This document shows, in pieces, positions 1 to 64,000 of a stretch of 64,000 nt of DNA. The stretch comes from Rhizoclosmatium globosum (taxonomy: Eukaryota > Chytridiomycota > Chytridiomycetes > Chytridiales > Chytriomycetaceae). The stretch lies in the NCBI GenBank assembly GCA_002104985.1, contig MCGO01000070.1, positions 1 to 64,000 of the forward strand. Reading direction: 5' to 3'. Each line of letters opens with the position of its first letter. Within the stretch, counting starts at the first letter, position 1. The notes below the pieces were generated by a model. It made no database searches. It was not told the origin of the DNA and worked only from the letters and a program-made list of their open reading frames with translations. Both the position numbers and the translations under genes were made by a program.

Positions 1-1535
1 CATACTCTGAGTACCCTCTATTGTTGTTGTTGTTGTTTCCATTGCCGCGGCGGTCATCGTACCTCCTTGATCATATTCAGAATATCCTCTGTTATTGTTG
101 TTGTTTCCCTTTCCGTATCCATCGTCGTACTCGCTGTAGGGACGGTTACTGCCGTCATCGTATTCAGAGGATGGACGGTTGCCTCCATCGTCGTACTCAG
201 AGTAAGGTCTGTTGTTTCCCTTTCCATAACCATCATCATACTCACTGTATGGACGGTTTCCACCATCATCATATTCAGAGTATGGACGATTTCCACCTCC
301 GTTATCGTATTCAGAATAAGGACGGTTTCCACCTCCGTTGTCATATTCGGAGTATGGACGGTTTCCGCCATCATCGTACTCGGAGTAAGGTCGCCCATTG
401 TCATCATACTGCGACTCATAACGACCTCCTCCTTGTTTGTAATCTCCTGCATAAGAATCGTAGCGACCACCCCCATTTCCTCCATAATTGTAATCATCAG
501 CAGCATAAGAGTCGTAACGACCGTCCTTGGCTCCGTAATTGTCTCTGTCGGCAGCATTCTTTCTCTTGCGGCAGCAGCAACACCACGAGACAATACCAAC
601 AATGATCAATAAAAGTCCAACACCGCCCCCAATAACAGCATAAAGAGTGGTTCCAGTCAAGAAGCCAGCCTCGGCAGCGGCAGCTGTAGTAGTTGCAACG
701 GCAGTCGTAGTAATTGCAGTAGTTTTAGGGGCAGCAGTGGTTTTGGCAGCAGCACCAGAAGAAGTAGCGGCAGCAGTTGGTGCGACGAATCCAGTTGCAC
801 TAGCACCTCCAGCCGCCGCATTTGCATTCGCAGGAGCAGCCCCACCTAAAGGTTGAGCGCCAACAGGTGAAGGAGGTGGGGATGCATCAGAGTAAATCCA
901 GACAGAATTGGCAGGGATTGATGAAGGAACACCAGTCAAACCAGTGTTTCCCTGGAACCAATACTGACAAGGAAGATCAGCAGTACATTGAAGAGCATTC
1001 AAGTATCCACTGAAAGCAGCTGGCATTGATCCAGAGAAGAGATTGTTCTGGAACTGGCCCCAACGGAGAGATGATGAGCCCAATGAAGGAGGCAAGGCCC
1101 CTGTGAACCTGTTCCCATCGATATTCAGCACCCGCAGACTCGAGAAAGATCCAAAGACATCAGGAAGCGGACCGGTCATTGCGCATCCAGACAATATGCT
1201 GTTCAGTGTTGGAAGATTAAATGCGGGTTAAATTCAATAACAACTTACAGAACTTGCAGATTTGGCAGTGCCGCCAGACCAGATGGAAACGGTTGATACG
1301 TCCACGCAAGTTGAGTTGATGAACAAGTCATGTTCCTATCAGAGCAAGAGCGAACCAATTAGGAGATGGGCATAAGGAAAAGCATACTCCAAAGTCAAGT
1401 GAGTGTGCTTACAATTGGAAGACGTTTCCTCCGTTATCACACTGGATGACATTGTATGGATCGTTGCAACAGTTGGCCACGTCGAAGTTAGGCAAGGCAA
1501 ACACATTGTTGAAGGTCTGGCAGTCCATTTGGGTG
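1..1535 (-). CDS. LRR receptor-like surface protein, copy A (partial at left edge)
   Basis: This is a near-identical second copy of the gene at 8159-9740. It has the same exons: the transmembrane and tail exon ends at 1198, followed upstream by exons 1249-1335 and about 1413-1535. It encodes LRRs, a Thr/Ala-rich stalk, one membrane segment, a CCCC-RKRK juxtamembrane stretch and a Tyr-rich repeat tail. The tail has one extra 36-bp (12-residue) unit compared with copy B. The stop codon lies beyond the window edge. Relative to copy B, one T is missing near position 61, which shifts the frame in the last part of the tail, so the copy is either degenerating or carries an assembly indel. It is probably a surface protein; function unknown. 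Confidence 0.65.
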
Positions 1536-1575
1536 GGCAAGTGTCTCCAGCCAGAAAATTGAAAAAGGGTCACGC

Positions 1576-1900
1576 ACAACAAGTTTCACACAAGTTTCTT
1601 ATGTTTCTCATAAACAATAGCATTAATCACTGTTTGATAAAGTGTATTTACATTATGTTTTTCCGTGAAGGGCAACACTCAAAGTGTTATAATTGAGCTT
1701 TCCCAAACATAGTTTGGCCAAGGACCCTATTTTTATATTTTATAGTACACAATAACCGATAGTTTAATTAAACAACCTCCCAGGTAAAATTATGAACCCC
1801 CAAGATGGGTCTCAAGACACATGGGAAACGTTTGCAAAAGAGCCGTTTATTTTCCGCGAAACTTACTGTACATTTATTATTTACGCCATCTCATCAAAAC
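1576..1900. other. Rearranged mosaic of three downstream segments
   Basis: No intact gene. Positions up to about 1771 match the flank of LRR copy B (to about 9955). Positions 1772-1847 match 11902-11977 inside the GRDP gene. Positions 1855-1900 match 13533-13578, the 3' end of the ZIP gene. The pieces keep their order but the sequence between them is missing. The minisatellite begins immediately after the last piece. This looks like a duplicated 8.2-13.6 kb block with two large internal deletions. Confidence 0.85.
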
Positions 1901-4476
1901 AGCCTGTTTCGTCAAGTGGTGTTGCCACAACACCAGTTGATTCAAACCTCCAATCCTTAAAATCTGAGTATGCAAACCGTTTTGTATGGTCCTTATACAG
2001 TCATTTCTACTCTGAGTTGAGCCAGAAGTATCTCAGAGCCTGTTTCGTTGAGTGGTGATGAATCAACACCAGTTGATTCAAACCTCAAATCCTTAAAATC
2101 TGAGTATGCAAACCGTTTTGTATGGTCCTTATACAGTCATTTCTACTCTGAGTTGAGCCAGAAGTGTCTCAGAGCCTGTTTCGTCAAGTGGTGTTGCCAC
2201 AACACCAGTTGATTCAAACCTCAAATCCTTAAAATGTGAGTATGCAAACAGTTTTGTATGGTCCTTATACAGTCATTTCTACTCTGAGTTGAGCCAGAAG
2301 TGTCTTATAGCCTGTTTCGTTGAGTGGTGTTGCCACAACACCAGTTGATTCAAACCTCAAATTCTTGCAAACTGAGTATGCAAACAGGTTTGTATGGTCT
2401 TTATACAGTCATTTCTACTCTGAGTTGAGCCAGAAGTATCTCAGAGCCTGTTTCGTTGAGTGGTGTTGCCACAACACCAGGTTTTTCAAACCTCCAATCC
2501 TTAAAAGCTGAGTATGCAAACAGGTTTGTATGGTCCTGATACAGTCATTTCTACTCTGAGTTGAACCAGAAGTTTCTCAGAGCCTGTTTCGTTGAGTGGT
2601 GTTGCCACAACACCAGTTGATTCAAACCTCAAATCCTTAAAATCTGAGTATGCAAACAGTTTTGTATGGTCCTGATACAGTCATTTCTACTCTGAGTTGA
2701 ACCAGAAGTTTCTCAGAGCCTGTTTCGTTGAGAGGTGTTGCCACAACACCAGTTGATTCAAACCTCAAATCCTTAAGATCTGAGTATGCAAACAGTTTTT
2801 TATGGTCCTTATACAGTCATTTCTACTCTGAGTTGAACCAGAAGTTTCTCAGAGCCTGTTTCGTTGAGTGGTGTTGCCACAACACCAGTTGATTCAAACC
2901 TCAAATCCTTAAAATCAGAGTATGCAAACAGTTTTGTATGGTCCTTATACAGTCATTTCTACTCTGAGTTGAGCCAGAAGTGTCTTAGAGCCTGTTTTGT
3001 TGAGTGGTGTTGCCACAACACCAGTTGATTCAAACCTCAAATTCTGACAATCTGAGTATGAAAACACTATTGTATGCTCCTTATACAGTCATTTCTACTC
3101 TGAGTTGAGCCAGAAGTGTCTTAGAGCCTGTTTCAATGAGTGGTGTTGCCACAACACCAGTTAATTCAAACCTTAAATCCTTAAAATCTGAGTATGCAAA
3201 TAGTTTTGTATGGTCCTGATACAGTCATTTCTACTCTGAGTTGAGCCAGAAGTGTCTTAGAGCCTGTTTCGTTGAGTGGTGTTGCCACAACACCAGTTGA
3301 TTCAAATCTCAAATCTTTAAAATCTGAGTATGCAAACAGTTTTTTATGGTCCTTATACAGTCATTTCTACTCTGAGTTGAACCAGAAGTTTCTCAGAGCC
3401 TGTTTCGTTGAGTGGTGTTGCCACAACACCAGTTGATTCAAACCTCAAATCCTTAAAATCAGAGTATGCAAACAGTTTTGTATGGTCCTTATACAGTCAT
3501 TTCTACTCTGAGTTGAGCCAGAAGTGTCTTAGAGCCTGTTTTGTTGAGTGGTGTTGCCACAACACCAGTTGATTCAAACCTCAAATTCTGACAATCTGAG
3601 TATGAAAACACTATTGTATGCTCCTTATACAGTCATTTCTACTCTGAGTTGAGCCAGAAGTGTCTTAGAGCCTGTTTCAATGAGTGGTGTTGCCACAACA
3701 CCAGTTAATTCAAACCTTAAATCCTTAAAATCTGAGTATGCAAATAGTTTTGTATGGTCCTGATACAGTCATTTCTACTCTGAGTTGAGCCAGAAGTGTC
3801 TTAGAGCCTGTTTCGTTGAGTGGTGTTGCCACAACACCAGTTGATTCAAATCTCAAATCTTTAAAATCTGAGTATGCAAACAGTTTTGTATGGTCCTTAT
3901 ACAGTCATTTCTTCTCTGAGTTGAGCCAGAAGTGTCTTAGAGCCTGTTTCGTTGAGTGGTGTTGCCACAACACCAGTTTTTTCAAACCTCAAATCCTTAA
4001 AATCTGAGTATGCAAACAGTTTTGTATGGTCCTTATACAGTCATTTCTACTCTGAGTTGAGCCAGAAGTGTCTTAGAGCCTGTTTAGTTGAGTAGTGTTG
4101 CTACAACACCAGTTGTTTCAAACCTCAAATCCTGACAATCTGAGTATGAAGACACTATTGTATGGTCCTTATACAGTCATTTCTACTCTGAGTTGAACCA
4201 GAAGTGTCTTAGAGACTGTTTCGTTGAGTGGTGTTGCCACAACACCAGTTGATTCAAACCTTAAATCCTTAAAATCTGAGTATGCAAACAGTTTTGTATG
4301 GTCCTGATACAGTCATTTCTACTCTGAGTTGAACCAGAAGTTTCTCAGAGCCTGTTTCGTTGAGAGGTGTTGCCACAACACCAGTTAATTCAAACCTCCA
4401 ATCCTTAAAATCTGAGTATACAAACAGTTTTATATCGTCCTGATACATTCATTTCTACTCTGAATTGAGCCAACTC
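1901..4476. repeat. 136-bp minisatellite, about 19 units
   Basis: Units starting with AGCCTGTTTCG recur every 136 bp (1901, 2037, 2173, 2309, 2445 and onward). Each unit carries the perfect inverted repeat TGGTGTTG-CCA-CAACACCA and the conserved stretch TTATACAGTCATTTCTACTC. Unit variants are shared at a spacing of 544 bp (for example AAAATCAGAG at 2911 and 3455), showing a four-unit higher-order repeat. Short open frames through the repeat only reflect unit composition and are not called as genes. The last unit runs directly into telomere-like repeats. Confidence 0.95.
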
Positions 4477-4481
4477 TAAGT

Positions 4482-4507
4482 CTAACCCTAACCCTGACCC
4501 TAACCCC
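4482..4507. repeat. Interstitial telomere-like tract, left arm
   Basis: Four CCCTAA-type hexamers, one degenerate (CCCTGA), directly follow the last minisatellite unit. They are oriented as at the left end of a chromosome. The tract is interrupted by a roughly 170-bp insertion and resumes at 4678. Confidence 0.85.
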
Positions 4508-4677
4508 AAAGCCCTAGCCAGGAACGATCTTGTATTTGCCTACAATCGACTTGTATTCCTTCGCCAACTCTAAATACTCTAGCAACTCTATCTTCTTTTG
4601 ACTCTTGCTTTTCAATCTTATTCTAACCTAAACTCTGTTGGTATCCACGGAATAAAGAATGTTCAAAAAAAAAAAAA
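4508..4677 (+). mobile_element. Poly(A)-terminated insertion within the telomere tract
   Basis: About 170 bp lie between two CCCTAA arrays. The segment ends with AATAAA at 4651, nine bases, then a run of 13 A (4665-4677) that abuts CCTAACCCTAA. A polyadenylation signal plus poly(A) at an insertion junction is the mark of a reverse-transcribed RNA. No coding potential is seen in so short a segment. Possibilities are a 5'-truncated telomere-targeting non-LTR element, a SINE, or a retroposed transcript. No clear target-site duplication can be defined inside a repeat target. Confidence 0.6.
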
Positions 4678-4720
4678 CCTAACCCTAACCCTAACCCTAA
4701 CTCTAACCTACCCCTAACCC
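4678..4720. repeat. Interstitial telomere-like tract, right arm
   Basis: Three perfect CCCTAA units are followed by degenerate ones (CTCTAA, CCTACC, CCTAACCC). The tract starts immediately after the 13-A run of the inserted segment and decays toward the unique sequence at about 4725. Confidence 0.85.
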
Positions 4721-5230
4721 AGCCAATTGAGACAATTTACTTGCGTGCATCACAGCTTTCAACAATCCAAAACGGAGCAACATGTCAGGAATGGCTATGA
4801 AGTTTGTCAAATTTATATGAAAAGGCTTTTTCGTTTGTCACTACGAGAATCATAAACTACTCATTGTATCAATTTTTTGGGTTAATTTTGTTGATCAAGC
4901 ACACACCTGGCACTGCAATCCAAGGAAACGTAGCCACAAGCCAGAATTAATTGACTCTATGTAATGTTCAGTTCAAAGATGTATAAGTTCATAGTATTTT
5001 CCAGTGTACGTCGGCACTGATTTCGCAAATTGACAACATTTACATTCGTGAAGCCTAATTTAAGATAACACTTCATATGTACAACCACATCCCAAAATCT
5101 ATCGTCAATAACCGCTGACCAAACAAAAATTTTAAGCGCACTTGCCAACACGCTACCTCCGACTCAAATTACACCTTTTCTTCCCCATCGCATTCAAAAA
5201 AGAAATTTTGACCAAAACGCCCCCCAAAAA
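4721..5230. other. Intergenic, nothing recognised
   Basis: AT-rich spacer between the telomere-like repeats and the tectonin-like gene. I see no convincing coding frame, RNA gene or repeat. The last 100 bases presumably hold the promoter of the gene starting at 5231. Confidence 0.5.
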
Positions 5231-6150
5231 ATGCGTACCAGCTTGTCTCTTCTCCTTGCTGCTACTGTCGTGTCAATCTTCGCAGCACCTGCTGTTACAA
5301 CGACTAACGCAGCCCCTGAAGTTCCTGTCGAGGATGCCCATCCAGTTGCTGGTCTCGTCCCAAGCCTAACTCCTGTCACCCAGCTCGTTGGAGTCGCCGC
5401 GGACGGTACCTTCTGGTGCAAGACCTCCATCGACTCTCCATCGTGGTCCCAAATGATTGTTGCAATTAAGGGTATCGACGTGATCAACTACTACAACTCG
5501 GCATTTTACGTAATTGGCAAGGACAACCACATCTACAATTGCCGTTCTCTCTCCGTTTGGGACGACTGTTTCAAGATCGCGAACTCGGTCCTATCAAGAG
5601 TTTGGCTTTGTACGTTTTAAACGCAATTCCAGGCTACGTTGGCGTCCAGATGGATGGGCAGTTGGTCTTCCGTTCTGATTTAAGCAAGGACTGGATTCCT
5701 ATTCCTGGTTCCGGCACTGTGATTGACATCCGTATTGTCCAACCAACCTATTGGTTCCTAATTCAGGAAGAGTTAAGAGTATCGACTACTTCCGTGACTT
5801 AAACCCAATTACTGGCAAGAGAACCTTCCTCGGAGTTGGCATGGATAACCAGCTTTACACTCGTTCCGATTTGGATGGTCCATGGGTATACGTTCCAAAC
5901 TCTGGAACTGTTGTTGATGTGACCATTACATCCTACGGCTCCATTATCGGAACTGCACCGGATGGCAACTTGTACACAAAGCAAACTCTGAATGCCCCAT
6001 GGGTCATTGTTCCTAACTCGTGCTGCGTTTCTAGAACTGCTCAATTTAACTTTGAAGAGGTACAAATCACATACGGAGTTGGAGGTGACGAGATTTATAC
6101 CAAGTCAACTGGGTGCTTGTTCCAAACTCTAAGTCAGTTGCCAACATTGC
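5231..6150 (+). pseudogene. Secreted tectonin/tachylectin-like beta-propeller, frame-broken
   Basis: The start at 5231 gives a signal peptide (MRTSLSLLLAATVVSIFAAP) followed by propeller-type repeats of 40-45 residues. Each has a G-x-D/N-x-x-(L/I)-Y/F motif and then W-x-x-(V/I)-P-N-S-G or a close variant. Such proteins are usually secreted lectins. Two breaks are visible. A G appears to be missing near 5592. Near 5745 the frame changes again and about 25 residues of one blade are absent, which a single miscall cannot explain. The remainder reads to about 6150. AATAAA lies at about 6225. It could still be a real gene with assembly errors, but the blade deletion favours a damaged gene. Confidence 0.6.
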
Positions 6151-6345
6151 TATTGTTAAGCTTTTCAACTGATTATGAAATTCGTTTCTCCTTCTCTTTT
6201 CTCATTCATATTAGCCAAATCAAAAATAAAACCTTTGAGCAAACCTCATAAAATCACTTGTATTTAAAATGCTTTTAATTTTACTAAACAACTCAATAAA
6301 TGTTGATATGAAGAATCAAGATGGAAAGGAAGAGGAGGAAAAGTC

Positions 6346-7984
6346 CTATTGTTTGTGGCAGAGGACTTGGTACACAGTTTCGTGCAACTCCTTGCCACCG
6401 AAAGGAACTCTGGCACCTTTCAAGTTGATGGCAACACCACCACAACTGTATGCGCCTTCGTGTTTATCGAAACCTTGGAACAAACCATGGTGCCCAACAG
6501 CAACTCTTGCAATATAGAAGCAGGTACCATCCTCCTCACATCCAGCCTCAACAGCATGAGCAGGAACATTTCCATTCTTATCCTCAACCCACATAGTGTC
6601 TTCCAAGGAATGAAGGACTTCATGGCCGTATCGGATTTCAATCTCACGCTCAAAGTAGTTGACAAGTGGGAACTTTGCACCTTGACGAATCTTTCCAAGA
6701 CGGTAGGCAGAACCAATCTTGACACGAGCGACGTAAATTTCGACGCCGTCAGTGTCATGACCGACTTTCTGGGCACCTTCGGGGACACCGCCACCAGGTG
6801 GCATCTGGACCCAGTGGTCATGCAATTTCAAGGACTGGATTTTCTTTTGGGCACGGGTAACGAGAGGGTTGGCGCTCAAGGTACGGTCGTTGTTGGTAAG
6901 CAGCAGGATCTTGTTCTCCTTGGCGTAGTAAACGGCGTTACCAAACTCTGGCACGACTTCGACGGCGAGAGGAGTGAAGGTGTCCGGAGAAGCATTGGCG
7001 AAACTCTTGTGACCGATTTCCTTGTAAATGATGGAAACGAGCTCTGAGCAGAACACAGTGTTCTTCTTGGATTGGGATGGGTGGGGGAAGAACTCCTTGG
7101 TGACGTTGCTGAAAATCTCCAAATCCTTGTAAAGAGACTGGGAAGCAGAAGCAATGACAGGAAGGAGGTTCGTAATTGGATCTAGTTGCAGGAGATGAGA
7201 TTTTGTCTTGTGGAAACATGAAACAGGACTTACATCCAAATTCGTGGTACTTGTTGTAAAGATCCAAGAGGAGAGTTGGGTTCTCCTTTAATCTTGCCTC
7301 CATGAATGCACGCTCCTCAGGGGTCAATGGGCAGATACCAACATCTGAATCACCCTCCTTGACAACAGCAGCAAAGTCTCTAATCTGGGGCCCCAAGTGG
7401 AACGAGCCTGGCTTAGTTGGGTGATCAACAGGCAGCACCTTTGAGTCTGTTCAGGATTAAAGTGGGTTAGCACGTGTTTCAACAATCACATCAAATAGTC
7501 CGCTACTCACAAACATAACCCGCAACTTCACCCGAAAAGACGGATTCGTACAGGTAGAGTTTTCCCTCCTCGAGACAGTCCAATGGCAGCACCGACTTGT
7601 CAACAAGGATTCCCGCATGGGTCCACAGCTCGTGGAAGGGCGTGTCAAGGCGGGGCACGACCTCGTGAAGCTCGATCTTCTTGATGAAGTTGGCGACTGG
7701 ATCCGCACCGGCAAAGAGCACTGCATCAAGTGGCTGTGTCATAGCAGGCAAGGCAGTAAGTAAGACTACTAGTACTAGCACTGGCACCCAGTGTAATACC
7801 ACTAGGAGGCATCTTAATCTTAAGTTGATGACAAACCCACCTTCAAATTGTAGTCGTTGATCTGGAGCTCAGACAACTTGAGCACAACTGGCTCCTCAGC
7901 TGGCCCTGTCTCGCCTGGCGCAGATGTCTTGGTGTCGTACATGCCATTGACGCCGGCAACAAATCGTTTGAGGAAGGACATCAT
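6346..7984 (-). CDS. Permuted papain-like (NlpC/P60 or YiiX type) protein with two DM9 repeats
   Basis: Four exons join cleanly: ATGATG at 7984, then introns starting near 7840, 7510 and 7233, all GT-AG. The N-terminal half has the layout of circularly permuted NlpC/P60-like cysteine proteases or acyltransferases: a His in LWTHAGIL and a later Cys in VFCSELVSIIYKEIG. The C-terminal half contains two DM9-type repeats (IYVARVKIGSAYRLGKI and FYIARVAVGHHGLFQG, ending YGHEVL and YQVL, with VPFGGKE). DM9 proteins of other organisms bind mannose. No obvious signal peptide. Function is inferred to be hydrolytic or transferase activity combined with glycan recognition; family assignment is by motif only. 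Confidence 0.75.
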
Positions 7985-8158
7985 TTTGTGTCTTGGCTGT
8001 GTTTTTTCTGGGTTGTTCTTTCCAAATTGATGCCATGCTCTCGCACAATCACCTTATTTCTAAGTATACTATATTCTTGACTATCTCTCGTATAAAAGGA
8101 AAAATGGGAATGGATAAAAAGGAAATCAACGATGCATTCACTCAAACCTGACGCATTT

Positions 8159-9740
8159 TTAACGTCTTCTACCCCCTCCACCATTGTTGTTTCCACGACG
8201 ATCGTCATAACCTCCTTGATCATACTCTGAGTACCCTCTATTGTTGTTGTTGTTTCCATTGCCGCGGCGGTCATCGTATCCTCCTTGATCATATTCAGAA
8301 TATCCTCTGTTATTGTTGTTGTTTCCCTTTCCGTATCCATCGTCGTACTCGCTGTATGGACGGTTACCGCCATCATCGTATTCAGAGTATGGACGGTTGC
8401 CTCCATCGTCGTACTCAGAGTAAGGTCTGTTGTTTCCCTTTCCATAACCATCATCATACTCACTGTACGGACGGTTTCCACCATCATCATATTCAGAGTA
8501 AGGACGGTTTCCACCTCCGTTGTCATACTCGGAGTATGGACGGTTTCCTCCATCATCGTACTCAGAGTAAGGTCGCCCGTTGTCATCATACTGCGACTCA
8601 TAACGACCTCCTCCTTGTTTGTAATCTCCTGCATAAGAATCGTAGCGACCACCCCCATTTCCTCCATAATTGTAATCATCAGCAGCATAAGAGTCGTAAC
8701 GACCGTCCTTGGCTCCGTAATTGTCTCTGTCGGCAGCATTCTTTCTCTTGCGGCAGCAGCAACACCACGAGACAATACCAACAATGATCAATAAAAGTCC
8801 AACACCGCCCCCAATAACAGCATAAAGAGTGGTTCCAGTCAAGAAGCCAGCCTCGGCAGCGGCAGCTGTAGTAGTTGCAACGGCAGTCGTAGTAATTGCA
8901 GTAGTTTTAGGGGCAGCAGTGGTTTTGGCAGCAGCACCAGAAGAAGTAGCGGCAGCAGTTGGTGCGACGAATCCAGTTGCACTAGCACCTCCAGCCGCCG
9001 CATTTGCATTCGCAGGAGCAGCCCCACCAAAAGGTTGAGCGCCAACAGGTGAAGGAGGTGGGGATGCATCAGAGTAAATCCAGACAGAATTGGCAGGGAT
9101 TGATGAAGGAACACCAGTCAAACCAGTGTTTCCCTCGAACCAATACTGACAAGGAAGATCAGCAGTACATTGAAGAGCATTCAAGTATCCACTGAAAGCA
9201 GCTGGCATTGATCCAGAGAAGAGATTGTTCTGGAACTGGCCCCAACGGAGAGATGATGAGCCCAATGAAGGAGGCAAGGCCCCTGTGAACCTGTTCCCAT
9301 CGATATTCAGCACCCGCAGACTCGAGAAAGATCCAAAGACATCAGGAAGCGGACCGGTCATTGCGCATCCAGACAATATGCTGTTCAGTGTTGGAAGATT
9401 AAATGCGGGTTAAATTCAATAACAACTTACAGAACTTGCAGATTTGGCAGTGCCGCCAGACCAGATGGAAACGGTTGATACGTCCACGCAAGTTGAGTTG
9501 ATGAACAAGTCATGTTCCTATCAGAGCAAGAGCGAACCAATTAGGAGATGGGCATAAGGAAAAGCATACTCCAAAGTCAAGTGAGTGTGCTTACAGTTGG
9601 AAGACGTTTCCTCCGTTATCACACTGGATGACATTGTATGGATCGTTGCAACAGTTGGCCACGTCGAAGTTAGGCAAGGCAAACACATTGTTGAAGGTCT
9701 GGCAGTCCATTTGGGTGGGCAAGTGTCTCCAGCCAGAAAA
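8159..9740 (-). CDS. LRR receptor-like surface protein, copy B
   Basis: Exons are 8159-9380, 9431-9517 and about 9595-9740; the signal-peptide start is not resolved. The N-terminus has a cysteine cap with CQTF and CCNDPYNVIQCDNGG, as in plant-type LRR proteins. LRRs follow (LPNLQVLILSGCAMTGPLP, SSLRVLNIDGNRFTGALPP), then a Thr/Ala-rich stalk. A membrane segment of about 23 residues (LYAVIGGGVGLLLIIVGIVS) ends in CCCC-RKRK. The cytoplasmic tail is a string of 11-14-residue repeats of the type RPYSEYDDGGN, ending Gly-Arg. There is no kinase domain, so signalling, if any, would depend on the Tyr-rich tail. It is the parent of the partial copy at 1-1535. Confidence 0.85.
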
Positions 9741-10017
9741 TTGAAAAAGGGTCACGCACAACAAGTTTCACACAAGTTTCATCAATGTTTCTTCATAAAC
9801 AATAGCATTAATCACTGTTTGATAAAGTGTATTTACATTATGTTTTTCATTTAAGGGCAACACTCAAAGTTTTCCTAGTTGAAGCTTCCACCAAAATAGT
9901 CTGGCCAAGGACCCTATTTATTACAAAATAGTACACAATTATTGATATTTTAATTCATGCCTCTTCAATTTCTTTAAGTGCGATAATGGAAGTGTGCCAA
10001 AGGTGCCTCTCAAAGCA

Positions 10018-13000
10018 ATGAAAAACTTTCCATCAAAATCAGCAACAATGTCGCTGGAAGTGGCTCTTGTCCCTGGATCGGGGCGAAGTCAATTCATTGT
10101 TGAAACTGGTGGCCTGGACAACCCTATCGTTCAAGGGCAATTGCAACTGTCTCAACGGGGAGAAACAGCAATTACAATTACGAATGCTATAGTCACTGTT
10201 CGCGGCGTCATTAGATCAAACAACAGTGAAACGGACATAGTGGATATTCCAACACTGGTGTATGAATCGCCTAACAATGACGCTCTTTCACGTCCGCACT
10301 TGCTTCCGTTCACAGTTGATTTGGGTACTAATATACTGCTTCCATCGCATGGAAAGCGTGTGGAATACTCACTTCATGCAAAAGTCTCCTTCACTACTTC
10401 TTTGAGTAGGTACACTTCCGTGGTTGAGGCTGTTTGCCCACTCACTATGGTACCCAATGAAAATGCACGCGCAATACTTCTTGCTGCCCAGGCACCCGTG
10501 GCTGTTGCAAATGGGGACGATTCTGTTGACCCAAACAAGCCCGTCGAACAAGAACCAATTAACTTTGTTCTCAATGTGGCGCGTCGTGCCGTGCTTGTTG
10601 GCGATGACTTTATTGCTCAACTCAATATTGAATCTGCAAAAGCCGACCTCCGGAAAGTCGTATTGTCTCTACATCCAACATCTTGAAGAGGGAGACATTC
10701 CTGGTCCACTTGAAACTCTCGTCTCCATCGAAGATACATCATTTGTAAACAACCAAACCTCAAATGATCAAGTAAATAACGAGGCATCCAGACTGATCAC
10801 ACTCAGTGTTCCACCAGATATCATTCCTTCGATCGAGACACAATCATTTGGCCATGAGCACCACCTCAAAATGGAAATCTTTTCAAGAAATGAAGAAAAT
10901 CCTGTTGCTATCGTCAGGATCCCTGTTGTGGTTGTCATGCGGGGCACTCTGGTAGATTTACAGGGCGTTCCGCAACTCGTTCGTCAGGTTTCTTTGGATC
11001 CCACTCAAAATGAACCAGCCGTTTCAAAATTAGATATGGAATCTTCTGTTATCGGACAGTTTATTACAACTCGTTCATTCCGTCCTTTGAAAAGTCATGG
11101 TGATGAGCTTTCACTCAATATCGGTGAAGCTGTAACAGTCAAGTAAGTTTGATCATTTTGAAAATAAGATTTCTCATTCTTGTTTTGTCAATAGATACAT
11201 GTTCTCTGATGGATGGGCATACACTGTCAAAGAAACTGGTGAAGCTGGATTTATTCAAATGCATTATGTGGTCGAACGTGATTACATCCCTCAAAAGAAA
11301 ATGACTCTAATTTCATCTGGTAAATCATCATTAATTTTGCTTTAGAGATGGAACTGATAGAAACATTAAACCCCAGAAAAGCAATCTGCTATTCCTACAA
11401 AGCAATCAGAAACGATCCCGGTAACAGAAATAACGCGACAGTCATCTGTCTATGCAACAAAGCCTGCTCCGCCAACAAAAGGGGTCAAAAAAGGGTTTTT
11501 CGCACAATTCTTAAAGGCCAACACCAATACTGTCGCAGTAAAACCGGCAGTCCCTATCGTCGCTGTCGCAGTAAAACCGGTAGTCCCTATTGTCGTCGAT
11601 GAAGTCGTTTCGGTCAAGACTGCTATCGCCCACCTTGGTCTTTTGCACAGATTTTGCGTTTTGGAAAACAAAACCGACCAATATGCGGACTGGAGATACC
11701 TTTGCCATGCTGAACGCCGCTACCTTAAATGGCTCGACTACTTGTTTGAAATCAGGCCCTCTCAAGAATCTATGCCTCTCCCTCCTTTAGACGTAGCTCT
11801 TATGTGGCACGCACATATGTTGAACCCGTTACGCTACTTTGAAGATAATTTCTTCATTTTCGGCTTCATGTCTCCATACAACATTCCTTTTGAACGAATG
11901 CACAACCTCCCAGGTGAAAATTATGAACCCCAAGATGGGTCTCAAGAGACATGGGAAACGTTTGCAAAAGAGCCGTTCCACCTCCCTCTTGGAGACGAAT
12001 CTCCATTTCCGTTTAAATGTCCTTGGTGTTCAAACGAGTTTGAAATTGGAGCGAATTCGTACACGAAATATCGTATGAAGGATTCAATGTTCAGGTGTCC
12101 CAACAAGACATGTGGAGCTCAGTGCAGCGCTGATACTGTGAGCGCAAAGCGGTTTTTGGATGACATTGATCGATGGAAATTGTCGCAAAGAATTATGAAA
12201 GGAATAGCCCTTCATCCACAAACTGGAACACCTGACTACAAATCAGCTACTCGAGATTTGGGCATCTTGTTTCAATACGGGTTACCAGATAATTTCAGAG
12301 ACGATCCTTCAAAGTGCAATTGGAATGAAATTGAAATTTCTTTGAGAGGACATATGAAGTTGCTAATGCAATTGGGTGCCTTAAGTGCAAGAGTACGCAA
12401 GTCATCGCTGCCAAAAATGACACGCGCTTATAGGAACATTGTTACTCCTTTGACTTTGGATCTTGTTGGGGCAGTGATTAGACAGCGTGGCTTCACAGGC
12501 AAAATGGTTGGTGGATTTGTGGACTGGCAAGAACGCGATACATTGCCAAACGCTACGATTCGTTACAAGCTCTTTTTGACATTGATGAGAAAGGAACGAA
12601 AACAGTTCTTAGTACCAACGCTAGGTAAGAATATTAGTGCCTGTGTCCAAAAGATGATATTAATTTCGAAACTTAACAGATGTCGATTTGATGTGGCATA
12701 CGCACCAATGCCATCCTGTACAGTACAAAGATTACGGCATTCGTAATTTGGGCCTCGTCATCAACCATGACGATACTATTGAAGCCAAAAACTTGACCAC
12801 AAAATTTGACGAAACAGCCATAAAATGGAAGTTTCACTTTGGTTCAGCCTACTCCGCATACATCAAAGAATCCAACTGGTTTCGTCTGCCAACACCAGCA
12901 GTGTACCCCGACTACGCAATCAAAGCCCGAGAAAACGCTGTAACAATCACACGTCCAACTCGCGTTGTCCCAGACGGACAAGGCGGCTGTGCCTGTCACG

Positions 13001-13437
13001 ACCCAACACCAATGCCAGACCCAAACCGCCGCTCCTTAGCAAGATTCCCCATCAATGCACCAGTAAGCATCAAGGAAATCGAAATACACGCGCCAACGAA
13101 AAAGGAATCCGGACAGCGATCACTTGAAGTGAGCGTTCTTGCAGGTGGCTGTTTTTCTCTGGCATCGGCGTGCGGGAATTGGGGGCTGTATGGAAAAAAG
13201 TTTCATCCGTGGGGGTATGGGCGGCACTTTTATGGAGCTAATTTTTGGGGAGGATGTGGAGGTTGTGAAATATTTACTTGTGGAAAGGTTGCGGCTTGTG
13301 GGTCTCTTGAAAGTGCATGTGGATCTGGTGAAGCATATTCTGGTGGCTGTGGCACTAAATTCAATGGTGGAGGTGGAGCTGGTGGTAGCGCTGGCGGTTG
13401 CGGAGGAGGGGGTGGTTGTGGTGGAGGAGGGGGGTGA
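10018..13437 (+). CDS. Glycine-rich DUF1399 (GRDP-like) protein with arrestin-like and SH3 domains
   Basis: Start is ATG 10018 or the in-frame ATG 10048. Domain order: an arrestin-like beta-sandwich region (residues 1-350), an SH3 domain (DELSLNIGEAVTVKYMFSDG, then GWAYTVKETGEAGFI), a Pro/Val linker, and a DUF1399 core with its two signature blocks PPLDVALMWHAHML and DVDLMWHTHQCHP plus CPWC and CPNKTC zinc-like pairs. It ends in a Gly/Cys-rich tail (GGCGGGGGCGGGGG). Introns at about 11144-11192, 11324-11376 and 12625-12679 fit frame and consensus. The frame shifts once near 10680 (one extra base or two missing), with no intron to explain it. AATAAA lies at about 13490. GRDP proteins are known from plants and early fungi; molecular function is unclear. 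Confidence 0.85.
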
Positions 13438-13571
13438 GGAACGTTGATTCTTAGTTCTATGTGTTTTTTGATTGTACCATCATTTATGAAATAAACATGA
13501 CAAGTTAGCCCCATTTCGTACTTAAATTCCTGCGCGAAGCTTACTGTACATTTATTATTTACGCCATCTCA

Positions 13572-14716
13572 TCAAAACGCAAAGTGTTGGAGTACAAAGT
13601 CTGCAGATCCCATTACTGCAGCGCCTCCAATAACTCCAATGACAATCCACGCAAACACTCGTATATACACATCTTTCATACTCGGTTTCCCATGATTCCC
13701 AATCCCACCTTTTTCAATCCATTCGATGGCACTGGGAAGCAGTTCCCCAAACGCAATTGTAGCCATAATTCCACTCACACCAGCCAACATCTTTTCTATC
13801 CGCCCTGGTTTACTGATTATTTCGGCACCTCCAAGACACCATGCGATAATAACGCCGAGTGGTTCCATGAGACCATTCAGCAATGTTAAAAAAAGGACTC
13901 TTGATTTCGATCGAGATGTGTACCATAGAGGCAAAGCGACGATCATTCCCTCTACAATTTGGAGTAAACTATTCAGAGAGAACAAGAAATGCAACTTACC
14001 CAGCACATTATGGAGGAGAATTGCAATACACAGCGATATTCCAAGCTTCAAGTTGGAAACAGTGGTCAGAGCGACACTGACACCCTCCGGTAGATTGTGC
14101 AGCGCAAGTCCCATATATGTCACAAAAGAACTTCGGACCATAGAAATAGTATTCGCACCGCTTGAAGTCGCCCCAAACATTTTCATCAAAAACGCCTCGA
14201 ATGCAGAGGGTGTTGCGAACGAGTTTTGTTTTTCTAAATCCTCTGTTATGTGTTCCTCCAATAGACCCAATTCCCCTTCATGGATTTCGTTGTTACAGCC
14301 TTCATTTGAGTGAGAAGTTGAGTGAAGAAGCCACTCAATTGCAGCCATTAACGCTGCACCCACAAAAACACACAATATCGATGAAGGAAAACCGGCGACA
14401 GGAAGCGACTCAAAAAAGAGGCCAAGCGACAGGGCAACCATCACCTTCAAAGTGGTTCAAAGTAGATTAACTTTAAGATCCCATCAACAAGCAACAAACC
14501 CCCGCCGAGCATGCTTGCAGCCTTCCAAACAAAGCGGCGTTACTTGCCGAGAGAGTATTGACTGGCGGCGGGTTTGGGATGAGAACAAGGAGGATCACAG
14601 CACCTGGTTCCGCTTTGTTAGTGCTCTCTCAGGCCTCTTTTGGGGCGTTTCTTACCGAATGTTGTGCCTGCTCCAGCAACAATGGCAAGAAAGAGCGGAA
14701 GTGTTGAAGTGGACAT
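13572..14716 (-). CDS. ZIP-family metal transporter
   Basis: Start ATG at 14716 (MSTSTLPLFLAIVAGAGTTF, first membrane helix), followed by three introns. The intron in the fifth-helix motif splits LLHNVLEGMIVALP. ZIP hallmarks are both present: ALHNLPEGVSVAL (helix 4) and the HN-x-x-EG block (helix 5), which supply the His/Glu metal ligands. A short His/Glu-containing loop (HSTSHSNEG) lies between helices 3 and 4. About 310 residues and 8 helices, usual for ZIP. Expected role: uptake of Zn or another divalent metal into the cytosol. It is convergent with the GRDP gene, with a gap of about 130 bp. Its 3' end is one of the three fragments copied to 1855-1900. Confidence 0.92.
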
Positions 14717-14825
14717 TCTTGGGCAAGAAAACAAAAGAAATTCAAACAAAGCAATTAACCTTTACTAATACACACATCCAGCAAGCTCAAACCAAATATA
14801 ATAAAATGAATGATACAGAAACACC

Positions 14826-17800
14826 TTACACCCAATACATGGTGTTCAAGACTTCAGCAGAAACTGGCTGGAACTCAGCAATTGCAGCTGCAGAATCCCC
14901 AAGACCCACTGAACTGGCTCCACTTTCAGATCCGTTGATTCCACCGGGACGATGGTATCGTGCCTGTTCCGCCGCTAAACACGCATAGTAAGCAGCTGGT
15001 GCAAGCGACACGGATTTGTTTGCACGTCCATACGTCCAACAACTGGCATATATAATTTGCTGTAGTTCATCCGCTCTGAACTGGCTCTGGTCCAAAATCA
15101 CTTGATAATGTGTTGCGCGCGAAGTTCCTTGGATTCCTTGGTGCGAGAACAAAAAGAAATCAAATTCACTGGGATGTGTGACACCTTCGTGTGCAGAAAA
15201 TCATTAGCATGTCTGAAAAAAGCATCGTCAAACAACAAACCAGAGTCAATCACTGTGCCCGGTTTACAGTTTCCGTTTCTGTCTCCATCTCGGCCGTCCA
15301 CCGGGAAGAAGCGATGCATATGTCGTTTGTTGACAATCACAAACGTAATTTTTGCATCACCGCAGCCAATTCGATTCAATACACGTTTCAGCGCATTGAT
15401 TTCGACCAACGAGACTTCTTCCATTTGTCCATCGCTAACTCCAGTTCTCAAAAAGATGATCCGCTTGGGAAGGACTCTGTTGCGCGTGTAGAAAAGTTGA
15501 AACAGAGTGTGCGCCATGCCTTCAAGGTCGGCGATCGATTGAACTTTGGGAGCTTGAGCACGAACAACTGACCGAAACTCCACATATCTGACAAAAAAGT
15601 CAATAAAACAAGTTCTCAGCAACAAAGAAAAGAATACTCAACTTGTTGTCAATCGATCCAACTACCGCAACATTGCTGACGTCCCCATAAACTCCAGCAC
15701 CAGGATGCGTCATTGCTGCACCCATTACCATAGTAGGAACATCATCCCCAAGCTTCCCATAAAATCGTGAAGGCTCCACAATCGTATTCAATCCACCCAT
15801 TTTCTTGTTAATCTTCTGCGCAAAGTTAACTCCAACACCATTTGCCATCTTCCCCCCAAAATGCTTTGTCGACAAGATACACTGCGTAACACACGACACC
15901 ATCCCCGTCCGCGTCAAGAACTTGATCTCATCATACATTCCACTCTTCCCAACCATAATACAGAACACCATCACCTGAAGCTCTTGCAACGGCGCAGGTC
16001 CGACCCCATCTCCAGACGCAGCAGCAATCGCAATACGAACACCTTCATTCAACGTCTCTTCAACACTCATTCTGCGCTTCTCAACCATCACATCATTCAA
16101 ATTCCTCCGCGCCATTTGGATACCGAGTTTCTGACATTCACGGGTAACCTGTTCAAAGAACGGTTCAACGTTCCTGAGTCCCCGACTTTCTCCAAACACA
16201 GCCACACTCCAAAAGGGAAGCGGCGCTGCTCTGTAAAACTTGAAATCTCTCGAATGCTGATAATCAAGCCCCACATTCTCCTTCACGTCCAACACAGACC
16301 CTCCAGCACCATTTACAGTTGGCGGAGGAAGAACCCTTGCATCAATAGTCATCAACTTATTCTCCAACTCGACACCCCAAGCCCTCATTTCAACATCATC
16401 CAACGAGTTCCTCGCGTTCAGCGTTTCACGACCTTCCGCGATCCCAGTCCTCCGAACATCAGGTTTGACAGCCGTGAATTTAATCACCTCTTGTGTCTGG
16501 ATATCGCTCAGTTTCCCGATATGTCTCTGCCCCTCCTTCACAACCAAGAACTCCATCGGAATCAGGATCTTCATGTCGTCGTTCTTGGAGCAATCGATGC
16601 ACGGGAAATCAGGGTATTGGATTCGTTTTGCGTAGGTTTTTTCAAAGTATTGCGTGACGGTGCATTGTCCGCCGTCTCGGAGTTTCACAATGGCGCGGTC
16701 GGGGGTTTCGTGGGAGAGGCCTTTGATTCTGTAGCCGCGGGACATGTGGGTTGCTTTTACGTTTAGGCCGCGGAGGAATTTGCTGAGTCTTGTGAAGGCG
16801 ACTGTTCCGGGACGGATGTCTCGTGGATTCACGCCGCGGATGTCGTTTTTGTTGAAGACCATTGCGATGACTCGATGGAGTGGTTCTGACGTAAATCGGC
16901 GTTAAGATATCATGTGAACATTGAAGAACATGGAATTACCTGCTGGATAAAATGCAGTCTTTGCCATGTCAATCGTCAAAATCATTTCACCCATCGTAGC
17001 CTTCACACTCTGTTTCCAACCCTCACCCAACGTCAACCCATCAGAAAGATTAAATCTCGGGTTGTACGGTTTATAAAATCCCCACTGCGTCGCTTTATGA
17101 ATCGCCGTGAACGTCATATTTGGTCGATACGCGCAAATCAGCTGCAAGACATTGACAGCAACCTGTGGAACATCTCCAACACCAGTACCAATAAACTCTT
17201 TCAACGCAGCCATACCAACCATCCGTGTAAACTTGATCGTAAGTTGAAACACTTGCCTCCTACAAACCCCAAAATCAACACCACAACTCTTCACAAACCG
17301 GGGAAAAAAAACACACAAACCTCGAATCATCTTCCTCAGGCCTCCCCTTATCCACATACACAACCTCAAACCCCTGCCCCGCTGCTGGAATCCCATCATT
17401 CACAGTCCACAGAATATGTTCAGCATCCGTAACCCCCACATTCCCCGTCTGTCTCATCCACTGCTCGAAAATCTTTCGCGTAACAGGTCTCGTTGTCTCC
17501 GGCTTCATTTGAACGTCTACACCGGAAATCAATCAGTAATGGGATGCAGTTTTTCAAAATCAAGGCATAAACTCTCTCTCACCCCATTGATAAAAATCGC
17601 GTTGAGGGATTTTGGAGAGGCGGAAGCTGTTGGCGTAGACTTTGATGCGACGGCCGAGGGTTCCGTAGTCTGGACGGTATGCGCGTTCTCTTTCGACACT
17701 GGGTTTGAGGAGGGGCAAGTCTGTGTCCATTGGTTCTGGGATAGGAAGGAGACGTTCTGTGGGGATGGTAGCCAGCGCGGTAAACTGGAGGGGAACCAAA

Positions 17801-19420
17801 GCGCTGCTGGCACTGTTGCCTGATGGGATGCGAGGTCGACCTTGTTCATTTCGTCCGTAATCTCCTCTGCCATGGTCACTTCGTCTTTGGTCGTTTCTGC
17901 CATAGTCACCTCGTCCACGATCATTTCCTCCCTCGAACCTGCGGCCATCATCTCTCCGGCCCTCATCTTTTCGTCCATCATCTCTTTGTCCGTACCCAAA
18001 ATTGGCACCATCTCCTCGACGTGAAGGACTTGTAGACCGATCACGAGAATACCTTCCACCACCGCCACCACCTCTTGAAGATGAAACACCACCACCACCA
18101 CCACCTCTCTCATAACCACTTCCTCCTCTTTGTCGACCATGCTCATCTCTCCTCTCCGAATATTCTCCGTCCCGTCGAACATCTCCACGACTCGGACCAC
18201 TTGAATAGTCCGAGGTCACTTCCCTCCTTCCAGCCCCACTATCCCTTCCACCTTGATAAGAACCTCCCTGACCAAAAGAAGAAGAAGACAATGGTGCATC
18301 CATGGACACAAAAGCATCCCCTCTTTGAAACACGTCTGATTGATATTGATATTGACATTCATCTGTTGTTGATGTTGTTGACGATGTTTTCGGAACATGA
18401 AAAAATGCAGCCGCAGATGAGGGTTGTGGCACAGAAGCAGAAGAATATGTAGACGGATGTGTGGAAGAAGATGAAGACGAAGAAGCAGGCATAGTCGGAG
18501 CGACTGGAACAGCTGCTCCACGAATAAAAGAAACAGAGATACGACTTCCATCCGACAACTGTATATGATAATTAATTGTCTGCTTTATGAATTTGATTGT
18601 CTCCATCTGTTTGTTGCGCTTCTTCATGAGTGCATATCTTCACTTTCTTAGGCTTGTTGCATGACACAATGCATATTGCACTCGTTCCTCGCTCAATAAG
18701 AAGGTTATTATCTTCTGGTTCACTTCGCGAAAGGTCGTTCGCTGCGCTCACACATTTTCTTTCTTTGCTCACTACGTTCGCTATTCTTCTCATTTCGCCT
18801 GTTTCCACGCACCCTCAAAGCTCCTTCGTTCCTCAGTCTATGTTTCGGTTGTTCGTGTTTGCCCGTTCAACAATTCTTCACTCGTTCCTCGTTCAGTGAT
18901 AATCTCACTCCCGTGACTAGTGAACCCAAAAAAGGAATAATAAGAGAAGGGCACGAACCTCTTTTCCATCAGTTTCACGAACCACGTTTTTCCCAACATC
19001 GTGTTCGTATTCAAGAGTGGCAGTAGTGTCGGAAGTGCGGGTAAGACTGTCAAAAGAGAGTACAGTCAATACCAAACACAAGCCAGTACAAGGAAAACAC
19101 ACGTCTTTATCTTTCCATATCGGCGGAACAGGGCTTCGAGTTCAGTTGTCTGGTTGAGATGGTTTAGTTGCAGTTGGAGGGTGGCGACATGAGTAACAGT
19201 GTAAGGGATAGAAAGAAAGAGGAGGAAGGAGACAAGTGGCAGTGGCACGGGTTTCCATGTTTCCAAGGATTGAGCCAAGCACTGGTTTTGATCGACCCTT
19301 TCTCTTTCCCTTTCCCTTCCTTCAAAGTAGTCATAACTTAGAAGGTGGGTGTGTCCATAGGAAACTGTACCCACTCTGGCACCTAAAACAAACACGTATT
19401 GCATCGTACCTGAGCTTCTC
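14826..19420 (-). CDS. RRM-RGG-Argonaute fusion, slicer residues lost
   Basis: Reading the minus strand, an RRM is built from three exons. Exon one ends at 19103 ([15 protein letters not shown]). Exon two is 18959-19046 ([19 protein letters not shown]). Exon three starts at 18558 ([14 protein letters not shown]). A Ser-rich and then an RG/RGG/DR-rich low-complexity stretch follows. After it come the Argonaute N domain, PAZ ([19 protein letters not shown]), MID and PIWI, ending TMYWV at 14826. PIWI landmarks include [20 protein letters not shown], after a 57-nt intron. The catalytic positions read GAAMTHP (first Asp is Ala), LRTGVSDGQ (second Asp is Thr), AYYACL (His is Cys), and Gln at the probable Glu-finger site. 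It should bind guide RNA without slicing. The exact start is unresolved (about 19210-19420). Exon three was also considered as an independent start (Met at 18492), but the RRM reading is continuous and in phase. Confidence 0.85.
18559..18958 (-). repeat. Introner-like repeat, copy 1, in the Argonaute intron
   Basis: A 400-nt intron between RRM exons two and three. Positions about 18640-18915 belong to a family dense in GAGCGCAGCGAACGACC and GAGCGAGGAACGAG (given in the sense of the host gene). Shared landmarks in order: GTGAGAT-ATGACTGA-like start (here ATCACTGA), GACTGAGGAACGAAGGAG, GCGAACGACCTTTCGCGAAG, ATTGAGCGAGGAACGAG, ATATGCATTGTGTCATGCAA. The copy is shorter and more diverged than the other two. 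The splice acceptor ATACAG lies outside the repeat. Confidence 0.85.
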
Positions 19421-19527
19421 TTGTGAAGCGAGCCAGTTGCAGCCTTGATGAACTCATTTCTTTTTTCTTGTTTTCTTGTTTTCTTGTTCTTTTCTTCGTT
19501 TTCTACTAACACAAACCAAAACCAACA

Positions 19528-21191
19528 AATGGACGAAGTGTCCTCGGACTTCCTCTCGCTCTCGCTCTCTCTCGGCCAAAGCCACAGCAGCCAAGGCAGC
19601 CGCCAAAGCCAAGTCGCCAGTGCATCAATTGAGCCGTTTGTGTACTTGACAATCCTCGGCCACGCCCAACGACGCCCCGACGACCTTGGCCGAGTCATGG
19701 GCGTCCTTCTTGGCGCTGTCTCCGACGACGGCCTCGATGTCGACATTAGAAACTCGTTTGCGATTGCGATTACTGAGAACGACGACGAGGTATGTGTGTT
19801 AGGGTTATCGTTGTTTGTTAACCCTAACCCTAAGTCTCACTAACTCACTAAACTCACTTGGAAAAACAGGTCTCAGTCGACTCGGAACTCCTCCAGCTCA
19901 TGCTTGCTTCACACTTGCAACAGAACCCACGGGAAACCCTCGTTGGATGGTACTCAACCGGCGACAAGGTGGATGCGAACTCGGCCTTGATCCACGAATA
20001 CTTTATTTCTGAGTTTGCTCCAATCAATCCTCTTCATTTGGTTGTGGATGCCGATCTCAAGGATGGCCGCATGGCTGTGAAGGCTTTTGTGACGTATGTT
20101 TCTTTTTTCATGGTCCACAAAGAGAACTTCACTCATCCACAACGCCATCACCAACAAATATTAAAAACACGCAACAGTTCTGAAGCGGGTGTGCCTTCCT
20201 CGGAATTTGCTGGAACAATGTTCATTCCAGTTCCTGCCACCGTCAAATTCAATGAAGCTGATAGATCTGTCCTGGACTTGGTTTCTCTTGCTCGTCCTCA
20301 GGATTACTCATCGGACTCGTCAAACGACCAAGAAGCTTCTACTACCTCCGTTTACTCGGATATGGAGTCGCTCGAACGGGCAATCATTTCTATTCAAGGA
20401 ATGGTTGATAATATTCAGGAATGGGTGTCTGCTGTCAAGGTGAATACCAACGAGTGAGATCATGACTGAGCGAGGAACGAGACCTACGAGTGAGATCATG
20501 ACTGAGCGAGGGACGAGACCTACGAGTGAGATCATGACTGAACGAGGAACGAGTGAAGGAATGTCGAACGGGCGAACGCGAACAATCGAAAAACCGACTG
20601 AGGAACGAAGGAGGTTTGAGGTTGCGTGGAAACAGGCGAAAAGAGACGAATAGCGAGCGAAGCGAGCAAAGAAAAGGAAGTGTGAGCGCAGCGAACGACC
20701 CTTCGCGAAGCGAACCACAAGTCAATAACCTCCTAGTACTTCTTATTGAGCGAGGAACGAGCGAAATATGCATTGTGTCATGCAACAGGCCCTGCTTAGT
20801 GAGCGCAGCGAACGACCTTGTGCGAAACGTGGACACGTAGACAAAATGGGGCAAATTATTGTGTCATCCAAGAAGCCCCCCTGGTGAGCATAGCGAACAA
20901 GATTCAAATAAGGAGGAACCGGTACAAACAAAAACATGGATTTTCTGTAGCGCATTATTCTTACCAACACACACACATACTCACATCACTACTTAGTCCG
21001 GCGAAATCCCAGCCAACGACGCCATCGGCCGATACCTGCTCGACACTGTCTCCTCCGTCCCACTCATTCAATCTACAGACTTTGAGAAAATGTTCAACAA
21101 CCACTTGCAGGACTTGTTGATGGTTGTCTATCTATCAAACTTGACCAGGACGCAGTTGGCTATTGCTCAGCGTCTTCAGAACTTGGTTTAA
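19528..21191 (+). CDS. eif3f: Translation initiation factor eIF3 subunit f
   Basis: Start ATG 19528. Exons end at 19789, about 20094 and 20439; the last exon is 20997-21191. An MPN domain lacking the JAMM metal ligands begins at IEPFVYLTILGHAQRR and includes MGVLLGAVSDDG and NPRETLVGWYSTG. The C-terminus carries NHLQDLLMVVYLSNLTRTQL, very characteristic of eIF3f. It functions in the eIF3 complex at the 40S ribosome. The third intron (20440-20996, 557 nt) is filled with the introner-like repeat. The first intron contains inverted telomere hexamers. It is divergent from the Argonaute gene with a very short shared upstream region. Confidence 0.95.
20440..20996 (+). repeat. Introner-like repeat, copy 2, in an eIF3f intron
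   Basis: The intron donor is GTGAAT and the acceptor ACTTAG. From about 20450 it contains the repeat in the sense orientation of eIF3f. First come three tandem 36-bp units (GAGATCATGACTGAGCGAGG and so on). The shared body follows, with GACTGAGGAACGAAGGAGG, GTGAGCGCAGCGAACGACC, TTCGCGAAGCGAACCA, CCTCCTAGTACTT, ATTGAGCGAGGAACGAGCGA and ATATGCATTGTGTCATGCAA, to about 20900. The element begins only about 10 nt after the donor. Exon frame across the intron is phase 0 (AAG to TCC). Confidence 0.92.
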
Positions 21192-21420
21192 AGTAGGGAT
21201 TGGAGTAGAAGGATATGCATTATATGTATTTTTTGAACGCCAGATGATGGATTTGGGGAATGTGCTTGGAAGTTGGGGGATTCTTATTTCTTCTTTGTGC
21301 ACATATTTTTGAATGGGAAATAGCATTCACTTTTTTTCTTTCTTTACACATTATATACACAACTCAAACGCACAATATGCAAATGAACGATTTATTCAAT
21401 ATGGAATCACGGCACTCTAT

Positions 21421-23133
21421 TTACTGCTCCTTCGCATCAGCCTTGGTTTCAGATGTCTTGACAACCTCCTCCATCATTTCACTCGCCATGCGTTCCAACT
21501 CTTCCTGTTCTCCCTCTTCAACAACCTCTCCATTTCCATCCCCTTTCTGTCCTTGCTCAATAATCCCCATCAACCCCTCCTTATTCAACTTCCCACTCAC
21601 AAGCATTTCCCGAATCGCCTCTTTACTCCCCGCATACACTTCCTTGAACACTTTACTCACCTCCGTATCCAACACAAACACCGGCCTTCCTTTCCCCTTC
21701 CCCTTCCCCTCCCCCTCGTCCCCATCTCCCCCATCCTCCAAAACAAAAAACCCATCCCTCCGTCCAACAATCGCCTGCTCACAAATCCGCCCAACAGCAA
21801 CCCCAAGCGCAAGACTCAACGTAACACTAATAACAACATCAACAACCCCGCCAGCAACCGTCCCAAACCCAGGAATCATCTTCAACAGATCGGCCCCAAA
21901 CATACCCGCAAGCGGCGTCGCCAGCACGTTCTTAAAGAGACTCCAATACGTGCTCCGGTTCTCCAACCCATATACTTGACAAACCCCGGTCAGCTCCGTG
22001 TACTGCGATGTGACAACCAATGGAGCGTCGATGAAGGGGATCGGGTTCGCACCGAGGCCGGCGGATACGAGTGTGGAGGTGATGACGACGATTTTCGCGT
22101 ATTCGCGTTTGGCGGATGTGTCGATGAGTTGAGCGATTTGGAAGCGGCGGTTAGAGGCGAGTGCATCTTTTGAGGGTTTCGTTGTTTGTTTTGTGGGGGG
22201 TGTGGTTGTAGTGGTATCGGGGGATTCGGGTTTGGTGTCTGTAATGGTTATTGGGTTCTTTGCGAGGATGACTTGTTTAGTGGATTGGATGAAGGTGTGG
22301 AGAGGGTGTGTGGGAGATGGGGGAGATGTGTCGAGTTTGAAGGCTGTTTTCGAGAGGTCGCATGTGGAGTTGGAGCAGAACCAGCCATTGAAGTTTGATT
22401 CGGGTACGTGTTGTTTGTATGCCTTTGAGGCACAGTCTAACAAATAAATACGAAATTAAGTCATATGATCGCCCCTACCAATACATTGAAAACTAAAGAT
22501 AATCTCACCAGAGCAAGTTGGATCCGGCTTATTCGACACACGAACCACAACGCAACCAAGACCCTTCAACATCTGTTCAGCCGCATCCGCTTCCTGCACA
22601 GCCACCAAATCAGACTTTGACAGCACAGCAACAAGAGGCACACCAAGAGCCTTAATACTATTCACAGCCTCGAGAGTTTCAGGATCGGGAAGACCGGCAA
22701 CAACAATCCAGGCAGCATCCACCTTTGCATCATCATCGATATTGGGCCAACGAGAAGCCTTGACAAACACAGCTTTCTTTGACTGTTTTTCCGGTGGTGT
22801 TGGAGTAGTGGCAGTGGCAGTAGTAGCAGTACCACTTGAAGCAGCATCGTCAAGAGGAACATCGCTCAAGACCTCCTCCTCTTCCCCTTCATGCTCCGCC
22901 TTTTCACCAAGCCCAACTCCAAACACCTTCGTTACTAGCGAGGTAGCCCCACTTCCCCTGGGCCCAGCAACAATTAGGCGGAATGGCTGTGATGCAAGTC
23001 GCTCCAGAACAGAGTTTTTGACAGGCTTGTCCTTGTCCTTGTCCTTTTCTTTGGTATCATTGGTTGTCTTGCTGCTTGGTTCTTTGCTTTGGCTGCTACT
23101 GCCACGGCCAAAGAAGGACGAGATGCGTTTCAT
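21421..23133 (-). CDS. DUF697 GTPase-like protein, paralogue 1
   Basis: Start MKRISSFFGRG at 23133, one intron near 22440-22510. After a Lys/Ser-rich N-terminus comes a G-domain-like fold with VAGPRGSGATSLV at the P-loop position, where the usual GK[ST] Lys is Ala, and LSKSDL at the NKxD position. Next is a Cys set (CSDC, then GWFCSNSTC) resembling a zinc ribbon. Then comes a DUF697 membrane-associating domain (GANPIPFIDAPLV, GMFGADLLKMIPGFGTVAGG, hydrophobic VVDVVISVTLSLALGVAVG). An acidic, Lys/Gly-rich tail ends the protein. DUF697 occurs behind Era-like and IRG-like GTPase domains. With a degenerate P-loop this may not hydrolyse GTP. It is tandem with the next gene, same strand. Confidence 0.8.
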
Positions 23134-23275
23134 CTTTTGACTTGTGTGTTTGGAATTGTGGAAATTGGAAATTGATCCCTTATTTTTTATTTTCGACGGT
23201 GGCGACTGGTGTGCCAAGAGAAATGCATTAATAATCTACTGTATTTCTATGATAGTGGTGGTGTGTGTAAGTGTT

Positions 23276-25056
23276 TTATGGTTCCTTCCGACTCTCGTTC
23301 AATGTCTTGTCATCCACATCAACATCTGAATCATCCTCATCCTCAGAATCATCAGAATCAGATTCCACATCCTCTTCCACATACTTTGACAAACTGGATC
23401 CATTCACCAACTCGCCTGTCGACGAAGAAGCAGCACCCCAGTTCAAGAGCCCCATCAATCCATCTCGACTCAAAGTTCCATTTTTCAGCATTCCTTTCAC
23501 AATCTCTTTTGTCGCCGCATACGTTTCTTTAAACACTTTTGTGACTTCACTGTCGAGGATAAACACGGGTCGTCCACCTTCATCCAGTGGAACTCGCTTT
23601 CCTTTACGTCTGTTGATGAGTGTCTTTTCAGAGATACGTCCGACAGCGATTCCAAGACTCAGACTCAATGCGATGGATATAGCGACATCCACGACAGCTA
23701 TTTATGCGTTGTTTTTTTTAAAAAAAAGTTAGCATGCTGCGGACTGACTGATCAACTCAAAAATCAAGTTAACACATACCACCCGCAACAGTTCCCATTC
23801 CAGGAACCATCTTCAACAAATCCGCACCAAACATACCCGCAAGTGGAATCGCAAGTACGTTTTTCACAAGCGCCCAATAACTATTCCGACTTGTAAGTCC
23901 ATACGTCTGCGCCATTTGAACCATAATTGAATACTGTCCTCCAATCACAAGCGGTGCATCAATAAATGGAATTGGGTTGACACCAAGTCCCGCGTTAATC
24001 AGAGTATCCGTCAATAAGACTTGTTTCGCAAGTTCGAATTTGGAAGTGGTATCAATGAGCTGAGCGACTTGGAAGCGTCTATTCGTTTCGACAGCTTCTT
24101 TACTTGGCTTGTTAGGGTTTAACGGGTCCGTATCATCCACAACAGGATCCTTTGCCAACAAGACTGTTTTGGAGGCGTGTATGAGGTTGAGTAGTCCTCC
24201 ACCTGCAAGTGGGTCTTTATCGATTTTGAAAGGAGTTTCTGCCAAATCACAGTCGACATTGTTGCAAAACCATCCTTCGAATTCTCCAAATGAGTCCTTG
24301 TATGAATCGGAACCGCATTCTGTTCAACAGCATAGTTTACAAATTAATACATCCTTCGCACCAAAGTAAACCCGATTAACAAAGAAACATACCTATGCAA
24401 ACAGGATTTGGTGGATTCGCAACACAGATGCACTCCCATCCAACCATATCCTCCCCCAACACACCTTCAAACACCATCTGAGCCTCCTCAAGCTCCTCCT
24501 CCTCCCTCACATCCTCCTTACTCAAAACAACAACAACAGGAATCCCACGACCCCGCAACTCTTCCGCAACATGAAGTGTCTCCCAATCAGGGGAACCCGC
24601 AGCCACAACCCACGCCAGATCAGCACCCTTCTTGTCGATATTCGGCCACCGAGAAACATGAATAAAGTCAGACTGTTTCGCATCTTTCTTTGCAGTTTCT
24701 GTTGTCTTTGTTGAGTTGGTTCTTGGTACCGGATCCTTGTCTCCCTCTGAACCACTGCTGCTGCTCCCCTTAACTAATTCACCAGTGAATTCGCCCAAAT
24801 CCGCCGATTCAATCGCAACAGAAACACCAAAGACACTTTGGACAAGCGTCGATGCTCCACTTCCTCTTGGACCCGCAACAACAAGGCGGAATGGTTGGAT
24901 GGTAAGCATCTCTTTGACAGTTGAAGAAAGTGTTGGTTCTGATGTTGGACTTGGGGGTACAGGCGACGATCCATTTGTGCTTGTTGGAGTTGTGGTTTGG
25001 CTCTTGTCTTTGTCTTTGACACTGCCAAATCGGAGGAGGTTGGATAGCCGTTTCAT
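23276..25056 (-). CDS. DUF697 GTPase-like protein, paralogue 2
   Basis: Start MKRLSNLLRFGSVKDK at 25056; introns near 24310-24400 and 23697-23780. It has the same architecture as its neighbour: degenerate P-loop (VAGPRGSGASTLVQSVFG, again no Lys), VLSKEDV at the NKxD position, CIECG with GWFCNNVDC, a DUF697 core (GVNPIPFIDAPLVIGGQYS, MFGADLLKMVPGMGTVAGG) and a strongly acidic C-terminus with D/E/S runs. The two genes are tandem duplicates 140 bp apart and have diverged mainly in their tails. The extra intron splits the DUF697 block after GTVAGG. Membrane-linked GTPase-like function is inferred. Confidence 0.8.
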
Positions 25057-25178
25057 TTGGAACAGGGTTTTTGAAGTTCCTCAAATTGGCGTTCTGAAAC
25101 AAGATTAAATACAAAGAGAACTTGCACGAGAATTTATGTTATTAGCAAAAGTAAAATGAATATAGTGAATGAATCCAA

Positions 25179-26137
25179 TTACTGCATCATAGAACCCATG
25201 GAGTACTTGCCTTCAGTCTCATCCCATACAATCGGCGAAAGAATGTAACTTGAAGCAGAGTAGTTGTTGATATTGAAAGGCATCTGGCTTTGACCTTGCA
25301 TGTTCGTCACATTAGGTGGTAGTGGTATATTGGAAGTCCCAGAAACAGACGTTTTCGGTGAATTGAAAGGCGAAGGCAGCAGGCTCAGTTCCTCAACCAT
25401 CGCCGATCCATTCCCCATAAAAGTATACATTGGCGAAAGAAGGTTCAATTCAGTGTGCGTGCACCAAGGATAGGGTTTCTGAGGCAAACTTTGAACTGGA
25501 TTTGTTGTCTTCTGGCCTGAATTGTATTGATTTGAAGGTAGAAGACTCAACCATGTTGTCGATGAAGGTATCAAGTCGAGTTCCGCCATTGACCTTGTTG
25601 CATCACTTTGAGTTCTTCGGGTCCTCACAAGCGCTTGTTCACTTGGTACACTCTTCTTGCCCACTTCGCCTTGCTTGTACCCATGAACCTTGATTCGATG
25701 CTTCCGAAGGTCATGCGCCCTGCAATAAGAGCAGACAATTAAGGACAACCCACCCCATACCCGAACAGAAAAAAAAGGGGGTGAACCACTCTCAGCCTTA
25801 TCACTCACCACTTGAACTGAGCGCTACACTCTCCACACGCATGTTTCGGGTAAGTAAGGTGGCTTCTGCAATGCGTCAGCAGTTGGTCTCGTTTCTTGAA
25901 GGGGTTATTGCCTCTTTTGCAGTTAAGCCAGTGACATATGTGCAACGTTCGGGTGTTGTCCTTTCGTACAGGCGGGATATGAGCTTCAGCGAGGTGCTGA
26001 TGTAGATCTGCGGCAGTGGAGAACTGCAGATTGCATTGAATTGTGTGTTGGTTCTGTGTAGTAGGTGACCAATGACATGTAAAGTCACAAGCGTTGTCGA
26101 GGGGGTATGTGGCTGGGAAGGACTGTGGTTCACTCAT
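25179..26137 (-). CDS. C2H2 zinc-finger protein A (tandem array)
   Basis: Start MSEPQSFPATYP at 26137; one intron at about 25730-25806 inside the third finger. Three fingers: an N-terminal one ending STAADLHQHLAEAH, a second with CHWLNC, FKKRDQLLTHCRSH, and a third with CGECSAQFKW-intron-RAHDLRKHRIKVH. The rest is Ser/Pro/Asn-rich and resembles an activation region. It is probably a nuclear transcription factor. Genes A, B and C share finger spacing and the intron position after the F-K/T-W residues, so they arose by tandem duplication. Confidence 0.85.
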
Positions 26138-26698
26138 TGAGAGAAAGTTTGAATAGAGCCGCTGCTGTAGTCTTTTCGGCGTTACGATTATTTTTTTGTC
26201 ATTTGAGGAGCCTGGATGGAGCCTGGAGGAGGCTGCATCCGAAGTTGGATTGCCCAGCTAAATCAAACTATTGTCTAGTCGATTTGAGGTTAAATGATTT
26301 CATTAATAAGTCGGAGTTTCCGCATTATAAAGGATCACTTTAGCAAAGGCTGTGGGAGCACAAATGCACTGGAGTGACAAGCCGCATCAATCCCAAATGA
26401 AAACATTCCGACAACAGAAGCAATTCGTCTCTATTTCCGCTTGTGAAATGATGCCATTTCAGCTTTGGAAGGCGGAAGCGTGCAGAGGCAATTTTGATGC
26501 GAGTTACATCTCCAAAATTTATTGGTTCAAGACAAGCCTTCTCCGTCATCATATAACAGACACCACCTCGAACCACACCTTCAATTGAAAAAAGGCATTT
26601 GAATAATTTATTATCTATTACAAAAGAACTTTCAATAAAGAAAGACAGCGAATTAAAAAACAGTGAACAACTAAAAACACAATGAAATGAGCTCCTAG
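26138..26698. other. Spacer between zinc-finger genes A and B
   Basis: Contains the upstream region of gene A and the 3' flank of gene B. Open frames here do not resemble proteins. No repeat or RNA gene recognised. Confidence 0.5.
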
Positions 26699-27605
26699 TT
26701 AGCCAAACACATTATCCACACCCACTAAATAGGCACCTCCGTAGTTTTCGAATGCCATTGGAAGTGTTGGGTAATTTAGATAGCATTCAGGATCGTAAAA
26801 GTCACTTGAGTCTGCATCGCTAAGGTCAGTCAGACTCCCAAAGTCCGTTTGACCCGACGAACTACAAGGCGACCCCAAACGCCAACTCTCTTCCAAAGAA
26901 GCAGTTCCATTTCCCAAGAATGTTGGCATCGGGATTTGTGACAGCGGTAATTTAAGCAAATTCAGGCTTGGCCCCAGTGATGTGTCCCAAAGAAACAAAG
27001 TCTGTTCGGTTGACTCAAGAAAAGATGGACCAATTGTCGAGTGGGTTAATGAAGTGTTCATGGGTTGACTCGAGCTTGTACAGGATTGGGTCATGTTGAA
27101 ATGAACCCTTTCGTCTGGAAAACCCAAGCAAATAACTCCCTTTCCCGAGCCTTCGGCTGCCCGCTTAGATTCATGTACTTTCGCTTGATGCTTCTTGAGA
27201 TCGTGTGGCCTATATCACCCAACGAAAAAAAAAGGCGAAGCCAGTCAGCTATGATATGAAACACCATCACTCCAAACAGGTAACTCACCACTTGAACTGG
27301 GCGCTACACTCTCCGCATGGATGTTTCGGGTATGTAAGGTGACTCTTGCAATGCGTCAACAACTGATCCCGCTTCTTGAACACTTTATCGCTGCGTTTAC
27401 AGTTACTCCAGTTGCACTTGTGAATTGTCCTTGTGTTGTCCTTACGCACAGTTGGGACATGGACTTCGGAGATGTGTTGGTGTAAGTCAGCCGCAGTGTT
27501 GAAGTAGAGGTTACAGGGCCCGTGCGCCCCAGATATCCATTGACACAGAAGTGACGGGACTCCTTGCTGATAGTCGACAGTTTGCGACTTGCGTAATGCG
27601 TACAT
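26699..27605 (-). CDS. C2H2 zinc-finger protein B (tandem array)
   Basis: Start near 27605 (first Met of MYALRKSQTVDYQQG). Three fingers match gene A closely: NTAADLHQHISEVH, CNWSNC with FKKRDQLLTHCKSH, and CGECSAQFKW-intron-RPHDLKKHQAKVH. The intron (about 27210-27289) is at the same codon as in A. The C-terminal half is Ser/Thr/Leu-rich with acidic patches (LTDLSDADSSDFYDPE), suitable for an activation domain. Of the three genes, B and A are closer to each other than to C, and share the linker VRKDNTRT. Confidence 0.85.
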
Positions 27606-28106
27606 GGGAGGTTATCAAATTGATTAGCGCACGCGCGTGTATCGGAGTGAACTATTTTCCAGGTGAATTTTTCATTGGGAGAGGCGAAAATTTTTAGAAG
27701 AGCCTGGGGGCCTGGGTAAGTGGTGAGCTTTGTAACGTGGGTTACACTATTGGCACTAGTCCTTCTTCAAAATGATTTCAATGCTTCCTGTCGTAAAATC
27801 GTCCAAGAAACCGTTTGGCATGATCAAGTGATTCATTCAACTCTCTATTTTTCGTTGGTATCGTTATTTTTGTCGCAAATGTCGTTCAAGCCTGTATTCT
27901 TGAAGCAGAAAATTTTATTTAATACTGCGGCTATAGCATCTTTAGGCAAAATTTCAAATGCACTGGTTTAGACACATTTTATTCATGGCAATACTGCAAA
28001 TATTCATCGGAGGTGTGCTGCTGCTAATAATTCTTCAGGTATTCCCATCGCAAAAGGCCGAAAAGAATCTGTCTGGTTCATTGGAAATGACACATTCGTT
28101 ACGGTG
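27606..28106. other. Spacer between zinc-finger genes B and C
   Basis: Upstream region of gene B and 3' flank of gene C. I see no supported gene, repeat or RNA. Confidence 0.5.
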
Positions 28107-29072
28107 TTACTGGTCAATGACGAATTCACGATAGGACATATACACAGGTCTCTGATATTCTGGACGCCGTTGCGGAGAAGGGGGTAACATAATAGGAACG
28201 TATTTAACTCTTCGTCCCGCTCTTTGATCAAACGCATTGTCTGGCACATAGTTTGGAGGTAACTGGCAGAATTGGGGTTCAAAGATGGTACGTCGCTGCG
28301 ACTGATGCCTGGTTTGGAGCCATCCAACTCGATTTTCCACTAGAAACTGTTCATTCGAATGAACTTGTCGAGGAACGGCGTAAGGCTGGTATGAATGTTG
28401 TGATTGATGAAGGAAATATGGATTGTGAAGTCGTTGTGCCGTCTGAGAATTCGCTCTTGGAGGTTCTTGTGATTGTACTGGTAACAAACTCGGAAAGGCG
28501 AGTGCTTTTGGTGTTTGGGGTGTGTTCAATTGGGTGCAAGTTGGGTTCAAGTTCAAGTTCAAGTTTCTTTTCTGGACCTCAGCAACTGTATCTACTGTGC
28601 TCTTCTCTCTAGTTCCATCAGCAGAGTGATGCCTCAATCGGTGTTTCCGTAGATCGTGAGTCCTGTAAAGTGCGGTTATCATCAAACTCAGAATAAAAGG
28701 ATTCAAGCCACAATCGCAACCACATTACCAAGTGAAGAGCGAGCCACAATCATCGCATTTACTTTTTGGAAATGAACAATGGATGCGAATGTGAGTGAGG
28801 AGCTGGTCCCGCTTTTTGAACGGCTTTCCTTTATATGCGAGTGGGCAGTTCTGCCATTGGCACTGCAGTTCACGGGGATTGAAGTCTAATTCTTTTCGAG
28901 GCTTTACGTGGACAGTGGCAATGTGTAGGTGTAGCTCTTCGGGAGAGGCATATTGGGAACTGCAAATCGATTTGGAATCCAGCCCTTTCTCTGTGGAACC
29001 AGCAGGATCGGACCCTTTTGTTAGGTCCCATTTGCATGAATATACTATTTGAGAGTCGTCAGGTGCCTGCAT
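28107..29072 (-). CDS. C2H2 zinc-finger protein C (tandem array)
   Basis: Start ATG 29072 (MQAPDDSQIVYSC); one intron at about 28664-28727. Three fingers: the first is divergent (CSSQYASPEELHLHIATVH), the second is CQWQNC with FKKRDQLLTHIRIH, the third CDDCGSLFTW-intron-RTHDLRKHRLRHH. The tail is Gln/Pro/Asn-rich and ends in a basic segment. The intron position is shared with A and B. Most diverged member of the array; probable transcription factor. Confidence 0.82.
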
Positions 29073-29159
29073 TCTGTTCGATCGGAGAGAGGCGCACTGA
29101 AGGTACGATGAGACACTTTGGAACAATTGAAAAATTTATCTACAACATGAGATTCATTA

Positions 29160-30348
29160 TTACTCCAATAATCCAACTCTTTCCTCCGCTTCGCCATTGC
29201 CAACCTGAATCCGATTATAGTGTACGCACAAGCAAAGCAACACAAGTTGGAACGCCCCGGTCATAATCAAAGGAATATAAGAGGTAGCATTCGCTCCAGG
29301 GGATAGGAATATACTGAATGCAAACAGAAAGTTTCCAGGGACCTGCATGCAAAGCGTGGGGACACTCAAGGCTCCAGCTGTCTATTCATCAAATATCAAT
29401 GAGGTAACATCCATTGTGGCTCAAATCCACATACCTTCAACCGGAGTGTTTGCAGAATCTGAGGGACAAACAGAACAACTGCACTCAAACTGTTGATCAA
29501 TCCAAACACCGCCGCAACATTCCACCGCCATTCGGGGACGTATAAACAAACGGCTGTAATGAAAAAGAAACCTAATATAGCCAGGATAATAACATTGACA
29601 GTCTTTAACGCGTGCGCATAGAGATCCTGTGCAGCTTCAGTAGAATCGTTGTTTGTGTCGTCCTGAATCAGAGGGGCGTCCACGTGATGAGCTGTAGGAG
29701 TAAGGTCTTCCTCTTCTTGCTCAGTAGTCGGACGTGGAAAATAGAGAATAAACAGAAAGAGGCTGTTTTGTGTCGCATCAACTTTTGTGGAAAAGGAGGA
29801 ATCCAACAACACATACAAGATCCAGAAACACGAAACTTGGACGGAAACTTGCCATAATCCGAGAGTATTTTCAAAGCACATGAGGGGCGACCACTGAATG
29901 TTTGGTTAAACTAGGCCAAGCAATCCGATGGCATCTCTCTTACATCCGTAAAGCAACATTGAACCTGAAATCAATCGAATTAGAAGCGTAACTAGGATAG
30001 AAGAAGGTAACACACCAAAGACGCCTGAAGCAGGATAATGTTCCCCAGCCCAGCAGCTCCTCCAACAGATCCAAACAAAAGGAACCCTGGCGATATCCCA
30101 CGCGATGACTTAAGCTGAACAATGCGTGCAAACTAGATTGGAGAGGGTAGTTTAGCATGGGTCAGGTAGTTGGGTGTGATGCATCGTACTTGAGGAAGGT
30201 ATGAAACCACAATCCCAATCATGATGAACAGTCCAAGGCCAAGGCGTCCTCCATCGATTCTTTCGGTTTCAATTCCTTGGTAAAAGAGGTACGAGGCACT
30301 TGTGAAAGTGTCTGCGCTCGAAGGGGGAAAGCACAACGATGGACTCAT
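29160..30348 (-). CDS. PQ-loop repeat membrane protein
   Basis: Start ATG 30348. Five exons, joined through introns near 30190, 30020, 29900 and 29430. Two PQ-loop motifs are visible: GIVVSYLPQ followed by FARIVQLKSSRGISPGFLLF, and VVLFVPQILQTLRLKTAGALSV. About seven hydrophobic helices with an acidic cytosolic loop (TTEQEEEDLTP). The PQ-loop family includes cystinosin, lysosomal/vacuolar amino acid exporters (Ypq type) and SWEETs. Substrate cannot be told; vacuolar transport is a reasonable inference. Confidence 0.85.
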
Positions 30349-30421
30349 TCTTTTTTTAATTCAAAGAGGAAGAAGAAGGAGAAGAAGAATAATAAATATT
30401 AATTAATTAAAGGTTGTCTCC

Positions 30422-33179
30422 TTACGCAAGCTTGCGATTACGTGCCATTTTAACCACGGCCTTTGGAGTGTCCAGCACAAGTGTCCCAATCTCACCCCCA
30501 CGCGTTGTCTTGTCTTCTCCAAACCGTACCATCGTGTTTGCCAAATGCTGTTCAAGTGAAATCTGTCCGATATCATCTCCTCGAATTTTGGTGACGAGTT
30601 TATGCGCACTGTCTCTCAAATAGTACAGCATTCTTAATGGATGATCCAGAATCTGTGCAGCACGATCAATCGCTTCCCCGCCTCCCGCAATCAGTATCCA
30701 GGACCCAACCACACCCATTCCAAAGCAAATTCCCGTAATTACCAGACCTAGCAAGACAGTAGAAATCCATTCTGGGGCTTCCAAGATTCCAACGCCGTCC
30801 ATGCCGTTATATGCGCAATTTGAATTCTGGTTGGCATCGCCTTGATTGAGCACATAATGCGAAATAGCAGCTACACCTGAACTTATTCCCTTCCAGGTTA
30901 ATGCAGGATCATATCTTCCATCTAGTCTTTGGGCCCAAACCAAAAAATACGCCCCACTCCCTTGTGTCACAAGGCTATGCAAAACAGGAACTCCAAAACC
31001 TAATTGGATCCCCTCTCCAATCCATTGAGTTATATTTTCATACATTTGCGTGGATGACCCAAGAGCAGTTGTGATGCTTCCAAAGTCAGTCAAACCTTGC
31101 ATGTTGGGAGTCACGGTAATTTGACTGCTAGAGTCCCCTTCCCCAACGATTAGTTGCTGAATCTTCCCATTTGTTATACTCCCCCATTCATCACTTGTGT
31201 AGCTGAATGTAACGTATCCCGTTCCTGTCACAACACTGACTTGACACTTTTGTTGCAAATCATACTGTGCATATTGTGTCCAGGCATGTGCTCCAGCTGG
31301 ATATCGTATCGTCATTGCCACGTTATATACCTGACCCCAAAACTCCTGATTCGACAACTGGATATTCGTCACACCAGTACTCGGTTGATTTTGTAATACC
31401 GTCGCGTTAGTGCAAATTGTATTGACGGCATATATAATTCCATGCTGTTCCATTTGGAAATTGCTGTTGGGGGCGGCAAGAGGAGTTGCTGCAAGACCTC
31501 CAACGATACCAGCTGTGATAGGAAGACCAAAAGCTTCCAATACACCAAACTCCATATTTGCCGCAATATATACATCGAAATTGTCAGTGAAAGACCAGTT
31601 TCCGTAGTAAGTATTGGTAATGCATGGAAATGTACCCAGGTATGCTGTGTTATGATTTAGCACCGGGGAAACATCAGACATCAAAGAGTTGTCCGGTATG
31701 TACTCACTCTCCACTGGCTCCCAATGCATCAAAAAGGACAAAACCCACAGCATCAGCTCTACGAGCAACAAACTACTCATAAACATTTTCCCCAGCTGCT
31801 TTCCCTGCGATGGATTCAAGTGAGCAACATCAACAATAGAAACGCCTCTATGCGTGTGAGACATTTCACTTGCAGCGAAGCCTTTTGCGACTAATCTAGC
31901 GGGCAGAGGCATCAGCGGGAACTGCAACACACACAACAAACCTTACAAGCTCCCACCCAAGGAGTAGCAAAAGTTTCCCTTGAAACGCTAATACCGCATG
32001 TGTCAAATTATAAAACCGAATTGAAGGCAATTGGCTCTGCATTATAACCTTGATCATTATCAAAATAGATCCACTGACAAGAACCTGCAAGAAAGCAACA
32101 AACAAAATCTGGTTCCGCACACTATCGACTGTTCTTCTATACCATTTATAAACCTCCGACTCCAAAATAGTCGTGATGACAGCTTTTTGAAGCCGCATCA
32201 TTTTCGCCATCGTCCCATCCTCATCAATAGAACTGTGCATACTATTCAAAGCGCTTTTGTTACTCTGACTCATAAAACTTTGTCGCCTGGAAGAGTCAAA
32301 CCGAGATGATTGCTTTCCCTCCACCTCTTCTTCCGACGAACTACTTTCAACAACCGCCTCCTTTGTTTTCTCGGGATTTTTAGATCTCCGCCGCTCCAGA
32401 CCTTTTTTCTTTCCGAGCTCTCTTGAAACACTGTCAACAGCAACAACATCCGGACTCGGCGTCACGTCTTCCTCAGAATCAAGTTTGATTGGGATCATGC
32501 TGAACGAGATTGATTTCTTTGTCAATTCTTGTACACTGTTTTTCATTGGTCCGTCAGGATTTTTAAGACGGCCGGACCCAATTGAATTTCCAGCAGCTTG
32601 GATAGCGGCGGTATCTCTTGGACTTGGGTTTTTTAAACTCGTTGTGCGACCAAAGATTCCACCGTCGCCAATCACAGCCGATTTTTTGAAAATGATGCGA
32701 GTTGAAGCAGAGCGTTTTGGATTGTCACTGGTTTCAGAGGTGATTTGGTTAGATTCTAGTTGGGGTTGTTCTGGGATTTTGTCTTGTGGTGTGGCTGTGA
32801 TGTTTGTTGCATTGCCTTCTCCACTAATGATTGGGGTTTCCTTTGACGATTCCCACTTATCTACAGTACTTGAAGTTCGATTGCTTAAAATGCTCATCCG
32901 TGTTCCCATCATTCCTGAGACAGCACTGCTTCGTATGTTTGAACTTCCAGAAACTCCGATTTCACTTGATGGTCGTGGACGCGATGATCGGAACGCGACT
33001 GATGGTCGGACTTGAGGAGGAGGGCTGAAACCACCGCTATTACTCTCCGGAGAATCCACAGTATGGATCTTTGGAACAATCGGTGCCGATTCTAACGCTT
33101 CTGCATCAATGGTGACTTTCTCCGATTCTTTTGCGGTTATTTCCTTTTGGGCGCATGTTTCCGCTTCTTTCTCATCCAT
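30422..33179 (-). CDS. Large membrane protein with disordered N-terminus, unrecognised
   Basis: Start MDEKEAETCAQKE at 33179. About 330 residues of Ser/Glu/Lys-rich disordered sequence precede two hydrophobic helices (ILFVAFLQVLVSGSILIMI and HAVLAFQGKLLLLLGWEL). A third helix follows (FMSSLLLVELMLWVLSFLMHW), then an extracellular region of about 320 residues with Asn/Thr/Ser and a few Cys, and a last helix (STVLLGLVITGICFGMGVVG) before a basic tail ending NRKLA. The two halves are in different frames near 31930. A GTAAGG...TTGCAG segment of only 25 nt sits exactly there and would restore the frame if spliced; otherwise it is a one-base indel. Family not recognised. Confidence 0.7.
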
Positions 33180-33338
33180 TATTCGTGTTTAATCTGTTCT
33201 CCACGATTCAAAAGTTGGGCTGAAGTGATTTGCAAGAAAGATTTACTGAATTTTCGTTCAAACGAAAGCAAGAAAAGCAGAAACATACAAAAGATACAAA
33301 AGATATATATGACAAACAGAATTGCAGATGAACAGGAT

Positions 33339-35944
33339 TTACTCATGACGCAAAACCAAAGCAGTTCTGGAAGGAATATAAACCTGAACAAAAAAAGTCA
33401 GACCTTAGTTACCAAAAGAATAAACCAAATAAGGCTCACCTGAATGTAGTTATCCCTTCCATTCCATCCAAACGGCGTCGAAAAGTACTTGCCCTGCTGG
33501 TCCACACGAGCATGTCCACCAAACTCCTTATCATCCGTATTCAAAGCAACCTTATAACATCCAGCCCACTTTGTACCAACCCTGTAATCCACGAAACTCG
33601 CAGTAGGATGGAAATTAAAGATCCACAACAAGTTCCCGCGCTCAAACACAACAACCTTATCCCCCTCGTGCTTCAAACTAACAAACTGGTCTGGGGCGTT
33701 GAGGATACTGTATGTGGAGTCAAGGTGCTGCATCGCGGCGTCAAAGTTGTTGAGGTACTTGTAACGGAGGAGGGGGTCGTCGATGAGGTTGTATTGACGA
33801 CGCGCGTAGTGGAAGGAGGAGCCATTTCCTTCACGCGGGAAGTCGAGCCATTCAGGGTGTCCGAATTCGTTTCCCATGAAGTTGAGGTATCCTTCTCCAC
33901 CGAGACCGAATGTGATTAATCTAATAGTTCATGAAGTTAGAAATCCGAAATGAATAGAAGTGTGAAGTGCGCTTACCGAATCATCTTGTGCAAAGCCAAA
34001 CCACGATCAATAATAGGAGTCAAAGGCGATAAATCACTCATGTAATCATACATCTCCTTGTCCATCAACCAAAACGCAAGAGTTTTGTCACCCACAAGCG
34101 CTTGATCGTGACTCTCTGCATACGCAATCGCAGGCTCCTTCCAACGTCTGTTTGTGAGTGTGTGCACAATGTTTCCGATATCCCATTCATCGTCTTGCTT
34201 CTCCTTCAACAACTTGATCCACATGTCAGGGACAGCCATCGCGAGACGGTAATCGAAACCGATACCTCCTTCTTCGACTGTGCGACAGAGAGTTGGCATA
34301 CCAGAGACATCTGATAAAATGTGGATAAGCGAAAAGGCATTTTGAAAAGAAAGAAACACACCTTCGGCAATAGTGACAATGTGTGGATGCAACTTGTGCA
34401 TAATGTGGTTGGCAAGCATCATGTACGTAACACTCTCAGAATCAACTTGAGGACCAAAGTACTCATTATATCCTCCAGAGAACCCAGTTCCCATTCCATG
34501 GTGTGTGTAGAGCATTGAAGTGACTCCATCGAATCGGAACCCGTCAAACTTGAATTCAACAAGCCAGTATCGCAAGTTGGAGAGCAGGAAGCGGAGGACT
34601 TCGTGGTGTCCGTAGTTGAAGAGTCGGGAGTCCCAAAGGTCGTGTCGACCACGTCCACCTTCGTGGAAGTAGCAGTGGTCGGTGCCGTCGAATTCGTTCA
34701 ACCCATCCAAGACGTTTTTGGAGCAGTGGGAGTGAACAACATCCAACAGAACGGTGATTCCCATTCTGTGGGCTTCGTCTGATTTCAAGTATTTTAGATT
34801 TTTACGTACGTGGATGATTGGGGTTGTGTCATAAGGGTGATATGACAATAAGAGATTCTTAAGGAACGAATACGCTCCAACCGCATTCCAGCTCTTGAAG
34901 AGCCCATCGCATCCAAAAATCAAACAATCTGAATTCGCCAAAAACCGACTGCTATCACACAAAATTCTAAAAATAGTCACTCACCAATCATAGCCTTTAA
35001 CTCCTCCGGAGTCCCGCATCTGGAAGAAGGAGCAAAAAAGTTTGTGACTTGGTATCCAAAAGAGGCATAGTAAGGGTGTTCCATGACAGCCATCAGTTGA
35101 ATACAGTTGTAACCCAACTTTTGGATTCGTGGAAGAACAGTATCCTTGAATTCAGTGTACGAAGCGACCCTTCCTTCAGGAGACGAGATTCCGACGTGAG
35201 ATTCGTAGATTCTGAGAGTGGATGGTTTTGGTGGTTGAGGGTGTTGGAAAGAGTATTTCTGGGGTGGGTTCCAAAACACGCCATCGTCTGAAAGGGCAGA
35301 TATAATTAGGTGAAAGGATTGCAATAAATAGCAACGTACAGGCAGCACTCTTTGACAGATCCTGGGTTGCGTATTGAATCCAGGCCGGGATGCGGTCAAT
35401 GTGACGGCCATCAGGAAGAGTCATCGCAATCTTGACCTTTGACAAGTGCGGGATTCCCTCTGAAACAACAATCTCAAACACGCCAAAAGGATTCTTTTTC
35501 ATTTTGTGTTTTGAGGCATCCCAGTTGTCTTTTTAGTTTGATAGTGTAGGTTAGTATACCTGTGTATGTTGCAGGTGTACCTTGCAGTACTCCCAGGCAG
35601 TACACTCACTAAAGTCTCCAACCAGCGATGCTTCCACTGCATTAGGCGCCCATTCTCGGTACGAAACAGAGCCATCGTCCTTGACCACAAATCCAAGTGA
35701 TTCAAAGCCACGGGTAAACTTGTCGATTCCGCCTTCGCTCGCCTCGATTGTCTTGATCCATTTGGCAAAGTTGTTTTGGCTGTTGTTTGATTGGAAGGAA
35801 AGAAAGGGGATGATAGGGTTAGCTATGTACACTCAGTTAACCCTAACCACCTCCTACGCACCGTTCAATAAGAGCCCCTTCAAACGGAGAAAGATACGAA
35901 TCGTCGCTGATCACAGCGAGTTTGGCTGGCGTTGTTGACAGCAT
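33339..35944 (-). CDS. GBE1: 1,4-alpha-glucan (glycogen) branching enzyme
   Basis: Start ATG 35944 ([20 protein letters not shown]). Introns fall near 35785-35862, 35520-35607, 35291-35342, 34780-34983, 34313-34363, 33919-33976 and 33383-33440, ending [11 protein letters not shown] and stop at 33339. A CBM48-like N-terminal region (GDFNNWD) precedes the GH13 barrel: [29 protein letters not shown] (nucleophile Asp), IVTIAEDVSGMP (acid/base Glu) and [13 protein letters not shown] (transition-state Asp). About 690 residues, typical of the eukaryotic enzyme. It makes alpha-1,6 branches in glycogen in the cytosol. The first intron carries inverted telomere hexamers. Confidence 0.96.
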
Positions 35945-36189
35945 TTTGAGAGTGTTTTTGGAGGAAAGTGTGACATAGCAAAGCACAAGAAGGGGAACCC
36001 GATAACAGATCAAACCCTTCTTTTACCTCTTTCGTCGATAACACAGGATAAACTATTTGTACGATTATCCTTCTTTCTTTTACAGATTTATGAAAGATAT
36101 GTATGTATTTATTGATTATTGGTATGTTCAGCTGATAGCGTCCAGTTCTGAAACTTGTCCAATAAAAACAATATAATTCACAAAAAAGA

Positions 36190-37968
36190 AGTTATTCCTC
36201 ATAATCCGAAAGCAAGATGACCAACTCATCACCATCGATCTCACTCGTGTCCAGGTCATTGATGGATGTGAACTTGTTATGTTCCTGGCGCTTTTTTTAG
36301 CACTTGATCTTGTTTTATACGTTCTTCGTGGAGGAATAACTGTTCAGAATAAGTGGTTAATATACAGATATAATTGAGTACACAATGAATATCTTACTCT
36401 CTTCATCTTCACTGTCATTGACGCCATCTCCATCATCCATCATTTCTTCACTCCCAGACTCATCTACAACATCCCGTTTCGATCGTTTCCGACTTTTCGG
36501 CTTCACTGATTTCAATTTTTTGGGGTCGTTCATTTCGATAACATATATCTCCTCGTTGTTTGTATCTGTCCCTTTCCCCAAAAGGCCATCTTCAAAGTGC
36601 TCAAAGCGATAGGCCAAATCATTGATTTCAACCGGCCAGAGAGGTAAAAGGTAGGCGTATTGTAGATTCCCTTCGTATTTGAGTTTTGAGAGGTCAGGTT
36701 TCTGAAACGTGAATGAAATGGTTAATTAATTCTTGCTTTTACACCAAACTAACCTCATCAAAGCCGTATTCGCGTTTCTAAGAATAATAGTGAGTTTACG
36801 TTTAGAGCCTTTTACTCGCATACCACTGAAACCCGAGAGCCTCCTTCATTCTTTACTCCAGACACACAATCCTCAGATTTAACTTCATCATCAATCTTCA
36901 TATCACTATCGATCCGCTCCTGCTTAATCTTTTCCTCAAACTTGATTTCTTCCTGCAAATCACGCTTCCCAGGAACACCATTATTCAGCTCCTGCGCCAT
37001 TCGAAGATGGACCTGCTTGTTAAAATACGCCATCCCAAGAATATTCTTTGGCAACCCAAACCGAATCAACATCTTCTCCGCACTTAGACTCGGAATACAG
37101 AATGTGTGATCAAATTCAGCCATAGCAAGTCGTGCGGCATCGCACTACTCTTGATTTAACATGACGGCAATAAGAAAGAAAAAAGTCAACTCACGGATCC
37201 ATAAAACGAAAGATACGGCCCCAACTTCTCCATCCCAAGCAACGCAGTATACACCTCTCGCTGCGTCGGCATCTCCCGAAACAACTCCCCAGAAACACGC
37301 TCCGAATACTCCCAATTCTTTCTCAAGATCCCCTCCCGATTTTCCGGAGTAATCGACGCACTACTCTGATTCCCCGCCCGCCACCGAATCTGACGCTTTT
37401 TCGGCAACTCATCATTCGTAATATCAATATCCCTGAAAACATCCAGCAGCTCTCAATATCGTCCACGTATCCAATCGACGAGCAAACGTCCAGCTGACCA
37501 GAAGCCCAAACGACAGATTAAACAAGACAGCCGGGTGTGTCAGATCCGTCCTTTGAAGACTGATTTCTTCCCGTCTGAGAGAGAGCACCACGCTTCATAG
37601 CGGACACCCACCATGTCGTAGTCCTTGTCAGACCAGGGTTCTGGTTCATTTGCATCCCACTTTTGCTGAATCTTTGTTTGTTCCACGGAATAGTCGACAA
37701 ACGATTCAAAGAGCGGATTGCCAAGCAACGGGACTTCATCGAAATCGACAGAGAGAACGTTCTTTGGACAGTGTTGGCTTTTTGATGTTTTGTGGCCGTA
37801 AAAGCCGCACGATGAACAGATTTTGGGCTTTGTTTCTTCGGATTCTTGCTTGACTTTGGCTTCGGGTTTCGACTTGGTTGCTTTGGTGCCAAAGTTGGGA
37901 CACTTTCGTGAATTGGGACGCTGGTGGTCTGTTCCTTCACACGAACTGCACTTTTTGCTGAGATTCAT
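36190..37968 (-). CDS. Acidic zinc-knuckle protein, unrecognised family, paralogue 1
   Basis: Start ATG 37968 (MNLSKKCSSCEGTDHQRPNS). The N-terminus has two Cys/His knuckle-like motifs (CSSCEGTDH-x-x-C type and CSSCGFYGHKTSKSQHC). Then come NEPEPWSDKDYDMVGV, NREGILRKNWEYSERV, MPTQREVYTALLGMEKLGPY, AQELNNGVPGKRD, an acidic/Lys-rich segment, and KPDLSKLKYEGNLQYAYLLP with a C-terminal D/E/S-rich tail. Introns near 37440-37545, 37145-37195, 36780-36835 and 36700-36760 fit. The 3' end is unclear: an A7 run near 36290 shifts the frame away from a plausible acidic C-terminus. Many Blocks recur in the gene at 39514-40973. No known family; nucleic-acid binding is only a guess from the knuckles. Confidence 0.65.
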
Positions 37969-38198
37969 TTAATGGGTTATTTGATCATGCGGGTGGGGTA
38001 ATTTGTGAAGGGGGGTGGGTTCACCTCATAGTTATTGGTATTGCTTGGTTGTGGAGAAATTGTGAAAGGAGCTTGAACCAATTAATATAAAGAATAATGA
38101 TACATACAACGTGTTTCAAAATGAATCTAAAATACAAAAAAGCAATGAACTTCATAAATAGCATTCCCTCCCTCATATTCCCACGAATCCAACCCATT

Positions 38199-39362
38199 TC
38201 AAACAGCCGCAGCAGTGTGAGCACTCGCAATAGCCGCATCCTGATGATACTGCTGAGCAGGTGCAGGACGCTGAGTCCCCAAAGTCGCCAGATAGTTTCT
38301 CATTCTTTGGCTCCGAACAACTCTCTTTGACAAAGCCTCAAATCCACCCAACGGCTCACCATCAACTTCAGTATCATCATCCGCCAATCTCTGTCCATAG
38401 GGCCCCAACTCATACGTGCGGTTTCGGTTCATCAAGTTCTTGCGACGCGAACAGTATACAAACACTGCAACCGCAGCAAGGGCGAGTACAACAACGATCG
38501 CGATGGAAATTCCAACAACAGCTCCAGTAGAGATATCATTCTTCTTAGGAACGCCACCGAGACCGTCAGGACTTGGACCTAGTCGCAAAAAGTTTAGATC
38601 ACACAACTTCAGGCACATTCCCCGAAAAATACACATACCAGTCCAAACCTGAATATCCTCACAGACACTTGACACGAAACTCCACCATCTGGACTCATCA
38701 GCCCGTCCACGTATACGAAAGCGACGTAGCCGTGACAGGAACTTCAAACACATACACGACCCATTGCTCGTCATTGATATACGTCACAGCCGTTGGATTA
38801 TTCACATTCATTGGCTGAGTATCATACACGACCAAATTTGCATTCGCGGCTTGAGTTCAGTTATTAGACAAGGGGGGTACACACACCACACACCAGCAAA
38901 CTCACCAGGATAACTTCCAAACCGATATCTAACTTCTGTAATGTACTGCACGCCAAAGTTCTGCGACCAATCGATTGTGATTGATTCGGGGCGAGTTACG
39001 TCACAGGTTCCTGGTGCTGACACCCACTGGCCTGTCGCGTTGTTTGAAGCAAGGCCGATTACGTTACTTTAATGTCAGTTTGGGTTAGCTTTGAATGGCT
39101 CCAAAATGAGTATGGAGGGGGGAATACCTGGCAGAGCAGCGTCCCGACACACAAGCTCCAGTCACACTTGTTGAGGATGCAGTTACAAGGGCTCCACTGG
39201 CAACATTGAATGGAATAAAGAGCTCTTCTGTTGGTTGGATTCGATTCGAATTGATAGTACGCGGTCAATACTCCTTAGTACCCCTAGTCATGTTATACCT
39301 GCTGCTGCAACAAGTCCAGGTAATCCAAGAAGAGCGATAGAAGTGGTCATGAGAGAAAGCAT
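38199..39362 (-). CDS. Single-pass surface protein with short cytoplasmic tail
   Basis: Start ATG 39362 gives a signal peptide (MLSLMTTSIALLGLPGLVAA). The ectodomain spans several exons and includes GACVSGRCS, WVSAPGTCDVTRPESITIDW, FGVQYITEVRYRFGSYPG and INDEQWVVYVFEVPVTATSL, a beta-rich, Ig-like or carbohydrate-binding-like arrangement that I cannot assign. A membrane helix (GAVVGISIAIVVVLALAAVA, then VFVYCSRRKN) leads to a tail of about 90 residues ending in Ala/Gln-rich sequence. One base is missing in a GGG run near 38703 for a continuous frame. It lies between the two unrecognised paralogues. Confidence 0.65.
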
Positions 39363-39513
39363 GACTGAGTTAACAGAGATTTTTGTGCGAAAGTTTCGAG
39401 TTGTGGATGGTTGTGTTTGTGGGAATACTTTCTTTTTTCCCGCCACCCGTCCGTAACGAAAACAGAAAAGGTTCATATGTCCATACTATGTATTTATCTG
39501 CGTAATTATGTGG

Positions 39514-40973
39514 CTAAATTCTCTTTCTTTTTCCACTCTTGTTTCCTGCAGCATTGTTACTTGAAATCATGTCAAATTCTGCTTTCACACTGAAACCCTC
39601 CTCGGATTCCGCTTTCACTTCTTGCTTAATAAGCACAATTTTAGACGCTTTCTCATCTCTCTGATTCTTCCTTTTCGACTCTGTTGAAATCACATCGGTT
39701 TGCCCGGTGTCATCTTCGTCCTGCAACTCCTCCTTCACCTTCACTTGATTCTTTTCTGTTTTGATTCTCTCCTTCTTCATTTGAATTTCTTTCTTTTCCT
39801 TCTTTACACGAGCATCGTCTTCTTTCATCCAAGCTGCCATCACTGGATCAGTTTCTTGAAGATATTGCTTGAACATATAGAACAGATCGTCGACTTCATA
39901 GGTTAAAAGGGGAAGTATATTGTGATATGTTGGATCTGGTTTCGGTAATGGATCACATTCCTATGTGAAGAATGAGAAAAAACATCATGATGTCAAATGA
40001 GAGTGGATAGGTTCACCTCTTTCACTTTTGGGTTTTCTCTACGAGATGCAGAATCATTCGTTTCAGTCTTTATCTTGATATCCGCGTCATCCTCGTTCTC
40101 TAATTTAACCTTTTTGTCATCTCCAACACTTTGCTTCGGGGAATAGCTTCCAGGAACACCATTATTGAGTCGTTCACAAAGAATCTTGTTTAAAACGCGC
40201 ACAATAAACTCCATTCCTTTTTCGAGATTTGCTTTGATGTTTGTGAATTTCATGGCCACGAGAAGCTGTTGCCCTTTGAGTGATGGGGGTGTATGGTTGG
40301 ATCATACGACGCCAAACCCAAGGCAACCGCGTTCGCCTATGGAAATCTTATCAATTTATACAGAAAGGAAACCATAAAACTTAACTGAACAGTAAAAGGC
40401 CAGGTAATCGCCGCAATATAAAACCCTTATCCTTCGTCGCATCGCCCCGCATGGCCTCATACAAGTCACGTTGAGTCAAATGCATACCTTTCGAAACAAG
40501 TCCGTCGATTTCCGTTGAGAATACCACCAGTTCCTACTCAACATTGCCTCGCGCTTCTTCAAGTCAGTCGCAATCTTCACCAAACACTTAATCTCATTGA
40601 ACCAGTAACTTTTTCTTCATCCCATTTATACATTTGAACGAGAATTGTGCGTAAGTCGGTGATGTACCCGACCTGTTCTCGCTGAAGAATATTCCAACAA
40701 TGAAAAATGCTAAGGATCTCTCGCGAATTACTTTTCGTCGTTGCGAAAGAATGGAAACAGAATGGAATGATTGTATCCACTTAGTATTGCTGCATCTGTT
40801 GTCCAGGGCTCAGGTTCCTTCGCGTTTATTTTGGTTTGGATTTTAACGTGTTTTTCAGTAAAGTCGGCAAGACGGAGAACCAAATCGTTGGTCAGAAGTT
40901 CGGGAATGGTTGGTTCTCCTAATTGGATGCTTGGTTGATCCTCAGCGTCTTCTTCTTGCATTTCAATCGTCAT
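39514..40973 (-). CDS. Unrecognised acidic protein, paralogue 2
   Basis: Start ATG 40973 (MTIEMQEEDAEDQPSIQLGE). It shares blocks with the gene at 36190-37968 in the same order: AKEPEPWTTDAAILSG, KKREAMLSRNWWYS, MHLTQRDLYEAMRG, CERLNNGVPG, LPKPDPTYHNILPLLTYEVD, then a Lys/Glu coiled region and KSGKRKRI at the end (possible nuclear localisation signal). The N-terminal knuckles of paralogue 1 are missing. Frame changes near 40300 (C5 run) and 40530 need one-base corrections, so it is either a slightly decayed copy or affected by assembly errors. Function unknown. Confidence 0.6.
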
Positions 40974-41092
40974 TTTCGTATATACAATTATAATAAATTG
41001 TTTCTACAAAAACGCAATTCATTTGTCAAACAGTCTCCGCTCCCTCAAAAGATTTCCATAATTTCCCCCTAGTACAGAACCTCCCCAACAAA

Positions 41093-42874
41093 ATGGCAAT
41101 CTTCACAAGACTGAAGCGACTCCTAAAGCGACATCTGAACAAACCATTTGGTCTCTCAATAGACTGGGGAATAGTGCTCCCCTATTCTTTGTCATCATCA
41201 CAGCTTCCTTGACGGCAATTTGGATCGCCAATGGATTTGTACATGCAATGAACTTTGCCGCGCCGTATATGCCCGTGACGAGGAGTCATCGCGATCATTT
41301 TAATCGACCTAGGTTGCGATATCCGAAAGTTCAGATGCCGCCTCCCCAAGGCATGATAGGCAGGAAATCGGGAATATGGGACCCGTTACATTGTCGAAAC
41401 TGCGGAAACATCGGTTCTCGAAGATTGACAAGAGGGCTATGAATGTTGGACTTATTGGATTGAGTCAAGCGAGTCCAAGTGTGTTTCTAGTCAATTGTTG
41501 TTGAAGGTTTCTAACTACACACTTATTGCTTTCAGCTGGTTCTGAATATATGCTATATAATTATGGTAAATATTAAAATCCCATGTTACGCGTCATCTCT
41601 AATTATTGCTTCTGATGGATAGGGGGTCCTACAATGGTTGCGCCAATCAACTACTGTAAGTAGCGTACTTGGGTTTTAGAAAATCAATTAACTTCTTTAT
41701 AGATGTAATTTGTAAGACTTTTTCTCTTCCTCGCCACCGTTTCTAATGGATCATTTCCAAATTCTCATTCATAACAACTTCAGGGGTAACATCTATCCTC
41801 AAAAAACCAGCAATCAAACTCACTAACTTACTTAATTTATACAGTACGGAAACACATGGTCCGGCTACGAACAAAACATGCAACAATTCCACACATTCCT
41901 CAACAACCTATGTAAAAAACCCCAACCCCTCCCTTCCCTTCCACTCATCTAAAATACTCCCAAAATTCAACAGCGTCAGGATCATGGTGGCAACTAATGG
42001 CGCAATACAAATCCCCACCCTACTCCCGCTTCCGCGGCGCAGCAATCATCCCCAAAAACCTCACAATCACAGACGAACTACAAATCCGTCCCATGATCGG
42101 AGACCTGATCGCTCGAAACATCTTCCCATCCGACCCGAACGCGTTATACGTGTTTATTTCAGGGTTTGATTCAAAGCCGAACCAAATCACGACGCAGGGG
42201 AGCGGTTATTGTAGTGTGTTTTGTAAGTGGTTTTCTTTAATTTGTGATTTGAAATTGGATGTGATCGATTGCGGGTGTAAATCTTTCAGAGGGTAACCTT
42301 TACTGTTTTTATGACAGGTGGATTTCATTCGGACTTTGTTTCTCCTGCGACCAAATTCGCGAATATTAAATGTAATTACCGGACGACTGCATCTGCATTC
42401 GCAAATGATATTAACTGGAGCGTTCAATAGACCTATTTGGAGGAATGACGTGTAACTATTGCGGAAACTCAAACCCATGGACAGCACTTCAACTAACAAT
42501 ATCACACGAAATCGCTGAAGCAGTAATGCACACCACCTTCGATATTTTATTTAATATTTACGTCAATACATAGATCACAGACCCGTTGGTAGGCGATGTC
42601 TCCATCGTGGGACCGCCGCTTGCATGGTACAACGAAAAGTATGGTGAAATCGGTGATATTTGTAATTCCATGTAAGAAAAAACGATATACCATAAAAGTA
42701 TCCTTGACTAACTTTCTTTTTCAAGGATGGGTACATCAATTTCAAACGTGGCAGGACTACCCAACCAAGTTGTACAGGTATGCCAACTCATATCAACCAT
42801 CAAAACCTAATTCACCATCTCGTTCGCAGAAAATCTGGTCCAACACAGACCAAAAGTGCATGCCTCTATCATAA
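41093..42874 (+). CDS. EXORDIUM/phosphate-induced protein 1-like protein
   Basis: The core is clear. The exon reading YMLYNYGGPTMVAPINYY is followed by YGNTWSGYEQNMQQFHTFLN, SWWQLMAQYKSPPYSRFRGA, DPNALYVFISGFDSKP, CGFHSDF, SHEIAEAV-intron-TDPLVGDV, GEIGDICN and a final VVQ-intron-KIWSNTDQKC to the stop at 42874. This matches the plant EXORDIUM/PHI-1 family: secreted, with a conserved HExxE-like helix, linked to growth and sugar response in plants. The 5' part is uncertain. An ATG at 41093 with a hydrophobic segment (APLFFVIITASLTAIWIANG) probably gives the signal region, but needs a frame change. A 9-nt ATGTAATTT between splice-like sites at about 41702 could be a microexon. One further indel sits near 42432. 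Confidence 0.75.
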
Positions 42875-43135
42875 CTCACCAACAACCTCCCACTTCAGCT
42901 TCTATATATCAAAGTATTCAATGTAACCAATAAACGCAATAATATGTCTTTCCAAATACTATATATTCCAATCCACAAGAAAGCAAAAAGCCAAACCACC
43001 AGCCCAACAAAATAAAAAAGCAAAACAACACGCTATGACCCAAACACATACACCTCAAAAATTCCCTACAACACAAAACAACAAATCATGCAAACCCCAC
43101 ATATCAACAACCTCCAACAACATACACAAACTCTC

Positions 43136-45723
43136 TTACTTAATAGCCTTCTTCAACATCCTCTCAATCTCATCATAACTCTCCGTCCCAACCCTAACAA
43201 TCTCTTTCCCAAAGTGTCGCTGAATCGCATCCATCTCCCTAAAACTCTTGGCATCGTGCACAAAGTTGATACTAACACCTGTGCGGCCGAACCGCCCCGT
43301 TCGACCGATACGGTGCAGGTACGTCTCAGGATCGACAGTGGTTCCATCAGCGAGGAGCGGCATGTCAAAGTTGATAACGAGGTTGACTTGGAGAATGTCG
43401 ATTCCACGGGAAAGGACGTTGGTGGTGATGAGGACTTTGGATTTTCCTTCACGGAATTCGTCAATGACGCGGTCACGTTCGGGACCATCGAGGGATCTAT
43501 TGATTGGTTTAGAAGGCGTGATTGTAGACGATGGAGTTAGGAAGCAATATAACGTACCCATGAAGAAGAGAAACGGCATGTCCTTCATCATTCATAATCT
43601 GACACAACTCATCCGCCTTCCATTTTTGCTAAAAAAAATACTACCAGTCAGCCTCGAACACACACACACACAAAAACCATCACCCAATACGTACACGAAC
43701 AAAGATGATACTCTGCCCAATAGTAAGCAGTCCGTAAATCGCCATCAGAATCTCAGTCTTGTGGTCCTCATCCCTACAATCCATGTAAAGCTGCTTGATG
43801 GCATCCACACTCAATTCCTCTCTCTTCAAAGTAATTGCACGCGCATTGGGTGCGATACGGGCAGCAAAGTCGCGAAGCTCGTCGGTCCAGGTTGCTGAAA
43901 AGAGAAGAATTTGACACGTTGGAGGCATGAGTTTGCGGATACGGACGGATTGGTCACCGAGACCTTGGCTGTTGTGAAAGACTGAGTGTTGCGAGAAAGT
44001 CCAAGAAAAAAACAGATACGTACAGGTCAAGCATGTTATCGGCTTCGTCGAGAACAAATACTTTGACTTGAGCAAGACTGATCATTTGCTTACGCACGTA
44101 TTCCATTACAGTTCCTGGAGTACCAACAACCAGTTGAGCGTCAATTTTCGTGTTTCTGTTATGATATTTAGTAAGCTTCATTAATCAGATGTCTTTCTCG
44201 TTCTTCGAACGATGAGAACTAACCTGGGAACTTCCATGTCCTTGATAGCAAAAGCAGTAGTGACACCAGTATATTTTCCCATCTCTTTGGCCACCTCCAT
44301 AATCTGTCTGGCAAGTTCTCTGGATGGAGCAAGACAGAGAGCTTGAAGAGCGGGATTGGAATGATCGATACGAGAAAGCATAGTGAGAGTAAAAGCGGCT
44401 GTCTTTCCTGTTCCAGACTGAGACTGACCGACCATGTTTTGTGGTGGGTCAGATAGAAGCATTGGAAGGGCCTGTTAAAGTGGATAAGTGTCCGGGTGTA
44501 TAAGATTCCATTGCACAATATTCCCTCTCCTTCGTCCTCTTTACATGAGTTCGTTCGCTGCGCTCACATCCTTCTTTTTTTTGCTCGCTATTTCTCCCTT
44601 TTCGCCTGTATTCACGCTTCGCGTAAGACTTTGCGAAAGGTCGTTCGCTGCGCTCACTGAATAGGGCTTGTTGCATGACACAATGCATATTTCGCTCGTT
44701 CCTCGCTCAATAAAAAGTACTAGGAGGTCATTATCTTCTGGTTCGCTTCGCGAAAGGTCGTTCGCTGCGCTCACACTTTTTCTTTCGTTGCTCGCTGCGC
44801 TCGCTACGTTTGATTCGCTTCGCTCGCTATTCGTCCCCTTTTCGCTTGTTTCCGCGCAACCTTAAACCTCCTTCGTTCCTCAGTCGGTTTTTCGATTGTT
44901 CGCGTTCGCCCGTTCGACATTCCTTCGCTCGTTCCTCGTTCAGTCATAATCTCACTCGTAGATCTCGCCCTCGTTCAGTCATGATCTCACTCGCAGGTCA
45001 CATCAGAGAAACCCACCCTCTCTTGAATCTTTGACGGCTTCTGAAAACCCATACTGTAGATACCCTTGAGGAGGTCAGGGGAAAGGCCGAGATCCTCAAA
45101 CTTTTTGACACCATGATAAAGAGTAGGATCGACAGTTCCGTCGGCCAAATGCACGACAATTTTATCAGTTGGAGACGAGTCGGCGTTGTTTCCAGCGGGA
45201 CCCGAAGACGAGTCGGCGCCCCATTCATCGTCATCGACAAGACGCGAGTGTTTTGGAGGTGGTGGAACATCGTCTGATTTGAAGAGAGTTTTGTTTGTTT
45301 GTTTGTTGGTTGGTTGTTAAAGCAGGAAGATACGAACCATTTGCGGACAATGTCGATACTTTTGCAGCGATTGAATCAACTGTGATTTGAATTGATTGAT
45401 TGAGTACTGGTTTGAGAAAGAGAAGAAAGAGAAGAGAAAGAGAGGGTACCGGTGCTCTGTTGCTGTTGTTGCTGCGATGGCGACTGTGGCTGGGCGGGCC
45501 AACCACGCCCAGAGAGATCAGTTGTCTTTGGCGGTGCACCCCAGCCTTGGTTTTGAGAGGTTAAAAGAGGTTAAAAGAGGTTAAAAAGAAGGTTTGGTTT
45601 AAAAGGGGTAATACGACGAAAAGAACACTCACTCGATGCCCCGTTGTTCGATGCGACTGGTGGTGGCGTTGGAAGCTCAGTATCGCCCCAGGCTCCAACT
45701 GGCGAAGTTTGCGATGGATTCAT
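43136..45723 (-). CDS. DBP5: DEAD-box RNA helicase DBP5/DDX19
   Basis: Start taken at ATG 45723 ([14 protein letters not shown]). The N-terminus is Gln/Pro/Ser-rich over three short exons. The core follows: [20 protein letters not shown] (Q motif region, PSKIQERALPMLL), motif [34 protein letters not shown] (DEAD box), SAT-type block near 43910, [20 protein letters not shown] and [21 protein letters not shown]. The C-terminus ends [10 protein letters not shown]. It functions at the nuclear pore in mRNA export and in translation termination (known family role). The intron at 44472-45016 carries the introner-like repeat; the other introns are 50-110 nt. Confidence 0.93.
44472..45016 (-). repeat. 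Introner-like repeat, copy 3, in a DBP5 intron
   Basis: A 545-nt intron, donor GTGGGT, acceptor AACAG, with the exon frame AGG to GCC intact. In the sense of DBP5 it runs GAGTGAGATCATGACTGAAC, GAACGAGCGAAGGAATGTCG, CCGACTGAGGAACGAAGGAG, GTGAGCGCAGCGAACGACC, CCTCCTAGTACTTTTTATTG, ATATGCATTGTGTCATGCAA, then a second, partial repeat of the GAGCGCAGCGAACGA module. It is collinear with the eIF3f copy over about 400 bp at high identity. It begins about 28 nt after the donor. Confidence 0.92.
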
Positions 45724-45833
45724 TGGATTGGATTGTTTCTTTTTGTTGGTGGTTGCCACAAGTACTTATTCAAAGAGAAAAGGAGAGAGAAGAGAAAAGA
45801 ACAATTAATAAAATTAATGAGGCTTTTATTGAT

Positions 45834-46370
45834 TTATTGGGCGGTAATATGAGATGGAAGAGGACTAGTTACTGCCTCTGCTTTGGGTTTCTGCTGCCCA
45901 CGGAACACTCGAAAGTAGCTCCACGATGTTACATCATACGAGAGTCCGCAGAAACAGTAACTAATCAAAGTGAGAACCAAACACACTGCCGCAAAACCGC
46001 ACATCGCAATAAAGAACCACATCTCAAAGTACATAATCCGCAACACAAGTGGTAGCGTCAACCACTCCCCAGACCCATACTCCCGCAAATACTGAACAAC
46101 ATTCAAGCCACCCGTATACTCAGCAAACCAAATCCACGCAAACACAAAAAACACAAACCCAATAGTATCCGCCACAAAATCAATAATCTGCAAACTGTTG
46201 CTGTTATTGAACACAAACAGCGCAATCTTGATACTCGACAACACAATCACAGCCACAGCGTACTTGGTCGGATTCTCTCCACAGTCATGATGAGATAGCC
46301 CAATAGCATATGCGGTCAAAAAGGCAAGAGGCGTCACTGGGAACAGACGGCGAGGCATATCATCGGACAT
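45834..46370 (-). CDS. Small multipass membrane protein, unrecognised
   Basis: Start ATG 46370 (MSDDMPRRLFPVTPLAFLTA). About 178 residues with roughly four hydrophobic helices: VTPLAFLTAYAIGL, KYAVAVIVLSSIKIALFVF, IIDFVADTIGFVFFVFAWIW, and MWFFIAMCGFAAVCLVLTLI. The short tail is Lys/Pro/Ser-rich. No intron. No family recognised. Divergent from the CDC24-like gene at 46950. Confidence 0.75.
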   Translation of the reverse strand: MSDDMPRRLFPVTPLAFLTAYAIGLSHHDCGENPTKYAVAVIVLSSIKIALFVFNNSNSLQIIDFVADTIGFVFFVFAWIWFAEYTGGLNVVQYLREYGSGEWLTLPLVLRIMYFEMWFFIAMCGFAAVCLVLTLISYCFCGLSYDVTSWSYFRVFRGQQKPKAEAVTSPLPSHITAQ

Positions 46371-46949
46371 TTTGTGCTTATGGACAAACTTGGACTTGGA
46401 TTGGTTTTCACAGAGAGAGTTTTTGTTATGGCTTGGGCGGCAAGTTGCCTTCAAATTTCCCACGGGAAAAGGACTGATATAAGGAAAGAGTGGCGGAGCG
46501 TGGCAGGATTTGTGTTTGTTCGGACTTCAGAATCCTTGGTCCTGTCCTTGGTCCACACCCCTTTCCGTCGGAGAGGAAGCGACTGTACTGATATAGAAAA
46601 TGGAGTTGAAACAGTTATTGAATGCATATTCGAGAAAGTTTCAGAGTTTTTTAAGCGCGAGCGGATCGGGACTTGCAAACATAATCAATTCCGAGTCCGA
46701 AAACACAACAACTGATGCAACAAATGTTAATCATAATTATGTTTGATAAAACTGTAATTTAATGCTTCTGCAGCGCAATCTTGATTCTAGAGAAACGTAT
46801 CACGTATATTATGGAATAGTTTGACACATTCTCTCCATGAAATAGACCCATAGCGCAGCCGCTTGGCAAGCAGGCCAGTGAGAGTGAAAACAGAGGATTG
46901 GACCAGAACAGAACCCCACTTTTTTTCATATTATCATAAGGCCAAAGTG
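46371..46949. promoter_or_regulatory. Divergent intergenic region, no motif identified
   Basis: About 580 bp separate the small membrane protein (minus) from the CDC24-like GEF (plus). Both promoters must lie here. I see no repeat, RNA gene or convincing coding frame. Confidence 0.4.
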
Positions 46950-49469
46950 ATGATCACCCAGCTTCCTCTGCCTGGCAAGGTGCGCCTCAGCAATGGTTGT
47001 CTTACTTTGTATGGCAAGACTGACGTTTCATTAGGCAAAGTCGCTATATCAGCGATGCATGGACCTGATCGCAACGCTATACTCATTCCCACTCTTTGAG
47101 TATTACCTCTTTCCCGATGGAGTAGACAAATACCTCGTCAGTAGCAGCGATAACCTTTACATCGCAGATCCTGTAGAAGGTAAGGTCCATGATCCAAACA
47201 TCGATGTATCTGATACACTCAATTTATAAGTCCTTTGGAACTGCTTCAAACTCGGAGCGCCGCTTTGCGTCATCTACAACGAACTCGCAGCGGTTACAAA
47301 TGGAGTTTATCTCCAACCGAGTGATGTGTCCAACGTGGAACCGCCGTTCTATCCTACAATGCCTTGTAAGGACAACTTATACAAAGCTATCGCCATATGC
47401 AAAGAAGATCCAAATCTTCAAGCTTTGGCGAATATTTCCGTGTCGGAACTTTATAAAGATGATACTGCCGGGTTCATGAAGGCAAGTGCAACACAGCGTT
47501 TTTGGTTCACACTTATTGATGATACTCATGATCTTCACCAGGTCCTGAAACTCGTTGAAGAATTAATTATCCTGATTAAACGCAACAACAATCTTCCAAC
47601 TGCCAGGCCCCTTCCCTTCTCAACGGATGTTGTTTTTAAAACAACGTCCCCATACCAAGCAAACGTTACTCGCCTCCTCAAAGAGTTGATTGAGACAGAA
47701 AGAGCATACATCTTTTCCCTGGAAGAACTCCAGAGGTATCAAGCCGAACTGGTAGCTTCGAAAACATTTTCCAATGATATGATACGATTGCTCTTCAGTA
47801 ACTTGAACGAGCTTGTAGACTTCCAAAGACGTTTTCTCGTTGGATTAGAATCTACGATTAGGTTAGATCCAGAGAACCAAAGGATTGGAGCATTATTCAT
47901 ATTGAATGTAAGTTGCTTCTCCCATCCATCTTTAGTGAAATTAAACTACTTCTTGAATTAGGAAGAAGCGTTTGAAGTATACTTCCCATTTTGCACAAAC
48001 TTCCAGTCTGCTCAGAACTTTGCCGCGATGCAAACTGAAGAGCTTCAGAACTTGAGCCATATTATTCCACCCCATCAACTGCAACTCTACTTGATCAAGC
48101 CAATCCAACGCCTTTTGAATTATCCTTTAATTCTCAAGGAGCTGGTTCAAACAGACTTGGATAGCTATCCGCACAAACATGAGTTGGAAGAAGGTCTTGA
48201 AAGTATTAAACGCGTTGTTGGACACTTGAATGAGTTGCAACGGAAAAGCGAAAATGAGCGCATTTTTTCCGAGTTGGTTGAGTCGATGGAAGACTGGCTG
48301 GTACTTTGATTGTTTTAATAGTTAAAACATTAATCTGTGCTTAATAGGGTCTGCGTCCATCAGAGTTTGGAGAGCTCCTTCTCTCCGATCAAGTCCTCTT
48401 GGTTTCAGATGACCAAGAACGATCCTATGAACTGTTTTTATTTGAAAAACTTCTTTTGTGCTGCAAGAAGAACAAGAAAGATGTGCGAGGAAAACTTCAG
48501 CAATCGGGAACCTTTGGCTACATTCTACGGGGCAACATTTACGTCCGCTCAATGTTGCGCGTTGAGAACACCTCTGATCCGATTTTTGGTGACTATTCCT
48601 TGAAAGTATATTGGAAAGATGCCAGCGAACCAGACTTGGTCTGCTTTCGCTGCAAGTATCGAAATGAAGGGCAAGCTGCTCTTTGGGCAGATCGGTTGCA
48701 GACGCAAATTTACAAGTACCGCGATCGGACGGAGACACAACCAATTGAGCCAGTGATTCAAGAACCTGGCGGCATCCTAACCTATATGACGAATGAAGTC
48801 TTTGAGTACATTCCGGAAGACAACCTTGTCAAACAAAGCGAAGCCACAACATTTAACCATCCAGAACACCTCCACGAAACCAAGCCATTAAGACGCCCAA
48901 TTCCACCGCGAGGTAGTTCTCGGTCTCGAAACAACAACATTCTACGTCCTGGTTCTAATTTCGACGCCGACAATGACCGATCCTCGATCAACACACTCGA
49001 ATCAGTCGAAATCGCAATGCGAATTGGCGCTGTAGGTCTGCGTGAGGCAACACGACAATATTCACATTCATATCCGTTTGATGCGATGATCTCTCTTGCA
49101 AGCAGTGACCGCACACTCGGACAAGAACTGTATGACCTGTTGAGTTCGAACGGGTTTAAGGTCTGGGTATACTGGGTCAATATGTCGGGGAATATGGATA
49201 GATCCATGATGGAGGGAATAACAAGGTCTGCTTTGTTTATTCCGATTTTGTCGGATGATTATTATGGACGTATGGATTGTATGTTCGAGCTTCAGGCTGC
49301 GAGTAGCCAGTGTAAGCGTTCCCTTGTGCTTAAGAAGCCGGGAGTTTTACCTGCGAATGTTCTTGCTCATCTAGGTCGGTTACAATATATTGAGGTGAAC
49401 GGAGAGCTGGATGGTCACACAAGAGATCGAATTTTGGGAGTGATGCGCGATTCCGTTCCGGAACTTTAA
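46950..49469 (+). CDS. CDC24-like Rho GEF with C-terminal TIR domain
   Basis: Start ATG 46950 (MITQLPLPGK); the first intron joins to AKSLYQRCMDLIATLYSF. Domain order: a CDC24-type calponin-homology-like region (KSLYQRCMDL, then W-NCFKLGAPLCVIYNELAA), a DH/RhoGEF domain (RLLKELIETERAYIFSLEEL, LIKPIQRLLNYPLILKELVQ), and a PH domain (ELFLFEKLLLCCKKNKKDV, VYWKDASEPDLVCF). A linker follows, then a TIR domain (FDAMISLASSDRTLGQELYD, GFKVWVYWVNMSGNMDRSMM, ALFIPILSDDYYG, DCMFELQAA with the conserved C-x-x-E-L). Fungal Cdc24 normally ends in PB1; here TIR replaces it. Five introns, all GT-AG. AATAAA lies at 49487. It presumably activates Cdc42 or Rac; the TIR role is unknown. Confidence 0.92.
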
Positions 49470-49825
49470 ACATTAGATAGATTATGAAATAAATGCGAAA
49501 CTTGGTAAGGACAAAGTGGGAGAAATTGATTTGTCACATCCTATCATAAAAGTCTTCTGAACTCTTCAGTCTATCATGATTAAGCTATACATATTTTATT
49601 TCAATCCTGGGAACGCAAAGACTAATTTAAAGAATGTGAAGGAAATTGGAGGAGTGTGCAGAATTTTTGTTTGTACTGACAAAGATCGGAGTTGGCACGT
49701 TTGAAATTCTGCTCAATTCAAATTGGAGGTAGGTGTTCACATTAATAATTGACAATTTGTTAGAACCCACTATTATTATTTGCAGAACATAAATATTTTG
49801 TGTTCCATTATTGTGCGCTTTGCTC

Positions 49826-51600
49826 ATGCTAACCCAGCTCCCTCTTTCTGGCAAAGTACATCACCGGTTTTCATTGTAGATCAAATACTGACATTCAATC
49901 AGACAAAGTCGCTGTATCAGCGATGCGTGGACCTGATCGCTACGTTGTACTCATTCCAACTCTTTGAGTTTTACCTCTTTCCCAACGGAGTCAACGCACA
50001 TCTCGCCAATAGCAACGATACGTTTTACATAGCAGATCCGGTTGAAGGTAATGACCCTTTCCTTATCTATTAAAACTAATGCATTCAATCAATTTAAGTC
50101 CTTTGGAACTGTTTTAAACTCGGAGTGCCACTTTGCGTCATCTACAACAAGCTCGCAGCTGTAACATCTGGAGTTTATCTTGAACCGAGTGATGTGTCGA
50201 ACGTTCGGCCACCATTTTTCCCAACATCCCCATGTAAGGACAGCTACGACAAGTTCATTAACGCGTGCAACAAGGATGTGAACATTCAATCAGTTGAAGT
50301 GTTTGATAAATCAGAACTTTACAAAGATGATACTGCTGGGTTCATGAAGGTGATAACACGTTTAAGGTTCAGCAACCCTAATCCACAAACATGATAATTA
50401 CCAGGTTCTTAAACTTGTTGAGGAAATTATTATCCTCATTGAACGGAATAATGGTCTTCCAGCTCCCAAGCCACTTCCGTTCTCAACAGATGTTCGCAAA
50501 GAAATGGCAACATCGCCACATCTCATAAAAATAACTTGCCTTCTAAAAGAGCTAGTCGAGACAGAAAACGCATATATTTACGCTCTTGAAGAACTCCAAA
50601 AGTATGAGGCTGAGCTCGCCGCCTCAAAAGTCTTTTCCAAGGATATGATAAAACGTCTGTTTAGTAACCTGAATGAGCTGGTTGACTTCCAGAGACGTTT
50701 TGCAATTGGATTAGAGTCTACGATTAGGTTAGGCTTTGATTATCAAAAGATTGGAGAATTGTTCACGGTGAATGTAATGTCCTTTTCTTTATCTTGTAAT
50801 CAATTCATTTAACAAAACAGTAGGAGAAAGCTTTTGAAGTGTACTTCCCATTCTGTACAAATTTCCAGTCTTCACAGAATTTTGTGGCTATGCAGACGGA
50901 AAAGCTTCAAAACTTCAGCCATATCATTCCAACAAATCAGCTTCAACTCTACTTTATCAAGCCAATTCAACGACTTCTGAATTATCCTTTAATTCTCAAG
51001 GAATTGGTCCAAATTACAGACTTGGACAACCATCTCAAAACACTGGAGTTGGAAAAAGGCCTTGGAAGCATCAAACGCGTTGTTGGACACTTGAATGAGT
51101 TGCAGCGCAAACACGAAAATGAGCGCATGTTTTCCGAGTTGGTTGAGTCGATGGACAACTGGAAGGTATTTTAATAAGTTGCAATAGTCTAAACATTAAT
51201 ATGTGCTTAATAGGGTCTGCGTCCATCTGAGTTTGGAGAGCTCCTTCTCGCAGATCAAGTCCTGTTGGCTTCAAATGACCAAGAACAATCATATGAGCTG
51301 TTTCTATTTGAAAAACTTCTTTTGTGCTGCAAGAAGAACAAGAAAGCTGTGCGAGGAAAGCGTCAGCAATCGGGATCCTTTGGCTACATTTTTCGGGGCC
51401 ACATTCACGTCAGCTCAATGTTGCGTGTTGAAAACTCTTCTGATCCGATTATTGGTGACTATTCAGTTACGGTATATTGGAAAGAAGCCAGCGAACCAGA
51501 CTTGGTCCGCTTTAACATCAAATTTCGAAATGGGGAGCAAGTTTCTTTATGGGCAGACCAGATGCAGCAGCAAATGGATCAATATCGCAAGCAAAAGTAG
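49826..51600 (+). CDS. CDC24-like Rho GEF without TIR, tandem paralogue
   Basis: Start ATG 49826 (MLTQLPLSGK, intron, TKSLYQRCVDLIATLYSFQL). It is collinear with the gene at 46950 through the CH-like, DH (LLKELVETENAYIYALEELQ, IKPIQRLLNYPLILKELVQI) and PH (ELFLFEKLLLCCKKNKKAV) domains, with introns in the same places. It stops right after the PH domain (MDQYRKQK). The sequence just downstream (TTATGAAATAAATGCAAAGC) corresponds to the 3' UTR of the first gene, so the linker and TIR were removed as a block rather than separated by an insertion. About 490 residues. Probable active GEF. Confidence 0.88.
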
Positions 51601-51835
51601 CATTGAGCGATTGCGGAACACGGAATGAGAAATATAAGAGAAATTATGAAATAAATGCAAAGCTTGGCAATGACGAAGTATGTTGCCTTCCCCAGTTCGG
51701 TTTGAACCGCGGTTTGAAACCGAACCGTTTTGTGTACTTAATGAACCGTGGTTTAGCTTTGGCAAGCGGTTTGAACCGTGAACCAAACCGAACCAAACCG
51801 TTCAAACCGGTTTCCCTTCACGGTTCCGTGAAAAG

Positions 51836-51954
51836 TGCTGAATGCAAACACTGTTTTATTATGACTGTGCCACATACAATAAAAGGACAAGTTTTTTCCC
51901 CAAAACTCGTATTGCGTCGACTACCGCACAGATCCAGCCAACTACGTTACAGCA
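51836..51954 (+). repeat. Copia 5' LTR
   Basis: 119 bp, TG...CA ends, preceded by AAAAG. Short for a Copia LTR. It contains AATAAA-like AATAAAAG in the middle, which is probably the polyadenylation signal. Identical to the 3' copy. Confidence 0.95.
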
Positions 51955-51968
51955 GATTAAGAGCTCAT

Positions 51969-54900
51969 ATGTCTCACCACGAAATCAAGTACAAGTTCTT
52001 CGTTCTCAGCGATTACCGCAGAGAGAATCTCGAAACATTCAAGGTACATCACAACAACCCGCACTGCCCATCTCTACCCAACACCCCCATCACAACCCAT
52101 CACGACCACCCTGAACAACATACATCAAACCTGAGAAATCGAACGCAAAGATAAAACAACACGGGATCGAGGGAAGTAAACCTAGCGAAACTCGAAAATA
52201 GAATATGAGCGAAAACGACATCTGAAACAGCGAACACACCCAACGGAAAGGAAGGTAACACAAAGGTAAATGTAAGAAAAGAGGGAAGTATAAAAGAGAC
52301 CAAAAGAGACCAAAAAGAGACCAAAAGAGACCAAAAGAGACCAAAAGAGATTAAAAGAGATTAAAAGAGATAAAAGAAAAGAAAAGAAAGAGAGAAACAA
52401 ACAGAAGTAAAAGGAGGAAAGGAAACACAGAGCAACAAAGCGAAAATGAGCTGAGAGCAAAACCCATAGAAACAGAATAGAAACAATTAACACGAAAACA
52501 AACAGAAAGGACTCATCTCCTACGCGTCTGAGAAAGACTCCCACCCAACTTGCGACACAAAATGCATCAACGAGACCCTCAACCCAGGCATCAACGAAAA
52601 CGCAGCCATCGCCAAACACCCGAACAACTCCGCCACTCCTATTGAAAAACTCAAGTGGGTCCTGGCAAACTTCATCCCACACGAAGGGAAGTACTATCGG
52701 CTCTTGGACGACGACAACACCAAGATGGTCTTCCCCGGCACTCGAAAGATGAACAACATCGCCATTGGATTGATTCGCAACCACACTGTTGGGAATGTAC
52801 ACACCCTCATCAAAGACCTCAACTTCGCCCATGAAGCCATCTCCGCTATCGAAGCCCAAGTCTCTGCACTCGAAGCCTCCAACTCCAAAAAGACCCACAA
52901 TGCTTACGTAAACATTCAAATGAACAACGGAGAAACAGCCTCTGCGTATATTGCCCGATTCAGTACCCTCTACGCCTCAGCCAAAGTGTCTGGTATGAGA
53001 TATGAACGACCACAACCCAACACACTAAAACCACGCAACAGGAAAGAAAATCACCGCTTACTCTGAACAACTGGACGAAAAATGGGCATTCGGAGTTTTC
53101 CTTGACGGAATGAACGACGTCAAAACGTTCAAGCCGTTTGTACTGCAACACCGCAACACGTTCAGCGTTGGGAAAAAGGGACTCGTCAACATCTACGCCG
53201 AACTGCAACAATTCGCTGGCGAAGAAAACGACCAACAGCCACCGCCAACCGCCACAGCTAACACAGTGGTCCTACCCGATCAACCACTTCACCACGACCC
53301 CTACGTAAACGTCGTACTACAACAGTTCCCCACCCAAAACCCAAACTGGAATCAAAACCCCGCCCCCCACCTAATCGCAAACGCCATGGGACCTCGCCCA
53401 CCATTCAGGCCACAAATCCCAACACCATTCATGTATGCTGCAAACAGAATCAATCCACCCGCCCCTGCCCAACCATCAACCAACAGCAACCCCAACCCCA
53501 ACCTCTACCCACACCCAACCAACCCAGGCCTAATGATCAACCGCGCATACCACGGAAGATTCCTCAAAGATGGCGTCACCCCAAATCCTCACTTCCTACC
53601 TGCAACAGCAACTCGGCCTAGACCACTCGGAAACCCCTCGCACCTCCAACAATACCACCCGTATCAACGATCTCCTGGTATCCGTCCACCCCCAAATCCA
53701 ACCACACCACCAGCCAGACCACCACGACCACCAAACTCTGGCCTCTGCTTCACCTGCGGGGAACCGGGACACATCGCTATCAATTGCCCCCATCGAACAG
53801 CAAACGTCGCCGCATCCTTCGATCAATCAACGTACTACCAACCCTTCCCCATAAACCCCCACTATTACGACCTATACAAGTACTACGACAATCAGCAACA
53901 ATACGACGAATACAATGCGTACGACCCACATCCAAACGAAATGAAAGCGCAACAACAGCAACAGCAGGATGACACGCCAGACTGGATGAAACACGCCGAA
54001 CAGGGAGGAGATCAGGATTTTCAATCAGCCCACGGAGAGCGTGGGTAATGGACAAGGAAGATGACTACAAACCCGCAAGCCATCAACCAACGCACACACC
54101 CCACCACCAAAACCTCACCAACATCGACCCACTACCTGTTCCTGCCCTCTCCAAACTCGCCGCATCCATATCACCCTCAGAAACCGACAAAACCTGCCAC
54201 GCTGTAATGATTGACACCGGAGCAAGTAAGCACAATACACTACACACAACACACAACTAAACCCACCCAGACCTAGAAGTAGTCCGCGACAAGAAATACT
54301 TCAAAACCTTCACCCAATACCCCCGACCCAAACCCATCGGAATATCCGCCAACGCCTCTGCCATCATGGCCCACGGCCATGGCCATGCTGTCATACCCGC
54401 AAAAGGAATCAACAACGAAGTCATCTCAATCAACCTGTATAACGCCATATACTCCCCCTCTGCACCAGCCACTCTTGTCCCCCAAAAGGTAATAAACAAT
54501 ATAAACAACACAACCAATAACATACTCTTCCCAGTCATTAAACAAACAAAACCTCTACTACTTCGGCTACGACGACCAATCATCCCACGAGTCCTCCATC
54601 TGGATCTACCAGAAGGGAATCTCCCCAAACCGCGAGAAGGACACCAAACTCATCGATATCCGCTGCAAATATGGCCTACCCTTCATCCCCACCATCGACG
54701 AACCACCAAGGTCCACACAGTATTACGGATCAGTCCACTCTTCATTCACGAAAGTCCGCCCGTCAGCCATGTCCAGCCTCACTCGCAAATACCTCTCGGA
54801 CCTCAAAAACACACTGTCCTTCAACACGGAACGAACACACAAAATCCTGGGACATATATCATACGACCGCCTTCGGTACATGATTCGTCACAGGACCACA

Positions 54901-57900
54901 GCCGACCTACCAATCTCAGTCGTCATTGACCCAGAATGCACATGCCCTGACTGCACAAAAGGTAATTCAAAACAATGAAAAGTACCCCTCTAACACAAAC
55001 CAAAACCAGGCAAAAAACAGAGAGCCCCGTTCCCATCTCTCCCGCCAAACACCAACAACCTCGGTGCAACCCTTCACGTCGACGTTGCCAAACTTGGGAA
55101 AGACCGATTCGGAAACCAGTACTTTGTCATTGTCGTTGATGATCGCTCAAGGAAATCATGGGTCTACCCTCTAAAACACAAGAGCGACGCACTCGTGGCT
55201 GTGATTCAACTCATTGAACAATTGCACGCATCAATAGACCGACCAACAAGAGTGCAACGTATCCGCATGGACCGAGGAGAACTCTTCTCCACATCCTTTC
55301 ATAACTACTGTGCCGCCAACAACATCACCATTGAACCAACCCTCCGGAAAACACCAGAGCAAGATGGAGTCGCAGAGTCCCACATCCAAACCATATGCGA
55401 TATCATGAGAACGTTTATAGCCGGGGCACCAAACCTATCTGCCAACGACTGGGACGTTGCACTCCCACACTCCAACGAAATCAAAAACAAGCAACCAGGT
55501 ACAAAAACATCACCACTCAAACCCCATTTTAACTAGTTCAACAGTAACCAGCCGAGATGTCTTCTCCCCTGACGAGGAATGGTCAGGTTACGCCCCATAC
55601 GTATCGCACTACCAAGTGTTCGGATCTGCTGTCGAATACCACCTCGAGAAATCCGACACCACAAAACAAAACCCAGCAGACGGCACCAAGACAACCCGCA
55701 ACAAACTGGACCCAAAAACTGCACCAGCTGTGTACGTGGGACACCTCTCCAGAACCCATGTCAAACTCATTGACATCGCTTCTGGCAAGCTCATCACGCG
55801 ACGCCACGCAGACTGCGTATTTGACAATACCAAGTAAGACCCAAATATCCCACAAAACCCTCCTCATGCACACCATACAGGTTCCCGTACATCCCCTCCC
55901 GAAAAGTTGGACCTGAAAGCACCGACGCCACCACCCCCGAAGTCATCGCACATCAACTCAACGCATTATCGCAAGAAGACCTCAACACTGCAAACCAACA
56001 AATTGATATATTCCTGAAAAGAAAGGAGCGATTCAAGAATGACCCCCTCAACCCTGCTACACTGAAGGTGAGGAAAACAGCATGCCACACAAAAACACTA
56101 ACCACCACAAAGGATATGAACAGAAAAGCACTCGTTCCCGAACCAGCAACAACACGCAAACGAAAAACTGAGGCGAAAGCAGCAAAACAAAAACGACGTG
56201 CTGACAACAACACCCTCCAAATCTCCAAACAAACCCCACCCACCTCACAAGCCACCTCCGAACCAAGTCCTCTACCTATACCATCCGACGACCCCCCTTC
56301 AACAGTCGACAAACCCCCTGACCGCACAAGTGCCCAACGCCCACGCCGATCCAACACCAACTATGACGAAATCGACGGTAACAATGATGACACGTCAGAG
56401 AGCGAATCAGAAGAATCCGATCAGGATGGAGAATGGACCCCCGGCCTCAACAGCCTTGTTGCCACAATATGCCGCACCCTCAACCTACCCAACCCCAAAA
56501 ACCCCACTGAAGACTCACTCGCCGAACTCCTTCGAAAAATACACATCCAACCTCAAGGAAACCGAATCCACAACCCAGAAGCACGCTTCCGGCAATCGTC
56601 AAGCATCATGCCAGAACCTGATGAAGACGACACAATAGCCTACACTGAAGACCTACTCACCGGTAAGAAAAATCAGCCTGGAAACCTACTTGCTAATAGT
56701 CCCAAAACAGGATGGACAGTATTCAACCACACTGACCAACTCCCAGGCGCCAACCCCCTATCTGATCAACTACCAAAGTATGTGCCACTTGAAGACCAAT
56801 CCCCACGCAACCGAAAAGCAGCTATGGCAAGCCCCTGGAAGTACTTCTGGCTCCGTGCAGAAGAGGAAGAAAAGAACTCGCTCAAAGGAATGGGAACGTT
56901 TCTTCCCCGCTCTATCAGCAACCTACCCCCTGGATCAAATATAGTCGGATGCAAATGGGTATACAAGGTTAAACTCAACGCAGATGGAACAGTGGAAAGG
57001 TTCAAAGCCCGACTTGTGGCACAAGGCTTCACCCAACGATTTGGCATCGACTACTCTGAGGTTTATTCCCCCGTTATCAGGCGCGCCACGTTCCGACTCT
57101 ACCTGGCACTGTGCGCTAAGAAAAAGTGGTCGAACAGAATGATCGACATCTCCTCAGCATACCTCCATGGCGTCCTTGATGAAGTCATCTTCATGCGCCC
57201 ACCAGAGGGATACGGACTACCAGAAGGGATGGTACTTCAATTGGTCAAAGGACTCTACGGACTAAAGCAAGCCGGTCGATTATGGTACAACACACTCGTC
57301 GCGCACCTGAAATCATGTGGATACACACAGTCACGAGCCGACCCCTGCAACTTCTTCAAAAAAACTGAACGGAAAAGAAGTATTTATTCTATCTTATGTG
57401 GACGACTTGTGCCTATTTGGAGACGGCCCCATGATCGATCAAGCCATCGCCGACATCAAATCAGCATTTAAAATCCGGGACTTAGGACCCATCAAACTAT
57501 GCCTGGGAATTGAAGTAGAACGGACACAAGAAGGAATCTACATCCACCAATCCAAATACATCTCCACTATCCTTGACCGATTCAAACCATATTTGGACAA
57601 CTTCACAGCCACACATCACCCCCCCACTGCTCACACGCACCAATCACCGTCACGCAAAAGAATCATAACAACACCAATCCCTTCAACTGCGCGCGTCCAG
57701 CCAAAACTCAGCCCCTCTGATCACCTGTATCACCCCACAGCCGATCAGCCATTTGACCGGGAAATCTACCTGAAGCACTTGGTTGCCTCAACTATTTAAC
57801 GATCAACACTCGACCTGACTTATCCGTTGCTCTCTCAATATACTCAAGCTTTACTCAAGATCCAGCGCTGAAACACTGGGACGGACTTATGCACGTATTC

Positions 57901-58491
57901 CAGTATATCAAAGATACCCGATTCCTCTCCATATTTTACGACGCAAACCACCCTTCTTTGGATCCCATTGGTGCAGCCGACGCGTCATTCGCAATGCACC
58001 ACGATAGTCGATCACAAATCGGCTACCTTGTCCAACTTGCCGGAGGAGCTATATCCTGGAAATCTTCCAAACCCGCATCCACCATCCTTTCTGCTTCAGA
58101 AGCCGAATACATTGCAGTGTCGGAACTCGGTCGTGAGATTCAAGCCATTGTCAATATATACGTTGCCTGTGGACTACAACTGCATGGACCAATATCAGTA
58201 CTTGAGGACAACCGTGCGGTTCACAGTATGTGCGTCAGTGATACTTATACTAACCGCTCAAAACACATCAACATCCATTATCACCACATTCGTGACCTGG
58301 TCCACCATAAACTAATACATCTCCTTGATACACGGTCAGAAGACCAAATCGCGGACATCCTCACCAAGCCTCTCGGACCAATTAAGTTCATCCGCCCTCG
58401 CGAGTTACTTGGACTCAAATTACTCCCTGCTCATCTTCTTCAGACCGTTCGCAGCCGCCTTCAAGAATACTCCAGTGCCATCAACACATAA
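51969..58491 (+). CDS. Copia gag-pol polyprotein with eight introns
   Basis: Start ATG 51969 (MSHHEIKYKFFVLSDYRREN). Domains: gag with zinc knuckle CFTCGEPGHIAINC, protease MIDTGA, pre-integrase HKILGHISYDRL with C-x-C-x-x-C, integrase VDVAKLGKDRFGNQYFVIVV with DRGELFSTSFHNY, reverse transcriptase (KARLVAQGFTQRFGIDYSEV, ILSYVDDLCLFG), RNase H (ADASFAMHHDSRSQIGYL, SASEAEYIAVSELG) to stop at 58491. Introns: 52044-52505, 52993-53041, 54228-54270, 54489-54534, 54962-55009, 55499-55544, 55834-55880, 56663-56710; each has GT-AG ends and restores the frame. Two further frame changes, at an A7 run near 57360 and near 57780, are probably indels. Confidence 0.9.
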
Positions 58492-58535
58492 ACTAACCCA
58501 CAGCCGCGTTTGTCCAATCAGTGTTTGGAGGGGAG

Positions 58536-58654
58536 TGCTGAATGCAAACACTGTTTTATTATGACTGTGCCACATACAATAAAAGGACAAGTTTTTTCCC
58601 CAAAACTCGTATTGCGTCGACTACCGCACAGATCCAGCCAACTACGTTACAGCA
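58536..58654 (+). repeat. Copia 3' LTR
   Basis: 119 bp, identical to 51836-51954, followed by the AAAAG target duplication. Preceded by a purine-rich tract at 58524-58535. Confidence 0.95.
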
Positions 58655-59237
58655 AAAAGACCCGAAGTACAAGAATGACCCGATAGAGAGCTGTGTTTTT
58701 TGTTTTTTTATATAAAAAGAGAAGGAAAAATCACTGGAGAAATCATCCAAAAATGAGATGTCTTCCAAAAGTACACCTGTGTGCATGATGCAGCCAACTT
58801 TTCAGACCACCATGAACCTTTTGCACTTGAGTTACTGGCTTTCGCTTTCAACACTGAGGTTCCTGACAACATGAGTGACATCTTGGACTTCTTTCACTTT
58901 GCCGTCTGTTGTTTTTCCTCTTGCTCCCAGCAATGTTTGCTCTTCTATTATTAATCAAGATGATGATGATGTGGCAGAGACTGATACGGTCATTATGTAC
59001 TTGCTTGACACTGAAAATCAATGATTTTATTTTGATTATAAATAAACAACAAAACCGTTATCAAACCGCGGCTTGAACCGCGGTTTGAGATCAGAGAGCG
59101 GTTCCAACCGAAACCGAACCGAACCGAACCGGGTAAGGCCTAGTTGGTTGGATGTGTCACATCTTGTCAATTCAACACTTAAAAATCACCTTGACTCTTG
59201 AGCCCTCCATTATCAAGCTAAAACAAAATCGTTTAAA

Positions 59238-60486
59238 ATGACGCTTACTGTTACTGAAGACATTCTTGAGTTCCGCCGCCCTCTAACCAGGACTAGTCAA
59301 CAAACGCTGCACCTCTCTAACACTGCTACCGACAACAAAGCCATCGCCTTCAGAATACTTTCAAATGCTTCAGAAAACTATAATGCGACTCCGGCGAGAG
59401 GATTAATGACTCCTGGGTTTGTGAATCGCAATTGAACCTCAAATTATAACAAATTCAAAATAGGGAATCTTTGACTGTGGAGATAGAAAGGCACGCAATG
59501 CAATATGATATACCAGCCGCCTTTTTATGTCATGACATCATTTACGTGGAATTTATACCCGGTTTGGGTAAGTAAACTTATTTTTAACAAGAAAAATAGT
59601 AATTTTAAGTACACAAGCCCCAGATGTGGCACTGAGTGAACTATGGAATCGTGCCGATAAAGCTAAGGAGGTATATGCGAATGTCATTGAAAAAAAAGTT
59701 GTCAAATGTACTTTCGACGCTGATCCAAGCGTCATGGACTTATTAAATAGCGTCTTGGTGTTGAGCGCTGTTGGCGTGGCAATAGAAGTTGATAAGCAAA
59801 CAAACAAGATTTTCAAGTTCTTTGGTATGTTTGCATTTGCTTATTTTTAAATGCTTAGTCAATATCTAGCAAAAGAATCGGATGACCAGCCAGAAGGTAA
59901 CAAGTCTGTTGGAGAAGAAAATCCGTGCGAAATTACGCATCAAGCTCCCGCTACAATTATAGAGCGTAAACTGAACCTACCAGAGAACACTTCCAAAGCA
60001 ATGAACCAATGCACACATGAAACTGCCCTGCAACTCGGAAGTGTTGGTTTCAGAGAATCCACAAGAAGTTATTGCCACGCTTATAAATTCGACGCCATGA
60101 TTTCCTTGGCAAGTACTGACCGTCGCCTGGGAGAAGAACTTTACACACTCCTCATATCCAGTGGATACAGTGTCTGGGTCTACTGGATCCACATGAAGGG
60201 AAATATGGATAAATCAATGGTCGACGGTATCAAGCAATCATCGCTGTTTATACCAATTTTATCTGATGACTATTATGGTCGTACTGATTGTATGTTTGAG
60301 CTTCAAACCGCAAGCGCGGATTCCAAGCGCGCCGTGATTCTCAAGAAACCTGGACCACTGCCGCCTACTATTTTGGCGCATTTGGGACGATTGCAGTACA
60401 TTGAGGTGGGGGATCATTTGGATGATGTGACTGCATGTCGCATTCTCGAGCTCATGGAAACATCGATTCTCAGGCACACCCCATAA
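59238..60486 (+). CDS. MSP (VAP-type) domain protein with C-terminal TIR domain
   Basis: Start ATG 59238 (MTLTVTEDILEFRRPLTRTS). Four exons: introns at about 59415-59463, 59571-59623 and 59825-59868. The N-terminal 120 residues match an MSP/VAP domain (ILEFRRPLTRTSQQTLHLSN, IAFRILSNASENY, TPG intron ESLTVEIERH, IYVEFIPG). After a linker comes a TIR domain closely related to that of the CDC24-like gene (FDAMISLASTDRRLGEELYT, YSVWVYWIHMKGNMDKSMVD, SSLFIPILSDDYYGRTDCMF, then EL). The 3' flank again has TGAAATAAATGC. MSP domains usually dock to FFAT-type motifs at ER contact sites. Architecture not known to me. Confidence 0.88.
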
Positions 60487-60594
60487 TGCTCTTGACACGC
60501 GTAAATCATTTATTAATCACAATGGATGGGTTTGAAATAAATGCCTATTAGATTATGAAGAAAAGTTTTCATATTATTGAACGGAACGTGAAAA

Positions 60595-60890
60595 CTATTT
60601 CAATATCAACTCCCATTCTTTGATACTCTCCCTCCCTATTTTCTCCATAATTTCCATACCTTCTTTCCTAATTTGCACTCTCGCTTGATTCATCTGATTC
60701 TCACTCCTCGCCTTCTCCAACAGCCCCTTCAACTCCACCGACGCAAAATAAATCACAAACCGTCGAAACTCTGGCCGATAATATTCAAGATTCATATGCC
60801 AATCCGAATCCACCTTCCCTGTCTCGGCATTCCTGAATTGGTCCCAACAACAAAATCCAATCGTCTTTGATACCAAGAGATTGAGGGAAA
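60595..60890 (-). CDS. Gene fragment, unrecognised
   Basis: About 90 residues reading SDWHMNLEYYRPEFRRFVIY and ending ESIKEWELILK, charged, helical, without a convincing start. The frame opens at a CTTG/GTATC position near 60875, which suggests an internal exon boundary. Upstream sequence is the AT-rich flank of the second Copia-type element. It may be the last exon of a gene whose 5' part was displaced by that insertion. Convergent with the MSP-TIR gene. Confidence 0.4.
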
Positions 60891-60958
60891 GAATTAAATC
60901 TATTCATAATACACCAACACAATATATATAGTAAATAATAAATAATATCATATAACGG

Positions 60959-63900
60959 TTAACGGACTTTGGCAAAGAGGGCTGAAGTGGTATTTTGTTT
61001 TGAGTCCCGGTCCACAATTCCCAATTCCATAATGGCACGTTCATGTTTCACAAAGCGTATGGGTTTTGTCATAATATCTGATTTGTTGCTGTCTGTTCCA
61101 CACCATTTGAAGCTGATGATTTTGTTTTGGTGCCTGTCCTTCAGAACCATGTACTGTAGATCCAGGTGTCGTGTTCTGTGTCGCCCAGATCCTTCGATAA
61201 CGTTTGTGACTGCTTGTAGGTTGTCACAGTAGTGGTCAGTTGGGTTAGGGTCATTGTACCCAAGCCATTTCAGAATGTTGTTGAGGTAGATGAAGACATT
61301 TGATCCAGAGACAGCTGCAGTTGTTTCAGCTGCAACAGTTGAGTCTGCTACTGTTTTTTGGAGTTTTGATGAGGCAGATACTGTTCCCTGAGCTATTGAG
61401 GCAACAATTCCAGTTCGCGATTTTCGGGTGTTGTTGTCAGCAGCGAAGTCAGCATCCGTGTATCCAATCAACTTGACAATGCCATCTTGAGACTTTCTAA
61501 ATCGTTGAACTTTTCCACTGGTTCGATTCAAGTATCCTAACAAATGTTGAAGGGCTTTCCAGCGAATTTGCTGCGGGTTTTTAACATGTTGTCCAAGTTT
61601 ACTGAGAGTGTATAGAATATCGGCACGGGTTTTGTGTAGAGTTAGGAGGGTGCCAAAAGCTTCTTGGTATGGTATTCCGGTCATTGACACGTCAGCCTCA
61701 GTTTCTACGTTGTCAAATTCCTTCATATCTAGCCCGTTGTTCCATGGAGTTTTGTTTTTAATGAGCTTGTTTGTCTGGTAGGGAAGGCAGGAGTCCAGAA
61801 TATAGGCTTCTTGGTCCATATCAAAGCATCCTTCAGTGTAAGTCTTTCGGCATCCAATAATAGTGCCCACAATATCTTTGATGGTTATCGGAAGTCGTTC
61901 ATTCAACCAGGCAAGGAATTTGTCTGCTTCTGCAAGACAATCGGGGTCATGTGCTAATTCGCCGTCGTCTGCAAACCACTCCATGAAGAGAATCTTCTCA
62001 TGTTCAGTATCTGTCAGTTGTTTGATCCACAGTGCTGGGCTTGAGGGGCATTGGACAAAACCATATTCACGGAATAGTCCATCTCGATGGTTTGCAAATA
62101 GGAAGGATCCGTCGCGTTGTCCATTGATGACTTTCAACCATTGAATACAGTGAGTATGACGAGAGACTCCTTCTGAAAGTGGGAATCCTTCTGGAATATA
62201 CGTAAAGACTGGTCGGTCTGGGTTGTTTGGTGTTTGGAGGAAAGCGCCATTGACATCAACCTTTCGTGTATTCATACCTCTCTGGGTGACATGGATGGAA
62301 AAGATCTTGTTGGTTTCCACGTCTGGGGTTGTAACATACACTTGGCCAACATCACACAGCTTTTGCGAACTTCCGTCTGCAATGGCTCGCACATATGGTT
62401 CAAAGACACCAGAGTCTTCTTCTTGCTTTTCAGTAAGGGCATAGAACAAGTTCACAATAGGACTAGTAGCCTCTGACTTGAGTTTAAACTGATAGGCATT
62501 CGCATTGTCGAGTTTCTTGTGGTGTTTTCCAAAGGCAGCAATCCATTCAGCACTTTTGAGAGCTTCCGTCACTGTAATTTCAGCCTTACGCGATACAAGA
62601 GAGTAATATTTTCCAGTGGCAGAGTCATAATGCTGAGCTTGTATTGTATTTCGGGTTGATCTCCTTATTGGTAACTCTGAGGTAGGGGTTGGTGTTGTGG
62701 GGATATATTCTCCATCAGATTCATACTGTGTGGGGGTGGACGATGGAGTGAAGAATTCTTCACAGAGGGATTCAGTGGGGGGAGGGGTTGATGGGGGTTT
62801 TTAAAGGTACAGGGGTAGGAATCAAGATGTCACTATTTGTCGCAGCTTCTTCAAGTGTTTCAATTGAGCATTCCAATGGCATAGTAATATAGTCTTCGTC
62901 TGCAGAATCATCATGATGATCGGCCCACCGAACAGCCGGAATCAATTCGTGTTGCTTTCCTTGAATGTCCTCAAATTGGAAACATGTTTCATAGAAATAC
63001 CCATCGCGTGAGTAGATGGTTCTTCCGTCTTCTGTGAGGAACATCCATCCCATACGTTGAACCGGGTGACCATCATAATTACCATAACCAATAAATGTAC
63101 TTCGCACAGCGCGAGGTCCAGTTTTCCAGTAGATTCCTGGTTTATCAATATTCTCATCAGTGATTTTGATATGTTTTGGGAGGATACGTGGATAGGCAAC
63201 ACAGTTGAGGGTTCTCCAATGTTTTACTTGTGGCTTCTTTCCAGTGAGCAGTTCAACTGGGGTTTTTGTTTTGTTTCCGTGCATAGTACGGTTGTCAACA
63301 AAGGTATGATAGAGTGCGCCATTCAGCCAGAAATCCATTGGCTTTCCTGTAACATTGAACACACCATCCTTCATTTTACCAACATATGCAGTCATTGTTT
63401 GGTGATCAAAGAATACGTCCAATTTTTCGCACAGGAGCTTCCATATTGACACAAGTGTTTCTGTAGAAAATGGCACATGTTCCACATCTTTGAGAGTCAA
63501 ACTGGAGTCTTCAATTTTCAAATCACCCTGAATCCCACTTCCCACTATGACAGCATCGGGTGCAATGCCCTGTATTCTTGATGGCTTGCATTTTGATTTG
63601 TTAAGTAGAAGGTCATCAAAGCGGGTTAAATGTTTTTCTGAACCGGAATCAAGGTATGCAATAATAGGCTTTGGTTTGTACAATACTTGTTTTGCTGCAA
63701 TAGGGACTGTCAAAGGGCAAGCGGTAGAAGCTTTATTGAATGCACGACGAATAACAATTTGAGATTGTTCAAAAGTTAAGGGTGTATTCAAGGCAGCAGT
63801 TGCGGCTGAGGCGTTGTCGTAGTTGATGAAGGCAATTGATTTTCCCGTGTTCTTCGACTTCACAACGTCAACTCGGACACATCCTTTGAAATGGGCGCGA

Positions 63901-63998
63901 AGCAATTCAGAGGTAGTGCCTTCTGGGAAACCAACAACAAAGAGCTTGAGAGAGTCAACAGTGCTCACTGGATTGTGGCTATACGTGGCTAATTCCAT
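60959..63998 (-). CDS. Copia-type polyprotein with N-terminal RRM and no integrase core
   Basis: Start ATG 63998, or upstream beyond the window. Domain order: an RRM (LKLFVVGFPEGTTSELLRAH as RNP2 region, KSIAFINYDNASAATAAL as RNP1 region), protease-like IAYLDSGSEKHLTRFD, then KMKDGVFNVTGKP joins directly to the integrase C-terminal flank (LYHTFVDNRTMHGNKTKTPV). The zinc-binding and DDE portions are absent without breaking the frame. Reverse transcriptase (VDVNGAFLQTPN, MEWFADDGELAHD) and RNase H (GYTDADFAADNNTRKSRTGI, YCDNLQA, MTKPI) follow. A C6 run near 62785 shifts the frame by one base between protease/integrase and RT halves. LTRs are not identified; the 3' flank is AT-rich. It is unrelated in sequence detail to the first Copia. 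Confidence 0.85.
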
Positions 63999-64000
63999 TA

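Follow-up and report, generated by a model that had tools for sequence, protein, structure and literature searches.

A repeat shared by three introns

The window (the whole stretch of DNA analyzed, 64,000 nt of a Rhizoclosmatium globosum contig) contains three long introns that carry the same repeat, located in an Argonaute gene, an eIF3f gene, and a gene for a DBP5-like DEAD-box helicase. An earlier note had placed these introns at the positions and with the lengths listed in table 1, and in-frame splicing supports all three. The gene names given there hold for Argonaute (PAZ, Piwi, ArgoL1, and ArgoL2 domains) and eIF3f (JAB and MitMem_reg domains); for the third gene the domain evidence supports a DEAD-box helicase, and the name DBP5 is taken over from the note.

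Table 1. Repeat introns of the window and modules of the eIF3f intron.
Feature	Position	Strand	Length	Content	Basis
Argonaute intron	18559..18958	-	400 nt		In-frame splice, Ago domains downstream, similarity extent
eIF3f intron	20440..20996	+	557 nt		In-frame splice, tandem array, similarity extent
5' module, eIF3f intron	20446..20553	+		36-nt unit ACCTACGAGTGAGATCATGACTGAGCGAGGAACGAG, three copies	
Body, eIF3f intron	20678..20826	+		GAGCGCAGCGAACGACC, GAGCGAGGAACGAG, ATATGCATTGTGTCATGCAA modules, also in DBP5 intron	Pair I1, genome-wide patterns
DBP5-like DEAD-box helicase gene intron	44472..45016	-	545 nt		In-frame splice, DEAD domain across junction, inverted pairs I1 and I3

The three introns share blocks of 133–151 nt at 88–95% identity, far beyond chance, which appear as inverted pairs because the host genes lie on opposite strands. 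The proposal that one repeat is common to all three introns, always in sense and with no copy elsewhere in the window, was confirmed by a BLAST search of the window with four element introns, which returned three segments, all in sense and all corresponding to the reported introns. The difference in length from ordinary introns was also reproduced (400–557 nt compared with 51–87 nt), the ordinary introns having been read by hand in three genes of this genome (eIF3f, DBP5, and an MCM gene; n = 12, repeat introns excluded). An automatic intron finder returned 25 introns but also 14 on the reversed sequence that served as its control, and was therefore dropped.

The eIF3f intron consists of the three 36-nt units followed by the body and a 3' part, about 96 nt long and unique, that contains the branch and the acceptor, whereas the other haplotype (C163) contains two copies of the unit. 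The Argonaute intron begins with 48 nt of unique sequence behind the donor, followed by the repeat and about 90 nt of unique sequence. Measured from the donor, similarity starts at 0–10 nt in eIF3f and the other DBP5 allele, at about 20 nt in the DBP5 intron of the window, and at 48 nt in Argonaute. The start near the donor described in the earlier note is correct but its range of about 10–45 nt is replaced by these values.

Genomic distribution and orientation

Searches blind to gene context were conducted in the 56.9 Mb genome to which the window belongs. A similarity search returned at least 86 matches, and motif searches returned 39 exact matches (control 0), 52 matches with up to three mismatches (control 1), and 19 matches to a further motif pattern (control 0). 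Outside this genome, exact repeat motifs were absent from both viral_contigs (0) and genome_contigs (0). A total of 39 distinct gene loci drawn from these searches were examined, a classification that leaves out the matches C10:103875-103962 and C66:53817. In agreement with the distribution that the earlier note had expected of a genome-wide search, the repeat is intronic and in sense at 38 of the 39 loci, with coding sequence of its own strand on both flanks and an in-frame GT-AG junction at 36 of these 38. No locus was antisense or exonic, and none of the 38 loci that could be assigned was intergenic. An all-against-all BLAST of the 38 introns produced 3667 matches on the same strand and 0 on the opposite strand, and one Pfam domain spans the splice junction in 15 of the 20 spliced peptides scanned. 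The hosts are dozens of unrelated genes. Because it occurs in many genes, always in sense and with a start near the donor, the repeat behaves as an intron invader and not as an ordinary jumping gene.

Two matches are described separately. The match at C57:598368 lies on the same strand past the last recognizable coding sequence, in a last intron or a 3' UTR, and C357:41391 consists of a lone 21-nt motif that has three mismatches and lacks similarity on either side.

An ordinary non-autonomous transposon or minisatellite that inserts at random, with exonic and antisense copies purged by selection, would fit the tandem modules, the length changes between haplotypes, and the scarcity of acceptor-like sites inside the repeat in either orientation, which tolerated insertions would show. 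However, selection does not account for the absence of intergenic copies among the 38 assigned loci, and the antisense strand lacks the excess of splice-like sites that selection would need (0.14 acceptor-like sites per kb in antisense, 0.29 in sense, and 1.03 in the window). Furthermore, the three window copies lack terminal inverted repeats: none of at least 11 nt was found in two of the introns, and the sole inverted repeat of this length in the third is an 11-nt palindrome within the unique tail. This explanation is considered quite improbable.

Position of the repeat within the intron

The repeat introns have a median length of 403 nt (n = 38) compared with 65 nt for ordinary introns (n = 12), an approximately sixfold difference. 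The shared part begins a median of 9.5 nt after the donor and ends a median of 72 nt before the acceptor (38 introns), and lead and tail together have a median of 85 nt, about the size of one ordinary intron. None of the 38 introns shares its 3' end with the others, and the unique tail measures at least 20 nt throughout. In a placement test limited to the 26 of 38 introns with a lead plus tail of at most 120 nt, the mean lead was 13.1 nt compared with 25.5 nt under random placement (0 of 50000 draws as low) and 19.0 nt under a stricter random placement (P = 0.0005). A looser measure of the start, the best-matching copy of a 21-nt motif, showed no departure from random placement (P = 0.30). When the start was measured to the first copy of this motif, the median was 11 nt, with a value of at most 17 nt in 17 out of 24 cases. 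Copies that are about 96% alike have differing donors and unrelated 3' ends; those in the eIF3f and MCM genes are 95.7% alike over 231 columns, yet their leads are GTGAATACC and GTAATTCTT, respectively.

The fixed start behind the donor, the unshared ends, the chimeric order of the modules, and the variation in module number between alleles of one intron would also be expected if introns swapped their interiors through template switching or gene conversion that starts from the shared splice-site consensus, with no mobile element as such. Such homogenization requires copying between unlinked loci, and no flanking exon sequence was seen travelling along with the interiors, making it an unlikely explanation.

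Hallmarks of transposition and RNA structure

Target-site duplications at exon borders, which the earlier note had named as a check, were not general over 32 loci (run-length sum 189 vs. 187.4, P = 0.41). Near-repeats located exactly at the splice junctions were found in the patatin (C135_196, GGTACGATAC/GGTATGATAC) and nitrilase (C146_391, GATGAAGGTGA/GATGCAGGTGA) genes, with 9/10 and 10/11 matches. Divergent copies about 1.7–2 kb apart were considered as the inverted ends of an autonomous parent and rejected; the two members of such a pair are intronic copies in separate genes that are transcribed divergently.

Strong RNA structure is a feature of fungal introner-like elements, but it was not seen in the 13 introns folded here. 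Their z-scores in sense range from −2.19 to +1.82 (20–40 dinucleotide shuffles each), indicating no general stability, and 12 of the 13 lie within 2 SD of the shuffles (the single exception is z = −2.19), which lends no support to the suggestion that the dense motif of the repeat is a structural feature. No known RNA family reached its gathering score in the window, and the eIF3f intron gave one chance-level match to RNA families (E = 0.81).

Paralogues and haplotypes

The copies of the closest aminotransferase paralogue found, in C122 and C401, contain a 55-nt intron at the identical site and in the identical phase as the repeat intron. The first eight bases (GTATGTTT) are the same in both introns, and the 3' parts display no recognizable relation (P = 0.89). 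In the glycosyltransferase search, 22 out of 32 matches, including both tandem neighbors, are uninterrupted at the site of the repeat intron; an intron may have been gained at this locus. The intron is also absent at the site in paralogues of the NIF phosphatase, patatin, nitrilase, SPRY, EF-G-like, and DEAD genes, most of which are only about 28–45% identical (EF-G-like up to 55%). A Cdc20 paralogue was rejected as a same-site case, its intron being located 12 residues away.

Haplotypes of the same locus differ in intron length (e.g., about 397 vs. 519 nt and 522 vs. 1222 nt). A search for empty alleles based on the exon flanks of 12 loci identified one further copy, with the intron present. 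At 19 loci, with other haplotypes for many of them, a long intron was found wherever both exon halves were among the matches listed; for C389:179417 these include one exon half only. Neither search yielded an empty allele.

The intron-less glycosyltransferase matches and the two junction near-repeats would be expected of a classical introner that lands in an exon and makes a new intron by co-opting splice sites, its 3' end having later diverged or been replaced. Published work lends this some precedent: introner families that carry neither splice site exist (e.g., in Florenciella; PMC9860276), and introner-like elements were gained in parallel at positions occupied elsewhere by regular introns (PMC4457414), for which reason the aminotransferase case is not proof of an older intron. 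Against a classical introner stand the missing duplication signal, the unique tails of all 38 introns, and a lead plus tail about as long as an entire ordinary intron, and it appears rather unlikely. Of the two effects that the earlier note had ascribed to the repeat, the expansion of introns is supported by the sixfold length, whereas their creation is not, as donors and 3' ends differ, no general target-site duplication occurs, and the closest paralogue identified carries a short intron in the corresponding position.

Comparison with known systems

A published study of introners requires similarity that starts within ten intronic bases of both boundaries (PMC9860276). At the 5' boundary this applies to 20 of the 38 introns and not to the other 18, and at the 3' boundary it applies to none (0/38). 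The repeat resembles introners in that one family with similarity up to the 5' boundary occurs across introns of unrelated genes, and differs from the DNA-transposon type described there at the 3' boundary and by the lack of target-site duplications and terminal inverted repeats. The latter is not decisive for introners generally because seven published families also lack terminal inverted repeats. Transposons and minisatellites inside introns, a class filtered out in the same source, likewise share only interior similarity and tandem modules; unlike these, the repeat is found in sense only, has no copy between genes at the examined loci, and starts near the donor.

The introner-like elements of Dothideomycetes, as characterized in PMC4457414, are similarly of a fungal type and gene-bound, with species-specific copies and no target-site duplications or terminal inverted repeats, but they are near-identical whole introns including the ends, whereas here the interior alone is shared and the donors differ. 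With the sister stwintrons of Hypoxylaceae and Xylariaceae the repeat has in common that it is inserted at the 5' donor of an intron or close to it and is copied between genes. In those stwintrons (PMC12403724), a complete intron with near-terminal inverted repeats splits the donor after its first base; the three repeat introns of the window lack such inverted repeats, and the donor of the repeat introns is intact, the donor hexamer being unbroken in the splice junctions listed.

Probable colonization of existing introns

Overall, the data favor a modular, orientation-locked repeat that probably colonizes introns immediately downstream of the 5' splice site and makes them longer, and we infer that the majority of these introns predate the repeat. 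A modular repeat family, as opposed to one fixed transposon, would move from intron to intron, entering mostly older short introns (about 50–90 nt) right next to the 5' splice site and always in the orientation of the transcript. Each host intron would retain its donor as well as the segment from branch to acceptor, and splicing would therefore continue, while the repeat inside would grow and shrink through tandem duplication of modules. Copying via RNA, or via repair guided by the splice-site consensus, is our guess, made because either would account for the restriction to introns, to sense, and to a start at the donor. Tentatively, the repeat may represent a new class of intron parasite that acts via the transcript or spliceosome, targets existing introns in sense directly downstream of the 5' splice site, and enlarges introns without creating them. 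Introner scans that demand two-ended similarity would miss or discard such a class.

The repeat family addresses the unsettled question of how introns are invaded and lengthen. Being confined to introns and to the sense direction, and anchored at the 5' splice site, it suggests that copying is coupled to transcription or splicing as opposed to plain DNA transposition, and some forty gene loci, each present in two or three haplotypes, allow this idea to be tested directly.

Genome-Wide Distribution and Orientation

The window corresponds to C389:1-64000, and its whole genome (56.9 Mb in 420 contigs) was searched for the repeat that is found inside introns of unrelated genes. The eIF3f intron as query gave at least 86 matches (40 of 63 first-look candidates were scored), and the three pattern searches returned 39, 52, and 19 (built-in controls: 0, 1, and 0). 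Most of the matched places were inspected; after haplotype copies were merged, 39 gene loci were examined. Many loci recur on two to four contigs, with identities of about 95–100%, either as haplotypes that were retained or as recent duplications.

In 38 of 39 loci, both flanks are coding on the element's own strand, and 36 of these 38 have an in-frame GT-AG junction. The other two (C376_96 and C101_134) have sense coding sequence on both flanks and the exact junction is unsettled. At the only locus without an intron call (C57_598), the element lies on the same strand behind the last recognisable coding sequence. The initial automatic scoring favoured an antisense model at this entry and at C101_429, but hand reading of C101_429 gave a sense junction. 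Exon borders were placed by hand and 20 spliced peptides were checked by Pfam scan. A single domain crosses the junction in 15 of them (patatin, CN_hydrolase, NIF, SPRY, aminotransferase, Mgm101, Cdc20 WD40 [a match to partial sequence, below the curated cut-off], MCM_N, DEAD, GTP_EFTU, HMG box, ABC_tran, protein kinase, TRAPPC9, and C2H2); among the remaining five, one has a weak match short of the junction and four have no Pfam match.

Within the window, the three introns named in the earlier note read as in-frame spliced introns at the positions given there, sequence comparison confirms that they share one repeat, and no copy was found beyond them (BLAST, E ≤ 1e-4). The intronic, sense-only placement described there extends to the genome: BLAST among the 38 introns gave 3667 same-strand and 0 opposite-strand matches. 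A 21-nt 5′ motif is present in sense in 24 of the 38 introns, in none of their reverse complements, and in a mean of 0.1 of 38 shuffled introns. Random insertion followed by selection poorly explains the missing intergenic copies, and cryptic splice sites are no commoner on the antisense strand (donor-like sites per kb: antisense 2.0, sense 2.29, window 1.67; acceptor-like: 0.14, 0.29, and 1.03, respectively). Copying through RNA, or repair guided by the splice-site consensus, would yield both the intron-only location and the sense orientation.

Genomic Surroundings

Among the window's coding genes are Argonaute, a Ty1/copia-type element, and a Cdc24-like gene, in which the fusion of a RhoGEF to a TIR domain looks unusual. 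The RIB43A flagellar family is present in the genome, and the host is probably a zoosporic fungus.

Positions of features in the window, except where another contig region is named
Feature	Position	Strand	Description
Glycine-rich-like coding repeats	62-777; 8280-8959		Near-identical (95–97%); a recent duplication
Satellite array	1765-4512		136-nt units, about 19 copies, about 92%
CCTAAC repeat	4678-4720		Telomere-like, internal to contig
Argonaute intron	18559-18958	-	Element intron
eIF3f intron	20440-20996	+	Element intron
DBP5-like helicase intron	44472-45016	-	Element intron
Tandem duplicate genes	47227-49469; 50095-52154		First copy: CDC24 calponin and RhoGEF domains, then PH, C-terminal TIR
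142-nt repeat	51813; 58513		93%; may be terminal repeats of the retrotransposon
Ty1/copia-type retrotransposon	53029-58488		Zinc knuckle ORF and RVT_2 reverse transcriptase
MCM gene intron	C389:92012-93154		Same contig, outside window; 1222 nt, against 522 nt on haplotype contig C161
Patatin locus (L032)	C135:193000-200000		Donor/acceptor near-repeat, 9/10 bases in register
Nitrilase locus (L038)	C146:388000-395000		Donor/acceptor near-repeat, 10/11 bases in register

Anatomy and Borders of the Element Intron

Read from 5′ to 3′, an element intron opens with the host donor, followed after a few bases by a 36-nt unit with TACGAGTGAGATCATGACTGA, present once to several times. Next comes a body in which GCGAA and GAGCG motifs abound and which includes hairpin-like and GTGAGCGCAGCGAACGACC modules; many of the element copies then carry ATATGCATTGTGTCATGCAA, and the intron closes with unique sequence that holds the branch and acceptor. 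Purines make up 62% of the sense strand. The length difference between the two MCM haplotype copies is due to tandem growth of the repeat.

The start near the donor described in the earlier note was recovered across the 38 introns (median lead from donor to shared part 9.5 nt), and the shared part stops a median of 72 nt before the acceptor (lead plus tail, median 85 nt); these are BLAST extents, in which chance extension by a few bases is possible. The mean BLAST lead is 13.1 nt compared with 25.5 or 19.0 nt under random placement (P < 0.0001 and 0.0005) in 26 of the 38 introns, the 12 with lead plus tail >120 nt being omitted. Measured from the donor, the 5′ motif first occurs after a median of 11 nt (≤17 nt in 17 of 24). 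The distance to the best-matching copy (median 15 nt) does not depart from random placement (P = 0.30), because a later tandem unit is frequently the one that matches best. The eIF3f copy agrees with the MCM copy at 95.7% over 231 columns, but the two are unlike in their leads (GTGAATACC and GTAATTCTT) and in their tails: the donor and acceptor ends do not travel with the element.

Existing or Novel Introns

The proposal that a mobile element expands or creates introns was borne out for length, with element introns of 187–852 nt (median 403) against 51–87 nt (median 65) for ordinary introns (n = 12; eIF3f, DBP5, and MCM genes); for creation, the loci differ. In the aminotransferase gene, the place of the 672-nt element intron is taken in paralogue copies on C122 and C401 by an intron of 55 nt in the same phase. 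The first eight bases (GTATGTTT) are identical, and the rest of the 55-nt intron has no recognisable kinship to the element intron's tail. This comparison supports insertion into an already existing intron. In the glycosyltransferase family, 22 of 32 matches (including some allelic pairs and one pseudogene) are uninterrupted at the element's site, the two tandem neighbours among them, and intron gain is possible. Nor do distant paralogues of the NIF, patatin, nitrilase, SPRY, EF-G-like, and DEAD genes have an intron at the element's site. Exon-flank searches at 31 loci turned up no empty allele; the first 12 of these loci are mostly single-copy in the assembly. The combined length of lead and tail speaks for existing introns as hosts.

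Target-site duplications gave no overall signal in the 32 loci compared; the near-exact recurrence of the donor sequence at the acceptor in the patatin and nitrilase loci is striking, and the other 30 loci are unlike them.

Relation to Introners and Age of the Spread

The element resembles introners in being gene-bound and repetitive. The criterion published in an introner survey (PMC9860276) asks for similarity no more than ten intronic bases from each of the two ends; here, 20 of 38 introns show this on the 5′ side and 0 of 38 on the 3′ side. By that definition the family is not an introner; nor is it an ordinary intronic transposon. The word chytrid is absent from the survey's main text, and searches of a partial literature collection listed no description of a 5′-anchored, sense-only intron filler.

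The haplotypes diverge by about 3% in the eIF3f region (96.8% identity), which is close to what separates the youngest copies. Judged from these divergences, the spread of the element is fairly recent, yet older than the sampled haplotypes.
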